A DNA stretch of 53,194 nucleotides, taken from positions 1 through 53,194 of the forward strand of contig JAFDWK010000015.1 of assembly GCA_018268515.1 (NCBI GenBank), in the 5' to 3' direction. Positions 1 to 53,194 of this stretch are shown here, one piece after another (the first letter of the stretch is position 1; every line of letters begins with the position of its first letter). The stretch comes from Actinomycetota bacterium. Lineage in GTDB: Bacteria; Actinomycetota; Actinomycetes; Actinomycetales; Microbacteriaceae. Under the pieces are notes generated by a model that worked only from the letters and a program-made list of their open reading frames with translations, had not been told where the DNA came from and made no database searches. A program made the position numbers and the translations under genes.

Positions 1-54
1 GGTCGGGTATTGCGGTCATGGCGCGGGGGTAGCCGCACTCTGCGCCCAGCGGGC
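1..54 (+). repeat. 61-bp palindromic element, copy 1 (truncated, degenerate)
   Basis: Bases 1-54 align with the last 54 positions of the element. The inner ATTGCGG block is intact, but the right arm has drifted (GCGCCCAGCGGGC instead of GCGACCAGCGAGC). The first seven bases lie outside the window. Confidence 0.8.
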
Positions 55-106
55 GGGGGGGGGTGGGGTCCGGCCCCGCTCGGGGGAGGGCGTGGGGCCT
101 GGGTCT

Positions 107-167
107 GCTCGCTGGTCGCGTATTGCGGTCATGGCGCGGGGGTAGCCGCAATCTGCGACCAGCGAGC
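107..167 (+). repeat. 61-bp palindromic element, copy 2
   Basis: Outer arms GCTCGCTGGTCGC (107-119) and GCGACCAGCGAGC (155-167) are a perfect 13-bp inverted repeat. A second nested pair, ATTGCGG (122-128) and CCGCAAT (146-152), is also perfect, so the transcript or single strand could fold into a long two-segment hairpin. Confidence 0.93.
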
Positions 168-218
168 GGGAGGGGGTGGGGTCCGACCCCGCTCGCGGGA
201 GGGCGTGGGCCTGGGTCT

Positions 219-279
219 GCTCGCTGGTCGCGTATTGCGGTCATGGCGTGGGGATGGCGGCAATCTGCGACCAGCGAGC
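219..279 (+). repeat. 61-bp palindromic element, copy 3
   Basis: Outer arms at 219-231 and 267-279 are identical to copy 2. The inner pair has one mismatch (ATTGCGG at 234-240, CGGCAAT at 258-264). The length is again exactly 61 bp. Confidence 0.93.
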
Positions 280-302
280 GAGGAGGGGTCGGATCCGACC
301 CT

Positions 303-363
303 GCTCGCTGGTCGCGTATTGCGGTCATGGCGTGGGGATGGCCGCAATCTGCGACCAGCGAGC
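303..363 (+). repeat. 61-bp palindromic element, copy 4
   Basis: Outer arms at 303-315 and 351-363 match copies 2 and 3 exactly, and the inner pair is perfect. This copy is closest to the MFS gene, ending 23 bp before its stop codon. Confidence 0.93.
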
Positions 364-386
364 GGGAGGGGGCGACGCGTGCGCGA

Positions 387-1952
387 TCACGGGCGCGCGG
401 CTGCCGCCTCCGGCTGTGCCGCCTCCGACGCCGCCGGCACGCCGCCCTCGCCGACCTCGGTGCCTTTGGTGCCCTTGCCGACCTCGGCGCCCTCCGCGGC
501 CCCGGCGGCCGTGGCCGAAGGCTCGGCGTGCCCGCCGCGCCCCGCGGGCAGCCACAGCGCCACGACCGTCGCGGCCAGCAGCACCGCGGCCCCGGTGAAC
601 ACGGCCGGGCGTGCGGCGTCGACGTAGTGGTCGGGCCGCAGCTGTCCGCCCGCACCCACGAAGATCGCCGTCATCACGGCGGTGCCGAGGGCCACGCCGA
701 GCTCGCGGAGCGTGGAGTTCACGCCCGACGCCTTGGCGTGATCGACGAGGCCGAGCGTGGCCAGCAGCGCCGTGGCCGAGGGCGCGAACACGAGCCCCAT
801 GCCGACCCCGGCCAGGATGAACGGCGCGACGAGATCGATGTAGGGCACGTCGGCGGCGAGCAGTGCGGCCAGCCAGCCCAGTGCGATGCCCTGCAGCAGC
901 AGGCCCACGGCGAGCAGCGCCCGGGTGCCGACGCGCGGGGCGATGAGGCCGGCGAGCGGCGCCACGAACATCGGCGCGAGCGTCCACGGCGTCGTCTGCA
1001 CGGCGGCCTCGAGCGGCGTCGCACCCTGCACGACCTGCAGGAACTGGATCAGGATGAACACGGATCCGAACGTGCCGAAGCTGAAGGCGAATCCGACGAT
1101 GTTCGTGATCGAGAACGACCGGTCGCGGAACAGCCGCAGCGGCACGAGCGGGGCCTTCGCGCGCCACTGCCGCACGAGGAACGCGAGTACGAGCACTCCG
1201 CCGAGGGCGAGTTCGGCGATCACGCCGACCGTGTCCCAGCCGTCGTCGTTGCCGCGCACGATCGCGTGCACGAGGGCGAGGACCCCGGCCGCGGCGAGCA
1301 CCGCGCCCGGCACGTCGATGGGCAGCCGGGCGCCGAAGTCGTTGTTCAGCACGAACAGGGCGAGCGGGATCGCGATCACCGCCACGGGCACGTTGATCCA
1401 GAAGATCGCCTGCCAGTTCCAGCCCTCCATGATCGCGCCGCCGATGAGCGGCCCCACGGCGACGCCGAGACCGGAGACGCCGCCCCAGATGCCGATCGCG
1501 AGGGGGCGGCGGGCCGCCGGCACGGCGCCGGTGAGGAGCGCGAGGGACAGCGGCATGACGGCCGCGGCCCCCAGCCCCTGCACCGCGCGGGCGGCGATGA
1601 GCTGCCCGGGGTCGCCGCTGAGCGCGGCGAACAGCGAGCCCGCACCGAACAGGGCGATGCCGAGCGCGAACACCGTGCGGCGCCCGAAGCGGTCGCCGAG
1701 GGCGGACGCGACGAGGATCGCTCCGGCGAAGGCGAGGGTATAGGCGTTCACGAACCACTGCAGCTGCTCGATCGTGGCGCCCATCTCGCGGTGCAGCACG
1801 GGCAGGGCGTTGGTCATGACGAGGTTGTCGAGCGTCGCCATGAACATCGGCAGGGAGGCCGCGGCGATGACGAGCGCGATCGGGCGGGAGGGGCGTGGAA
1901 TGCGGGGGGAGCGGTCGCGACGGGCGGTCGCGAGGGGTGCGGATTCGGTCAT
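387..1952 (-). CDS. MFS multidrug exporter, DHA2 (EmrB/QacA-like) family
   Basis: A 521-residue inner-membrane drug/proton antiporter of the 14-helix DHA2 type. Visible family marks are the motif LDNLVMTNALP (residues 41-51) in the first helix, the loop motif GDRFGRRTV (86-94), and the GPLIGG antiporter motif near residue 155, followed by long runs of hydrophobic segments. The C-terminal 50 residues are a low-complexity Ala/Gly/Glu tail. I chose the ATG at 1952, preceded by GGAG, over an in-frame start 57 bp upstream, which would lie inside the operator. The gene is divergent from a TetR regulator and shares a palindromic operator with it, the usual arrangement of a repressor-controlled efflux pump. 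The substrate cannot be told from sequence. Confidence 0.92.
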   Translation of the reverse strand: MTESAPLATARRDRSPRIPRPSRPIALVIAAASLPMFMATLDNLVMTNALPVLHREMGATIEQLQWFVNAYTLAFAGAILVASALGDRFGRRTVFALGIALFGAGSLFAALSGDPGQLIAARAVQGLGAAAVMPLSLALLTGAVPAARRPLAIGIWGGVSGLGVAVGPLIGGAIMEGWNWQAIFWINVPVAVIAIPLALFVLNNDFGARLPIDVPGAVLAAAGVLALVHAIVRGNDDGWDTVGVIAELALGGVLVLAFLVRQWRAKAPLVPLRLFRDRSFSITNIVGFAFSFGTFGSVFILIQFLQVVQGATPLEAAVQTTPWTLAPMFVAPLAGLIAPRVGTRALLAVGLLLQGIALGWLAALLAADVPYIDLVAPFILAGVGMGLVFAPSATALLATLGLVDHAKASGVNSTLRELGVALGTAVMTAIFVGAGGQLRPDHYVDAARPAVFTGAAVLLAATVVALWLPAGRGGHAEPSATAAGAAEGAEVGKGTKGTEVGEGGVPAASEAAQPEAAAARP

Positions 1953-1970
1953 GGGAAGCTCCGGTTGTAA

Positions 1971-2043
1971 TTGGATGATTACGAGCGCTGGAGTCAATGT
2001 AGTAATCAAATGATTACAAAGTCAAGTGATTCGCTGATAACCT
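1971..2043. promoter_or_regulatory. Shared tetR/MFS operator-promoter
   Basis: For the MFS gene (minus strand) a -35 TTGACT (2025-2020) and -10 CTACAT (2002-1997) are 17 bp apart. Between them lies GTAATCA-AA-TGATTAC (2002-2017), a palindrome with perfect 7-bp arms, and a further half site TGATTAC lies at 1976-1982. A bound TetR dimer would cover the exporter promoter. For the plus-strand regulator, TAACCT (2038-2043) sits exactly 6 nt before its ATG. The local drop in G+C is typical of an operator. Operator assignment is inference from symmetry and context. Confidence 0.78.
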
Positions 2044-2049
2044 TTCGAC

Positions 2050-2694
2050 ATGACTTCCGCAGCGACCACAGATCCCGGCGTCGGCGAGGAGCCGGGGCGC
2101 CGGCTCTCCTCCGAGGAGCGGCGTGCGCAGATCATCCTCGCCGCGCTCCGGGTCTTCGGCTCGCGCGGCTACGAGGGGGCGACCACCGACCAGGTCGCCC
2201 GCGTCGCCGGGGTCAGCCAGCCCTATGTCGTGCGGCTGTTCGGCACCAAGGAGAAGCTCTTCCTCGCGACACTCGAGTTCGGCCTCGACCGTCTGCTGGC
2301 CGTCTTCCGCGAGGCTCTCGCGGCATCCGATGAGGGCGGGGAGCGCCCGGCGGGCAAACGCATCGGCGAGGCGTATGTCGACCTCATCGAGGTGCGGGGC
2401 CTGCATCAGACCCTCGCGCACGCCTACCTGCTGGGCAGCAACCCTGCGATCGGCGCGGCGGCGCGCCAGGGCTTCGCGAGGGTGTGGCGGTTCTTCCGCG
2501 ACGAGATGGGGCTCGAGGCCGACGAGGCGCGCACGTTCCTCGCCGAAGGCATGCTCATCAGCACCTTGATCGGCCTGCGCATCGTCGACGACTACGGATC
2601 CGATCCGCAGATCACCGAGCTGTTCCGCGCGTGCTTCCCGAACAAGCTCCCGCACGTGCTCGAGGTGCTGCCGCGCAGCGAGCACCTGCTGTAG
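2050..2694 (+). CDS. TetR/AcrR family transcriptional regulator
   Basis: A 214-residue repressor. The N-terminal TetR helix-turn-helix spans about residues 24-75, with RRAQIILAALRVFG, then GYEGATTDQVARVAGVS and the recognition helix region PYVVRLFGTKEKLF. The C-terminal part is the usual all-helical ligand-binding and dimerisation region. The ATG at 2050 has no ribosome-binding site; a TAACCT hexamer ends 6 nt upstream, so the mRNA is probably leaderless. It is divergent from the MFS exporter and very probably represses it through the palindrome at 2002-2017, being released when a drug binds. The ligand is unknown. Confidence 0.92.
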   Translation: MTSAATTDPGVGEEPGRRLSSEERRAQIILAALRVFGSRGYEGATTDQVARVAGVSQPYVVRLFGTKEKLFLATLEFGLDRLLAVFREALAASDEGGERPAGKRIGEAYVDLIEVRGLHQTLAHAYLLGSNPAIGAAARQGFARVWRFFRDEMGLEADEARTFLAEGMLISTLIGLRIVDDYGSDPQITELFRACFPNKLPHVLEVLPRSEHLL

Positions 2695-3003
2695 CCGCGA
2701 GACAGCGGGCCCGTGAGGGCGCGGCGGATGCAGGAGGCCGCGACTCATGCACGTGCCGCATGCACGTGCCGCGACGGATGCAGGCGCGCCAGATGCCCGA
2801 TGCTGCGACGCACGAAGCTGCGACCCATGCGCGACGGTTCCGGTGATCCGGCCCTGCAGGCGTCGCGCGATCCTGCCGGTGTCGCGCTTTCCGCCGCACA
2901 CGGCGTCACCCGTTTCCGGGGATTCGCGACGCCGTGTGACGGGAGATGACCGCCGATGACAACGCGGGCGCGGACGCGAGCCGGATCCGAATATCGTCGC
3001 GCC
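2695..3003. other. Intergenic region with 11-bp-arm hairpin
   Basis: No credible gene. A direct repeat of ATGCACGTGCCGC occurs at about 2747-2772. A perfect inverted repeat, CACACGGCGTC (2897-2907) and GACGCCGTGTG (2928-2938), has a 20-nt loop and could end the tetR transcript, though no T-run follows. The downstream end carries the -10 like hexamer TATCGT (2992-2997), 6 nt before the OsmC start. Confidence 0.6.
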
Positions 3004-3555
3004 ATGACCCTCCTCCAGGACACCACCGCCCTCATCGACGACGTCACGCCCGAGCAGCGCGCGGAGCGGCTGAACGCCGCCGGTGCCGCATGGAACGAGC
3101 GCATCGCCGCCGATCCCGCGCACGCGCAGCTCACCTACAAGGTCTCCGGCCGCGGCATCGGGTCCGTCGGCACCGAGATCCGCGCCGGCAAGCACCGCTT
3201 CCTGGTCGACGAGCCGGCGGGCCTCGCCGGAGACGACGCCGCGGCGAGCCCGGTCGAGTACGCCCTGGGCGCGCTCGTCTCCTGCCAGGTGGTCGTGTTC
3301 CGGCTCTACGCGCAGGCGCTCGGGCTCACCATCGACGACATCGACATCACGGCCGAGGGCGACCTCGACGTGCGCAAGCTCTTCGGCATCGACGAGTCGG
3401 GCCGGGCCGGCTTCCACGACGTGCGCGTGCGCGTCGACATCACCGGGCCGAACACGGCGGAGGAGTACGAGAAGCTCCGTGCCGTGGTGGAGGAGCACTG
3501 CCCGGTGCTGGACCTGTTCGCGAACCCGGTGCCGACCTCCGGCGCGCTGGCGTGA
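3004..3555 (+). CDS. OsmC family peroxiredoxin-like protein
   Basis: A 183-residue OsmC/Ohr-superfamily protein, expected in the cytoplasm, where family members reduce organic hydroperoxides with paired cysteines. Both family cysteines are present: C94 in ALGALVSCQVVVF and C166 in VVEEHCPVLDLFANP. The N-terminal 40 residues are longer than in the shortest members, as in the actinobacterial branch of the family. The start at 3004 is preferred over an in-frame ATG 48 bp upstream because TATCGT ends exactly 6 nt before it, matching the leaderless pattern seen across the window. Whether it is Ohr-like or OsmC-like in substrate cannot be decided. Confidence 0.88.
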   Translation: MTLLQDTTALIDDVTPEQRAERLNAAGAAWNERIAADPAHAQLTYKVSGRGIGSVGTEIRAGKHRFLVDEPAGLAGDDAAASPVEYALGALVSCQVVVFRLYAQALGLTIDDIDITAEGDLDVRKLFGIDESGRAGFHDVRVRVDITGPNTAEEYEKLRAVVEEHCPVLDLFANPVPTSGALA

Positions 3556-3567
3556 CCGGGGGCGGGC

Positions 3568-3756
3568 GGGATCGCCCGCACCCCGCGCTCGCACTCGGGG
3601 ATCGCCGGCACCCCGCGCTCGCACCGGGCGCCGGCGGGGCCGCGCCCGCGTCGGGGCCGCGCCCGCGTCGGAGCAAGCCCGCGTCGGAGCAAGCCCGCGT
3701 CGGAGCAAGCCCGCGCCGGAACGAGCCCTGGCCGGAACGAGCCCTGGCCGGAACGG
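3568..3756 (+). repeat. Tandem repeats upstream of guaB3
   Basis: Two arrays fill the gap between the OsmC gene and guaB3. First, two 27-bp copies (3568-3594 and 3598-3624, one mismatch). Second, an array of about seven units (3644-3756): three identical copies of GCCCGCGTCGGAGCAA at 3661-3708, flanked by diverged units such as GCCCTGGCCGGAACGA. The unit length is 16 bp, the same period as the array at 38265-38450, though the sequence differs. Confidence 0.88.
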
Positions 3757-3813
3757 GCCCGAGCGCGCGCCCGGCCCGCTGAGTCACCGAGGCAACCCGG
3801 GTAGGCTGGGATG

Positions 3814-4935
3814 GTGACCCAGGAGATCGAGCTCGGCCGAGGCAAGCGCGCGCGTCGCGCATACACGTTCGACGACATCGCGGTGGTGCCGTCCCGGCGC
3901 ACCCGCAACCCGGAGGACGTGTCCACCGCGTGGACGATCGACGCGTTCCCGTTCGAGATCCCGGTGCTCGGCGCCCCGATGGATTCCGTGATCAGCCCCC
4001 GCACGGCGATCATGCTGGGTCAGCTCGGCGGCCTGGGCGTGCTCGACCTCGAGGGCCTCTGGACCCGGTATGAGGATCCGGCGCCGCTGCTCGCCGAGAT
4101 CGCAGGTCTCGACGAGGGCGCCGCGACCACGCGTATGCAGGAGCTGTACGCCGAGCCGATCAAGCCCGAGCTGATCAAGGCGCGTCTGGCCGAGATCCGC
4201 GAGGCCGGCGTCACGGTCGCCGGATCCCTCACGCCGCAGCGCACCCAGGAGCTCTACCAGACCGTGGTCGAGGCGGGCGTCGACCTGTTCGTCATCCGCG
4301 GCACGACCGTCTCCGCCGAGCATGTGTCGAGTGTCGCCGAGCCGCTGAACCTGAAGAAGTTCATCTACGACCTCGACGTGCCCGTGATCGTCGGCGGCGC
4401 GGCCACCTACACCGCGGCCCTGCACCTCATGCGCACGGGAGCTGCGGGTGTGCTCGTCGGTTTCGGCGGGGGAGCGGCCTCCACCACGCGTGCCACGCTG
4501 GGCATCCACGCGCCGATGGCCACCGCGGTCTCCGACGTCGCCGCCGCGCGCCGCGACTACCTCGACGAGTCGGGCGGACGCTACGTGCACGTGATCGCCG
4601 ACGGCGGCGTGGGCACCTCGGGAGACATCGTCAAGGCGCTCGCGATGGGCGCCGACGCCGTCATGCTCGGCGTCGCCCTCGCGCGCGCCACCGACGCACC
4701 GGGCCAGGGCTTCCATTGGGGCCCCGAGGCGCACCACCCGAAGCTGCCGCGCGGGCGTCGCGTGGCGGTCGACGGCGTCGCGACCCTCGAGGAGATCCTG
4801 TACGGCCCGGCTCCGGTGGCCGACGGCACCGCCAACCTCATCGGGGCCCTGCGCAAGTCGATGGCGACCACGGGATACTCCGACCTCAAGGAGTTCCAGC
4901 GCGTCGAGGTCGTGCTGTCTCCGTACGAGTCCTGA
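3814..4935 (+). CDS. guaB3: GuaB3 family IMP dehydrogenase-related protein
   Basis: A 373-residue TIM-barrel protein of the actinobacterial GuaB3 family, shorter than true IMPDH and without a CBS pair. Family marks are YTFDDIAVVPSRRTRNPED near the N-terminus, VLGAPMDSV, GGLGVLDLEG, VIADGGVGTSGDIVKALAMGADAVMLG, and a C-terminal ALRKSMATTGYSDLKEFQ. The loop that carries the catalytic cysteine in IMPDH and GMP reductase reads GGGAASTTRATLG, and the whole protein has no cysteine at all, so it cannot use the standard thioimidate chemistry. TAGGCT (3802-3807) lies 3 nt before an ATG at 3811 but 6 nt before the GTG at 3814; I prefer the GTG as a leaderless start. guaA lies 7 kb downstream, consistent with a purine-related role. 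Confidence 0.9.
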   Translation: MTQEIELGRGKRARRAYTFDDIAVVPSRRTRNPEDVSTAWTIDAFPFEIPVLGAPMDSVISPRTAIMLGQLGGLGVLDLEGLWTRYEDPAPLLAEIAGLDEGAATTRMQELYAEPIKPELIKARLAEIREAGVTVAGSLTPQRTQELYQTVVEAGVDLFVIRGTTVSAEHVSSVAEPLNLKKFIYDLDVPVIVGGAATYTAALHLMRTGAAGVLVGFGGGAASTTRATLGIHAPMATAVSDVAAARRDYLDESGGRYVHVIADGGVGTSGDIVKALAMGADAVMLGVALARATDAPGQGFHWGPEAHHPKLPRGRRVAVDGVATLEEILYGPAPVADGTANLIGALRKSMATTGYSDLKEFQRVEVVLSPYES

Positions 4936-4960
4936 GCGCCCGCCGTTCTTGAGTCGTTCC

Positions 4961-5791
4961 GTGTCCTCCCCGCTCCCCGACGCCGCAGCCCCCGCCCCGG
5001 AGTTCCCGCCGACCCTGCGCGAGGTCATGCTGCGCGGCCGGTGGATCGGCATGCTGCTGTTGTGCCTCGTGGTCGCCGGCGTGTTCGCCTGGCTCGGTCA
5101 GTGGCAGCTCGGCCGCGCGATCGACACCAGCCCGCCGCCGCCCGGCGCCACCGAGAAGGTGCTGCCGATCGACCAAGTGGTGAAGCCGGGCGCCTACCTC
5201 GACGCGCCCCTGGTCGGGCAGCGTGCCGAGACGAGCGGATCCTGGATCCCCGGTGACTTCCTCATCGTCGCCTCGCGCTTCAACGACGGCACCGAAGGGT
5301 ACTGGGTGACCGGGCAGCTGCGGATCGCCGGCACGGCGAAGCCGACCTCGCTCGCGGTGGCGATCGGCTGGGCGCCGGACGAGAGCTCCGCGAAGGCCGC
5401 CGTGCAGCGCCTGGAGAAGACCGCGGACGGATCCGTCGTCACGGTCACGGGACGCCTGATCTCCGATGAAGGGCCGGTCGCCCCGCCGCAGGATCAGCCC
5501 ACCCGGATGGACCGGATGTCGCCGGCGGCGCTGCTGGGCTTCTGGCACGACACGGCCGGGCTGAACGTCTACCGGCCGTACCTGGCCTCGACCTCGCCTC
5601 TCGGCGGACTCGACACGATCTCCTCGCCGGCGCCGGAGGAGCATTCCTCGGTCAACTGGCTGAACATCTTCTACGCGATCGAGTGGGCGGTCTTCGCCGG
5701 CTTCGCGTTCTACCTCTGGTACCGCCTGGCGAAGGACGCCTGGGAGCGCGAGGTCGAGGAGTACGAGGAGCGCAACAGCGCTGCGGACTGA
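4961..5791 (+). CDS. SURF1-like cytochrome oxidase assembly protein
   Basis: A membrane protein of about 276 residues with the SURF1 plan: a short N-terminal tail, a first transmembrane helix ending in WLGQWQLGRA, a long extracytoplasmic domain, and a second transmembrane helix starting FYAIEWAVFAGFAFYLWYR near the C-terminus. SURF1 proteins help insert heme into the aa3-type oxidase. The start is uncertain: GTG at 4961 or TTG at 4949, neither with a good ribosome-binding site. It follows guaB3 by about 25 nt and may be read through from it. No oxidase gene is in the window. Confidence 0.85.
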   Translation: MSSPLPDAAAPAPEFPPTLREVMLRGRWIGMLLLCLVVAGVFAWLGQWQLGRAIDTSPPPPGATEKVLPIDQVVKPGAYLDAPLVGQRAETSGSWIPGDFLIVASRFNDGTEGYWVTGQLRIAGTAKPTSLAVAIGWAPDESSAKAAVQRLEKTADGSVVTVTGRLISDEGPVAPPQDQPTRMDRMSPAALLGFWHDTAGLNVYRPYLASTSPLGGLDTISSPAPEEHSSVNWLNIFYAIEWAVFAGFAFYLWYRLAKDAWEREVEEYEERNSAAD

Positions 5792-5949
5792 GGCGGGCGA
5801 CCTCGACGGCGCTCTTCTGCGCACCACGGAGGTGCACTTCTGAGCACCGGAATCGGCGCGGATGCGCGTTCGCGCGGGCGCCTCTCCGCGACCCCAGTCC
5901 TCCGTTGGTGACGGGCCGGTGAACAGCTTTCAGCCAGTGCATATCTTCC

Positions 5950-5979
5950 TTGAAGAGCGTCCATAGCCTCGCCTATCGT
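5950..5979 (+). promoter_or_regulatory. Probable promoter of the secreted nuclease gene
   Basis: TTGAAG (5950-5955) and TATCGT (5974-5979) are separated by 18 bp. Transcription would start near 5986, giving a leader of about 80 nt, unlike the leaderless genes around it. Confidence 0.45.
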
Positions 5980-6065
5980 CGGTGAGGTGTGCGGCTGCCC
6001 GAATGCGCCGCGCGCCGACGATCCCGACCGGGAGCCGTCGTATCCGTTCCGTGGAGGCAGCGCTG

Positions 6066-9000
6066 ATGAAGTCCGTCCCCGATGAAGGGCACCGCATGGT
6101 TCCCTCGTCGTTCCGCAGAAGAGGGGCGCGACTCGGCGCCCTCGCCGCGACCACCGTCGCGGCGCTGAGCTTCGGCTGCCTGGCAGCCGTCCCGGCGTTC
6201 GCCGACACGACCGGCACCGGTGTCGTGATCAACGAGGCCTACCTCTCCGGCGGCAGCGCCGGCGCGGCCTACAAGAACAAGTTCGTGGAGCTCTACAACC
6301 CGACGCACGACGCGGTCACGCTCGACGGGCTGTCCCTGCAGTACCGCTCGGCGACCGGCACCGGCAGTTCGACCGGCACCGTCCCGCTCTCCGGCACGAT
6401 CGCGGCCGGCGGCTACTACCTCATCCAGGGCAGCAGCAACGGGACGAACGGCGCGGCCCTGCCCACGCCCGACGCGACCGGCAGCCTGAACCCGAGCGGC
6501 AGCTCCGGCACGATCGCGCTGGTCAAGGGCGCGGCCGCCATCAGCCTCCCGACCGGATCCGTCACCGGCACCACCGACGTGATCGACCTGCTCGGCTACG
6601 GCACGTCCAACACCTTCGAGGGTGCGGCGGCCACGGCTCCCTCCAGCAACACCGACGTGCGGTCGCTCAACCGCACGAACGGGGCCGACACCGACTCGAA
6701 CAGCGCCGACTTCACGCTGTCCGCCACGCTGTCCCCGAAGAACACGTCCGCCGCGGCCGAGTTCCCGACCGACCCCGGCACAGGCCCCGAGCCGACCCCC
6801 ACCCCGACCCCGACCGACACCCAGGCCCCGGGCGAGACCAAGACCATCGCCGAGGTGCAGGGTACGACCGACACCTCGCCGTTCGTCGACCAGACCGTCA
6901 CCGTGCGGGGCATCGTGACCGGCGACTACCGCACCGGCGGCTACAAGGGCATCAGCATCCAGACCGAGGGCACCGGAGGCGACGTCAAGACCGACGGCGC
7001 CTCGGACGGCATCTTCGTCTACCTCAACGCGCTGGCCCCGTCCGTCGCCCGCGGCGACCTCGTCTCGGTGACCGGCAAGGTCTCCGAGTACTTCGGCCAG
7101 ACCCAGATCACCCCGGCCGCGGTCGGGGACATCGCGGTCGTGAAGGCCGGCGTCGGTGTGCCGCAGCCCGTCGCGCTGCCCGACAGCGTGCGCGGTGCGG
7201 ACCGCGAGGCGTACGAGAACATGCTCGTCGCGCCCACCGGCACCTACAAGCTCGCCTCCAGCCACCAGCTCTACAACTACGGCGCGCTGTGGCTCAACGC
7301 GGGTGACAAGCTCAACGTCAAGGCCACCGAGCTCGCGCGCCCGGGTGTCGATGCCGCCGCGATCACGGCCGCGAACCGCGCGAACCGGATCCTCCTCGAC
7401 GACGGATGGTCGTCGCAGATCGGCAAGGGCGGCCACACCGGCGGCCAGCCGTACTTCACGAAGGACACGGTCGTCCGCAACGGCGACACCGTGAACTTCC
7501 CCGCTGAGGGCGAGATCCTGCAGTACGGCTTCGACGACTGGCGGCTGCAGCCGGTGGTGCCCATCTCCGGCACCAGCGACGCTTCGCACAAGCCCACGTT
7601 CGGTTCCGAGAACCCGCGCCCGGCCGCTCCGCCGGTCGTCGGCGGTGACGTGAAGGTGGCGTCGTTCAACGTCTACAACTTCTTCACGACGCTCTCCAGC
7701 CAGGACGCGAACGCCCGCGGCGCCAAGACCGACGCGCAGTTCAAGATCCAGCGGTCGAAGATCGTCTCCGCGATCAGCGGCCTGGATGCCGACGTCGTCG
7801 GCCTCATGGAGGTCGAGAACGGGCCGAAGTTCGGCCTCGCTCTCGACGCGCCGCTCCAGAACCTCGTGCAGGGTCTCAATGACGCGGCGGGATCCGAGGT
7901 GTGGGACTACGTCCGTACGCCGAAGGCACTGAACGACACGTCGATCACCGACGTGATCACGACCGCGATCATCTACAAGAAGGCGTCCGTCACCCTCAAG
8001 GGCGACGCGTCGACCATCATCGACGAGACCGTCTTCGGCAACGCGCGCGAGCCGATCGCGCAGACGTTCCAGACGACGCAGGGTCGGGTGTTCTCGATTG
8101 TCACCACGCACCTCAAGTCGAAGTCGCCGCCGCAGAACGCGGGGCCTGAGCCGGCCGACGGCCAGGGCTTCTTCAACGCCGATCGCGTCGCCCAGGCCAA
8201 GGCCGAGCTCGCGTTCGCGCAGAAGGTGCAGAAGGACTCGGGCAGCGATGACGTCTTCCTCGTCGGCGACTTCAACGCCTACGGCAAGGAGGACCCGATC
8301 GACGTCTTCACCCAGGCCGGGTGGACCGACGTCGAGCCGACGCACGCGGCCGGTCAGTACACCTACTCCTTCGACGGCGAGCTCGGTTCGCTGGACCATG
8401 TGATCGCGTCGCCCTCCGCGGCGAAGGCCGTCACCGGCGCCGGCGTGTGGAGCATCAACTCGCCGGAGTGGAGCGACCGCGGCTACGCCTTCGCGGCTAC
8501 CGAGGCCGGCACCCCGTACCGCTCCAGCGACCACGACCCGATTCTGGTCGGCGTCAAGGGCGCGGCGGATCCGATCGACATCAACGTCGCGACGATCAAC
8601 GACTTCCACGGTCGTATCGAGGCCGACGGCGCTGCCGCCGGAGCCGCGGTGCTGGCCGGGGCGGTCGAGCAGATCCGGGCGCAGAACCCGAACACGATCT
8701 TCGCGGCCGCGGGCGACCTCATCGGCGCCTCCACGTTCACGTCCTTCATCCAGCAGGACAACCCGACGATCGATGCGCTCAACGCCGCCGGTCTCGATGT
8801 GAGCGCGGCGGGCAACCACGAGTTCGACCAGGGCTACGCAGACCTCCGCGACCGCGTGCAGAAGCGCGCTGACTGGACCTACCTCAGCTCGAACGTGTTC
8901 GTCACCGAGACCGGTGAGCCCGCGCTCACCCCCGCCTGGGTGAAGGACGTGCAGGGCGTCAAGGTCGGCTTCATCGGTGCGGTGACCGAGGATCTGCCGA

Positions 9001-11087
9001 CCCTCGTCTCGCCGGACGGCATGAAGGGTCTCGAGGTGCGCAGCATCTCCGACTCGGTGAACAAGGTCGCGGCAGCGCTGAAGGACGGCGATCCGTCCAA
9101 CGGCGAGGCCGACGTGATCATCCTGCTCGTGCACGAGGGGGCGACCACGACCGATGTGGCGAGCATCACCCCCGAGTCGCGGCTGGGCGCGATCGTCCAC
9201 GGCGTCGACAAGAGCGTGAACGCGATCGTCTCGGCGCACACGCACCTGGCGTACAACCACGTGATCGACGGGCGTCCGGTGGTCTCCGCCGGCCAGTACG
9301 GCGAGAACCTGGGCCTGATGGACCTCAAGGTCGACCCGACGAGCAAGAAGCTCCTCTCGATCACCAACGAGATCAAGCCGCTCACGGCGGGCGGCAAGCC
9401 CGCCTTCCCGGCAGACCCGGAGGTGCAGGCGATCGTCGATGCCGCCAAGGCGAAGGCCGCGGAGCTGGGGTCGGTCAAGCTCGGCGACATCACCGCCGAC
9501 TTCAACCGCGCCCGGCAGAGCGACGGCAAGACGGAGAACCGCGGTGGCGAGTCCACCCTGGGCAACTTCGTCGCCGACGTGCAGAAGTGGTCGACCGGCG
9601 CGGACTTCGCGGTGATGAACCCGGGCGGTCTGCGCGCCAACCTCACCTACGCGTCCAGCGGCGCCGGGGATGCGGACGGCAGCGTCAGCTACAAGGAGGC
9701 CGCGACCGTGCAGCCCTTCGCCAACACGCTCATGACGGTGAAGCTCACCGGGGCGCAGGTGAAGCAGGTGCTGGAGCAGCAGTGGCAGCCGGCGGGTTCG
9801 GCACGTCCGTTCCTCAAGCTCGGCGTCTCCAAGGAGCTGACCTACACGTACGACCCGGCCGCTGCGGCGGGCGCGCACATCACGGGCGTCCTCGTGAACG
9901 GCGCTCCGATCGATCCGGCCGCGACCTACACCGTGGGCGCGAACGCCTTCCTCGCGGCGGGCGGCGACGCGTTCACGGCCTTCCGGAGCGGCGCAGACAA
10001 GAAGGACACCGGCAAGGTGGATCTGCAGTCGATGGTCGACTGGTTCGCGGCGAACAAGACGGCGTCCCCGGACCTCGCCCAGCGCGCGGTCGGCGCCGTG
10101 CTCTCCGCTCCCGCCGATGCGGCCGGCTACAAGGCCGGGGAGAGCGTCACGCTGAACCTCAGCTCGCTCGCGTTCAGCGCGGGGGAGAAGACGCCGGGCG
10201 ATGCCACGGTGTCGCTGGGCGGCAAGGACCTGGCCACCGCACCGGTGAACCCGGCCATGACCCTGGACGCCTTCGACGAGGCGGGCACGGCCATGCTGAC
10301 GTTCACGATCCCCGAGGGCATGACGGGCGCGCAGGCACTGCAGGTCTCGGTCGCCGGCACCGGCACCGCGGTGCGGCTGCCGATCACGGTCGCCGGATCC
10401 GACACCGGATCCTTCAACGGCACGATCTCGGTCGACGCGGCCAAGGTCCTCGCGGGCGAGAAGCTGATGCTGACCGGCCAGGCCTTCGAGCCCGGCGAGA
10501 CGCTGACGCTGCAGCTGCGCGAGCAGGGCAAGAAGGGCACGGTCATCGACCTCGGCACCGTCAAGGTCGGCGGCGACGGCTCGTTCTCCGCATCGCCGGT
10601 GGTGCCGCGCTCCGTGAAGGGCGGTGACTATCTCGTCGCTGCGACGCAGGCGGACGGGGACGAGGCGACCGCCGCCGTCACCGTGGTCCGCGGCAAGGGC
10701 CAGCTCAAGCTGGGCGCCTCCTCGGTCACCGCGGGCGGCACGGTCACGATCTCCGCATCGGGTCTCGAGGAGAACGAGAAGGTGGCGCTCGAGCTGCACT
10801 CCACCCCGGTCTCGCTCGGCTCGGCGACGGCGAACGCGGACGGCGCCTTCACGGCCACCGTCACGATCCCCGCCGGCACTGCCGCGGGGCAGCACCACGT
10901 GGTGGCGATCCTGTCGGACGGCTCCCAGATCACCGCGGCGATCACCGTCGCTGCGGCGGGATCCGCGGCCGGCGGTGGTCTCGCGCTGACCGGCGCGGAC
11001 TCGGGCTCGTTCCTGCTCCTCGCCGCGGTGCTGCTCGCACTCGGCCTGGGCCTGATCGTGGCCCGTCGTCGCCTGCGCGCGGAGTGA
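6066..11087 (+). CDS. Secreted, wall-anchored nuclease/5'-nucleotidase fusion (ExeM/NucH-like)
   Basis: A 1673-residue multidomain exoenzyme. In order: signal peptide with twin arginines in RRRGARLG and a cleavage site after AVPAFA; lamin-tail domain (GVVINEAYL, about 51-200); OB-fold-like domain (about 257-375); endonuclease/exonuclease/phosphatase domain (about 529-830; SFNVYNFF, MEVENG, DFNAYG, SSDHDPIL); calcineurin-type phosphoesterase (about 838-1075; DFHGR, AAGDLIGAS, AGNHEFDQG, SAHTHLAYNH); 5'-nucleotidase C-terminal domain (NPGGLRANL); Ig-like repeats; then LALTG (1639-1643), a transmembrane helix and RRRLRAE. LALTG fits the LAXTG sorting motif used by class E sortases. The likely job is degrading external DNA and dephosphorylating the nucleotides to recover phosphate and nucleosides. 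The start could also be the ATG at 6096. Confidence 0.92.
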   Translation: MKSVPDEGHRMVPSSFRRRGARLGALAATTVAALSFGCLAAVPAFADTTGTGVVINEAYLSGGSAGAAYKNKFVELYNPTHDAVTLDGLSLQYRSATGTGSSTGTVPLSGTIAAGGYYLIQGSSNGTNGAALPTPDATGSLNPSGSSGTIALVKGAAAISLPTGSVTGTTDVIDLLGYGTSNTFEGAAATAPSSNTDVRSLNRTNGADTDSNSADFTLSATLSPKNTSAAAEFPTDPGTGPEPTPTPTPTDTQAPGETKTIAEVQGTTDTSPFVDQTVTVRGIVTGDYRTGGYKGISIQTEGTGGDVKTDGASDGIFVYLNALAPSVARGDLVSVTGKVSEYFGQTQITPAAVGDIAVVKAGVGVPQPVALPDSVRGADREAYENMLVAPTGTYKLASSHQLYNYGALWLNAGDKLNVKATELARPGVDAAAITAANRANRILLDDGWSSQIGKGGHTGGQPYFTKDTVVRNGDTVNFPAEGEILQYGFDDWRLQPVVPISGTSDASHKPTFGSENPRPAAPPVVGGDVKVASFNVYNFFTTLSSQDANARGAKTDAQFKIQRSKIVSAISGLDADVVGLMEVENGPKFGLALDAPLQNLVQGLNDAAGSEVWDYVRTPKALNDTSITDVITTAIIYKKASVTLKGDASTIIDETVFGNAREPIAQTFQTTQGRVFSIVTTHLKSKSPPQNAGPEPADGQGFFNADRVAQAKAELAFAQKVQKDSGSDDVFLVGDFNAYGKEDPIDVFTQAGWTDVEPTHAAGQYTYSFDGELGSLDHVIASPSAAKAVTGAGVWSINSPEWSDRGYAFAATEAGTPYRSSDHDPILVGVKGAADPIDINVATINDFHGRIEADGAAAGAAVLAGAVEQIRAQNPNTIFAAAGDLIGASTFTSFIQQDNPTIDALNAAGLDVSAAGNHEFDQGYADLRDRVQKRADWTYLSSNVFVTETGEPALTPAWVKDVQGVKVGFIGAVTEDLPTLVSPDGMKGLEVRSISDSVNKVAAALKDGDPSNGEADVIILLVHEGATTTDVASITPESRLGAIVHGVDKSVNAIVSAHTHLAYNHVIDGRPVVSAGQYGENLGLMDLKVDPTSKKLLSITNEIKPLTAGGKPAFPADPEVQAIVDAAKAKAAELGSVKLGDITADFNRARQSDGKTENRGGESTLGNFVADVQKWSTGADFAVMNPGGLRANLTYASSGAGDADGSVSYKEAATVQPFANTLMTVKLTGAQVKQVLEQQWQPAGSARPFLKLGVSKELTYTYDPAAAAGAHITGVLVNGAPIDPAATYTVGANAFLAAGGDAFTAFRSGADKKDTGKVDLQSMVDWFAANKTASPDLAQRAVGAVLSAPADAAGYKAGESVTLNLSSLAFSAGEKTPGDATVSLGGKDLATAPVNPAMTLDAFDEAGTAMLTFTIPEGMTGAQALQVSVAGTGTAVRLPITVAGSDTGSFNGTISVDAAKVLAGEKLMLTGQAFEPGETLTLQLREQGKKGTVIDLGTVKVGGDGSFSASPVVPRSVKGGDYLVAATQADGDEATAAVTVVRGKGQLKLGASSVTAGGTVTISASGLEENEKVALELHSTPVSLGSATANADGAFTATVTIPAGTAAGQHHVVAILSDGSQITAAITVAAAGSAAGGGLALTGADSGSFLLLAAVLLALGLGLIVARRRLRAE

Positions 11088-11105
11088 TCCTCCCGCGCTG
11101 ACCCG

Positions 11106-11142
11106 CGAAGGCCGTCGGATCCTCCGGATCCGGCGGCCTTCG
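11106..11142 (+). terminator. Hairpin terminator after the nuclease gene
   Basis: CGAAGGCCG and CGGATCC pair with GGATCCG and CGGCCTTCG to give a long stem with one bulged base. It begins 18 nt after the stop codon. The GAAGGCC...GGCCTTC type recurs at 16126 and 28202 in this window. Confidence 0.85.
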
Positions 11143-11263
11143 TCGTGCGGGCGCTGCGCCCGCACGGGGTCGCGCACGGCCGCGGTGGCGAGACCGGGTC
11201 GCGCCCTCGGCCGTCGTCCCGCGCCCGGGAATCGCCCACAGGTCGGGCGCCTAGAATGGACCC

Positions 11264-11764
11264 ATGCCCGCACCCAAGCCTGAGAGCTTCCCGGCCATCC
11301 GCGGGGCGCTGAAGTTCTACCAGATCGCTTCTGTGATCACCGGCGTCATGCTCCTGCTCCTGGTCACGGAGATGGTCTTCAAGTACACCCCGATCCGCCT
11401 CGAGCTCTTCGCGGGCGGATCCGGCGGATTCCTCTGGTTCGCCCCGGTCGTCGAGGGCGTGCACGGCGGCCTCGAGTCCACCGGCAACGGCCTGAACCTC
11501 TCGATGGGGATCCTGGTCGCGCACGGCTGGTTCTATGTGGTGTACCTCTTCGCCTGCTTCCGGGTGTGGAGCCTGATGCGCTGGCCGTTCCTCCGCTTCA
11601 TCCTGCTCGCGCTCGGTGGCGTCGTGCCGTTCCTCTCCTTCATCATGGAGACCCGCGTCGCCCGCGAGGTGAGGGCGTATCTCGCCTCCCGCGAATCCTC
11701 GACAGGCTCAGGGACTGATCCTGAGCAGACCTCGACCGCTCCCGCCCCGGAAGGTGCCCGTTGA
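11264..11764 (+). CDS. DUF3817 integral membrane protein
   Basis: A 166-residue membrane protein of the DUF3817 family, which is commonly found beside guaA in actinobacteria; its biochemical role is not known. About three to four hydrophobic segments are visible, starting with [19 protein letters not shown]; the conserved region [20 protein letters not shown] follows. TAGAAT (11252-11257) ends 6 nt before the ATG, so the message is probably leaderless. The soluble tail ends [11 protein letters not shown], encoded by a copy of a short dispersed repeat also found in pcrA. Its stop overlaps the TTG start of guaA by 4 nt (TTGA), so the two are translationally coupled. Confidence 0.88.
11697..11717 (+). 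repeat. Short dispersed repeat (CCTTCGACAGGCTCAGGGAC family), copy 1
   Basis: CCTCGACAGGCTCAGGGACTG lies in the last codons of the DUF3817 gene and supplies the peptide STGSGTD. Related copies are at 21425-21447, in the same reading phase inside pcrA, and 47177-47200, inverted and intergenic. Confidence 0.75.
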
Positions 11765-13347
11765 CCGACAACACTCCCGACACCGAGCAGCGCCCCGCCC
11801 TCGTCGTCGACTTCGGCGCGCAGTACGCGCAGCTGATCGCCCGCCGCGTCCGTGAAGCCGGCGTCTACAGCGAGATCGTGCCGCACACCGCGACCGCCGC
11901 CGAGATCGCGGCGCGCAACCCGGTCGCCCTGATCCTCTCCGGCGGTCCGTCCTCGGTCTACGAGGAGGGTGCGCCCGAGCTCGACCCGGCCGTGTTCGAG
12001 CTCGGAGTGCCGACCCTGGGCATCTGCTACGGCTTCCAGTACATGGCCCGCACGCTCGGCGGCGAGGTCGCGAACACGGGACTGCGCGAGTACGGCGCGA
12101 CCGACGCCGCGATCCCCGCCAACGAGTCGAGCCTGCTCAGCGGCCAGCCGGTCGCGCAGAACGTCTGGATGAGTCACGGCGACCAGGTCTCCCGCGCCCC
12201 CGAGGGCTTCGAGGTGCTCGCCTCGACCGGAGCGACCCAGGTCGCCGCGTTCGCCGACGAGGAGCGCCGGCTCTACGGCGTGCAGTGGCACCCCGAGGTG
12301 AAGCACTCCGACCACGGCCAGGAGATCATCGAGAACTTCCTGCACAAGGGTGCGGGCCTGGCGGCCGACTGGAACAGCGGCAACGTCATCGCCGAGCAGG
12401 TCGAGCGGATCCGCGCGCAGGTCGGCGACGCCCGCGTGATCTCCGCGATGTCCGGCGGCGTCGACTCCGCCGTCTCCACCGCGCTCGTGCACCGGGCGAT
12501 CGGCGACCAGCTCACCGCGGTCTTCGTCGACCACGGACTGCTGCGCAAGGGCGAGCGCGAGCAGGTCGAGCGCGACTTCGTGGCGGCGACCGGCGTGCGC
12601 CTGATCACGGTCGACGCGGCCGACACGTTCCTCGGCCACCTCGCCGGGGTGACGGATCCGGAGACCAAGCGCAAGATCATCGGCCGCGAGTTCATCCGCG
12701 CCTTCGAGCAGGTGCAGCGCGACCTGGTCGAGGAGGCCAAGGCCTCGGGGGAGAAGGTCCGCTTCCTCGTGCAGGGCACGCTGTACCCCGATGTCGTCGA
12801 GTCCGGCGGCGGCGCGGGCACCGCGAACATCAAGTCGCACCACAACGTGGGGGGCCTGCCCGACGACCTCGACTTCGACCTCATCGAGCCGCTGCGCACC
12901 CTGTTCAAGGACGAGGTGCGCGCGATCGGCCGCGAGCTCGGGATCCCCGAGGCGATCGTCGGACGCCAGCCGTTCCCCGGGCCGGGTCTCGGGATCCGCA
13001 TCATCGGCGAGGTCACCCGCGAGCGTCTCGACATCCTGCGCGAGGCCGACGCGATCGCCCGTGAGGAGCTGACGCTCGCCGGTCTCGATCAGACCATCTG
13101 GCAGTGCCCGGTCGTGCTGCTCGCCGATGTGCGTTCCGTGGGCGTGCAGGGCGACGGCCGCACCTACGGCCACCCGGTCGTGCTGCGCCCCGTCTCCTCC
13201 GAGGACGCGATGACGGCGGACTGGACCCGGCTGCCGTACGACGTGCTCGCGAAGATCTCGAACCGCATCACCAACGAGGTGCGCGAGGTCAACCGCGTCG
13301 TGCTCGACGTGACCTCCAAGCCGCCGGCAACCATCGAGTGGGAGTGA
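11761..13347 (+). CDS. guaA: GMP synthase (glutamine-hydrolysing)
   Basis: A 528-residue cytosolic enzyme converting XMP, ATP and glutamine to GMP. The N-terminal class I amidotransferase has nucleophile C89 in GICYGFQYM and the partner His177/Glu179 in GVQWHPEV. The ATP pyrophosphatase domain begins with the P-loop SGGVDSAVS near residue 231, and the C-terminal dimerisation domain ends with [13 protein letters not shown], the canonical GuaA end. The length is normal. It starts with TTG at 11761, overlapping the DUF3817 stop codon; no separate promoter is seen. guaB3 lies upstream on the same strand with unrelated genes between. Confidence 0.98.
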
Positions 13348-13399
13348 GGCCTGGCTCCTCGTCGCCGTTCGTTTGGGCGGTGAGCGGCGGCCGGGCTCC

Positions 13400-13474
13400 G
13401 GAGCGTCTTGTGAGGGCGCTTAACGGGTCCCTCCGCTTCGCGGCCCCTCCCGATGCGCTCTCACAAGACGCTCC
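13400..13474. terminator. Large inverted repeat after guaA
   Basis: Perfect 15-bp arms (13400-13414 and 13460-13474) enclose 45 nt. The position, 52 nt after the guaA stop, fits a terminator or a mobile palindromic element; no T-run follows, so a terminator role is only inferred. Confidence 0.5.
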
Positions 13475-13576
13475 TGCGCCCTCGTTCGTCTGAGACGGCG
13501 GCGGGAGCTGCGGTGGAGGGTATGCCGCTTCGCGGCCCCTCCCGATGCGGTCTCCAGGGAACGCCCCTGCGCCCTC
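13434..13576. repeat. Two copies of a second dispersed repeat
   Basis: Copy A (13434-13483) and copy B (13526-13576) share the block CGCTTCGCGGCCCCTCCC, then GATGCG and a CCTGCGCCCTC end, with divergence in the middle. The right arm of the inverted repeat lies within copy A, so the two structures belong together. Confidence 0.8.
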
Positions 13577-13617
13577 TGTCCGATCCGCGGAAGGGCGGTG
13601 GGGCAGGATCCACCTCT

Positions 13618-13678
13618 GCTCGCTGGTCGCATATGGCGGGCTGGAGGGCGGCTGAGCCGCAATTCGCGACCAGCGAGC
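13618..13678 (+). repeat. 61-bp palindromic element, copy 5
   Basis: The outer arms GCTCGCTGGTCGC (13618-13630) and GCGACCAGCGAGC (13666-13678) are identical to those of copies 2-4, more than 13 kb away, and the length is again 61 bp. The centre differs and has its own small stem (GCGGCTGAGCCGC). Conserved arms with a variable core suggest that the arms are what is maintained or recognised. Confidence 0.92.
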
Positions 13679-13724
13679 GGAACGGACGGCGCGGCCGCAC
13701 GCTCGGATCCGGCAGGATGGAGGC

Positions 13725-14663
13725 ATGGCGAACGGACGCACCAAACTGACGGTCATCGGAGCGGGCGGGGTCGGGGTGAGCGTCGCCTATGCGGCGCTGA
13801 TCCGGGGGAGCGCATCGGAGGTCGCGCTCTACGACATCGCGACGGAGAAGGTCGATGCCGAGGTGCTCGACCTCGCGCACGGAACCCAGTTCACGGCGTC
13901 ATCGGTGAGCGGCGGATCCGATCTCTCCGTCGTCGACGGCAGCGACGTGATCGTCGTGACTGCGGGCGCCAAGCAGCAGCCGGGCCAGACCCGCATGGAG
14001 CTCGCGGGAACGAACGTGCGGATCCTGCAGAGCCTCCTGCCCGCCCTGGTCGAGCGCGCGCCGGACGCGATCTACATCATCGTGACGAACCCGGCGGATG
14101 TGATGACGGTCGTCGCGCAGCGGATCACCGGGCTGCCGGCCGCGCGGGTGTTCGGATCCGGCACGGTGCTGGACACCTCGCGGCTGCGCTGGCGGCTCGC
14201 CCAGCGTGCGGGCGTGAGCACCGCGAGCGTGCACGCCGATATCGTGGGCGAGCACGGCGACACCCAGTTCCCGCTCTGGTCGAACGCCACCATCGGCCCG
14301 GTGCCGATCCTGGACTGGCCCGCGGCCGAGCCGTTCACGCCCGAAGAGCTCGACCGCATCGCGATCGAGGTGCGCGACGCCGCCTACGCCGTCATCCGCG
14401 GCAAGGGTGCGACGAACCTCGCGATCGGGGTCAGCGCGGCGCGGATCGTCGAGGCGGTGCTGAACGACGAGCACGCGGTGCTGCCCGTCGCCACCGTGCT
14501 CGACGGCGTGCACGGCATCGAGGGCGTCGCACTGTCGATCCCGAGCGTGGTGAGCGCCGAGGGTGCGGTGCCGGTGTCGGGGACGCCGATGACGGCCGCG
14601 GAGGAGGCGAAGCTCGCCGCGTCGGCCGCGGCGATCCGCGCCGCGCTGGACGAGCTGGGCTGA
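13725..14663 (+). CDS. ldh: L-lactate dehydrogenase
   Basis: A 312-residue NAD-dependent dehydrogenase interconverting pyruvate and L-lactate. The Rossmann motif is [10 protein letters not shown] at the N-terminus, the mobile substrate loop reads [12 protein letters not shown] (a glutamine at the specificity position, as in LDH rather than the arginine of malate dehydrogenase), followed by [18 protein letters not shown] and catalytic His177 in [11 protein letters not shown]. The length is normal for bacterial LDH. CAGGAT (13713-13718) ends 6 nt before the ATG, giving a probable leaderless transcript. A convincing hydroxyacid dehydrogenase; the lactate assignment rests on the loop glutamine. 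Confidence 0.94.
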
Positions 14664-14699
14664 GTGCGGTCACGGAGAAGGTTCCGTCCCAGCTGCGAT

Positions 14700-14726
14700 G
14701 TGTATACGAGGTGTACCGTTGGTGTA
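14700..14726 (+). promoter_or_regulatory. vapBC promoter/operator with 11-bp-spaced direct repeats
   Basis: Three GTGTA motifs begin at 14700, 14711 and 14722, each exactly 11 bp apart, about one helical turn, and overlap the -10 like hexamer TACCGT (14714-14719) and the vapB start. This is what an autorepressing ribbon-helix-helix VapB complex would need; the operator role is inferred. Confidence 0.6.
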
Positions 14727-14980
14727 TGACCAGGACGAACATCGACATCGACGATGACCTCGTGAACGAGGTCATGCACCGCTACAACCTCTCGACCAAG
14801 AAGGAGGCGGTGAACTACGCGCTGCGCCGGCTGGTGACCGTACCGCTCACGAAGGAGTTCCTTCTGGGCTTGCAGGGCATCGGAGGGGAGGTCGACCTCG
14901 ATGCCATGCGGAGCGACCGATCCTGGATGTGGGATGCGTCCGTCGAACAGCTGGCGCTCGAGGAGGAGGCCGAGTCTTGA
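14726..14980 (+). CDS. vapB: VapB-type antitoxin
   Basis: An 84-residue type II antitoxin. The N-terminal ribbon-helix-helix type DNA-binding region reads [20 protein letters not shown] followed by [14 protein letters not shown]; the acidic C-terminus ([11 protein letters not shown]) would wrap the toxin. TACCGT ends 6 nt before the ATG, so the mRNA should be leaderless, and three GTGTA repeats overlap the start. The stop overlaps the start of vapC (TTGA). Together they form a complete, probably functional toxin-antitoxin pair, a common horizontally moving accessory module. Confidence 0.92.
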
Positions 14981-15381
14981 TCCTCGTGGACACTTCGGCG
15001 TGGATCGCTTTCACGCGGAATGCGCCGGTGCCCGCCGTCGGCCGCATCCGGCACCTGATCGAAGAGGGCGCGGAGCTCTTCGTCACCGAACCGATCGCGA
15101 TGGAGCTTCTTGCAGGTCCTCGGGGGCGGCGCGAGATGATGCTGATCGAGAACCTTGTGAACGGATTGCCACTCATGCCGTTGGACCCTGCGATCGACTT
15201 CCGCTCCGCGGCAGATCTCTACCGTGCGTCCAGGTCGAACGGCCATCCGATTCGTTCCCAGATCGACTGCGTCATCGCGGCCGTCGCCATCCGCCACGAC
15301 GCGGCACTGCTGCACAATGACCGCGACTTCCGGTTCCTCGCCGAGATCAGCCCGTTGACGCTGTACGGGGACGACGCCTGA
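14977..15381 (+). CDS. vapC: VapC-type PIN-domain toxin ribonuclease
   Basis: A 134-residue PIN domain, usual VapC size. The acidic metal-binding residues are in place: D5 in ILVDTSAW, E43 in [12 protein letters not shown]97 in [10 protein letters not shown], and D115/D117 in [12 protein letters not shown]. VapC toxins cleave specific RNAs, often tRNAs or 23S rRNA, when freed from VapB. I start it at TTG 14977, which overlaps the vapB stop codon and is preceded by GAGGAGGAGG, rather than at an upstream ATG inside vapB. The target RNA cannot be read from sequence. Confidence 0.92.
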
Positions 15382-15387
15382 GGTGCC

Positions 15388-16059
15388 TCAGCCGAGGTGC
15401 TTGAGGGCCTCGCGGCGGCTCAGCGGCGACAGGCCGGGGTGGGTGTCGACGAAGCTGCGCACCCAGTCGGGGTCGGCGCGCGCGAAGTCCCGCAGCGCCC
15501 AGCCGATCGCCTTGCGGAGGAAGAACTCCGGATCCGCGATGTTCGCCTCGATCGCGTCGGCGAGCAGCGCGCGATCGACCCGGTCCTTGCGCTGCAGCTG
15601 CGCGATGATCGCGGCGCGGCGGATCCAGAAGTCCTCGTCGTCGGCCCACACGCGCAGCTCGACGGCCAGCTCGGCGGGGTGCGCGTCCAGCAGGTCGGCG
15701 AGGCGGTGCGCGACCTCATCGACGTGGTCCCACCATGCGCCGGTGCGGATCATCTCCTCGTGCACGTCCAGCAGGTCCAGCCGTCCGCGCAGCGGCCGCA
15801 GCGCCATCAGCGCCTGCGCGGCATAGCGCTCCTCGCGGAACTCGGCCCTGCGCCACAGGACGAGTGCGGCGTCGCGCAGCTCGTCCGCATCCGGGAGGCC
15901 GCGCGCGGTCTCGCGGGTGAGCCGCCGGACCTCGGGCACCCGCACGCCGAGGAACGGCATCGCCGATTTCATGTAGGCCTGCTGACCGGGCGCGAGCGCC
16001 GGATCCGCGGCATCGCGCAGCGCTTCTCGGATCTCGTCTGCGAGCGGGGAGGAGGCCAC
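15388..16059 (-). CDS. AlkD-like DNA alkylation repair glycosylase
   Basis: A 223-residue HEAT-repeat DNA glycosylase of the AlkC/AlkD superfamily that excises alkylated purines such as 3-methyl- and 7-methylpurines. The residues that shape the active site in Bacillus cereus AlkD have matches: the Trp-Asp pair in GAWWDHVDEVA (W110, D114) and W187 in LRKAIGWALRDFA. The length is typical. It starts with GTG at 16059; on the minus strand TAGACT (16071-16066) ends exactly 6 nt upstream. It converges with vapC, with only 6 nt between stop codons and no visible terminator between them. Confidence 0.88.
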   Translation of the reverse strand: MASSPLADEIREALRDAADPALAPGQQAYMKSAMPFLGVRVPEVRRLTRETARGLPDADELRDAALVLWRRAEFREERYAAQALMALRPLRGRLDLLDVHEEMIRTGAWWDHVDEVAHRLADLLDAHPAELAVELRVWADDEDFWIRRAAIIAQLQRKDRVDRALLADAIEANIADPEFFLRKAIGWALRDFARADPDWVRSFVDTHPGLSPLSRREALKHLG

Positions 16060-16125
16060 ATCCGGAGTCTAGAAGTCCTCCGGATCAGGTGGGCGGAGCG
16101 GATCCGGATCCCTCCGCAGCGACGA

Positions 16126-16157
16126 CGAAGGCCGCCCTCCGAGGAGGGCGGCCTTCG
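16126..16157 (-). terminator. Hairpin terminator of the YccA-like gene
   Basis: Perfect 15-bp arms (16126-16140 and 16143-16157) of the GAAGGCCGCCC type lie 18 nt beyond the stop codon of the minus-strand membrane gene. Confidence 0.85.
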
Positions 16158-16174
16158 CGCGGAACGGGGCGCGG

Positions 16175-17125
16175 CTAGTTGTTGCCGCGGGCGATCGCGA
16201 TCATGCGCAGGATCTCGACGTACAGCCAGACGACCGTGACCATGATGCCGAAGCCGCCGAGCCAGCCGTACTGACGGGGAGCGCCGTTGCGCACACCCTG
16301 TTGCACCTGGTCGAAGTCCATCACGAGCGAGTACGCCGCCATGAACACGACGAGCACGCCGATGATGAGGCCGAGCGGGATCCCGAGAATCTTGACCTGG
16401 CTGAGGAGCCCGAACATCTGGTTCTGCGGCAGCACGCCGAAGAGCATGAGCCCGACGTTCAGCAGGGAGAAGACCAGGTAGCCGAGCATCGCGATCATCA
16501 CGATCTTGGTCATCTTCGCCGAGGCGCGCACCTTGCCGCTGGCGAACAGGGCCAGGGTGACGGCGACGACCGCGACCGTGGCGAGGGTGGCCTGCAACAC
16601 GATGCCGGGCCACATGACCTCGAAGAACGCCGAGATGCCGCCGACGAAGAGGCCCTCGAACGCTGCATACGCGAAGATCAGCGCCGGTCGCACTTTCTTG
16701 CGCGAGGTGAAGCTCACGACCATGGCGAGCACGAAGCCGCCGAGGGCGCCGACGAGCCACGGCCAGACGGCGACGACGGGCGCGGGGCTGGACGGATCCA
16801 TGCGCGGCACCGCCGCGCCACCCAGGGTGAAGAACCAGCCGACCACGGCGAAGACGAGCAGGATGCCGAACAGGCCGGCCGTCTTCCAGACCGTGTCCTC
16901 GACGGTCATCCGGTCGGTCTCGATGGCGCCCGCGGACGGTGCGGCGTACATCCCCTCGAGATTGGCGTTGACCGCCGCCTGCTGTGCCGCCGCGAACTGG
17001 CCGGCGGGCGGCGGCGGGGCGTACTGCCCGTTCTGGGCGCCCGCCTGCGGGTTCCCGGGGTAGGTCGCGACGGCGCGCGGATCCTGCTCCTTGAACGCCG
17101 GGTTGTTGAACGCGAAGTTGCTCAT
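16175..17125 (-). CDS. Bax inhibitor-1/YccA family membrane protein
   Basis: A 316-residue protein with a Pro/Gly/Gln-rich cytoplasmic N-terminus of about 80 residues followed by seven hydrophobic segments, the size and plan of the actinobacterial Bax inhibitor-1/YccA-like group. Characteristic stretches are FTLGGAAVP, KKVRPALIFAYAAFEGLFVGGIS and, at the end, YGWLGGFGIMVTVVWLYVEIL. Family members modulate membrane proteases or cation leak, but the role in actinobacteria is not settled. I chose the ATG at 17125 (GAGGAGTGAGG upstream) over one 12 bp earlier. A hairpin terminator follows. Confidence 0.88.
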   Translation of the reverse strand: MSNFAFNNPAFKEQDPRAVATYPGNPQAGAQNGQYAPPPPAGQFAAAQQAAVNANLEGMYAAPSAGAIETDRMTVEDTVWKTAGLFGILLVFAVVGWFFTLGGAAVPRMDPSSPAPVVAVWPWLVGALGGFVLAMVVSFTSRKKVRPALIFAYAAFEGLFVGGISAFFEVMWPGIVLQATLATVAVVAVTLALFASGKVRASAKMTKIVMIAMLGYLVFSLLNVGLMLFGVLPQNQMFGLLSQVKILGIPLGLIIGVLVVFMAAYSLVMDFDQVQQGVRNGAPRQYGWLGGFGIMVTVVWLYVEILRMIAIARGNN

Positions 17126-17212
17126 GGTCGGCCTCACTCCTCAGAAGTGGTGGTCATCTTCCTTCTAGGGTAGCGGCGGATCCTCTGCGCGGCACTGTCG
17201 TACGCTGAGAGC

Positions 17213-18214
17213 GTGACCCGACGGATCCCGCTCGACGTCCCCCTGATCATCGGCCATCGCGGCGCTCCCGGCTATCGTCCGGAGCACACCGCCTCCTCCT
17301 ACCGCCTCGCGTTCGCGATGGGTGCGGACGCTGTCGAACCCGACGTCGTGGCGACGAGCGACGGCGTGCTGGTGATCCGGCACGAGAACGAGATCTCCGG
17401 GACGACGGACGTCGCCGACCGGCCCGAGTTCGTGGATCGGCGCACCACGAAGCGCATCGACGGCGTGCCGCTCACGGGCTGGTTCACCGAGGACTTCACC
17501 TGGGCCGAGCTGGCGACGCTGCGCTGCCGCGAACGCCTTCCGGCGCTGCGGCCCGGATCCGCCGGCTTCGACGACATCGAGCCGATCCTGCGTCTGACCG
17601 ACCTCCTGGAACTCGTGGCGGAGTCCTCGGCCGAGCACGGGCGGGAGCTCGGCGTGGTGCTGGAGATCAAGCACGCCACCTTCTTCGCCGGGATCGGGCA
17701 TGACCTGGCGGCCCTGGCCGAGCGCGATCTGCGCGCGGCGGGCTGGGCGTCGGGCGAGCATCCGCTGTGGCTCGAATCCTTCGAGCAGAGCGTGCTCACC
17801 GACCTGCGCACGCGCGGTGTGCACGGGGAGTACGTCTACCTGCTCGAGGCCGAGGGGGCCCCGGCGGACCTCGTCGCGCGCGACGGCGCGTCGGCGGCGA
17901 CCTATGCGGATGCGCTCACCCCCGCGGGGCTGGACGCCCTGACCGGCGTCGTCGACGGCATCAGCGTGGACAAGCAGATCCTGCTGCGGGACTCCGGTCC
18001 GCAGCTCGTCGCCCAGGCGCATGCCGGGAATCTCGCCGTGTTCACCTGGACCTGCCGCCCCGAGAACGCCTTCCTCGATCGGCGCTTCCGCACCGGTGCC
18101 GGTGCGGCGTTCGGCGACTATCGCGCCGAGTGGGCGGCGCTCGCCGCGACCGGTGTGGATGGAGTGTTCGCGGACCACCCGGATCTCGGGGTCGACGTCT
18201 TCCAGCGGGCATAG
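17213..18214 (+). CDS. Glycerophosphodiester phosphodiesterase
   Basis: A 333-residue GDPD-family enzyme that hydrolyses glycerophosphodiesters to glycerol 3-phosphate and an alcohol. The metal and catalytic sites are visible: IIGHRGAPGYRPEHT near residue 15, then DAVEPDVVATSDGVLVIRHE, and LEIKH in the middle. No signal peptide is seen, so a cytosolic location is likely. TACGCT (17201-17206) lies 6 nt before the GTG start, giving a leaderless transcript. The length matches the longer, GlpQ-like group rather than the 240-residue UgpQ type. Confidence 0.92.
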   Translation: MTRRIPLDVPLIIGHRGAPGYRPEHTASSYRLAFAMGADAVEPDVVATSDGVLVIRHENEISGTTDVADRPEFVDRRTTKRIDGVPLTGWFTEDFTWAELATLRCRERLPALRPGSAGFDDIEPILRLTDLLELVAESSAEHGRELGVVLEIKHATFFAGIGHDLAALAERDLRAAGWASGEHPLWLESFEQSVLTDLRTRGVHGEYVYLLEAEGAPADLVARDGASAATYADALTPAGLDALTGVVDGISVDKQILLRDSGPQLVAQAHAGNLAVFTWTCRPENAFLDRRFRTGAGAAFGDYRAEWAALAATGVDGVFADHPDLGVDVFQRA

Positions 18215-18315
18215 GCCCCGCTCCGGATCCGATACCGCGCCAGCACGCTCGTCGGGAACGTGACCGTGCGCGGGTTCGACGACCGCTGTTCCTAGGTGGC
18301 TCCTATGCTGGCGGC

Positions 18316-19383
18316 ATGGACGGAATCGTCGCGGAGGGGGTCGGCCGGTCGTTCGGGAGCGTGCATGCGGTGCGCGAGGCGACCTTCCGGGCGGCCGCGG
18401 GCAGGGTCACGGGGCTCGTGGGGCCGAACGGCGCGGGCAAGACGACGCTGCTGCTCATGCTGGCGTCGCTGCTCGCACCGGATCGCGGCAGCATCCGCGT
18501 CGGCGGGGTCGATCCGATCACGGATCCGACCGCGGCGCGCCGGGTGCTGGGGTGGATGCCCGACGCGCTGGGCGCCTGGCCGTCGCTGACCGCGCACGAG
18601 AGCATCGTGACCACGGCGCGTCTGCACGGTCTGGCCCGGGAGGACGCGCACCGCCGGGCCGCGGAGCTGCTCGCCCTGGTGGGCCTGGAGCCGCTCGCGT
18701 CGTCGCCGGCGAAGGTGCTCTCGCGGGGGCAGAAGCAGAAGCTCGGCCTCGCCCGCGCTCTCGTGCACGATCCGCAGGTGCTGCTGCTGGATGAGCCGGC
18801 CTCGGGGCTGGATCCGGAGGCGCGCGTGCAGCTGCGGGTGCTGCTGCGCCGGCTCGCCGCGGAGGGGCGCACCGTACTCATCTCCAGCCACGTGCTGTCC
18901 GAGCTGGAGGAGGTCGTCGACGACGTCGTCTTCCTCGTCGCCGGGGAGGTCGTGGACGCACCCGCGGCGCAGGCACGCGCCTGGCGGATCCGGATCCTTC
19001 CCGCGCATGACGCCGATGCGCCGGGAGCCGAAGCACACGAGGTGGATGCGCCCGGAGCCGGAGCACACGGCGCCGAAGGGCACGGAATCGAAGCGCGCGG
19101 AGCGGAGGCCCCGGCGGATCCCCGCATCGCCGCGGCGGCGGCGCTGGGCGTCGCGACGGAGTCGCTCGGCATCGACCGGGGCGATGTGCTCGCGGTCTTC
19201 ACGAACGAGCGCGACGCCGCGGCGGGGCTCGCCCGCCTGGTGGGCCGGGGGCTGGCGGTGAGCGCCTTCGCCCCGGCGCAGAGCGAACTGGAGCAGGCGT
19301 TCCTCTCTCTCGGGGATGCGCCGTCGCCCGGGGAGACCCCGTCCCCGGGAGATGCGCCGCAGACCGATGGGGGCGCACGATGA
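18316..19383 (+). CDS. ABC transporter ATP-binding protein with low-complexity insert
   Basis: A 355-residue ATPase of an ABC-2 type exporter. The Walker A motif is GPNGAGKTTLL, the signature is LSRGQKQKLGLARAL, and Walker B is VLLLDEPASGLDP, followed by ISSHVLSELEEV. Between about residues 230 and 268 there is a repetitive Ala/Gly/His/Glu stretch (units like DAPGAEAHE and GAGAHGAEGHG) that is not part of the fold. TATGCT ends 6 nt before the ATG. The stop overlaps the ATG of the permease gene (ATGA), so the two form one unit. The substrate is unknown. Confidence 0.92.
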   Translation: MDGIVAEGVGRSFGSVHAVREATFRAAAGRVTGLVGPNGAGKTTLLLMLASLLAPDRGSIRVGGVDPITDPTAARRVLGWMPDALGAWPSLTAHESIVTTARLHGLAREDAHRRAAELLALVGLEPLASSPAKVLSRGQKQKLGLARALVHDPQVLLLDEPASGLDPEARVQLRVLLRRLAAEGRTVLISSHVLSELEEVVDDVVFLVAGEVVDAPAAQARAWRIRILPAHDADAPGAEAHEVDAPGAGAHGAEGHGIEARGAEAPADPRIAAAAALGVATESLGIDRGDVLAVFTNERDAAAGLARLVGRGLAVSAFAPAQSELEQAFLSLGDAPSPGETPSPGDAPQTDGGAR

Positions 19384-20405
19384 ACGCCGGGCGCGTCTGG
19401 ACCATCGCCCGCCTCGAGCTCACTCAGCGCCTGCGCAGCCCCGGCTGGTACATCCTGCTCGGCGTGTTCGCGCTGGTGCTGCTCATCGTCACCGTGCTCG
19501 CACTCCTGGCGTTCTCGTACACCCCGACGACGGGCGCGGGCGCCTACTCGGTGATCGTCATGCTGGTGCTGCTGCTCGTGGTGCTGATCTCGCCGACGCT
19601 CAGCGGATCCTCGATCAACGGCGACCGCGAGGCCGCGACGCTCGCGGCTCTGCAGACCACCCTGGCCGGCACCGGCGACATCCTGTGCGGCAAGCTCCTG
19701 GCCGCCGTCATCACGGGCTCGGCGTTCCTGGTCGTGGCCGTGCCGTTCCTGGTCGTCTCGATGCTCGCGGGGGACGTGCGCATCGACGTGCTGCTCGTCT
19801 CATTGCTCGTGCTGGCCGCCGAGATCGTGATCGTCGCGGCGATCGGCGTGGGCTGGAGCGGGCTCGTCGCGCGCCCGCTGTTCTCCGTCGCGAACACCTA
19901 CCTCGTGGTGGCGGCGCTGTGCCTCGGCACCCTGCTGATCTTCGGGCTGGCCGGATCCGTGATCCGCACCGACGTCGAGATGCGCACCCGCACCTGGGAT
20001 GAGCAGAGCGGGCCGAACTGCGACAGCTGGGAGACGCACACCGTGTCGCAGCCGCGCTTCGACTACGTGTGGGGATTCCTCGCGGCGAACCCGTTCGTGG
20101 TGCTCGCCGATGCGACCCCGACGACGTACTCGTCGTACGGCACTCCGAATGACATGTTCGGCGGCATCAAGCTCTCCGTGCGCTCCGCACAGCTCCCGCC
20201 GCAGACGCTGAACACCTACGACCCCTGCCTGCAGAGCCCCGATGGCGGGCGTCCCACGCCCAAGGAGATCATCGACTCCACCACGCCGAGCTGGTTCGTC
20301 GGGCTCGGGATCCAGGTCGTGATCGCGGGCGGGCTGTTCGCAGGCGCCTGGGCGCGCACGCGCACCCCGGCGCGGCGGCTGCCGCCCGGCACGCGCATCG
20401 CCTGA
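19380..20405 (+). CDS. ABC-2 type transporter permease
   Basis: A 341-residue membrane protein. After a short cytoplasmic start (RLELTQRLRSPGWYILLG) come about six hydrophobic segments, with GSSINGDREAATLAALQTT typical of ABC-2 permeases, and an extracytoplasmic loop of about 120 residues containing paired cysteines (PNCDSWE, YDPCLQ) before the last helix. It overlaps the ATPase gene by 4 nt and must pair with it to export an unknown substrate. Confidence 0.88.
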   Translation: MNAGRVWTIARLELTQRLRSPGWYILLGVFALVLLIVTVLALLAFSYTPTTGAGAYSVIVMLVLLLVVLISPTLSGSSINGDREAATLAALQTTLAGTGDILCGKLLAAVITGSAFLVVAVPFLVVSMLAGDVRIDVLLVSLLVLAAEIVIVAAIGVGWSGLVARPLFSVANTYLVVAALCLGTLLIFGLAGSVIRTDVEMRTRTWDEQSGPNCDSWETHTVSQPRFDYVWGFLAANPFVVLADATPTTYSSYGTPNDMFGGIKLSVRSAQLPPQTLNTYDPCLQSPDGGRPTPKEIIDSTTPSWFVGLGIQVVIAGGLFAGAWARTRTPARRLPPGTRIA

Positions 20406-20530
20406 ACGGTCTCCGGCGAAGGGCGTCGCGATCGGGGACGGGTTCAGCGCGCCGCGTCGAGCGGGCGTCGTGCCGTCGTCCCGCTCTCGCGCTCGAACGG
20501 CTCGGCCGGTCGAGTGTCGGCGGGCGCACC

Positions 20531-20536
20531 TAGACT
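20531..20536 (+). promoter_or_regulatory. -10 element of pcrA
   Basis: TAGACT lies 9 nt before the pcrA ATG, so the transcript would have a leader of only a few bases. It is slightly longer than the 6-nt spacing seen at most other genes here. Confidence 0.55.
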
Positions 20537-20545
20537 TGAGGGGTC

Positions 20546-23089
20546 ATGAGCGAAGCCCCTTCCCCCGTCATCCTCCCGCCCGGAACCTCCCTCCGAGGGC
20601 CGGCGGGACCGGCCTCCGGCGCCTCCGACGACGACCTGCTCGCGGGGCTCAACCCGCAGCAGCTCGATGCGGTCACCTACCGCGGGCAGGCGCTGCTGAT
20701 CGTCGCCGGCGCGGGGTCGGGCAAGACCAGCGTGCTCACCCGCCGCATCGCCCTGCTGCTGCGCCGGCGGGAGGCCTGGCCCAGCCAGATCCTGGCGATC
20801 ACCTTCACCAACAAGGCCGCGGGGGAGATGCGCGAGCGCGTGGCGCAGCTCGTGGGCGATTCCGCGCGCGGCATGTGGATCTCGACCTTCCACTCCGCGT
20901 GCGTGCGGATCCTGCGCCGCGAGGCCGAGCAGTTCGGCTTCACCAAGTCGTTCACGATCTACGACTCCGGCGACTCCCGGGCGCTCATCAAGCGGCTCGT
21001 CAAGGAGCACGAGGCCGACGCGTTCGGATACACCCCGGCGGCGATGCAGTCGCGCATCTCGAAACTCAAGAACGAGCTGCAGGACGCGGAGTCCTTCGCC
21101 CGTCAGGCGAACATGTCGGATCCGGCCGAGCGGGTCTTCGTGGAGGTGTTCGCCGACTACCAGCGTCAGCTGCAGAAGGCCAACGCCTTCGACTTCGACG
21201 ACCTCATCGGGCAGACCGTGTACCTGTTCCGCGCCTTCCCGCAGATCGCCGACACGTACCGCCGCCGTTTCCGGCACATCCTCGTCGATGAGTACCAGGA
21301 CACCAACGCCGCCCAGTACGCTCTGATCCACGAGCTCACCCGCCCGGTGCAGGGCCCTGCGACGGGCTCGGGGGCCGGTCCCGAGCCATATGCCTCCAAC
21401 GGCATGATGATCTTCGAGCCCGATCCTTCGGCAGGGTCAGGGACCGGTCCGGATGCCGGGGCCGAGTCGGGGGCGTCGCTCACCGTCGTCGGCGACTCCG
21501 ATCAGTCCATCTACGCCTTCCGCGGCGCCGACATCCGCAACATCAGCGAGTTCGAGCGCGACTTCCCCGGTGCGAAGGTCGTGCTGCTGGAGCAGAACTA
21601 CCGCTCCACGCAGAACATCCTGTCGGCGGCGAACGCCGTCATCAGCAACAACTTCGACCGCAAGGACAAGAAGCTCTGGAGCGACAAGGGGGCCGGTCAC
21701 GCGATCGTCGGCTTCACCGGCTACTCGCAGCACGACGAGGCGCAGTTCGTCGCCGATGAGGTCGAGTCGCTGCGCCGTGCGGGCATGCCCTACGGCGAGA
21801 TGGCCGTGTTCTACCGCACCAACTCGCAGTCCCGCGCGCTGGAGGAGATCTTCATCCGCTCCGCCGTGCCGTACAAGATCATGGGCGGCACCAAGTTCTA
21901 CGAGCGCGCCGAGATCAAGGACGCGCTGGCCTACCTCGTCGCCGTCGCGAACCCGGCCGACGAGATGGCCGTGCGGCGGATCCTGAACAAGCCGCGCCGC
22001 GGCATCGGCGACGTCACCGAGACCTCGATCGCGCGCTTCGCGGAGGAGCACGGTCTGAGCTTCCGTGATGCGCTCGCGCACCCGACCCAGCTCGGGGTGG
22101 GGCCGAAGATCCAGGCCGCGATCGCGCTGCTGGATGCGGTGCTGCGCGAAGCGACCGAGATCATGCTGCCCGCGTCCGGCGAGGTGGCGCCGCCCACGGC
22201 GGTCGCGGAGGGGCTCACGCTGCTGCTGCAGAAGAGCGGCTACATGGACGCCCTGCGCGCCAGCCGCGACCCGCAGGACGAGGCGCGCCTGGAGAACCTC
22301 GACGAGCTCATCGCGGTGACCCGCGACTTCGCACGGAACAACCCCGAGGGCACGATCGCCGACTTCCTCACCGAGGTCGCGCTCGTCTCCGACGCCGACG
22401 ACCTCGACGACGAGTCGGGGGTGGTCTCGCTCATGACGATGCACACCGCGAAGGGCCTCGAGTTCGATGCGGTGTTCGTCACGGGCGTCGAGGAGGACCT
22501 CATCCCGCACCGGATCTCCGCGAACGAGCCGGGCGGCCCGCAGGAGGAGCGGCGCCTGTTCTACGTGGGGATCACGCGCGCCCGCAAGCGCCTGCATCTG
22601 TCGCTCGCGATGACCCGCGCCCAGTTCGGCGAGGTCTCGGTCGCGATGCCGAGCCGTTTCCTGCAGGAGATCCCGTCCGAGCTCATCGACTGGCGGCAGT
22701 CGCCGGGGGATGTGAACTCCCGTGGAGGCATGCAGTCCCGGGCACTGAACGCCCGACGTCCCGGGGGTGCGGGCGGATACGGATCCGGCGGGTTCGGCGG
22801 CGGAACGGGATCCGGTGACCGATTCGCGCCGCGCGCCCTGCCCAAGCGGGACGGGCTCACTCCGCTGTCGACCGCGATGGACAAGTTCCCGAACCGGGTG
22901 ACCGCCAAGGTGCGCGACAACGGCGACCTCGAGCTGAACGCCGGCGACCGGATCCGGCACGACGACTTCGGCGAGGGCGCCATCGAGGCGATCACCGGCG
23001 AGGGCGCGAAGCGGATCGCCCACGTGCGCTTCGACACGGCCGGGCAGAAGAAACTGCTCGTGAAGATCGCGCCGATCGAGAAGATCTGA
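20546..23089 (+). CDS. pcrA: ATP-dependent DNA helicase PcrA (UvrD family)
   Basis: An 847-residue superfamily 1A 3'-5' helicase for repair and replication. Visible motifs: Q-motif LNPQQLDAV, Walker A AGAGSGKT (K60), TFTNKAAGEM, DEYQDTN (from D248), GDSDQSIYAFRGA, EQNYRST, and LMTMHTAKGLEFDAVFV with QEERRLFYVGITRA. The C-terminus has a Gly-rich linker and an RNAP-interaction-like end. An in-frame low-complexity insert of about 40 residues (about 269-309) separates motif II from motif III, where most relatives have about 20 residues; it contains a copy of the short dispersed repeat. It remains in frame with all motifs intact, so the helicase is probably active. Confidence 0.95.
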   Translation: MSEAPSPVILPPGTSLRGPAGPASGASDDDLLAGLNPQQLDAVTYRGQALLIVAGAGSGKTSVLTRRIALLLRRREAWPSQILAITFTNKAAGEMRERVAQLVGDSARGMWISTFHSACVRILRREAEQFGFTKSFTIYDSGDSRALIKRLVKEHEADAFGYTPAAMQSRISKLKNELQDAESFARQANMSDPAERVFVEVFADYQRQLQKANAFDFDDLIGQTVYLFRAFPQIADTYRRRFRHILVDEYQDTNAAQYALIHELTRPVQGPATGSGAGPEPYASNGMMIFEPDPSAGSGTGPDAGAESGASLTVVGDSDQSIYAFRGADIRNISEFERDFPGAKVVLLEQNYRSTQNILSAANAVISNNFDRKDKKLWSDKGAGHAIVGFTGYSQHDEAQFVADEVESLRRAGMPYGEMAVFYRTNSQSRALEEIFIRSAVPYKIMGGTKFYERAEIKDALAYLVAVANPADEMAVRRILNKPRRGIGDVTETSIARFAEEHGLSFRDALAHPTQLGVGPKIQAAIALLDAVLREATEIMLPASGEVAPPTAVAEGLTLLLQKSGYMDALRASRDPQDEARLENLDELIAVTRDFARNNPEGTIADFLTEVALVSDADDLDDESGVVSLMTMHTAKGLEFDAVFVTGVEEDLIPHRISANEPGGPQEERRLFYVGITRARKRLHLSLAMTRAQFGEVSVAMPSRFLQEIPSELIDWRQSPGDVNSRGGMQSRALNARRPGGAGGYGSGGFGGGTGSGDRFAPRALPKRDGLTPLSTAMDKFPNRVTAKVRDNGDLELNAGDRIRHDDFGEGAIEAITGEGAKRIAHVRFDTAGQKKLLVKIAPIEKI
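21425..21447 (+). repeat. Short dispersed repeat, copy 2 (inside pcrA)
   Basis: CCTTCGGCAGGGTCAGGGAC plus CGG encodes PSAGSGTG in the pcrA insert, the same reading phase as the STGSGTD peptide in the DUF3817 gene. It differs from the intergenic copy at 47177-47200 by two bases over the core. Confidence 0.72.
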
Positions 23090-23131
23090 TCGGCGGCGTT
23101 TCGCGCGTGCGGTCGCGGTTAGGCTTGCGCA

Positions 23132-24274
23132 ATGGGTCTTTTCTCGCGCCGTAACAAGCAGGACGACGTCGTCACGCCGGAGCCCGCTCCCGCCTCTGCC
23201 GAGGAGGCCGTCGCGGCCGGCTCGACGGACGTCGAAAGCACCGCCGCCGAGCCCGCCGCCGAGGCCCCGACGCCCACGGTCAACGTCTCGGTGCAGGCGT
23301 TCCGCGGCGTCGGCTCCCCGTCCGGCCCCGCCGTGGTCCCGCCCGCGGAGGCGCCCGAGCCGGGACACGATCTGATCGACCCCGTCGTGGACGAGGCGCC
23401 CGCGGTGCCTTCCGCGCCGCAGGCCTCGTCCGGACGCCCGCCGCTGCCGTTCGCCCCGGCCGACCCGCCGGAGCAGACGGAGTCGATCCCCGGCATGCCG
23501 GACAACGTGCTGCTGCGCGAGGCGCTCGCGATGCTGGGCGAGGACGCGAGCCAGGCCGAGCTGCTCGGCGTGCTGCGCCAATCCCTGCAGGGCAACCTGT
23601 TCCTGCGCGTCAGCGGCGACGCCGGTGAGCAGATCAAGGAGGGCAAGCCGCTCGCCGTCGCCGTGGTCAACGACGGGGAGAACTCGTTCATGCTGGCGTT
23701 CAGCTCGGCGGCCGCGGTACGCGACTCCGTGCAGAGCGGCGACGAGGATCCGGCAGAGACCTCTGCGGTCGTGCAGCCTGTGCAGGCGATCTACCAGAAC
23801 GTCATCGACGGGCCCTTCGCCGGCCTCATCATCGACAACGCATCCGAGCCGCACCGCGTCGTCTTCCCCTCCGAGATCCTGCAGAAGGCGCTCGAGGAAG
23901 CGGATCCGACCTTCGCGATCAAGACGCTGCTCGCGGCACCCCGTGAGCAGGACTCCGAGACGCGCGTGGGCGAGGCGCTGGCCACCGCGCGGCTGTGGGT
24001 CGCGGTCAGCGACGTCGACGGCGACGGCCAGTACGGCGTCGCCGAGGCGCACACCCCCGACGGCTCGCGCTACCTGCAGCTGTTCAGTCACCCCCTCGAG
24101 GTGATCGCGCTCGGCCGCGGGGACCAGCCGCTGCCCTTCACGGCCGAGCAGATCGGCGGTGTGCTGGTGCAGCAGCCCGGCATGAGCGGCGTGCTCATCG
24201 ACGCCGCAGGCCCGGCGATCGCCGTGCATCGCGACGCGCTCGCCCCTGTGATCGCCCTCGCTCCCGCGGAGTAG
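23132..24274 (+). CDS. SseB-domain protein
   Basis: A 380-residue cytosolic protein. The first 115 residues are a disordered Pro/Ala/Glu-rich region starting MGLFSRRNKQDDV; an SseB N-terminal-type domain follows (NVLLREALAMLGEDASQ, then GEQIKEGKPLAVAVVNDGENSFMLAFSS), and a second, less conserved half ends the protein. SseB-domain proteins are widespread in actinobacteria and lack a firm function. TAGGCT ends 6 nt before the ATG (leaderless). It follows pcrA by 42 nt with its own promoter hexamer. Confidence 0.82.
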   Translation: MGLFSRRNKQDDVVTPEPAPASAEEAVAAGSTDVESTAAEPAAEAPTPTVNVSVQAFRGVGSPSGPAVVPPAEAPEPGHDLIDPVVDEAPAVPSAPQASSGRPPLPFAPADPPEQTESIPGMPDNVLLREALAMLGEDASQAELLGVLRQSLQGNLFLRVSGDAGEQIKEGKPLAVAVVNDGENSFMLAFSSAAAVRDSVQSGDEDPAETSAVVQPVQAIYQNVIDGPFAGLIIDNASEPHRVVFPSEILQKALEEADPTFAIKTLLAAPREQDSETRVGEALATARLWVAVSDVDGDGQYGVAEAHTPDGSRYLQLFSHPLEVIALGRGDQPLPFTAEQIGGVLVQQPGMSGVLIDAAGPAIAVHRDALAPVIALAPAE

Positions 24275-24441
24275 GGCGGGAGCGCCGTCGGCGTGCGGTT
24301 CCCCGGAGCTGCGTGCCGACCCGGGTCGCGTTTGACGGTGCGGTCGGGTGTCTGGGGCGCATGGAGGCCCGAGGACGCGGTCCCGGCCCGACGGTGCGGC
24401 CGAGTGCGGCGGGGCGGCCGAGGATGCGGTGGCCCCGGAGA

Positions 24442-25119
24442 TCACTCCGCGAGGGCCAGCGCGCGGAACATGTCGCGCTCGCGCAGCGCCTCGCGGCTGC
24501 TGGGCGCGGCGGGTGTGGGCCGAGGCGGTGTCCGGCCTGTCGTCCGGTGATAGAGCTCGTCGATCAGGCGGGTCGCCAGGCCGACCAGCCGGCCGATCTC
24601 ACGATCGTCGCGATCGATCCACACCGACTTCGGCTCATCGTGGATGGGCCGGAAGTCGTCGTGCTCCTCCCACACGAACAGCGTGCGCTCGGCGCCGAGC
24701 ACATGCTGCTGCCACCACACCTGCCGCAGATAGGTGCGGGGGATGGACCGCCACGACTTGTTGGTGGTCTTGATCTCGGCCAGCAGCACGCGGCCGCCCG
24801 CCTCCTGCACGATCCCGTCCGGGGTGGCCAGGTGCCGCTTCTCGACCTCGGCGCAGAACAGCGCGGAGGAGGGCAGGATGCCGTGCGTGGCGGCGACCCA
24901 GGCGGCGATCTCGGGCTCGCGGCGGCGGCCGTGGTCCGTGTAGGCGTTGCCGCCGAAGCGCGGGCCCGCGCCGAGCTTGGCGTCCGCCGCGCGGGCGATC
25001 GAACCCTCGCTGGTGAGCCCGGCCACGTCGGTCGCGGTGATGCCGCGCGCCCGGGCCCGCAGCCACGCTACCCGATCGCGGGAATCCGCGATGATGCGCG
25101 CTTCGAGCTCCGGGGTCAC
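24442..25119 (-). CDS. YqaJ-type viral recombinase-like nuclease
   Basis: A 225-residue PD-(D/E)XK nuclease of the YqaJ/lambda-exonuclease group. The catalytic set is present: Glu in GRRREPEIAAW (E68/E70), D101 in ATPDGIV, E115 and K117 in LLAEIKTTNKS, and glutamines in YLRQVWWQQHV. Relatives process double-stranded ends in phage recombination, but no phage genes or annealing protein lie nearby, so it may be a domesticated or stand-alone copy. It starts with GTG at 25119; on the minus strand TAGCCT (25131-25126) ends exactly 6 nt upstream. It borders the repeat-flanked AbiEi/DUF559 gene, making this a small accessory patch. Confidence 0.85.
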   Translation of the reverse strand: MTPELEARIIADSRDRVAWLRARARGITATDVAGLTSEGSIARAADAKLGAGPRFGGNAYTDHGRRREPEIAAWVAATHGILPSSALFCAEVEKRHLATPDGIVQEAGGRVLLAEIKTTNKSWRSIPRTYLRQVWWQQHVLGAERTLFVWEEHDDFRPIHDEPKSVWIDRDDREIGRLVGLATRLIDELYHRTTGRTPPRPTPAAPSSREALRERDMFRALALAE

Positions 25120-25494
25120 CCATCGAGGCTACCGCCGCCCGTCGACGTCCCCGGTCCTGGCACGCCGGGGAGCACGGCCTGGCCCGTCGGTCGACGCGGG
25201 GGTGCGGTGTCTGCGTGGCCCGGCTGAGCGTGCACCGCGGAGCCACCGTCGGTGTCGGTGTCGGTGTCGGTCCGTGTGTCGTCGGGTGCACGCACGCGTT
25301 GTCGAGTGCACGGGGTGTTGTCGAGCGCACGGCTTGTTGGCGTCGGGTTCCGGTGCAGTCGGCAGGATCCGGTGTACTCGGGGAACTGCGGACGTCGCGC
25401 GCGGATCGTCCTGCACAACCACCGGTCGGGACGAGTTTCACACGGGTCCTGTGATCGCGGTCCGAGCGCCGCTCGAGGGCACCGAGGATGAGGC
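25120..25494. other. Intergenic region with repeats between YqaJ-like and AbiEi-like genes
   Basis: No credible gene. It holds the YqaJ-gene promoter at its left end, a (GTCGGT)4 microsatellite at 25248-25271, and the diverged block A of the compound repeat at 25281-25380. The remainder shows nothing I can interpret. Confidence 0.75.
25281..25380 (+). repeat. Compound repeat, block A (diverged)
   Basis: Three degenerate 19-20 bp units around the core GTCGAGTGCACGGG-TT lead into TTCCGGTGCAGTCGGCAGGA and a CCGGTG end. The same order (19-bp units, then the TTCCGGTGC...GGCAGGA...CCGGTG tail) is found at 26508-26637 and 26666-26815, on the other side of the AbiEi/DUF559 gene. Confidence 0.78.
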
Positions 25495-26493
25495 ATGGCG
25501 TTGATCTCCGAGGCAGCAGCACACCACGATGAGCCGATATTGGCGCAGCTCGTGCGCTCGCGTGAGGATCTGATCCTCAACGGGTGGACGGACCGGCGGA
25601 TCGCCGCCGCGGTGCGAGAAGGCGTGCTGTTCCACATCCGTCGCGGCTGGTACATCGACTCAGAAGAGCGTGCCGGATTGTGGCCCGAGGAGCAGCATCG
25701 AGCGCACGTGCTCGCCGTGGCTCGGGAAAGCAGGGGCGGTGCGGTCGCGTCGCACACGTCCGCCGCCGTGCTCTGGCGTCTTCCGCTGTACCGCATCCGA
25801 TGTGTGCGCGTGCACATGACGACCAGCCCTGAAAGTCGCATCTCGAGCGCGCCGGATGTCAAGCGACACGTGGCGGCGATCAGTGCCGATGACGTGATCA
25901 CGATCGACGGCATCCGCTGTACGTCGCTCGCCCGAACGGTCTTCGATCTCATCGGCACGTTGCCGCTCGAAGCTGCCGTGGCGCTGGCCGACGCCGCGGA
26001 GCGACAGATGGCGGAGCGCTTGAGGGAGTGGGACGTCGAGGCCGTCGCGTCCTGGCGACGCGCGTTGGCGGCACGGCTCGAGCAGGCGAGCGGCATGCGG
26101 GGCATCCGCCAGGCCCGGTGGGTTTTCGAGTTCGCCGACGGGCGGGCGGCGTCTCCGGGGGAGAGCGTGAGCAGGCTGCAGCTGAGAAGGCTGGGATTCG
26201 CGGCTCCCGAGCTGCAGGTCCCGATCCTCGGCCCCGACGACGACATGTACTACGTCGACTTCGGGTTGACGGATGTCGGCTGCCTCGGGGAGTTCGACGG
26301 GAAGGGAAAGTACTTCGACGAGGCGATGCGCTCCGGCCGGTCGATCGAGCAGGTGATCCACGACGAGAAGCGTCGCGAGGACTGGATCCGGGGGACGACT
26401 CAGCAGCGGTTCGCCCGCTGGGAGACCGAGCACATCGGCACGCCGCTCGCGCTCGGCAGGCGACTCGGGGCCTTCGGTATCGCGCCGCCGTGA
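25495..26493 (+). CDS. AbiEi-type HTH / DUF559 (Vsr-fold) endonuclease-like protein
   Basis: A 332-residue protein. The N-terminal part resembles the winged-helix domain of AbiEi antitoxins (GWTDRRIAAAVREGVLFHI then RRGWYI, residues 30-54). The C-terminal part looks like a DUF559/Vsr-type PD-(D/E)XK nuclease, with E223 in GESVSRLQLRRLGF, D255 in YYVDFGL and the E266-F-D-G-K270 motif in CLGEFDGKGKY. No AbiEii toxin lies beside it, so it is not a standard type IV toxin-antitoxin pair. Rare codons (AGA, AGG, TTG) and lower G+C than its neighbours suggest transfer. Compound repeats flank it on both sides. Function unknown; a DNA-targeting or defence role is inference. Confidence 0.82.
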   Translation: MALISEAAAHHDEPILAQLVRSREDLILNGWTDRRIAAAVREGVLFHIRRGWYIDSEERAGLWPEEQHRAHVLAVARESRGGAVASHTSAAVLWRLPLYRIRCVRVHMTTSPESRISSAPDVKRHVAAISADDVITIDGIRCTSLARTVFDLIGTLPLEAAVALADAAERQMAERLREWDVEAVASWRRALAARLEQASGMRGIRQARWVFEFADGRAASPGESVSRLQLRRLGFAAPELQVPILGPDDDMYYVDFGLTDVGCLGEFDGKGKYFDEAMRSGRSIEQVIHDEKRREDWIRGTTQQRFARWETEHIGTPLALGRRLGAFGIAPP

Positions 26494-26507
26494 TCGCGTG
26501 GCGTACG

Positions 26508-26637
26508 GTTGCCGGAGGCCCCGCACGGTCCCGAATCCGCGGGGGCACAGGTCGTCGTCGGGTGCACGGGTTGGTGTCGGGTGCACTGGTTGTTGACGCG
26601 AAGTTCCGGTGCATTCGGCAGGAGCCGGTGCGTTCGG
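26508..26637 (+). repeat. Compound repeat, block B
   Basis: A 130-bp unit: a GTTGCCGG...CGG...CCGCGGG head, two copies of the 19-bp GTCGGGTGCACGGGTTG-type unit, then CGCGAAGTTCCGGTGCATTC and GGCAGGAGCCGGTGCGTTCGG split tail. It starts 15 nt after the AbiEi/DUF559 stop codon. Confidence 0.9.
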
Positions 26638-26665
26638 GGACGCTGCCATGGCGGGAAGGGATCTC

Positions 26666-26815
26666 GTTGCCGGGGCCCCCGCGACGGTCCCGGATCCGCG
26701 GGTGCACGGGTTGGTGTCGAGTGCACGGGTTGTCGTCGGGTGCACGGGTTGTCGTCGGGTGCACGGGTTGTTGTCGCGAAGTTCCGGTGCATTCGGCAGG
26801 AGCCGGTGCGTTCGG
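26666..26815 (+). repeat. Compound repeat, block C
   Basis: A 150-bp direct repeat of block B with four instead of two 19-bp units (GTCGGGTGCACGGGTTGTC, near-identical). The head and tail match block B closely. The change in unit number between B and C points to slippage or unequal exchange. Confidence 0.9.
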
Positions 26816-26821
26816 CGCGCT

Positions 26822-26942
26822 GGGTGAGGGAAGCCGGGGGTGAGGGAGGCCGGGGCCAGGGGGAGGCCGGGGCCAGGGGGAGGCCGGGGCCAGGGGGAGG
26901 CCGGGGGTGAGGGAGGCCGGGGGAGGCCGAGGGCCAGGGAGG
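26822..26942 (+). repeat. G-rich 18-bp tandem array, possible G-quadruplex
   Basis: Units of the form GAGGCCGGGGCCAGGGGG are repeated three times in perfect register (about 26862-26915) within a longer run of GGGTGAGGGAGGCCGGGG variants. Many G-runs of four or five on one strand could form G-quadruplexes. It ends about 25 bp before the rplJ -35 element. Confidence 0.85.
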
Positions 26943-26967
26943 CAACGGGGCCGACCGTGCCGCCGAT

Positions 26968-26996
26968 TTGGGGGAGCGCGGAGGATGCCGTAGTCT
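26968..26996 (+). promoter_or_regulatory. rplJ promoter
   Basis: -35 TTGGGG (26968-26973) and -10 TAGTCT (26991-26996) with a 17-bp spacer, directly downstream of the G-rich array. Transcription would start near 27003, giving a leader of about 230 nt. Confidence 0.65.
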
Positions 26997-27002
26997 TGAC
27001 GC

Positions 27003-27231
27003 AACCGAAGACCGCTGGTCATCGTCGTGCACGCGAGTGCGGGGCGATCGAAGCACTGCCGGATCCTGGATCCGATCAGCAGAGGCCCGCGCAGGTGACA
27101 CGAACGAATTCCAGATCCTGGATCACGCTCCGTGCGCTTGCGCCGGAGCGTTTTTGTTTGCCTGCAGAGCGCGGCGGTCGAGGTCGGTGCTCCACCGCCG
27201 TGGAGCATCCCGTACCCATCAAGGAGTGACC
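27003..27231 (+). promoter_or_regulatory. L10 (rplJ) leader with transcription attenuator
   Basis: Long 5' leader before rplJ. It opens with GAAGACCGCTGGTC, has the hairpin CGGATCC-T-GGATCCG (27060-27074), and ends in an intrinsic terminator (27126-27155) well before the rplJ ribosome-binding site. The 11-mer GATCCTGGATC occurs at 27062-27072 and again at 27114-27124, abutting the terminator. L10 leaders in other bacteria bind the L10-L12 complex and control rplJL by attenuation; the same logic is inferred here. Confidence 0.75.
27126..27155 (+). terminator. Intrinsic terminator inside the rplJ leader
   Basis: CGCTCC (27126-27131) pairs with GGAGCG (27145-27150), extended by GCGC/GCGC, and is followed directly by TTTTT (27151-27155). 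This is the only hairpin in the window with a clean immediate U-tract apart from the SRP RNA end. It lies about 75 nt upstream of the rplJ start, so it can act only as an attenuator. Confidence 0.85.
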
Positions 27232-27720
27232 ATGGCGCAGAAGGATGCATCGGTCGCCGAGCTCACGAAGAATTTCGAGGACTCGAACGCCGTCCTGCTG
27301 ACCGAGTACCGCGGTCTGACGGTTGCCCAGCTCAAGCAGCTGCGCAACAGCATCCGTCAGGACGCGAGCTACGCCGTGGTGAAGAACACGCTGACCAAGA
27401 TCGCCGCGAACAACGCGGGGATCACGGCGCTGGACGACGACCTCAAGGGTCCGTCGGCCGTCGCTTTCGTGCACGGTGACTTCGTCGCCACCGCCAAGGC
27501 TCTGCGTGACTTCGCCAAGGCGAACCCGCTTCTCGTGATCAAGGGCGGCATCTTCGAGGGCAACGCCCTGAGTGCCGACGAGGTCAACAAGTACGCCTCG
27601 CTGGAGAGCCGTGAGGTTCTGCTGGCGAAGGCCGCGGGCATGATGAAGGCGACGATGGGCAAGGCTGCGGCCACCATCGATGCTCTTCGCGAGAAGCTGG
27701 AGACCGCCGAGGCTGCCTGA
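27232..27720 (+). CDS. rplJ: 50S ribosomal protein L10
   Basis: A 162-residue ribosomal stalk base protein (uL10) that carries the L7/L12 dimers. Family hallmarks are [45 protein letters not shown] and the C-terminal helix [14 protein letters not shown] where L12 binds. AAGGAG lies 5 nt before the ATG, unlike the leaderless genes nearby. rplL follows by 48 nt in the same transcript. Expression is probably set by the upstream attenuator. Confidence 0.98.
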
Positions 27721-27768
27721 GCCTCCCCGGTCTTTTCCCCACAAACCCCATCTATTAGGAGAAACATC

Positions 27769-28152
27769 ATGGCGAAGCTCACCACTGAGGAGCTGCTCGA
27801 CCAGTTCGCTGGTCTGACCCTTGTCGAGCTCAGCGAGTTCGTGAAGGCGTTCGAGGAGAAGTTCGACGTCACCGCTGCCGCTCCCGTCGCCGTCGCCGGC
27901 GCTGCGGGTGGCGCAGGGGCTGCTGAGGCCGAGGAGGAGAAGGACTCGTTCGACGTCATCCTCGAGGCTGCCGGCGACAAGAAGATCCAGGTCATCAAGG
28001 TCGTCCGCGAGCTCACCTCGCTCGGCCTCGGCGAGGCCAAGGCCGTCGTCGACGGTGCTCCGAAGGCCGTCCTCGAGGGCGCCAACAAGGAGGCCGCCGA
28101 GAAGGCCAAGGCTTCCCTGGAAGAGGCCGGCGCGACGGTCACCCTCAAGTAA
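27769..28152 (+). CDS. rplL: 50S ribosomal protein L7/L12
   Basis: A 127-residue stalk protein (bL12). The N-terminal dimerisation domain ([18 protein letters not shown]) is followed by the Ala/Gly hinge, then the factor-binding domain with [20 protein letters not shown] and the end AGATVTLK. A strong AGGAG lies 8 nt before the ATG. Stronger translation than rplJ is expected because L12 is needed in several copies per ribosome. Confidence 0.98.
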
Positions 28153-28165
28153 GGTCCGTCTGGTC

Positions 28166-28231
28166 GAGGCGCAAGGCGCCTCTCCGCGCGTTCCGACGCT
28201 GCGAAGGCCCCGGGTTCTCCCGGGGCCTTCG
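28166..28231 (+). terminator. Double hairpin terminator of rplJL
   Basis: First a perfect small hairpin, GAGGCGC-AAG-GCGCCTC (28166-28182), then a strong 13-bp stem CGAAGGCCCCGGG (28202-28214) and CCCGGGGCCTTCG (28219-28231) with loop TTCT. Confidence 0.9.
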
Positions 28232-28305
28232 TGCGTCTCCGGGTGGATCCGGCCCGACACGGTGCGGGTCCTGCACGGGCGGATCCGGTCCGCAGCAGTA
28301 TCCGA

Positions 28306-29325
28306 TCAGCGGGCCGCGTCGAGGCGGGGAACCGCCGTCGACTGCCGGGCCACGAGCGTCGCCGGCGAGATCACATGCTCGAGCGGTGCCTCGGGGTCCT
28401 GCATCCGCGCCAGCAGCAGTCGCACCGCCTCGGCGCCCTGCTCGCGCGGGTTCTGCCGGATCGTGGTCAGGCTGAACATCTCGGCATACCGGTGATCGTC
28501 CACACCGATCACGCTCAGCTCGCTGGGCACGCCGATGCCGAGCCGCTGGGCCGCGATGATGGCGCCCACCGCCGCCTCGTCGCACACCGCCGCGATCGCC
28601 GTCGGCCGGCGTCGCCGGTCGGCGAGCAGCGCGGCAGCGGTGGCGAACGCCTCGGGGATCGTCGAGGGCGTGGGAACGGCGCGGATCCGGTCCTCCAGCC
28701 CCGCGGCGGTCATCGCCTGCCGGTAGCCGTCCAGGCGCTTGCGCTCGCCGAAGCTGAACCGGTCGGCGTCAGGCACGTCGCCGAGGAACACGATGTCCTC
28801 GTGCCCGAGATCGATCAGATGCTCCGTGGCGACCCGTGACGCGGCGACGTCGTCGATCGTGACGGTGTCCGCGTGCTCGGCGAACGGACCCACGGACACG
28901 AGCGGCAGCCCCGTGCCGGCCAGCCGCTCCAGCTCGTGCGCCCCGGGCTGCAGGCACACCGCGACGATGCCGTCGAACCGGCGCCCGGCCAGGGCGTGAT
29001 CCAGCATGCGGGCGCGTTCGGCGCTGCCCTCCGCGGCGCCGTACAGGGCGAGGTCGAGGCCGTCGGCGATGAGCGCCTGCTGGAGCCCGGCGAGCAGCTC
29101 GGCGAAGTACCACCGGTCGGCCATCGGCATGATGACGCCGATCGTCGAGGTGCGTCCGGTCGCGAGGCTGGACGCGCTGGAGTGCGCGGAATAGGCCAGT
29201 TCCCTGGCGGCGCGCTCGACGCGTTCCCTGGTCTCCGCGGAGACGTAGCCGTTCCCGCTCAGTGCACGGCTGGCCGTCGACTTCGCCACGCCTGCGCGCA
29301 GCGCCACATCGATGATCCCGGTCAC
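28306..29325 (-). CDS. LacI family transcriptional regulator
   Basis: A 339-residue sugar-responsive repressor. The N-terminal LacI helix-turn-helix is IIDVALRAGVAKSTASRALS followed by YVSAETRERV and the hinge helix AYSAHSSASSLATGRT; the rest is the periplasmic-binding-protein-like sensor (TIGVIMP, GIVAV, HLIDLGHEDIVFLG, VIGVDDHRYAE). GTG start at 29325, with GGAGG 8 nt upstream. It is divergent from the sugar ABC importer, and inverted repeats of the GGAACCGGTTCC type lie between, so it almost certainly represses that operon until a sugar binds. The effector is unknown. Confidence 0.92.
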   Translation of the reverse strand: MTGIIDVALRAGVAKSTASRALSGNGYVSAETRERVERAARELAYSAHSSASSLATGRTSTIGVIMPMADRWYFAELLAGLQQALIADGLDLALYGAAEGSAERARMLDHALAGRRFDGIVAVCLQPGAHELERLAGTGLPLVSVGPFAEHADTVTIDDVAASRVATEHLIDLGHEDIVFLGDVPDADRFSFGERKRLDGYRQAMTAAGLEDRIRAVPTPSTIPEAFATAAALLADRRRRPTAIAAVCDEAAVGAIIAAQRLGIGVPSELSVIGVDDHRYAEMFSLTTIRQNPREQGAEAVRLLLARMQDPEAPLEHVISPATLVARQSTAVPRLDAAR

Positions 29326-29379
29326 GGTGCATCCTCCTCGAAACAGATCCCCTCACGATAGCGACTTCTCAGGCTTTAT

Positions 29380-29514
29380 GGAACCGGTTCCCTGAAAGCG
29401 CTCCCATCAGCGTAGTGCTGCACACCCCGTGGTTATCCAGTTGTGATCGAATTCACGTTGCGGAAAGGCGGCGCGGGTCACTAGTGTCGCCTGGAAGCGG
29501 TTCCTGAAGGAACC
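29380..29514. promoter_or_regulatory. Sugar ABC operon promoter and LacI-type operators
   Basis: A perfect palindrome GGAACCGGTTCC (29380-29391) is followed by AAAGCGCTCCC (from 29396), a second LacI-like half-symmetric site. Near the operon, GGAAGCGGTTCC (29493-29504) overlaps GGTTCC-TGAA-GGAACC (29499-29514). -35 TTGCGG (29458-29463) and -10 TAGTGT (29482-29487), 18 bp apart, would start transcription within the downstream operator. Two operators about 115 bp apart would allow looping (inference). Confidence 0.7.
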
Positions 29515-29559
29515 CCAGCGTTGGGGAATCAGCCCCCGCGAATTCGAAGGAGAAAACGT

Positions 29560-30891
29560 ATGGGAATGTCTCAGCGACGTCGCCTGATCGCGCCTCTGGC
29601 GCTGATCGCGGTGTCCGGCCTCGCGCTGGCGGGTTGCGCCGAGGGCGGCAACTCGACAGGCGGCGACTCGTCCGGCAAGGGGGAGACCGTCAAGATCTCC
29701 GGCGGCATCACGGGATCCGAGGCGGATCTGCTGAACAAGTCCTTCGACCAGTTCACCAAGGACACCGGCATCAAGGTCGTCTACACCGGTGACAAGAGCT
29801 TCGAGGGCAACATCGTCACCAAGGTCACCGGCGGCAGCGCTCCCGACATCGCGATCGTGCCGCAGCCGGGTCTGCTGAAGAACCTCGTCGACACGGGCGA
29901 TGTCAAGACCGCTCCCAAGGAGGTCGAGGCCAACGTCGACAAGAACTGGTCGAAGGACTGGAAGACCTACGGCACGTTCGACGGCAAGTTCTACGCCGCC
30001 CCGATGCTCGCCAACGTCAAGGGCTACGTCTGGTACTCGCCGGCGAAGTTCAAGGAGCTCGGCGTCGAGGTGCCGAAGACCTGGGACGACCTGCTCGCGA
30101 TGACCAAGACGATCCAGGAGAAGACCGGGGCCGCACCGTGGTGCGCGGGCTTCGCCTCGGGTGACGCCTCCGGCTGGCCGGGCACCGACTGGATCGAGGA
30201 CCTGGTGCTGCGCCAGAGCGGCACCGACGTCTACGACAAGTGGATCAAGGGCGAGGTGAAGTTCACCGACCCGCAGATCAAGCAGGCCTTCGACGCCGTC
30301 GGGCAGATCCTGCTCGACCCGAAGTACGTCAACGCGGGCTTCGGTGATGTGAAGAGCATCAACTCGACCGCCTTCGCCGACGTCGCCGCCAAGGTCGCCG
30401 ACGGCACCTGCGTGATGACGCACCAGGCCTCGTTCCTCTCGTCGAACTTCCTCGACGTGAAGACGAAGGACGGCAAGACGCCGACCGTCGCGCCCGACGG
30501 CGACGTCTACGCGTTCGTCCTCCCGGGCATCAAGGAAGGCGACAACACCATCGAGGGTGCGGGCGAGTTCGTCGCCGGCTTCAGCGACAACGCCGCCACC
30601 AAGAAGGTCCTGGAGTACATGTCGTCGGCCGACTTCGCGAACGCCCGCGTCAAGCTCGGCGGCGTGATCTCGGCGAACAAGAACGCGGATCCGTCGCTCG
30701 CCTCCAGCAAGTTCCTGCAGGACGCGATGAAGACCGTGCAGGATCCGAAGACGGTCCTGCGCTTCGACGCCTCCGACATGATGCCGGCCACGGTCGGCTC
30801 GGGATCGTTCTGGAAGGGCATGGTCAGCTGGATCGACGGAAAGCCGACCGATCAGGTTCTGAGCGACATCCAGGCGGGTTACAAGAACTAG
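29560..30891 (+). CDS. Sugar ABC transporter substrate-binding lipoprotein
   Basis: A 443-residue extracytoplasmic binding protein (family 1). The lipobox is LALAGC with C26 as the lipidated residue after RRRLIAPLALIAVSG. The mature part has ISGGITGSEADLLNKSF, VVYTGDKSFEGNIVTKV, PDIAIVPQPGL and a C-terminal DMMPATVGSGSFWKGM, resembling the alpha-glucoside/oligosaccharide binding proteins. ATG at 29560 with GAAGGAG upstream, preferred over an in-frame ATG/TTG region 39 bp earlier. First gene of a three-gene importer under LacI-type control. The sugar is not certain; an alpha-linked disaccharide is a reasonable guess. Confidence 0.92.
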   Translation: MGMSQRRRLIAPLALIAVSGLALAGCAEGGNSTGGDSSGKGETVKISGGITGSEADLLNKSFDQFTKDTGIKVVYTGDKSFEGNIVTKVTGGSAPDIAIVPQPGLLKNLVDTGDVKTAPKEVEANVDKNWSKDWKTYGTFDGKFYAAPMLANVKGYVWYSPAKFKELGVEVPKTWDDLLAMTKTIQEKTGAAPWCAGFASGDASGWPGTDWIEDLVLRQSGTDVYDKWIKGEVKFTDPQIKQAFDAVGQILLDPKYVNAGFGDVKSINSTAFADVAAKVADGTCVMTHQASFLSSNFLDVKTKDGKTPTVAPDGDVYAFVLPGIKEGDNTIEGAGEFVAGFSDNAATKKVLEYMSSADFANARVKLGGVISANKNADPSLASSKFLQDAMKTVQDPKTVLRFDASDMMPATVGSGSFWKGMVSWIDGKPTDQVLSDIQAGYKN

Positions 30892-31007
30892 TCTGAGCAT
30901 CGACCTGCGAGGGCTGCGGGGCTCGTCCGCATTCGGCGGACGGCCCCGCAGTCGTCAGCAGGCCAGATCCTGACAGAGTTCGACGGCGAACCCAGAAGGG
31001 GGTCCAC

Positions 31008-32339
31008 ATGTCGCAAACCACGATGTCGCCGCCCAGGGCGACCGCGACCCGGAGATCCGGGCGCACGACAGCTTCCCGATCCGTCACGATCGGCGCCATG
31101 GTCGTCGGCGCCATTGCGATCATCGGGGTCTTCCTCGCCTTGCTGGTGAGCCCCGCACCCGAGACGCCGGTGCCGACCAGCCTCGGCTTCTCGCTGAAGA
31201 GCTTCTTCGTGTGGATCGGCGGGCTCAACCCGCTGTTGCAGATCCCGATCGTGCTGGTCGCGTTCGCGATCGTCGCCGGGATCCTGCTGCTGCTGATCGA
31301 GTACGCGCCGCGGCATGGCAAGGGCTACTTCTGGCTGCGGCTGGCCGCATGCTTCGTGATCCCGGTGCTGGCGTTCATGCTGCTCCGGCCCTACCAGAAT
31401 GCGCTGATCTACGTCCTGATCATCGCGCTGCTGGCCGGGGCCATGCTGTTCTTCGCCGACTACCGTGCGCGCGAGGGCGCGGGGTACACGCTGCAGCTGG
31501 TGCTCTTCATGGCGCCGGCCGGGATCCTGCTCGTGATCGGCCTGATCTACCCAGCCGTGAGCACGGTGATCCAGTCGTTCTTCGACAAGACCGGCAAGGA
31601 CTTCGTCCTGCTGGAGAACTACCAGTGGGTGTTCACGAACCCTGAGGGCTTCTGGTCGGTGATCAACACCCTGATCTGGGCGCTCATCGCCCCGATCGTG
31701 TCGACGGTCTTCGGTCTCGCATACGCCGTGTTCATCGACCGGGCTCGTGGCGAGAAGGTGCTCAAGGTCTTCGTGTTCATGCCGGTCGCGATCTCGTTCG
31801 TCGGCGCCGGCATCATCTGGAAGTTCATCTACGACTACCGCCAGGGTGATCAGATCGGCTTGCTCAACGCGATCGTGACGATGTTCGGCGGCAAGCCGAT
31901 CGGCTGGCTCGACACGACGCCGCTGGTGAACACGATCTGCCTGCTCGCCGTGTTCGTGTGGACCCAGACCGGGTTCGCGATGGTCATCCTCTCCGCCGCG
32001 ATCAAGGCAGTGCCCACCGAGCAGATCGAGGCCGCGGAACTCGACGGCGCGAACGCGTGGGAGAGGTTCCGCAACGTGACCGTGCCGGGGATCCGCTCCT
32101 CTCTGATCGTCGTGCTGACGACGATCACGATCGCCTCGCTGAAGGTCTACGACATCGTCGCGGTGATGACCGGAGGCCGCGCGAACAGCACCGTGCTCGG
32201 CTTCGAGATGGTCAACCAGCAGCAGCGCTTCCAGAGCTACGGGCATTCCTCGGCCCTGGCCGTGGTGCTGTTCCTGTTCGTGCTGCCGCTGATCATCTAC
32301 AACGCCCGGCAGATGGCCAAGCAGAGGGAGATCCGCTGA
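31008..32339 (+). CDS. Sugar ABC transporter permease (MalF/AglF-like)
   Basis: A 443-residue inner-membrane permease, longer than the usual 300 because of extra N-terminal transmembrane helices (at least three before the core). The core carries the ATPase-contact loop EAAELDGANAWERFRNVTVPG. AAGGGGG precedes the ATG by 7 nt. The stop codon overlaps the next ATG by one base (TGATG). It pairs with the second permease; the ATPase that energises them is not in the operon. Confidence 0.92.
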   Translation: MSQTTMSPPRATATRRSGRTTASRSVTIGAMVVGAIAIIGVFLALLVSPAPETPVPTSLGFSLKSFFVWIGGLNPLLQIPIVLVAFAIVAGILLLLIEYAPRHGKGYFWLRLAACFVIPVLAFMLLRPYQNALIYVLIIALLAGAMLFFADYRAREGAGYTLQLVLFMAPAGILLVIGLIYPAVSTVIQSFFDKTGKDFVLLENYQWVFTNPEGFWSVINTLIWALIAPIVSTVFGLAYAVFIDRARGEKVLKVFVFMPVAISFVGAGIIWKFIYDYRQGDQIGLLNAIVTMFGGKPIGWLDTTPLVNTICLLAVFVWTQTGFAMVILSAAIKAVPTEQIEAAELDGANAWERFRNVTVPGIRSSLIVVLTTITIASLKVYDIVAVMTGGRANSTVLGFEMVNQQQRFQSYGHSSALAVVLFLFVLPLIIYNARQMAKQREIR

Positions 32340-33307
32340 TGAGTGCGACACAGGCGGTCGTCACCGACAACCGCAGCAAGCGCCAGGTCGCGCGCGACAC
32401 CCGCCGCAACGAGGCCACCGCGCAGAAGCGGCTCACCTCGAAGGGCGCCACGCTCGCGGCGGTGATCATCGCGATCTTCTGGACCATCCCGACCTTCGGG
32501 CTGTTCGTCACGTCGTTCCGCCCCGGCGCCGACTCGAACAGCACCGGCTGGTGGACCGTGTTCGTGAACCCGTCGTTCACGCTCAGCAACTATGCCGACG
32601 CGCTGACCTCGGGCGGCACCGCGCTGACCCTCGGCGCCTCCTTCATCAACTCGCTGGCGATCACGATCCCCGCCACGGTGGTCCCGATCTTCATCGCCTC
32701 GCTCGCCGCCTACGGCTTCGCGTGGATGAACTTCAAGGGCAAGAACCTCGTGTTCGTGTTCGTGTTCGCGCTGCAGATCGTGCCGATCCAGATGGCCCTG
32801 GTGCCGCTGCTGTCGCTGTTCTCGCGCGGGCTGACGCTCTTCGGGACGCAGATCTTCCCCGGCCTGGAGCTGCGCGATGTGGATCACAGCTTCGCGACGG
32901 TGTGGATCGCGCACGCGATCTTCGCCATGCCGCTGGCGATCTTCATGCTGCACAACTTCATCGCGGAGATCCCCGGCGAGGTCATCGAGGCGGCACGCGT
33001 GGACGGCGCAGGACACGGACAGATCTTCTTCCGGATCATCCTGCCGCTGGCGATGCCCGCCATCGCGTCGTTCGCGATCTTCCAGTTCCTCTGGGTCTGG
33101 AACGACCTGCTCGTCGCGACGATCTTCGCTCCGGAGTCCTCACTGCCGCTGACGCAGACGCTGAACTCGCTGTCCGGGTCGTGGGGAGACAAGTGGTTCC
33201 TGCAGTCCGCGGGAACGTTCATCTCGATCATCGTGCCGCTGATCGTGTTCTTCGCACTGCAGCGCTTCTTCGTGCGGGGCCTGCTCGCCGGCGCGACGAA
33301 GGGCTGA
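32339..33307 (+). CDS. Sugar ABC transporter permease (MalG/AglG-like)
   Basis: A 322-residue permease with an unusually charged 40-residue N-terminus (SKRQVARDTRRNEATAQKR) and six transmembrane helices. The ATPase-contact loop is EAARVDGAGHGQIFFRIILP. It starts at an ATG that shares a base with the previous stop codon. The operon ends here with a strong hairpin. Confidence 0.93.
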   Translation: MSATQAVVTDNRSKRQVARDTRRNEATAQKRLTSKGATLAAVIIAIFWTIPTFGLFVTSFRPGADSNSTGWWTVFVNPSFTLSNYADALTSGGTALTLGASFINSLAITIPATVVPIFIASLAAYGFAWMNFKGKNLVFVFVFALQIVPIQMALVPLLSLFSRGLTLFGTQIFPGLELRDVDHSFATVWIAHAIFAMPLAIFMLHNFIAEIPGEVIEAARVDGAGHGQIFFRIILPLAMPAIASFAIFQFLWVWNDLLVATIFAPESSLPLTQTLNSLSGSWGDKWFLQSAGTFISIIVPLIVFFALQRFFVRGLLAGATKG

Positions 33308-33321
33308 CCGGAAAGACTGCG

Positions 33322-33354
33322 CGGAGGCCGGTGCCCATCGGGCGCCGGCCTCCG
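33322..33354 (+). terminator. Terminator of the sugar ABC operon
   Basis: CGGAGGCCGGTGCCC (33322-33336) pairs with GGGCGCCGGCCTCCG (33340-33354) with loop ATC, 14 nt after the stop codon. Confidence 0.88.
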
Positions 33355-33485
33355 TCGTCCCCTGCGCGGCGCGGGCCGGCATCGCAGTGGCGGCGTGCGC
33401 GGGCCGCTGCGTCGGCCGGGGCGACACACCGTGGATCCGCGCCCGCCGAAAGGCTCCGGGACCGGATCCACGGGACAATGGCGGG

Positions 33486-34133
33486 ATGACACGTCGGCTC
33501 GCGCTCATCCTCGGCATCGTCGGGGTGGCGATCGCCCTCGCCACCGCGGGGGTGCTGGCGACGACACCCGGGCTGATCGTCTCGCTCGACGACGCGTGGA
33601 ACCTGGAGATGGTCGAGTGGCGCAGCCCGGTGCTCGTCGGCTGGGCCCTGGTCATGAACGTGCTCGGCGGCGGATGGGTCGCCACGATCCTCACGCCGCT
33701 GGTGGTCGCCGTGCTCGCGGCCCTGCTGCGCGGATGGCGCGGTGCGGTGTTCGCGGTGGCGGCGTTCGCGGTCAGCGCGGGGATCGTGCAGCTGGTGAAG
33801 AAGGCCCTGGGCCGGTCTCGTCCGCAGGATCTGCTGATCGCGTCGGACTTCGGATCCTTCCCGTCCGGTCACACCTCGAACGCGGCGACCCTCGCCGTGG
33901 TGCTGTGGTTCCTGTTCCCGACGCTGTGGGTGGCGATCGGTTCGGCGGTATGGACCGTGGCGATGGGCTTCTCCCGCACCGTGCTCAGCGTGCACTGGTT
34001 CAGCGACACCGTCGGCGGGGCGCTGATCGGCGCCGGCGCGGCCTTCCTCGTGGCGGCGGCGCTGTGGCGCTGGGTGCGGCTGCCGGAGGTGCTGGACGGG
34101 CTCGAGGAGCAGGGAGCGGATCCGTCTCGGTAA
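33486..34133 (+). CDS. PAP2 superfamily phosphatase
   Basis: A 215-residue membrane phosphatase. The three-part PAP2 signature is complete: KKALGRSRP, then SFPSGHTSNA, then SRTVLSVHWFSDTVGG, within about six transmembrane helices. Such enzymes dephosphorylate lipid phosphates (phosphatidic acid, undecaprenyl pyrophosphate). GACAAT (33474-33479) lies 6 nt before the ATG, a non-standard but plausible leaderless promoter. An upstream in-frame ATG 99 bp earlier has no support. Confidence 0.9.
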   Translation: MTRRLALILGIVGVAIALATAGVLATTPGLIVSLDDAWNLEMVEWRSPVLVGWALVMNVLGGGWVATILTPLVVAVLAALLRGWRGAVFAVAAFAVSAGIVQLVKKALGRSRPQDLLIASDFGSFPSGHTSNAATLAVVLWFLFPTLWVAIGSAVWTVAMGFSRTVLSVHWFSDTVGGALIGAGAAFLVAAALWRWVRLPEVLDGLEEQGADPSR

Positions 34134-34170
34134 CCTGAGAGGATCCCCGACCCGAGAGGCATGGCCACCC

Positions 34171-34779
34171 GTGACGCGTATCCGACCGTTCCGCCCCGAC
34201 GATATCGACGGACTGTCCGACGTGTGCGTGAAGACCGCGGACGTCGGCGCCGACGCGACCGGCATGCTCGAGGACGACGCGCTCTGGGGCGACCTGTTCG
34301 CGGTGCCCTATGCGCTGCGCGATCCGGAGCTGTGCTGGGTGGTGGAGTCGGAGGACGAGCGCGTGATCGGCTACCTGGTCGCCACCGACGACACGGAAGC
34401 GTTCGCGACCTGGTTCCGGGACGAGTGGTGGCCATCCCGCCGTGACCGGTATCGCCGCTCGGGCGAGGAGCAGCCGACCGCCCAGGACCGCTTCATCGGC
34501 TACGGCGACCGGATGGCGCCGCGGGCGGATCCGATCGCGCAGGAGTACCCCGCGCATCTGCACATCGACCTGCTGCCCGAGACGCAGGGGCAGGGTCTCG
34601 GGCGCCGGCTCATCGACACCCTGCTCGCGGAGCTCGGGCGCCGCGGCGTGCCGGCCCTGCACCTCGGCATGAACGCCGACAACCACTCGGCGGGCGCGTT
34701 CTACGAGCGACTCGGCTTCACCAGGCTCGCCTCGGGCGAGGGAAGCACCACGTACGGCATCAGGATCCCCGCGGCCTGA
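34171..34779 (+). CDS. GNAT family N-acetyltransferase
   Basis: A 202-residue acetyltransferase. Residues from TRIRPFRPDDIDGLSDV form the first strand and helix, and the acetyl-CoA loop is QGQGLGRRLIDTLL, followed by LGMNADNHSAGAFYERLGF, the usual GNAT motif B. It starts with GTG at 34171 and has GAGAGG upstream; TAACCT at 34131-34136 may be the -10. The substrate is unknown. A bidirectional palindromic terminator follows. Confidence 0.9.
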   Translation: MTRIRPFRPDDIDGLSDVCVKTADVGADATGMLEDDALWGDLFAVPYALRDPELCWVVESEDERVIGYLVATDDTEAFATWFRDEWWPSRRDRYRRSGEEQPTAQDRFIGYGDRMAPRADPIAQEYPAHLHIDLLPETQGQGLGRRLIDTLLAELGRRGVPALHLGMNADNHSAGAFYERLGFTRLASGEGSTTYGIRIPAA

Positions 34780-34784
34780 GACGA

Positions 34785-34816
34785 GTGAAGCGCCGCCCCT
34801 CGGGGCGGCGCTTCAC
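34785..34816. terminator. Bidirectional terminator between GNAT gene and tRNA-Ser
   Basis: A 32-bp perfect palindrome with 15-bp arms (34785-34799 and 34802-34816) and a 2-nt centre. It lies 5 nt after the acetyltransferase stop and 4 nt beyond the tRNA 3' end, so it serves both strands. Confidence 0.9.
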
Positions 34817-34819
34817 ATC

Positions 34820-34907
34820 TGGCGGTGACGGCGGGATTCGAACCCGCGGTTGCTTGCACAACACACGCTTTCCAAGCGTGCTCCTTCGGCCGCTCGGACA
34901 CGTCACC
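34820..34907 (-). tRNA. tRNA-Ser (anticodon GGA), CCA encoded
   Basis: On the minus strand the acceptor GGTGACG pairs with CGTCACC, the anticodon stem CACGC/GCGTG encloses TTGGAAA (anticodon GGA), and the T-arm is CGCGGGTTCGAATCCCGC-like. The long variable arm and the G discriminator fit serine. CCA is encoded (34822-34820). On the minus strand TAGACT (34930-34925) is a good -10 element 17 nt before the 5' end. Confidence 0.96.
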
Positions 34908-35069
34908 AGGAGGACAACCTGGCCAGTCTATCCGATCCGGGGCCGTGCTCCTGACCGCGCCGGGGAGCTCCGGCGAGTGCGCCCGGGGGAGGAACCCGCG
35001 CCCGTCGCCGACCGGTAGGCGGCCAAGCGCCGTGCCAGGATGAGAACGACCGCGAAGGAGGCCGTATCC

Positions 35070-36491
35070 GTGACCGGCACCGACCCAGGGCTCCCGGATC
35101 CGACGGATCCGAAGCACGCCGACGAACAGCACCCGTCGCGGCGCCGCTGGGCGCTGCAGATGCAGCAGCCGTTGCCGTCCTCGACGGTCTTCGACCGGAT
35201 CGCGTTCCTGACCGGCACGGTGTCGGCGGTCTGGCTCGCGAGCATCATCTCGATCGAGGGCGTGCGCTCGCCCTGGGCGGTGCTGCTGTTCATCCCGGTG
35301 TGGGCGATCATCGCGTATCTGGTCCTGCCCCGGCTGCACCGTCTCCTCAGCGACCTCTACGTGCCGGACTACTTCTTCGGACGCACGCGCACCGGGGACG
35401 GCCTGCTCGGAGACCCGGTCAATCTCGGCGTCGACGGCACGGCCGCCCAACTGGATGACGTCATGACGCGGGCCGGCTGGCATCGGGCGGATGAGATCAC
35501 GGCGGCCTCGACCTGGGGGATCATCGCGTCCACGCTCACCCGTCGCAGCTATCCGACCGCCCCGGTCTCCCCGCTCATGCTGTTCGGGCGCCGGCACGAC
35601 GTCGCCTACCAGCAGGAGGTCGCCGGCAACCCGAAGCAGCGCCATCACGTGCGGTTCTGGCACTGCCCGCCCGGCTGGCTGCTGCCGGGCGGCGCCAAGA
35701 CCGACTGGCTCGGCGCGGGCACCTACGACACCGATGTGGGCCTCAGCCTGTTCACCCTGCAGGTGACGCACCGCATCGACGAGAACACAGACGTCGAGCG
35801 CGACTTCGTGGTGCAGAGCGCCTGCGACGCGGACCCGGCGGTGCGCGTGCGCCTGCTGCACGACTTCACCACGGGCTACCACTCCCGCAACGGCGGCGGC
35901 GACCGGTTCATCACCGACGGCAACCTGCCGATCATCGACGTGACGGATGTGCGCCCCGCACCGGACACCGCGGCGGAGACCGGCGGCGACCCCCTGGCGG
36001 ATCCGGCCGCCGCCCGGCCCGGCGAAGGTCCGGGCGAGTCGCTGCGCACGACGGCCGAGCGCTCGATGCGGCGGGCGCCGCTGTCGACCTTCTTCGCCGT
36101 GGGCGTCGTCGTGCTCGGCGGTCTCATGGACGTGTTCGGCCTGACGTTCGGGGCGGCGGCCGACCCGAACGTACAGGCCGTGTTCGCGTCCGGCCAGGCG
36201 GCGGACGTGGCGCTGCTGATCGGCGTCCTCGGGTTCGGCGTGCTCATCTCCCTCGCACAGCTGCTCATGGCCTGGTCCACGCTGCGACGCGGGCGGCGCT
36301 CCCGGGCGATCCTGATGGTGCTGCTCGCGATCGGGGTGCTCTCGACGGCGATCGACTACCTCGACGGCACCGTGACCCTGGGCTTCAACGGCACGCTGCT
36401 GTCCGCATCGCTCCAGTGCATGGCGCTGCTCGCGCTGTCCAGCGAGTCGGCCGGAGCGTGGGCGCGGCGGCGCTCCGTCCCGTCGAACTAG
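35070..36491 (+). CDS. LssY C-terminal domain membrane protein
   Basis: A 473-residue membrane protein. Two transmembrane helices near the N-terminus are followed by an LssY C-terminal-like domain (DDVMTRAGWHRADEITAAS, then FGRRHDVAYQQEV, HHVRFWHCPPGW, and GAGTYDTDVGLSLFTLQVTH), then four more helices. The role of this domain is unknown; it often accompanies PAP2 or DedA genes, and both are nearby. I start at GTG 35070, which has AAGGAGG 8 nt upstream, rather than the ATG at 35040, because CAGGAT (35036-35041) is a likely -10 element overlapping that ATG. Confidence 0.8.
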   Translation: MTGTDPGLPDPTDPKHADEQHPSRRRWALQMQQPLPSSTVFDRIAFLTGTVSAVWLASIISIEGVRSPWAVLLFIPVWAIIAYLVLPRLHRLLSDLYVPDYFFGRTRTGDGLLGDPVNLGVDGTAAQLDDVMTRAGWHRADEITAASTWGIIASTLTRRSYPTAPVSPLMLFGRRHDVAYQQEVAGNPKQRHHVRFWHCPPGWLLPGGAKTDWLGAGTYDTDVGLSLFTLQVTHRIDENTDVERDFVVQSACDADPAVRVRLLHDFTTGYHSRNGGGDRFITDGNLPIIDVTDVRPAPDTAAETGGDPLADPAAARPGEGPGESLRTTAERSMRRAPLSTFFAVGVVVLGGLMDVFGLTFGAAADPNVQAVFASGQAADVALLIGVLGFGVLISLAQLLMAWSTLRRGRRSRAILMVLLAIGVLSTAIDYLDGTVTLGFNGTLLSASLQCMALLALSSESAGAWARRRSVPSN

Positions 36492-36500
36492 GATCGCTGG

Positions 36501-37397
36501 GTGCCCACCCCGAAGATCGTGCTGTTCTACGCCTTCGCTCCGCTGCCGGATCCGGAGGCGATCCGGCTCTGGCAGCGCGACCTGGGCGAGGCGCTGCACC
36601 TGCGCGGGCGGATCCTGATCTCGCCGCACGGCATCAACGGCACGCTTGGCGGGGATCTGCCCGCGGTGAAGAAATGGCTGCGCTCCTTCCGCGCCTACCC
36701 CGCCTTCCGCGACGCCGACGTGAAGTGGAGCGAGGGCACCGCGGTCGATGAGGACGGGTACAGCGCCGACTTCCCGAGGCTCAGCGTCAAGGTGCGCGAC
36801 GAGATCGTCTCGTTCGGCGCCCCGGGCGAGCTGCGGGTCGACGCGCACGGGGTGGTCGGCGGCGGTGCCCGGCTCAGCCCCGACGACCTGCACGAGCTCG
36901 TGACCGCACGCGGCGATGATGTGGTCTTCTTCGACGGCCGCAATGCGCTGGAGGCGCAGATCGGCCGGTTCCGGGGCGCCGTCGTGCCCGACGTGGAGAC
37001 CACCCGCGACTTCGTCGGACTGCTCGACTCGGGCGCCTACGACGACCTCAAGGGCAGGCCTGTGGTGACCTACTGCACGGGCGGGATCCGCTGCGAGGTG
37101 CTGTCGAGCCTGATGACGGCGCGCGGGTTCGGCGAGGTGTACCAGCTCGAGGGCGGGATCGTCCGCTACGGCGAGCGGTTCGGCGACGACGGCCTGTGGG
37201 ACGGATCCCTGTACGTGTTCGACGGGCGCGGATCCGTGGACTTCTCCGACCACGCCGCGGTCATCGGGGTGTGCACCGGATGCGGGACGGCGACCAACCG
37301 CACCGCGAACTGCCCCGATGCGTCGTGCCGGCATCAGGCCGTGGTGTGCGCGGAATGCGTGGCGGTGCCGTGCGCACAGCACGCGGCCGCGCGCTGA
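36501..37397 (+). CDS. trhO: tRNA uridine(34) hydroxylase TrhO (rhodanese domain)
   Basis: A 298-residue protein that hydroxylates U34 of certain tRNAs using oxygen (family YceA/TrhO). The N-terminal acylphosphatase-like part has [12 protein letters not shown]; the rhodanese domain has the active-site loop [11 protein letters not shown] with C192. The C-terminus is rich in cysteines ([15 protein letters not shown], then [11 protein letters not shown]), probably a zinc site, typical of the family. TAGGAT (36489-36494), which contains the previous gene's stop codon, ends 6 nt before the GTG: a leaderless start inside the end of its neighbour. Confidence 0.93.
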
Positions 37398-37493
37398 GGT
37401 GCGCCGGGACGCCACCAGGGACCCGGTGAACAGTCGGGAACATCATCCTCCGGTATGACGACGGCGGCGCGTCCGCGCCGTAGCGTGAGGAGC

Positions 37494-38210
37494 ATGGACC
37501 TGCTGAACGCCTGGCTGCTGCACGCCGCCGGTCAGCTCTGGCTGTTCCCGGTGCTGCTGGTGTTCTTCTTCATCGACGGGTTCGCCACCATCCTGCCCAG
37601 CGAGACGGCCCTCGTCGCGCTCGCCGCGCTGTCGCTGCAGAGCGGCCAGCCGAACCTCGTCGTGCTGGGGCTGGTCGCCCTGGTCGGGGCGGTCGCGGGC
37701 GACAACATGGCCTACCTGCTCGGGCGCACGATCGGCACCGAGCGGTGGGGGTGGATGCGCCGTCCGCGCGTGCAGAAGATGTTCGGATGGGCGCGGTACG
37801 AGCTCGACAAACGGGGAGCCGCGCTCATCTTCACCGCGCGGTACATCCCCTGGGGGCGCGTCGCGGTGAACTACGTCGCGGGGCAGACCGGGTTCCCGCA
37901 CCGCCGGTTCTTCCTGTACGACCTGTTCGCATGCGTCACCTGGGTCGCCTACGCGCTCGGGATCGGCCTGCTCGCCGGGCAGTGGGTGCACGACAACCCG
38001 CTGCTGGGCGTCGGCGTCGCGGTGGTGTTCGCGGTCATCCTCGGATTCGGCATCGACCACCTGCTGCGCTGGTGGCATCGCCGCAGGGGAGAGGCGGATC
38101 CGGTGCGTCCGGGAGCTGCCGAGGGTGTCTCGCCGGCGAAGGAGGCCGAACCGGATCCGGCGCGGTCCGCCGACGAGCAGTGCCCGGCGGGGAGGGTCGA
38201 GGGATCCTGA
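37494..38210 (+). CDS. DedA family membrane protein
   Basis: A 238-residue inner-membrane protein of the DedA (SNARE-associated) family. Visible are FFFIDGFATILPSE, GDNMAYLLGRTIG, the signature FTARYIPWGRVAVNYVAGQTG and following helices, with a charged, disordered C-terminal 35 residues. DedA proteins are linked to lipid flipping (undecaprenyl phosphate, phosphatidylethanolamine) and membrane potential. The ATG at 37494 is chosen over 37455; TAGCGT (37481-37486) is 7 nt upstream and GAGGAG also lies there. Confidence 0.9.
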   Translation: MDLLNAWLLHAAGQLWLFPVLLVFFFIDGFATILPSETALVALAALSLQSGQPNLVVLGLVALVGAVAGDNMAYLLGRTIGTERWGWMRRPRVQKMFGWARYELDKRGAALIFTARYIPWGRVAVNYVAGQTGFPHRRFFLYDLFACVTWVAYALGIGLLAGQWVHDNPLLGVGVAVVFAVILGFGIDHLLRWWHRRRGEADPVRPGAAEGVSPAKEAEPDPARSADEQCPAGRVEGS

Positions 38211-38264
38211 CCGGGCGATGATCCGACGGCGCATCCTGCTGAGCCGGCGGGAGCGGACTTCGCC

Positions 38265-38450
38265 GCGTCAGGACAGCGCTGCGTCGGGACGGCGCTGCGT
38301 CAGGACAGCGCTGCGTCAGGACGGCGCCGCGTCAGAACGGCGCCGCGTCAGGACGGCGCCGTGTCGGGACAGCGCTGCGTCAGGACGGCGCCGCGTCGGG
38401 ACGGCGCCGTGTCGGGACAGCGCTGCGTCAGGACGGCGCCGCGTCAGGAT
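38265..38450. repeat. 16-bp minisatellite, eleven and a half copies
   Basis: Eleven complete units of consensus GCGTCRGGACRGCGCY (38265-38440) and a partial twelfth (38441-38450) that overlaps the stop codon of the minus-strand transglutaminase gene. Units fall into two alternating types ending GCGCC or GCGCT. The array fills most of the gap between two convergent genes. Confidence 0.95.
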
Positions 38451-40774
38451 GCCGAGGCGGCGAGCAGACGCGCGCCGAGCAGTGAGCGCGGCGCGAACAC
38501 GGCGGCGACGCGGTCCCTGCGGGACACGTGCTCCCGCAGCTGCGCCCGGATCGCATCCAGCGGCGGGCGCAGATCCGTCGCGGCGGCCGGGTCCGCCCCT
38601 TCCCGTGCGTAGCTGGCCCGCTCGATCGCCCGCACCAGCGCCTGGATCGCCGCGGCGTCCGCGCCCCGATCCCGCACCAGGCGTGCGCCGCGGGCGCGCG
38701 GCGATTCCGCGGCCGGCGCGGGCAGGCCCAGATCCTGCAGGGTCGCACGCAGTTCGGTCCAGGCGGCCACGGCGTCGCCGCGGCCGGCCGCAGCGCGGCG
38801 GCGCGCCGTCTGCAGGCGCCGGATCAGCGCGGGGACCAGCAGCACCACGACCACACCCAGGATCGTCCACAGCACCGGCGCGGCGGGGAGCGGCCCGGGC
38901 GAGGACGTGCCGGAGGCCGAGGACCCCGGCACGTCGATGTTCTTCGGATCCTGCGCGGCCCCGGAGGAGGTCGGCCGCGGGGTCGCCCCGAGGGACGGCG
39001 TCGTGTCGCCACCGCTGCCGGTGCCGGAGTTCTCGGCGAACGCGGTCGGCACGCCCCGGGTGGCGGTCGGCTCGAACGGGACCCAGCCGATGCCGGAGAA
39101 GTACACCTCGGGCCAGGAGTGCAGCTGGTCCGTCGACACCTCGTACACCACCCGGCCGTCGTCGGAGCGCCGGTCCGTCGCCGTCCCGGGCAGGTACCCG
39201 ACGACGATCCGCGCGGGCATGCCCAGCGAGCGCGCCATGAGCGCGAAGGCGCCCGCGAAGTGCACGCAGTAGCCCTCGCGCACGGTGAGGAACCGCGCCA
39301 CGGCGTCGACGTTGGTGCCGTCGAAGCCGTCGGCGACCGGCGTCTGCAGCGAGTAGCGGAACCCGGCGCGGAACCAGGTCTGCAGGGCGACGAGCCTGTC
39401 GTAGTCGTCGCCGGCGCCGCCCACCACCTCGCGGGCGCTCTGCGCGATGATCGCGGGCATGTCCGCGGGCAGGGCGCGCAGCTCCGCGGGTGCATCGGAT
39501 CCGGACGCGGTGGCCGCGCGGATCTGGTCGAGCGTGGGGATGAGCGTCGTGGTGTCGATCGTGTAGTTCTGATCGGCCGCGTCGGCGTTGGCGGCGATCA
39601 CGGTGCGGTTGTCGGCGGCGGCGTTCCAGCTGCCGTTCTCGCCGCGCACCGCGGTGGCCTGGTACGGCACCGGCAGCCAGGATCCGGAGATTCCGGCCGT
39701 GCGGACGGTGACCTTGGTCTTGTGCGTGCCGACGCCCTCGGGGGCGGTGACGTCGCCGAAGCCCTGGGACAGCGGCACCGTGGCGGGCTGGTCGGGGCGC
39801 CAGGTGGAGCCGTCGAACCGGGTCAGAGTGGCGATGCGCAGATACGGAGGAGTGCCGTCCTGCGAGATCAGGGTCAGCGCCGTGACGGGGGTCGGCCGGC
39901 GCAGGTCCTGGCCCAGGTTCAGGGTGGCGTTCAGGGTGGTGCTGCCGCCGCCGATGCCGAGCCCCGCGGCGGACAACGGCAGCAGCGGAGAGACGATGAG
40001 GGCCGCGAGCACCGACAGGGTGCCGATGACGACCGCCGGCAGTCGGCGCGCGCGCAGCGGGGCGTCGCCGCGGTCTGCAGGCTCGGCGGCGTACGCCGGG
40101 TCGCCCGCACGGAGGGCGGCGCCCGCGGTGCGGGCGGATCCGGCCCGCGCGAACCGCACGTGCAGGAACACCAGGTACACGATCGCGAGCGCGATGAACC
40201 AGACCGGGTTCGTGCCCTCGTGCACCACCGCCATGGGCGCCACGCCGAGCGCGGTGATCAGGACCGCGGCCACGAGCGGCACGCGCAGCGCGACCAGGAC
40301 GAGATCGAGCACCACCGCGATGAGCCCCGCGGCGCCGGCCACCGCGACCGCGAGCGCGGGGGAGTCGGCCAGGGGCGCGACCCCGCGGCGGATCTCCTGC
40401 ACCGCCGTGGAGAGCAGCATGTCGACCGCGTGCCAGACCTCGGGCGTGGGCAGCACCCAGCCGCGGTCGAGCTGCCGCGCGGCGAACATGGTGAGCGCGA
40501 CCGCTCCGACGGCGAGCTGCACGACCGGCACCGCGGGGATCGCGAGCCAGGCGGGCGAGCGGCGGGTGAACAGCCGCACCGCGAACCCGGCCACCACCAC
40601 GGTGCCGCCGGTCGCGCCGACCCCCGTGCTCCAGTGGCCGGGCTGGATCACGGCGCCGAGCGGCCACACCGCCACGATCAGGCCGAGGGCGGTGAGCAGC
40701 GCCGCCGCCACGGGCCCGCCCTCGCGGTGATGCGGGCGCGACGGGCCGGCGTAGGCGCTGAGGTCAGCGGACAT
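38444..40774 (-). CDS. TgpA-like transglutaminase membrane protein
   Basis: A 776-residue protein. Six or more N-terminal transmembrane helices (DUF3488-like) precede a transglutaminase core with C503 in EGYCVHFAGAFA, H552 in HSWPEVYF and E568 in GWVPFEPT, the position usually written Asp. A Ser/Pro-rich linker leads to one more helix and a C-terminal DUF4129-like domain. Its last codons overlap the 16-bp minisatellite. The start overlaps the DUF58 gene by 11 nt. With moxR and DUF58 it forms a common bacterial module that appears to act on cell-surface or wall proteins. Confidence 0.9.
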   Translation of the reverse strand: MSADLSAYAGPSRPHHREGGPVAAALLTALGLIVAVWPLGAVIQPGHWSTGVGATGGTVVVAGFAVRLFTRRSPAWLAIPAVPVVQLAVGAVALTMFAARQLDRGWVLPTPEVWHAVDMLLSTAVQEIRRGVAPLADSPALAVAVAGAAGLIAVVLDLVLVALRVPLVAAVLITALGVAPMAVVHEGTNPVWFIALAIVYLVFLHVRFARAGSARTAGAALRAGDPAYAAEPADRGDAPLRARRLPAVVIGTLSVLAALIVSPLLPLSAAGLGIGGGSTTLNATLNLGQDLRRPTPVTALTLISQDGTPPYLRIATLTRFDGSTWRPDQPATVPLSQGFGDVTAPEGVGTHKTKVTVRTAGISGSWLPVPYQATAVRGENGSWNAAADNRTVIAANADAADQNYTIDTTTLIPTLDQIRAATASGSDAPAELRALPADMPAIIAQSAREVVGGAGDDYDRLVALQTWFRAGFRYSLQTPVADGFDGTNVDAVARFLTVREGYCVHFAGAFALMARSLGMPARIVVGYLPGTATDRRSDDGRVVYEVSTDQLHSWPEVYFSGIGWVPFEPTATRGVPTAFAENSGTGSGGDTTPSLGATPRPTSSGAAQDPKNIDVPGSSASGTSSPGPLPAAPVLWTILGVVVVLLVPALIRRLQTARRRAAAGRGDAVAAWTELRATLQDLGLPAPAAESPRARGARLVRDRGADAAAIQALVRAIERASYAREGADPAAATDLRPPLDAIRAQLREHVSRRDRVAAVFAPRSLLGARLLAASAS

Positions 40775-42137
40775 GCGCGGACTCCGGCGAGGTGCCCGCG
40801 GGGCCGGATCGGGCGGGGCCGGATGCCACGGGACGGGATCGCGCGGGACCGGATCGGGCGGGGTCGGATCCGGCGTCCGCGGCGCCCGCGTCCGCCGTCG
40901 TCGATCCGGGCTCGACGGCGGATGCGGCGTCGTCCCAGGCCTCGGCCGGGTCCTCGCCGAGCCGCGCGGTGCGCCAGCCCTGCGCCCCGGCCGAGGCCAG
41001 TGCTTCCGGGGCCGGAGCCGTCGCGAGCAGGATCGGGGTGCCCGCCCCGCCGTGCCGGAGGGATCCGGCGTCGGCGGCATCGATCGCCCCGGTGATCATG
41101 ACCAGCGGCCCCACCGTGTGCCCCTCGCTCGCGGCGGGAAGGCCGCGGTCGCGCTCGCCGGAGCGCGGCGCGGTGCCGGCGAGCGCGACGAGCAGCCCCT
41201 CGCGCTCATCCTCCGCCCCGCGCAGCCGCCCGATCGGCACCCCGGTCGCATCCACCACGTCGACCGCGAAGCCCTGCTCCACCAGATGCACCGCGATCGA
41301 GGCGCAGGCGGTCACGGCGCGGTCGAAGCCGTCCAGGTCCGTCATGCCGTCGGATCCCGCCCAGCGCGCGCCGGCCCGATCCAGGATGACGAGGGCATCG
41401 GGACTGGACTCCTGCTCCTCCTGACGCACCATGAGGTCGCCGCGATGCGCGGTGGCGCGCCAGTGGATCCGGCGCATCGAGTCGCCGGGCATGTACCGGC
41501 GCGGGGAGAGGTTGTCCGCTCCCTGTCCGAGGCGGTGCGACGAGGTCTGCGCGGTGCCTCCCGCGCGTCCGATCCGGTCGGTCGAGCGCGGCAGCGGCAG
41601 CACCGCCGGCGCGATCGTGATCGGTGTCACATCCCCCAGCTCCTCCGTGCGCCGGAACAGCCCGAACGGATCCGTGGTGCTCAGCCGCAGCGGGCCCAGG
41701 GAGGCGAGGCCGCGGCGCGCCCCCGAGATCGGGTACGCCATCGTCATGGTCGCCCCGCCCGGGATGCTCTCCACATCGTCGGCGGGGAACACCCCGATGG
41801 CGGATCCGCGCACGGCCCGGGGCAGGACGTCGCACCAGCGCCCGGCGGGGGCGCGCACCAGGGTGCGCAGATCCACGCGCACCCGCACGGTGGTGTCGTC
41901 GCCGACCGTGAGCAGGTCCGCGGCGACCGCGCGGCTCACCCGGGCGCGACGACGCGGTGCGAACACGAACACGGCCGTCAGCACGAGCATCGCGAACAGC
42001 AGAAGGGCCGCGTACAGCAGCACCGGGACCGCCAGCACGTTCGCGCCGATCGCCAGCACGATCCCGACCAGCAGCACGCCGGCGCCCCGGCCGGTCATGC
42101 GCCGGCCCGGTTCGTCCGCGGCGCGTCGAGGGCTCAC
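40764..42137 (-). CDS. DUF58 domain protein
   Basis: A 457-residue protein with two N-terminal hydrophobic segments (VLLVGIVLAIGANVLAVPV) and the DUF58 region DNLSPRRYMPGDSMRRIHW followed by RATAHRGDLMVRQEE. The C-terminal 70 residues are Ala/Gly/Pro-rich. I start it at GTG 42137, which overlaps the moxR stop (GTGA); ATG 42098 is an alternative. Partner of MoxR ATPases in many bacteria; function not established. Confidence 0.88.
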   Translation of the reverse strand: MSPRRAADEPGRRMTGRGAGVLLVGIVLAIGANVLAVPVLLYAALLLFAMLVLTAVFVFAPRRRARVSRAVAADLLTVGDDTTVRVRVDLRTLVRAPAGRWCDVLPRAVRGSAIGVFPADDVESIPGGATMTMAYPISGARRGLASLGPLRLSTTDPFGLFRRTEELGDVTPITIAPAVLPLPRSTDRIGRAGGTAQTSSHRLGQGADNLSPRRYMPGDSMRRIHWRATAHRGDLMVRQEEQESSPDALVILDRAGARWAGSDGMTDLDGFDRAVTACASIAVHLVEQGFAVDVVDATGVPIGRLRGAEDEREGLLVALAGTAPRSGERDRGLPAASEGHTVGPLVMITGAIDAADAGSLRHGGAGTPILLATAPAPEALASAGAQGWRTARLGEDPAEAWDDAASAVEPGSTTADAGAADAGSDPARSGPARSRPVASGPARSGPAGTSPESAHVR

Positions 42138-43162
42138 CGCGGCAGGCCCACCGGCACCGGGATCCGCCCCACGATGCCCTCCAGCGCCGCCTCGACCGGC
42201 CGGGCGCCGGCGCGGTGCAGCCCGCGGGCGGGGATGAGCCGGTGCGCGAACACCTCCGGCAGGAGGCTCGTGAGATCGTCCGGCACGACGTAGTCGCGCC
42301 CGTCGAGCGCGGCCTGCACCTTCGCCGCGCGCACGAGCTGCAGCGTGGCCCGGGGGCTCGCCCCGAGGTGCAGGTTCGGATCCGTGCGGGTGGCCTGCGA
42401 CAGCGCCACGGCGTACTCCTCGAGCGCCGGGGCGACGTGCACGGCCCGCGCCCACGCGATCAGGGCGCGCACGTCAGCCGCGGCGAGCACCGGGCGGATC
42501 GCGTCGAGCGGGTTGACGGTGTCGCGCTGGCGCAGCATCAGGGTCTCGGCGGCGGCGTCCGGGTAGCCCATCGAGATGCGCATCATGAACCGGTCGCGCT
42601 GTGCCTCGGGGAGCGCATAGGTGCCCTCCATCTCGAGCGGGTTCTGGGTGGCGACGACGAGGAACGGATCCGGCAGCGGCCGGGAGCGCCCGTCCACGGT
42701 GACCTGATGCTCCTCCATGGCCTCCAGCAGGGCCGACTGCGTCTTCGGCGAGGAGCGGTTGATCTCGTCGGCGATCACGATGTGCGCGAACACCGCACCG
42801 GGCTTGAACTCGAACTCCTGAGCGACCGGGTTGTAGACGCTCACGCCGGTCACGTCCCCGGGGAGCAGGTCGGGGGTGAACTGGATCCGGCGCACCGTCG
42901 CGTCGATGCTGGCGGCCAGCGCCCGCGCGAGCATGGTCTTGCCGACGCCCGGCACGTCCTCCACGAGCAGGTGTCCCTCGGCGAGCAGGCAGATCAGGGC
43001 GCTGCGGACGGCGTCGTCCTTGCCGTCGATCACCTCGGTGATGGAGTGCAGGATCGCGGCGGTCCGGTCGGCGAACGCGGCGGCGTCGATCCCGGCGCGG
43101 TCATCCGCGCCCGTGCTCCGGGTGGTGCTGATGGTGACGTCGGCGGTGTTCGTGGCGTGCAT
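42134..43162 (-). CDS. MoxR family AAA+ ATPase
   Basis: A 342-residue AAA+ ATPase. Walker A is VPGVGKTML (residues 70-78), Walker B is IVIADEINRSSPKTQSALLE with sensor regions after it (TQNPLEMEGTYALPEAQRDR). MoxR proteins act as chaperones or switches for neighbouring DUF58/von Willebrand-type and transglutaminase proteins. ATG at 43162 with GAGAGGGA 5 nt upstream; first gene of the three-gene minus-strand operon. Confidence 0.95.
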   Translation of the reverse strand: MHATNTADVTISTTRSTGADDRAGIDAAAFADRTAAILHSITEVIDGKDDAVRSALICLLAEGHLLVEDVPGVGKTMLARALAASIDATVRRIQFTPDLLPGDVTGVSVYNPVAQEFEFKPGAVFAHIVIADEINRSSPKTQSALLEAMEEHQVTVDGRSRPLPDPFLVVATQNPLEMEGTYALPEAQRDRFMMRISMGYPDAAAETLMLRQRDTVNPLDAIRPVLAAADVRALIAWARAVHVAPALEEYAVALSQATRTDPNLHLGASPRATLQLVRAAKVQAALDGRDYVVPDDLTSLLPEVFAHRLIPARGLHRAGARPVEAALEGIVGRIPVPVGLPR

Positions 43163-43390
43163 GCGTCCCTCTCGCCGGGCGCCGCGGTGCGCCCGCGTCT
43201 TGATCGTAACCCGGGCGGGCGCGCCGGGCTCGGCGCTGCGCGCCCCCGTTCGCGCCGTTCACTTGGCACCTCGGGTCGGAATTCGCCGTGAGAAGCGGCG
43301 ACAGGTGCCAGATGAGCGCCCGGTGCGACGAAGGGCGCGCTCTGGAGGGGGATCCGGTCGGACCCGCCCGCGACCTCGGGTAGACTTGTC

Positions 43391-43486
43391 GACGGCTCTC
43401 CGCGTGGCGGCACCCAGGCCAACTCCCCCAGGGCGGAAACGCAGCAAGGGTAACCAGGCTCTGTCGGGTGCGCGGAGGGTCTTTTC
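43391..43486 (+). ncRNA. ffs: SRP RNA (4.5S-type, small bacterial SRP RNA)
   Basis: The ends GGCTCTCCGCG (43394-) and CGCGGAGGGTC (43471-43481) pair as the closing stem. The apical region has the asymmetric loop and GGAA tetraloop sequence GGGCGGAAACGCAGCAAGG recognised by Ffh. TAGACT (43381-43386) gives a start near 43391-43393, and TCTTTTCTTTT (43480-43490) ends it. Its position before the HAD gene and upstream of dnaX-recR is usual in Microbacteriaceae. Confidence 0.95.
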
Positions 43487-43816
43487 TTTTGCCCGGAAGC
43501 CGGCCGTGGCCGGCTCGGGCATTGCGGCCGCGCGAGATGCAGGAGCGGCCGCGCGAGATGCAGGAGCGGCCGCGCGACATGCAGGACGAAACCCGCGGAT
43601 CCGCCCCAAAACAGCCGATTCGACGCTTCGGACGGCCAGCGGTCCTGCGGTGGGCGAGCACGCTCCTGCGTTTCGTCGCGTCGAGCGGGACGAGCGGCGC
43701 GGATCCGCCCCGTCCACGTCTATCCAGGCGCACCGCCGTCCGACTAGCCTTGACCAGGTGGCACCCAGACGTGCCGGTCCGAAAGTTCCCGCTCTCAGCC
43801 ACCCGGAGGCTCCGCC
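43486..43816. other. Gap between SRP RNA and HAD gene with 21-bp triplicate
   Basis: 331 bases without a gene. It has a GC-rich palindrome GCCGGCCGTGGCCGGC near 43499-43514, then three 21-bp direct repeats (43524-43586). The rest is unstructured as far as I can see. Confidence 0.75.
43524..43586 (+). repeat. Three 21-bp direct repeats with NotI-like cores
   Basis: Units GCGGCCGCGCGAGATGCAGG plus A begin at 43524, 43545 and 43566; the third has one change (GACATG). Each contains GCGGCCGC. Confidence 0.9.
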
Positions 43817-44554
43817 GTGCCCGACACCTCTGCAGCGCTTCCCGACCTCCACCGCGCGGCTGCGGTGCTGTTCGATCTCGACGGCGTGCTGACCCCGACC
43901 GCCGAGGTGCACATGCGCGCGTGGAAGGCCGTGTTCGACGACGTGTTCCAGCTGTGGGGGATCGAGCCCGCCTACACGGACGAGGACTACTTCGCCCACG
44001 TCGACGGCAAGAAGCGCTACGACGGCGTCGCGACCCTGCTGCGCAGCCGCAACGTCGAGATCCCGTGGGGATCCGTCGACGACGACCCCGAGGCCGACAC
44101 CGTGTGCGGCATCGGCAACCGCAAGAACGTCGCGTTCTCCGAGGCGCTGCGCCGCGACGGCATCGCGCCGTATCCCGGATCCCTCGCGCTGATCGAGCAG
44201 TTGAGGACCGCCGGCGTGCCGATGGCCGTCGTGTCCAGCTCCAAGAACGCCGAGGAGGTGCTGGCCACGGCCGGTATCCGCGACTTCTTCGCGGTCGTGG
44301 TCGACGGCGTCGTCGCCGAGCGGGAGCACCTCGCCTCCAAGCCCGCGCCCGACGTGTTCCGCGTAGGCGCCGAACGCATCGGGGTCGACCCGGCGAGTGC
44401 CGTCGCCGTCGAGGACGCCACCAGCGGCGTCGCCTCGGCCGCCGCGGCCGGCTACGGCACCATCGTCGGCGTCGATCGCGGCGCCGGATCCGAGGCCCTC
44501 CTCGCGCATGGCGCGACCGTCGTCGTCGACGACCTCGCCCGTTTCCTGTCCTGA
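43817..44554 (+). CDS. Beta-phosphoglucomutase-like HAD hydrolase
   Basis: A 245-residue HAD enzyme. The catalytic aspartates are D20 and D22 in LFDLDGVLTPTAEVH; the cap begins with MRAWKAVFDD, and motif II/III are VSSSKNA and SKPAPDVF, with VEDATSGVASAAAAGYG as motif IV. Position beside a GH65 phosphorylase argues for beta-phosphoglucomutase, converting beta-glucose 1-phosphate to glucose 6-phosphate, over a simple phosphatase. GTG start with CGGAGG upstream. The GH65 gene follows by 94 nt. Confidence 0.88.
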   Translation: MPDTSAALPDLHRAAAVLFDLDGVLTPTAEVHMRAWKAVFDDVFQLWGIEPAYTDEDYFAHVDGKKRYDGVATLLRSRNVEIPWGSVDDDPEADTVCGIGNRKNVAFSEALRRDGIAPYPGSLALIEQLRTAGVPMAVVSSSKNAEEVLATAGIRDFFAVVVDGVVAEREHLASKPAPDVFRVGAERIGVDPASAVAVEDATSGVASAAAAGYGTIVGVDRGAGSEALLAHGATVVVDDLARFLS

Positions 44555-44648
44555 TGCGAGAATCCCTCGGAGCGAGGAACTCTCGCATCCTCCTGGTCTG
44601 TCATCTGGCAGCAGCCAACTGAACCGATCCCCTCACGGAGAGCACTGC

Positions 44649-47153
44649 ATGATCGATCGCGACCTCTTCCCCGTCGACCCCTGGCGTCTGGTCGAGACGT
44701 CCTATCCGCATGCGAACCCCGGCGTCTCCGAGACGCTCCTGGGTCTCGGCAACGGCTACCTCGGTCTGCGCGGCAACCACATCGAGGGCCGCAACGCGCT
44801 CGAGCACGGCACCTTCATCAACGGTCTGCACGAGACCTGGAAGATCCGCCATGCCGAGCAGGCCTTCGGCTTCGCCGAGGTGGGGCAGACCATCGTGAAC
44901 GCCCCCGACGCCAAGGTCATGCGGGTGTACGTCGACGACGAGCCGCTGAGCTTCGACGAGGCCGACGTGCGCGAGTACCGGCGCGAGCTCGACTTCCGCA
45001 CCGGGATCCTGGAGCGCGAGGTGCTCTGGGAGACGCCCTCGGGCAAGCGGGTGCGGATCCGCGACGAGCGCATCGTGTCGTTCGTGGAGCGTCACCTCGC
45101 CGTGCTGCGCCTCGAGGTCACGGTGGAGAACGCCGACGCCCCCGTGACGATCTCGTGCCAGCTGCTGAACCGGCAGGACGGCGAGGACGTGTACGGCGGG
45201 GTGCCCTCGATGGCGGTCGGATCCCCCGGGGAGCAGGCCGGGTTCGACCCGCGCAAGGCGGAGCAGATCGGCGAGCGGGTGCTGCAGCCGGCCGAGTACT
45301 GGCAGGACGGCGAGCGCTCGGCGCTCGCGTACCGCGTGGCGAACTCCGGCATGACTCTCGCCGTGGTGGCCGACCACCTGGTGGAGACCGAGAACGACTA
45401 CACCGCTCGGCAGCTCGTGGAACCCGACATCGCGAAGAACGTGTTCCGCGTGCAGGCCAAGGCGGGCGTGCCGACGCGGGTCACCAAGCTCGTCAGCTAT
45501 CACACCTCCCGCAGCGTCCCCGCGCGCGAGCTCATCGACCGCTGCCGGCGCACCCTGGATCGTGCCGGCGTCGAGGGCGTCGAGGTGCAGTTCGCCAAGC
45601 AGGCGGAGTGGCTGACCGGATTCTGGGAGCGCAGCGACGTGCGCATCGCCGGGCACGACGACCTGCAGCAGGCCACGCGCTGGTGCCTGTTCCAGATCGC
45701 CCAGGCCTCGGCCCGCGCCGACGGCGCCGGTGTCTCGGCGAAGGGGGTGTCCGGATCCGGATACGGCGGGCACTACTTCTGGGACACCGAGGTGTACGTG
45801 CTGCCGTTCCTCACCTACACCTCGCCGCAGTTCGCACGCAACGCGCTGCGCGCGCGAGTGCACATGCTGCCGGCCGCGCGCCGCCGCGCGGAGCAGTTGA
45901 ACGAGGGCGGGGCGCTGTTCCCCTGGCGCACGATCAACGGCGAGGAGGCCAGCGCCTACTACGCCGCGGGCACCGCGCAGTATCACATCAACGCCGACGT
46001 CAGCTATGCGCTCGGCAAGTACGTGCGCGCCACGGGCGACGACGACTTCCTCTACCGCCAGGGCGTGGACATCGCCGTGGAGACCGCGCGGATGTGGGCC
46101 ACTCTCGGATTCTGGCGCAGCGGGCACGGGATCGAGACGTTCCACATCCACGGCGTCACCGGGCCCGACGAGTACACCACCGTCGTCAACGACAACCTCT
46201 TCACGAACGTGATGGCGCGGTACAACCTGCGCTTCGCCGCGCGCGTGGTGCGCGAGATGGCGCATGACGCCCCGGAGGCGTACGACGCGGCCGTGGAGCG
46301 GCTCGGCGTCGAGCCCGGCGAGGTCGAGCGATGGGAGCGGGCCGCCGACGCGATGCACATCCCGTTCAGCCCGGCGCTGGGGATCCACCCGCAGGACTCC
46401 CTGTTCCTCGAGCGCGAGGTGTGGGATCTGCCCGCCACTCCGCCCGAGCAGCGCCCCCTGCTGCTGCACTTCCACCCGCTGGTGATCTACCGGTTCCAGG
46501 TGCTGAAGCAGGCGGATGTGGTGCTGGCGCTGTTCCTGCAGGGCAACCACTTCACCGAGGCCGAGAAGCTCGCCGACTTCGAGTACTACGACCCGCTCAC
46601 CACGGGGGACTCGACCCTGTCCGCGGTGGTGCAGTCGATTCTCGCCGCGGAGGTCGGCTACCAGGACCTCGCGCACGAGTACTTCGAGCACGCGATCTAC
46701 GTCGACCTGGGCGACCTGCACCGCAACGCCTCCGACGGCGTGCACGTGGCGTCCGCGGGCGGCGTGTGGACGGCGCTGGTGTGCGGCTTCGGCGGCATGC
46801 GCGACCACGACGGCGAGCTCAGCTTCGACCCGCGCCTGCCCACGGACTGGCCCGAGCTGTCGTATCCGCTGCAGTGGCGCGGATCCCCGCTGCAGATCAC
46901 CCTGACCGCGGATCAGCTGCTGGTCGAGGTCCGGTCGGGGGATCCGGTCGCGTTCTCGGTGCGCGGCGTCGGGTATGCGGCGTCCGTGGCGGCGCCGGCC
47001 GCCGTGCCGCTCGCGAATCAGGGCCCGGTCATCCCGGGGAGGCCGGAGTTCGGCTCGCAGGCGCGCCGGGAGGATGGCACCATCCTGTCGCCGACCGTGC
47101 CGACGACCTCGGCGATCCCGATCGTCGGCTATGTCGGCGAGTCGGGGGAGTAG
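44649..47153 (+). CDS. GH65 disaccharide phosphorylase (trehalose/maltose/kojibiose type)
   Basis: An 834-residue glycoside hydrolase family 65 enzyme that phosphorolyses an alpha-linked disaccharide to glucose and beta-glucose 1-phosphate. Family marks: GNGYLGLRGNHIEG near the N-terminus, HYFWDTEVYVLPFL, the general acid E508 in HGVTGPDEYT, KQADVVLALF and GVHVASAGGVWTALVCGFGGMRD. The (alpha/alpha)6 barrel and N-terminal beta-sandwich fit the length. Which disaccharide it uses cannot be read from sequence. ATG with GGAGAG upstream. The HAD mutase next door completes the path to glucose 6-phosphate. Confidence 0.93.
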   Translation: MIDRDLFPVDPWRLVETSYPHANPGVSETLLGLGNGYLGLRGNHIEGRNALEHGTFINGLHETWKIRHAEQAFGFAEVGQTIVNAPDAKVMRVYVDDEPLSFDEADVREYRRELDFRTGILEREVLWETPSGKRVRIRDERIVSFVERHLAVLRLEVTVENADAPVTISCQLLNRQDGEDVYGGVPSMAVGSPGEQAGFDPRKAEQIGERVLQPAEYWQDGERSALAYRVANSGMTLAVVADHLVETENDYTARQLVEPDIAKNVFRVQAKAGVPTRVTKLVSYHTSRSVPARELIDRCRRTLDRAGVEGVEVQFAKQAEWLTGFWERSDVRIAGHDDLQQATRWCLFQIAQASARADGAGVSAKGVSGSGYGGHYFWDTEVYVLPFLTYTSPQFARNALRARVHMLPAARRRAEQLNEGGALFPWRTINGEEASAYYAAGTAQYHINADVSYALGKYVRATGDDDFLYRQGVDIAVETARMWATLGFWRSGHGIETFHIHGVTGPDEYTTVVNDNLFTNVMARYNLRFAARVVREMAHDAPEAYDAAVERLGVEPGEVERWERAADAMHIPFSPALGIHPQDSLFLEREVWDLPATPPEQRPLLLHFHPLVIYRFQVLKQADVVLALFLQGNHFTEAEKLADFEYYDPLTTGDSTLSAVVQSILAAEVGYQDLAHEYFEHAIYVDLGDLHRNASDGVHVASAGGVWTALVCGFGGMRDHDGELSFDPRLPTDWPELSYPLQWRGSPLQITLTADQLLVEVRSGDPVAFSVRGVGYAASVAAPAAVPLANQGPVIPGRPEFGSQARREDGTILSPTVPTTSAIPIVGYVGESGE

Positions 47154-47176
47154 CCGGGAGCGCGGAGCTCGGCGCA

Positions 47177-47200
47177 CCGGTCCCTGAGCCTGTCGAAGGG
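47177..47200 (-). repeat. Short dispersed repeat, copy 3 (intergenic)
   Basis: On the minus strand this reads CCCTTCGACAGGCTCAGGGA then CCGG, the consensus form of the repeat at 11697 and 21425. It lies 24 nt after the GH65 stop codon. Confidence 0.8.
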
Positions 47201-47225
47201 CCCGGAGCGCCGGGCTCCGCCCACG

Positions 47226-47311
47226 GCGGGCCTGCTCCGGTGCCTGCGCTGCGGGCCTGCTCCGCGTGCCTGCGCTGAGGGCCTGCTCCCCGGGCCTACT
47301 CCGCGTGCCTG
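47226..47311. repeat. 25-26 bp tandem repeat at the end of the DUF1918 gene
   Basis: Two near-identical units GCGGGCCTGCTCC...TGCCTGCGCT (47226-47250 and 47251-47276) and a diverged third running into the last codons of the minus-strand DUF1918 gene. Confidence 0.8.
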
Positions 47312-47472
47312 ACCTCGCAGTCGCTGCCCGGCGCGAGCACCGCCTCGTGCCCGTCGTCGTAACGCACGACGAGGAGCTCGCCGCGCACCTCGAGAACCAC
47401 GCCGGTCCGCTCGGCCTCGCCCACGACCCGGCCGTGGATGCGGATCCGGTCGCCTGCTTCCACCTGCGTCAT
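47296..47472 (-). CDS. DUF1918 small protein
   Basis: A 58-residue protein, MTQVEAGDRIRIHGRVVGE... with VLEVRGELLVVRYDDGHE, the short SH3-like fold of DUF1918, common in actinobacteria as a single-copy small gene of unknown function. GAGGAGGT lies 7 nt before the ATG. The stop codon lies within a tandem repeat. Longer frames extending upstream on the same strand are antisense to dnaX and rejected. Confidence 0.88.
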   Translation of the reverse strand: MTQVEAGDRIRIHGRVVGEAERTGVVLEVRGELLVVRYDDGHEAVLAPGSDCEVRHAE

Positions 47473-47670
47473 CGTCCCACCTCCTCTCCCAGGGTACGTC
47501 GATTCCCGGCCCGGCAGCAGGGGTGTCCGGGGCGGGATGGATCCGCTCGCGCCGTCGTTTCCTGCGGTCGGATCCGTTCGCGCGGTCCTTCGCTGTTCGC
47601 ACGCGAACCGGACCGAGGACGCATCCACAGGCCCGATCCGAACGTCCGACGCACGCTCTAGGCTTGTCGG

Positions 47671-50442
47671 GTGAGCACAGCCCTGTACCGCCGCTACCGG
47701 CCCGAGACCTTCGGGGAGATGATCGGGCAGTCGCAGGTGACCGATCCGCTCATGACCGCGCTGCGCGGCGACCGGGTCGGCCACGCCTATCTGTTCTCCG
47801 GCCCCCGCGGCTGCGGCAAGACCACCTCGGCGCGCATCCTGGCGCGCTGCCTGAACTGCGCCGAGGGGCCCACCGACACCCCCTGCGGCGTGTGCCCGAG
47901 CTGCGTCGAGCTGTCGCGCAACGGCGGCGGATCCCTCGACGTGGTCGAGATCGACGCGGCCAGCCACAACGGCGTCGACGACGCCCGCGATCTGCGCGAG
48001 CGGGCCACGTTCGCCCCCAGCCGCGACCGGTTCAAGATCTTCATCCTCGACGAGGCGCACATGGTGACGCCGCAGGGCTTCAACGCGCTGCTGAAGCTCG
48101 TGGAGGAGCCGCCGCCGCACGTCAAGTTCATCTTCGCGACCACCGAGCCCGAGAAGGTGCTCGGTACGATCCGCTCGCGCACGCATCACTACCCGTTCCG
48201 CCTGGTGCCGCCCGCGGCGATGCTCGAGTACGTCGAGAAGCTGTGCGCCGAGGAGGGCGTGGCCGTCGCCCAGGGCGTGCTGCCGCTCGTGGTGCGCGCC
48301 GGTGGCGGATCCCCGCGCGACACGCTCTCGCTGCTCGACCAGCTCATCGCCGGATCCGAGCCCTCGAGCTCCTCGGGGGCGGTCGAGGTGGCCTATGAGC
48401 GCGCGGTCGCGCTGCTCGGTTACACGCACTCGGCACTGCTCGACGAGATCGTCGACGCGCTCGCCGCCGGCGACGCTGCCGCGGCCTTCCCCGCGATCGA
48501 TCGCGTGGTGCAGACCGGGCAGGATCCGCGCCGTTTCGTCGACGACCTGCTGGAGCGGCTGCGGGATCTGATCGTGATCGCCGCGGTCGGCGACGCCGCC
48601 TCCGCCGTCCTGCGCGGTGTGCCGGAGGACGAGCTCACCCGCATGCGCGGCCAGGCTGCGGCCTTCGGCGGGGCCCGTCTGTCCCGCGCCGCGGATCTGG
48701 TGAGTTCTGCGCTCGACGACATGACCGGGGCGACGTCGCCGCGGCTGCACCTCGAGCTGCTCGTCGCCCGGGTGCTGACCGCACTGGCCGGGGGAGCGGA
48801 GGCGGCTCCGGCCGCCGGTGCGGCTCCGGCCGCCGTGCCCGCCGCTGCTGCTGCGACGCCGGTCGCGCCCGCAGCTGCTGCCGCGACGCCGGTCGCGCCC
48901 GCCGCCTCGCCGTCTGCCGCATCCGCGACCCCGGTCGTCGAGCGCGCACGGGGCGAAGCCGCGGCCGAGTCGACACGGGGTGCCGTGGCGGAGTCGCCTG
49001 CACAGGCCCGGACCGCGACCGACGGAGCTGCGTCTCGAGCGGCCGCGCCGTCCGCGCGCGAGGACTCCGGCATGGGTCGTGCATCCGCGTCCGCCGCGCC
49101 GGATCCGACGCCTGCGGCGGATCCCGCGTCCGCGGCGGAGGTCGCGCCCGCGACCGGTCCCGTCGACATCGACCGGGTCAAGGCCGCGTGGCCGGCCGTG
49201 CTCACCCGCCTCGAGAAGCTCAGCCGCGGATCCTGGCTCGTGGTCACCGCCGTGCAGCCGCTCGCCTACGACGGCGACACCGAGGTGCTCACCCTCGGTT
49301 TCCCCGGCCCGAACGATGTCGCCCGGTTCAAGGGCACCACGCCCGGCAACGGCCCGTCCGATCACCTGCGCACCGCGATCGAGGGTGAGCTCGCCGTCAA
49401 GGTCAAGTACCTCCCGGCGCCGCTGCCGGCCGCCCCCGAGCGGAGCTTAGCCGAGAGCGGGAAGGCCCCGCGCCCCTCCGACTCGTCGCCGGCCGCTCAC
49501 GAGGAGTCCGGATCCGGGGCGCCGTCCGCGCCTGCCGGGCCCGGGTCCGCTCCGTCCGGCGCCGTACCTGCCGTGTCCGGCTCGCCCGCGGCCGCACCCG
49601 CTGCGCCAACCGGGCCTGCTGCTGGCGCGCCTGCCGGGTCCGCTGCTGGCGCGCCCGCCGGGCCCGGGTCCGGGTCCGGCCCGTCCGTGGCCGCACCCGC
49701 CGCGTCCGCTCCACCCGCGCCCCAGCGCTCCGCCCCGCAGTCCGCCGGTCCGGTCACCGAATGGGCGGTCGCCGCGATCCCGCAGGGGGATCCGGACACC
49801 GCAGAGCCGGCGGACGCCGTGTCCGTCCCCGCGACAGCAGCCGCACCGGTCTCGCCGCCCGCCTCGTCGGCACCGGCCCCCACCTCGACCGCACCGGCCC
49901 CCACCTCGACCGCACTGGCCGCCGCTGCGACGGCACCGGCCGCCGCAGCGTCAGCGGGGGAACCGCGTGTCGCGCAGTTCCCCGTCGACGAGGAGCCCGC
50001 CGACGTCGAGGCCATGCCCGCCTCCGGATGGTACGAGCCGGGGCACGACGGCGACGTCCTCGACGACGAGCCGCCGTTCCCCGATGACGCCGATGATCCC
50101 GGCCCCGACGCCGATCCAAGTCCCTACCGCGGGGCGCCCGAACCCGGTCCCTACCGCGGGGCGCCCGAACCCGCGATGGCCGGCGCGCCCGTGTCCGGCC
50201 GTGGGGGCGCGCCGGAGACCACCCCATCCGCGTCCGCGGAGCCGGCGTCCTCGCCGACGCCCTCGGCAGCCCGACCGGATCCGGTGCCGCGTGCCGCATC
50301 GCCTGCCCCCACGGTCACCGATCGCGCCCCGCGCTCGGGTGTCCCCGGGGTGCAGCGGTACGGCGAGGCGGTGGTGCGGCAGGTGCTCGGTGCGAAGTTC
50401 CTGCGTGAAGAGCCGTACGAGCCGCAGACCAGGTTCCAGTGA
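47671..50442 (+). CDS. dnaX: DNA polymerase III subunit gamma/tau
   Basis: A 923-residue clamp-loader subunit. The AAA+ core is canonical: Walker A GPRGCGKT (44-51), zinc-binding cysteines C63, C72, C75 and C78, and LDEAHMVTPQGFNALLKLVEEPP. After residue 370 it becomes very Ala/Pro/Gly-rich, including a 27-bp in-frame duplication (PYRGAPEPG twice, near 50128-50170), with a short tau-like domain about 490-590 (VKAAWPAVLTRLEKLSRGSW) and a conserved end YGEAVVRQVLGAKFL. No slippery heptamer is seen, so only full-length protein is expected. TAGGCT ends 6 nt before the GTG. Confidence 0.96.
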   Translation: MSTALYRRYRPETFGEMIGQSQVTDPLMTALRGDRVGHAYLFSGPRGCGKTTSARILARCLNCAEGPTDTPCGVCPSCVELSRNGGGSLDVVEIDAASHNGVDDARDLRERATFAPSRDRFKIFILDEAHMVTPQGFNALLKLVEEPPPHVKFIFATTEPEKVLGTIRSRTHHYPFRLVPPAAMLEYVEKLCAEEGVAVAQGVLPLVVRAGGGSPRDTLSLLDQLIAGSEPSSSSGAVEVAYERAVALLGYTHSALLDEIVDALAAGDAAAAFPAIDRVVQTGQDPRRFVDDLLERLRDLIVIAAVGDAASAVLRGVPEDELTRMRGQAAAFGGARLSRAADLVSSALDDMTGATSPRLHLELLVARVLTALAGGAEAAPAAGAAPAAVPAAAAATPVAPAAAAATPVAPAASPSAASATPVVERARGEAAAESTRGAVAESPAQARTATDGAASRAAAPSAREDSGMGRASASAAPDPTPAADPASAAEVAPATGPVDIDRVKAAWPAVLTRLEKLSRGSWLVVTAVQPLAYDGDTEVLTLGFPGPNDVARFKGTTPGNGPSDHLRTAIEGELAVKVKYLPAPLPAAPERSLAESGKAPRPSDSSPAAHEESGSGAPSAPAGPGSAPSGAVPAVSGSPAAAPAAPTGPAAGAPAGSAAGAPAGPGSGSGPSVAAPAASAPPAPQRSAPQSAGPVTEWAVAAIPQGDPDTAEPADAVSVPATAAAPVSPPASSAPAPTSTAPAPTSTALAAAATAPAAAASAGEPRVAQFPVDEEPADVEAMPASGWYEPGHDGDVLDDEPPFPDDADDPGPDADPSPYRGAPEPGPYRGAPEPAMAGAPVSGRGGAPETTPSASAEPASSPTPSAARPDPVPRAASPAPTVTDRAPRSGVPGVQRYGEAVVRQVLGAKFLREEPYEPQTRFQ

Positions 50443-50466
50443 TGACCCGAAGGACACCCACCCGCA

Positions 50467-51060
50467 ATGTATGACGGCATCGTCCAGGAGCTGATCGACG
50501 AGTTCGGCCGGCTGCCCGGCATCGGCCCGAAGTCCGCTCAGCGCATCGCGTTCCACATCCTGCAGACGCCCTCCTTCGACGTGAAGCGGCTCGCCGAGCT
50601 GCTCACCGAGGTGCGCGAGCGGGTGCGGTTCTGCGAGATCTGCGGCAATGTCGCGGAGCAGGAGCGCTGCGCCATCTGCCGTGACCCGCGTCGCAACGCC
50701 GCGCTGATCTGCGTGGTCGAGGACGCGAAGGACGTCGCGGCGATCGAGCGCACCCGCGAGTTCCGCGGGCTCTACCACGTGCTGGGCGGCGCGATCAGCC
50801 CCATCGCCGGCGTCGGACCCGACGATCTGCGCATCGCCCAGCTGATGACGCGCCTCGCCGACGGCACCGTGCAGGAGGTCATCCTCGCCACCAACCCGAA
50901 CCTCGAGGGCGAGGCGACCGCGAGCTATCTCAGCCGCCTGCTCACGAGCATGCAGATCACCGTGTCCCGGCTGGCCTCGGGCCTGCCTGTGGGGGGCGAC
51001 TTGGAGTACGCCGACGAGGTGACGCTCGGACGCGCCTTCGAAGGGCGGCGCGTTCTGTGA
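50467..51060 (+). CDS. recR: Recombination protein RecR
   Basis: A 197-residue recombination mediator working with RecO and RecF. The N-terminal helix-hairpin-helix is [15 protein letters not shown], the C4 zinc finger is [18 protein letters not shown], and the Toprim domain runs from [16 protein letters not shown] to [18 protein letters not shown]. It starts 24 nt after dnaX; the ybaB/ebfC gene often found between them is absent. Its stop overlaps the GTG of the EamA gene. Confidence 0.97.
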
Positions 51061-52013
51061 GCGAGGGGGCGTTCGGGCGCCGGGGATGGATCCTCTTCGC
51101 CATCATGAGCGTGGTCTGGGGCATCACCTACCTGTTCATCAAGGAGGCCGTCGGATCCTTCTCCCCGCCCGCGGTGGTGGCCGGGCGCACGCTGCTCGGC
51201 GGGCTCGTGCTGCTGCCTTTCGCGATCCGCGGCGGAGCGCTGAAGGCCGCGCTCAAGGTCTGGCCGTGGGTGCTCGCGTTCGGCGCCGTCGAGATGGCGG
51301 GGCCGTTCCTGCTGCTCAGCCACGCCGAATCCCAGCTGCCGTCGGGGCTCACCGGGCTGCTCGTGGCGACCGTGCCGCTGTTCGCCGTGATCATCGCTCT
51401 GCTGCGCGGTGACCGCTCGGCGCTCGCCCCGATGCGGCTGGTCGGCCTGCTGCTCGGGTTCGCGGGGGTGGCGGTCATCGTCGGCGGCCCCGGGCTTTTC
51501 GCGCACGGCACCGCGTCGTTCGTGGCGATCGGCGAGATCCTGCTCACCGCGCTGCTGTACGCGATCGCGCCGTTCATCATCGCGCACAAGCTGGCCGGCG
51601 TGCCCTCGATCGGCACGATCACCTTCGCGCTGCTCGCCGTCGGCACCGTCTACCTGGTGCCCGCCCTGCTCACCCAGCACCAGGTGCCGACCGTGCGCTC
51701 GACGGTCTCGCTGGTGCTGCTGGGAACGATCTGCACCGCGTTCGCGTTCGTCGCGTTCTTCGCCCTGATCCGCCAGGTCGGGCCGGTGCGCGCACCGCTG
51801 TTCACGTACGTCAACCCGGTGGTCGCGATCATCCTCGGCACCATCCTGCTCGCGGAGCCGGTCACGCCCGGACTGCTGATCGGCTTCCCTGTCGTGCTCG
51901 CCGGCTGCTGGTTCGCTGCGACGGGCGGGCGGCTGCGACCCAAGGCCGCGCCGGCGACCGGCCCCGGCACCGCGTCGATCGCGCTGCCGGAGCCGGTCCC
52001 TCCGGTCGACTGA
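51057..52013 (+). CDS. EamA/DMT family transporter
   Basis: A 318-residue permease with ten hydrophobic segments in two EamA halves ([20 protein letters not shown] starts the first, [20 protein letters not shown] the second, with [19 protein letters not shown] near the end). Such exporters handle amino acids, metabolites or drugs; the substrate is unknown. The GTG start overlaps the recR stop (GTGA), so it is part of the dnaX-recR transcript. Confidence 0.9.
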
Positions 52014-52022
52014 CCGCGGGGC

Positions 52023-52496
52023 TCACGCCGTCCGGCGGATGCCCTTCCACAGGGTGATCAGCAGCAGCACGAACGCCGCTCCGATCAGGATGTGACCGGC
52101 CCCGGCGATCCCGGCGATCGCCTTGGACGCCTCGATCTTCTGCACGTCGAGGATCCCGTGCCACATCATCATCGCGCCGGTCAGCAGCACGCCGGCGTTG
52201 TAGATCCAGAAGAACCAGCGGAACAGCCGGCTGGCGGACAGCGCGAACAGCTTCTCGAGGGCGAGCACGATCAGCGTGACGAGGGCGCCGAGGGTCAGCA
52301 GGTGCGTGTGCACCAGGGCGAGCTGCCCGCTGAAGCCGTTCGGGAAACCCTGCGCCTTGGTGAACTCGCGATAGAAGAGCCCGGCGGCCAGCCCCAGCCC
52401 GATCCAGACGACGGCGGCGACGAAGAGCTGGGTGAGCGCACGGCGCTGCGCAGGCGCGGCGGAGGACGAGGCGGTGAGGTCGGAGGAAGTGGTCAT
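52023..52496 (-). CDS. DUF2871 membrane protein
   Basis: A 157-residue protein with four transmembrane segments and conserved histidines in ALVHTHLLTLGALV, MWHGILDVQ and GHILIGAAFV, typical of DUF2871, a small family with possible heme or quinone binding. ATG at 52496 with AGGAGG 9 nt upstream. It converges with the EamA gene with 9 nt between stop codons and no visible terminator. Confidence 0.85.
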   Translation of the reverse strand: MTTSSDLTASSSAAPAQRRALTQLFVAAVVWIGLGLAAGLFYREFTKAQGFPNGFSGQLALVHTHLLTLGALVTLIVLALEKLFALSASRLFRWFFWIYNAGVLLTGAMMMWHGILDVQKIEASKAIAGIAGAGHILIGAAFVLLLITLWKGIRRTA

Positions 52497-52592
52497 GATG
52501 CCAGCCTCCTGTGCCGAGGCGCCGTGCGCATCCATCGAAGGATCGAGACCACGCCGTTGGATGCACCGGCATCGACCGGGGAGAATCGGAGC

Positions 52593-53194
52593 ATGAGCAC
52601 CGGATCCGCTTCCGCGCGCCGGCGGATGCTGCGCGGCGCGCGCTTCGCCCTGCACCTCATCACGGTCGTGCTCGTCGTCGTCACGACCGTGCGGGCGGGG
52701 ATCGGCGGGGAGCTGCTCCCGGTGCTGCTCGCCGCGGCCGTCTATCTCGCCTGGTACGGCGCCGGGGCCGGCTTCGCGCACAAGCGCGCGGCGCTCTGGT
52801 GGATGCTGGGACTGGTGGCGATCTGGATCGGGATGATGGCGCTGTCGCCGGAGTTCGTATGGCTCGTGTTCCCATTGCTGCTGCTCGCCGGGCACGTGCT
52901 GCGCCTGCCCTGGTCGCTGGTGTTCGCGATCGCGGTGCTCGTGGTGGCGATCGTCGCGCCCGCGCTCCGGCCGGGCGGGATCCCGTCCGGCACCCTGCTC
53001 GCGCACTTCGTGGGACCGATCGTCGGGGGTGGCTTCGCCTTCGCCGTGTCGCTGGGCTACGACGCGATGCTCCGCGACGCGGCCGAGCGGGAGCGGCTGA
53101 TCGACTCGCTGCTGCGCGCACAGCGCGAGGCCGAGCGGCTGCACGACGAACTCGCCGCGAGCCAGCGCGAAGCCGGCGCCACCCGCGAGCGCAC
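52593..53194 (+). CDS. Sensor histidine kinase, N-terminal part (runs off window)
   Basis: An open frame of 200 codons to the window edge, with no stop. After a basic start (ASARRRMLRGARFALH) come about six transmembrane segments, then a long charged helix reading SLGYDAMLRDAAERERLIDS followed by LLRAQREAERLHDELAASQR, the usual coiled-coil linker before a HisKA_3 dimerisation domain. This layout is that of NarL-class sensor kinases in actinobacteria. GAGAAT (52581-52586) ends 6 nt before the ATG. The kinase domain itself is outside the window, so the assignment is inferred. Confidence 0.75.
   Translation, partial: MSTGSASARRRMLRGARFALHLITVVLVVVTTVRAGIGGELLPVLLAAAVYLAWYGAGAGFAHKRAALWWMLGLVAIWIGMMALSPEFVWLVFPLLLLAGHVLRLPWSLVFAIAVLVVAIVAPALRPGGIPSGTLLAHFVGPIVGGGFAFAVSLGYDAMLRDAAERERLIDSLLRAQREAERLHDELAASQREAGATRER

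Follow-up and report, generated by a model that had tools for sequence, protein, structure and literature searches.

Why should a single six-base palindrome, GGATCC, recur 134 times in 53,194 nt of DNA? What makes genomes collect iterated words of the HIP1 kind has been hard to settle, one difficulty being that such a word seldom varies among close relatives. The locus described here (the window, i.e., the whole stretch of 53,194 nt, with a G+C content of 71.0%) belongs to a group of bacteria in which the word does vary.

GGATCC in the window and in the assembly

The initial annotation, based on counting by eye, had reported about 130 copies of GGATCC versus about 18 predicted by base composition, about 60 extended sites, and only a few copies of the control word GGTACC. 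These estimates were close to the exact values, which are 134 copies versus 17.8 expected, 59 copies of CGGATCCG, which holds GGATCC and is the top-ranking 8-mer of the window, and two copies of GGTACC, a word of the same composition. The 18 one-base neighbors of GGATCC occur 4 to 50 times each. The whole-genome count that had been proposed yielded 8,244 copies in the assembly of 3,714,235 nt (2.2/kb), which is inside the HIP-type density of approximately 0.5 to 2.5 per kb. Overall, the word is present in thousands of copies, in genes and intergenic DNA and on both strands, as is characteristic of DNA uptake sequences.

With genes called by a GC3 rule, 116 of the 134 sites are located inside genes (2.46/kb) and 18 outside (3.0/kb), and all six strand/phase classes are occupied (39, 27, 24, 13, 7, and 6 sites), in accordance with the earlier statement that the word appears in every frame and in both genic and intergenic DNA. 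Being palindromic, the sites have no strand. Specifically, two intergenic copies (11117 to 11131) lie just past the stop of the plus-strand gene 5982 to 11087, two (13606 and 13705; 13606 to 13710) between guaA (11761 to 13347) and the dehydrogenase gene at 13725, and two abut one another (16100 and 16106; 16100 to 16111). One copy (18225 to 18230) separates the convergent genes 17213 to 18214 (plus strand) and 18292 to 19083 (minus strand), two (28245 and 28281; 28245 to 28286) are likewise located between convergent genes, one (34141 to 34146) directly follows the stop codon of the plus-strand gene 33387 to 34133, and three (43350, 43597, and 43701; 43350 to 43706) occupy a divergent gap. 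The remaining copies outside called genes start at positions 291, 17178, 19116, 25365, and 26692.

Markov models of order 2, 3, and 4 fitted on the window itself predicted 38.7, 66.4, and 77.6 copies, respectively; the last value lends some weight to an origin of the excess in composition, codon pairs, or amino acid usage, but the order-4 fit includes GGATCC's own parts. Such an origin can be dismissed with near certainty: permutation of synonymous codons in 35 non-overlapping genes (40.1 kb) gave 25.9 ± 4.0 copies, with a maximum of 38 in 300 shuffles, versus 97 observed; the 18 copies in 5,990 nt outside genes compare with 3.2 from a first-order model; and 188 of 198 Microbacterium genomes lack the excess. 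Of the two explanations that the initial annotation had named as refuting it, neither a Markov model of order 3 to 4 nor codon-pair bias without an intergenic excess accounts for the count in this window.

Species dialects of an iterated word across Microbacteriaceae

GGATCC is distributed over the 198 Microbacterium genomes in an all-or-none manner, with 10 genomes at 1.5 to 2.2/kb and 188 at 0.12 to 0.58/kb, the latter being near the value of 0.33/kb that composition gives for the window. The ten genomes surpass it by a factor of about five to seven, more than mere loss of avoidance can yield, so that the loss of a restriction system, suggested earlier as a cause, is not borne out. Most of the other species tested use GGATGCC (CGGATGCCG), which was found at 0.71 to 1.84/kb in 25 of 30 other Microbacterium genomes; all ten GGATCC species are devoid of a GGATGCC excess (0.16 to 0.36/kb). 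Microbacterium excoecariae is an example of a GGATCC species and M. bovistercoris of a GGATGCC species. Iterated words of this kind occur throughout Microbacteriaceae, and the form used by the present Microbacterium species is GGATCC, preferably as CGGATCCG. The words of further relatives are TGGTTCCG, GGATGGCC, CGGATCCT, CGGATGCG, CCGGATG, or ACGGATGC, one of the underlying tabulations covering 55 hand-chosen loci of 80 named ones, and some genomes (G179 and G300) displayed no clear word. Most dialect words contain CGGA or GGAT beside variable bases (samples of 12 to 40 kb each), and most, such as GGATGCC and TGGTTCCG, are non-palindromic, whereas GGATCC is palindromic. Species dialects with a common core within one family are a further property of DNA uptake sequences. 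Among the matches listed by one open literature library, none described words of this kind for Actinomycetota.

Within Microbacterium, GGATCC was gained at least twice; the LeuS tree comprised 17 of 20 loci, G106 and G301 being dropped for short matches and G312 for having none. After the switch, GGATCC was nearly all newly written, nearly all of its sites being new relative to the low species, and the old word is at background. Codon choice tracks the dialect: GAT encodes 85% of Asp residues between G and CC in the sampled GGATCC clade and 50% in GGATGCC species. In the clade sampled, GGA accounts for 11% of Gly codons overall and for 72% where it completes GGATCC, and GAT accounts for 19% of Asp codons overall and for 85% where it completes the word, versus 17% for Asp after G. 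The initial remark that the word draws on the otherwise disfavored codons GGA and GAT is thus confirmed, and its corollary, that something acts at the level of the DNA word rather than of the protein, finds support in this usage and in the codon shuffle.

Turnover, spacing, and context of the sites

For individual sites, turnover is approximately neutral and resembles that of control words (41/69 versus 53% and 29/56 versus 47%). As density is kept nonetheless, the sites must be made continually by a process that reads DNA. Even spacing, hinted at by a variance/mean ratio of 0.65 in the window, was rejected on the basis of 17 loci of GGATCC species, in which the ratio was 0.94 versus 1.00 ± 0.08 and therefore compatible with a Poisson process; the corresponding ratio for GGATGCC, from 15 low loci, was 0.86, a value reached by 5.8% of simulations.

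The intergenic excess is not universal. In clade A, GGATCC is dense in genes and intergenic DNA alike, whereas ten loci of clade B, five of them island-like, showed 1.02/kb outside called genes versus 1.65 inside, a deficit that may be explained by genes which the caller misses in AT-richer islands. For GGATGCC in low loci the values were 1.06 outside versus 1.50 inside, with only two copies in divergent gaps totaling 6.5 kb. Five of six island-like loci were poor in the word (0 to 0.64/kb). There is a weak excess near gene 3′ ends (39 in 9.9 kb versus 47 in 18.0 kb); close word pairs showed no preferred orientation, and signs of use as inverted-pair terminators, a trait typical of Neisseria that may not be defining for uptake sequences, were weak. 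In four phages (Min1 and three M. foliorum phages) GGATGCC reached 0.9 to 1.5 times expectation, which is a weak test, the dialect of M. foliorum not being established; a query with a prophage helicase-methylase returned no Microbacterium phage among the matches listed.

Candidate drivers of the word

We tentatively favor molecular drive via a reader in DNA uptake or recombination, by analogy with DNA uptake sequences. A protein would read the word genome-wide, irrespective of strand, frame, and position, and alleles that carry the word in current use would be favored. Acting in uptake or recombination, this reader would give preference to incoming or exchanged DNA that bears the current word, and the word would spread by molecular drive, as do the uptake sequences of Neisseriaceae and Pasteurellaceae; a changed reader would give rise to a new dialect. 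The all-or-none spread, the alternative words, and the codon choice that follows them count for this model, as do the turnover at constant density with nearly all sites new relative to the low species, the absence of a GGATGCC strand bias, the low density in islands, and the lack of strong enrichment in the four phages. Counting against it are the inconspicuous inverted-pair terminators, the Poisson spacing of GGATCC, the genomes with no clear word, and the word itself, rather short for an uptake sequence and in part a palindrome. Competence machinery also speaks for the model, ComEC being found in 54 of 54 genomes and pilus-type T2SSE/Tad-type ATPases in 35 of 35, but whatever the dialect, so that their presence does not discriminate. 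Variation in comEC and in two Tad-type loci reflects kinship, no dialect-linked alleles being found among them, and no reader protein was found. The uptake or repair signal raised by the initial annotation is the favored but unproven reading. The traces of uptake-based drive would look no different from those of drive by methylation or repair.

According to Frye 2013 (PMC3630211), the DNA uptake sequences (DUS) of Neisseriaceae are 10-mers with shared-core dialects, one of them with a one-base insertion, an effect on transformation has been shown, and inverted pairs are linked to terminators. The words described here resemble them in their thousands of genic and intergenic copies, their shared-core dialects, and one inserted-base dialect; they differ in being shorter and graded, in belonging to another phylum, and in lacking marked terminator pairing. 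Among the uptake signal sequences of Pasteurellaceae there are two dialects, in which one half is constant and the other variable, a further likeness; their specific uptake has been demonstrated, whereas that of GGATCC is a proposal.

Rather unlikely, in our estimate, is a methyltransferase that modifies the word, with methylation-directed mismatch repair or selection for marked sites accumulating the copies. Elhai 2015 (PMC4390886) describes the cyanobacterial HIPs as palindromic, with a matching predicted methyltransferase in every genome that had such a word, and reports the replacement of HIP1 by alternate HIPs, among them GGGATCCC, in some relatives. Methylation-directed mismatch repair is the model proposed for cyanobacteria. 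The likeness to HIP1 noted initially holds for a short GC-rich word at about 1 to 2 per kb genome-wide, spread as HIP1 is and replaced in some relatives, and GGGATCCC contains GGATCC; it fails in that the dialects are mostly non-palindromic and that no dialect-tracking enzyme was found within PF01555, PF00145, PF02086, and PF02384. These families occurred in 35/36, 17/36, 7/36, and 19/32 genomes, respectively; of these families, one genome (G220) holds the core enzyme alone, another (G296) does so bar a marginal PF02384 match (21.6 bits), and G312 (95% complete) has no member of any of the four. This distribution speaks against a simple HIP1-type rule. The core adenine methyltransferase itself, of RsrI/CcrM type, is conserved, which counts for such a mark; its sequence was inspected in 20 genomes representing several dialects. 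Also in favor, two of the GGATCC groups, clade A and genus g35, have Arg-Glu at one place, but clade B, the third such group, has Ala-Ala there, as do the low species; over 311 ungapped columns, no residue was common to nine GGATCC Microbacterium species yet absent from six low ones. An altered core enzyme was thus looked for as the cause of the dialects and not found.

Unlikely, too, is a sequence-specific repair or gene-conversion bias that turns near-matches into the word within the cell, with neither uptake nor function. Neutral-like turnover, Poisson spacing, and the absence of strand or frame preference, with every sequence context affected, agree with it. No enzyme was found, however, and in comparisons of GGATCC species, single-base departures from the word (in G228 and G232) are mostly transversions (19 of 25), as in the background (65 to 71%), which rules out a T:G-only (Vsr-like) repair. 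We consider it improbable that the word is a binding site of an abundant chromosome-organizing protein, weakly selected everywhere: the high density in intergenic DNA as well as in genes of clade A would fit, but sites are not kept beyond control words, and close species switch dialect. A polar signal of the Chi or KOPS kind, which likewise is a short iterated word that varies from species to species, is very hard to reconcile with the palindromic GGATCC and with the even split of GGATGCC between the two strands in 19 loci (chi-square, 15.1), replichore placement of the loci aside.

Since growable species within one genus differ all-or-none, with at least two gains, the responsible gene can be searched for by association, and uptake, methylation-directed repair, conversion bias, and architecture can be told apart in short experiments with such species. 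In practice, the setting of local codon choice by the word is relevant to work on codon usage, and BamHI sites every ~450 bp are relevant to cloning. To our knowledge, no uptake sequence is known in Gram-positive bacteria. It is conceivable, if doubtful, that Microbacteriaceae possess the first such case, a family-wide set of words for DNA uptake or recombination, specific to each species, whose reader would shift specificity often, so that congeners differ, with GGATCC as the palindromic dialect of 10 of the 198 Microbacterium genomes. If true, a species barrier would be written into codon choice.

GGATCC in the window and among relatives

The initial annotation had estimated about 130 copies of GGATCC where base composition predicts about 18; counting gave 134 versus 17.8 in the window (53,194 nt, 71.0% G+C), and the control word GGTACC was rare as claimed, with 2 copies. 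Markov models fitted on the window itself predicted 66.4 (order 3) and 77.6 (order 4) copies, but these models include the word's own parts. Codon-pair bias, named beforehand as a possible refutation, did not account for the excess, since permutation of synonymous codons in 35 genes yielded 25.9 ± 4.0 copies versus 97 observed, and 18 copies were present in 5,990 nt outside genes versus 3.2 expected. The spread over frames and strands was borne out as well, every strand and phase class being occupied. The assembly (3.71 Mb, 115 contigs) contains 8,244 copies. CGATCG is also common in the window (91 versus 17.8 by composition; 73 versus 44.5 after codon shuffling); as it is just as frequent in Microbacterium species with GGATCC near background (low species), this word does not belong to the dialect, i.e., the over-represented iterated word typical of a species.

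Based on rounded genome sizes, GGATCC density was 1.5 to 2.2/kb in 10 of 198 Microbacterium genomes (G000, which contains the window, and G161, G175, G220, G228, G232, G265, G292, G296, and G312) and 0.12 to 0.58/kb in the remaining 188. Among 120 family genomes, both members of genus g35 were high (1.8 and 1.9/kb), G004 of genus g5 reached 0.93/kb, and all others outside Microbacterium had at most 0.70/kb; the 55 non-family members of an order-wide sample of 59 genomes had at most 0.71/kb. Among named loci, GGATCC was prominent in M. excoecariae, Leucobacter sp. OH1287, and an actinomycete MAG (L188; GuaA 95% identical).

Words of other species and their replacement

The top over-represented hexamer in six low species was GGATGC/GCATCC, with the longer forms GGATGCC and CGGATGCCG. 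In a survey of 80 genomes with both strands counted, GGATGCC occurred at 0.16 to 0.36/kb in all ten GGATCC species, at 0.71 to 1.84/kb in 25 of 30 other Microbacterium genomes, and at 0.18 to 0.42/kb in the remaining five of these (G151, G179, G235, G272, and G300). In samples of 40 kb, TGGTTCCG was found 39 times in G235 (2.4 expected) and 47 times in G272 (3.2 expected), and the word of G151 was GGATGGC (50 versus 13.3 expected); the sampled sequence of G179 and 20 kb of G300 lacked a clear word. In 15 of 20 further Microbacterium samples of 20 kb each, GGATGCC reached at least 2.3 times expectation; it fell below this value in G215, G275, G281, G300, and G303, and is nonetheless enriched genome-wide in G275. 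Non-GGATCC dialects were called from 12 to 40 kb per genome, so that weak entries may be chance; they include CGGATCCT (G004), CGGATGCG (G026 and G028), CGGAGGCG (G035), GGATGCGC (Zimmermannella), GGATGCG (Agrococcus), CCGGATG (M. halophytorum), ACGGATGC (Cryobacterium frigoriphilum), and again GGATGCC in Agromyces, Ruicaihuangia, Leifsonia, and Pseudolysinimonas, while samples of G002, G007, G017, G019, and others had no clear word. Common to most words is CGGA or GGAT with variable adjoining bases. Words outside the CGGA pattern were TGGGCGTG (19 versus 2.0) and GCCGATGC (24 versus 4.8), at loci L114 and L115 (G016) and L257 (Demequina). At L292 (G120:C5:300001-320000), TTTCACGT/CACGTGAA words are clustered (13 to 14 versus <1 expected) and resemble parS sites.

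A single-gene LeuS tree of 17 of 20 loci grouped clade A of the GGATCC species (G000, G228, G232) with the low species G123, G246, G224, and G160 (100/99) and placed clade B separately (100/100), requiring three word changes, g35 included. A single clade for its eight GGATCC rows was rejected (p-AU 6.5e-7). GuaA identity to G000 was 96% for G228, 93% for G232, and 83% for clade-B G312; the nearest low species among the matches listed had 92%. Aligned GGATCC sites of G000 were almost absent from low species (2/31 in G246, 1/33 in G301, 1/26 in G160), whereas 31 to 33% of same-composition words were common to both, indicating that the sites are new. G228 and G232 had 41/69 and 29/56 of them, close to the pooled values of 53% and 47%. 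Where low species have GCATCC, G000 carried GGATCC in 48/113 cases and was unchanged in 7/113 (control GCATC[AGT], 22/147 and 62/147), and for GGATGC the respective values were 7/74 and 8/74 (control, 2/79 and 33/79). These counts are pooled from six species and comprise 90 distinct positions, including 12 with GGATCC. A synonymous GGC to GGG change in Gly-Ile may ease the route from GCATCC to GGATCC.

Candidate causes

By analogy, the favored but tentative reading of the dialects is a system of the DNA-uptake type, in which the word would be read in uptake or recombination and would spread by drive. The dialects resemble the Neisseriaceae uptake dialects (PMC3630211) in a common stretch with variable neighbors and several dialects per family, an insertion-like variant (here CGGAT-CCG versus CGGATGCCG), the use of both strands, and words that are sparse in island-like loci and not strongly enriched in phages. 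Specifically, GGATGCC did not favor either strand within 19 loci (chi-square 15.1), word density was 0 to 0.64/kb in five island-like loci and 1.54/kb in a sixth, and none of four phages displayed strong enrichment. In the M. foliorum phages SanaSana, Quenya, and Lynlen (L289, L290, L291), GGATCC occurs 2, 0, and 8 times on both strands versus 12.0, 12.8, and 20.5 expected, as if avoided; phage Min1 shows no depletion. ComEC was present in 54/54 genomes and pilus-type ATPases in 35/35, and transformation of Micrococcus luteus, also an actinobacterium, is reported to be tied to Flp/Tad-like pili (PMC6370729). Against uptake, comEC and two Tad-type loci followed kinship with no dialect-linked pattern, and terminator pairing of the word was not marked.

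Methylation of the word is an unlikely cause. HIP1 and its alternates are the nearest known words in form, and each genome carrying such a word is reported to encode a methyltransferase predicted for part of that word (PMC4390886); here, in contrast, none of four Pfam families (PF01555, PF00145, PF02086, PF02384) tracks the word. PF01555 was found in 35/36 genomes, and its protein, examined in 20, is a core RsrI/CcrM-like enzyme common to several dialects; PF00145, PF02086, and PF02384 were found in 17/36, 7/36, and 19/32 genomes. Within these families, the GGATCC species G220 has the core enzyme alone, G296 the core enzyme and one marginal match, and G312 no match. The core enzyme alignment contained no residue specific to all GGATCC Microbacterium; Arg-Glu in clade A and g35 is replaced by Ala-Ala in clade B and low species. 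This adenine methyltransferase (L028:6037-6984 and orthologues) occurs across the family, with a linker of variable length following DPPFNTG. In a GGATCC-poor stretch (0.38/kb), G265 encodes a phage-type helicase-methylase (L036:6410-7222) whose identity to a helicase-methylase of Arthrobacter phages reaches 78%. We file GGATCC neither as HIP nor as an uptake sequence; a search of an open literature library turned up no account of such words in Actinomycetota.

Repair or conversion bias appears rather improbable. Where G228 and G232 depart from GGATCC by one base, the difference is a transversion in 19/25 cases, similar to background, so repair limited to T:G does not make GGATCC. Spacing of GGATCC is compatible with Poisson over 17 loci. 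An architectural protein is a very improbable cause.

Codon choice in word contexts

Genes were called by a GC3 rule, giving 81,677 codons for clade A. For Asp between G and CC, GAT was used in 85% of cases in clade A (n=216), 80% in clade B (n=136), and 50% in low species (n=114), versus 17, 25, and 22% after G elsewhere; before CC without the preceding G it still reached 39% (clade A), 39% (clade B), and 35% (low species), which makes the GAT effect partly general. For Asp flanked by G and GCC, GAT was used in 68% of cases in low species (n=323), 16% in clade A, and 18% in clade B. Gly before TCC was GGA in 72, 77, and 20% (clade A, clade B, low species), and Gly before ATCC was GGG in 55, 61, and 4%, GGC making up 92% in low species. 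Thus, like peptides are spelt in the local dialect.
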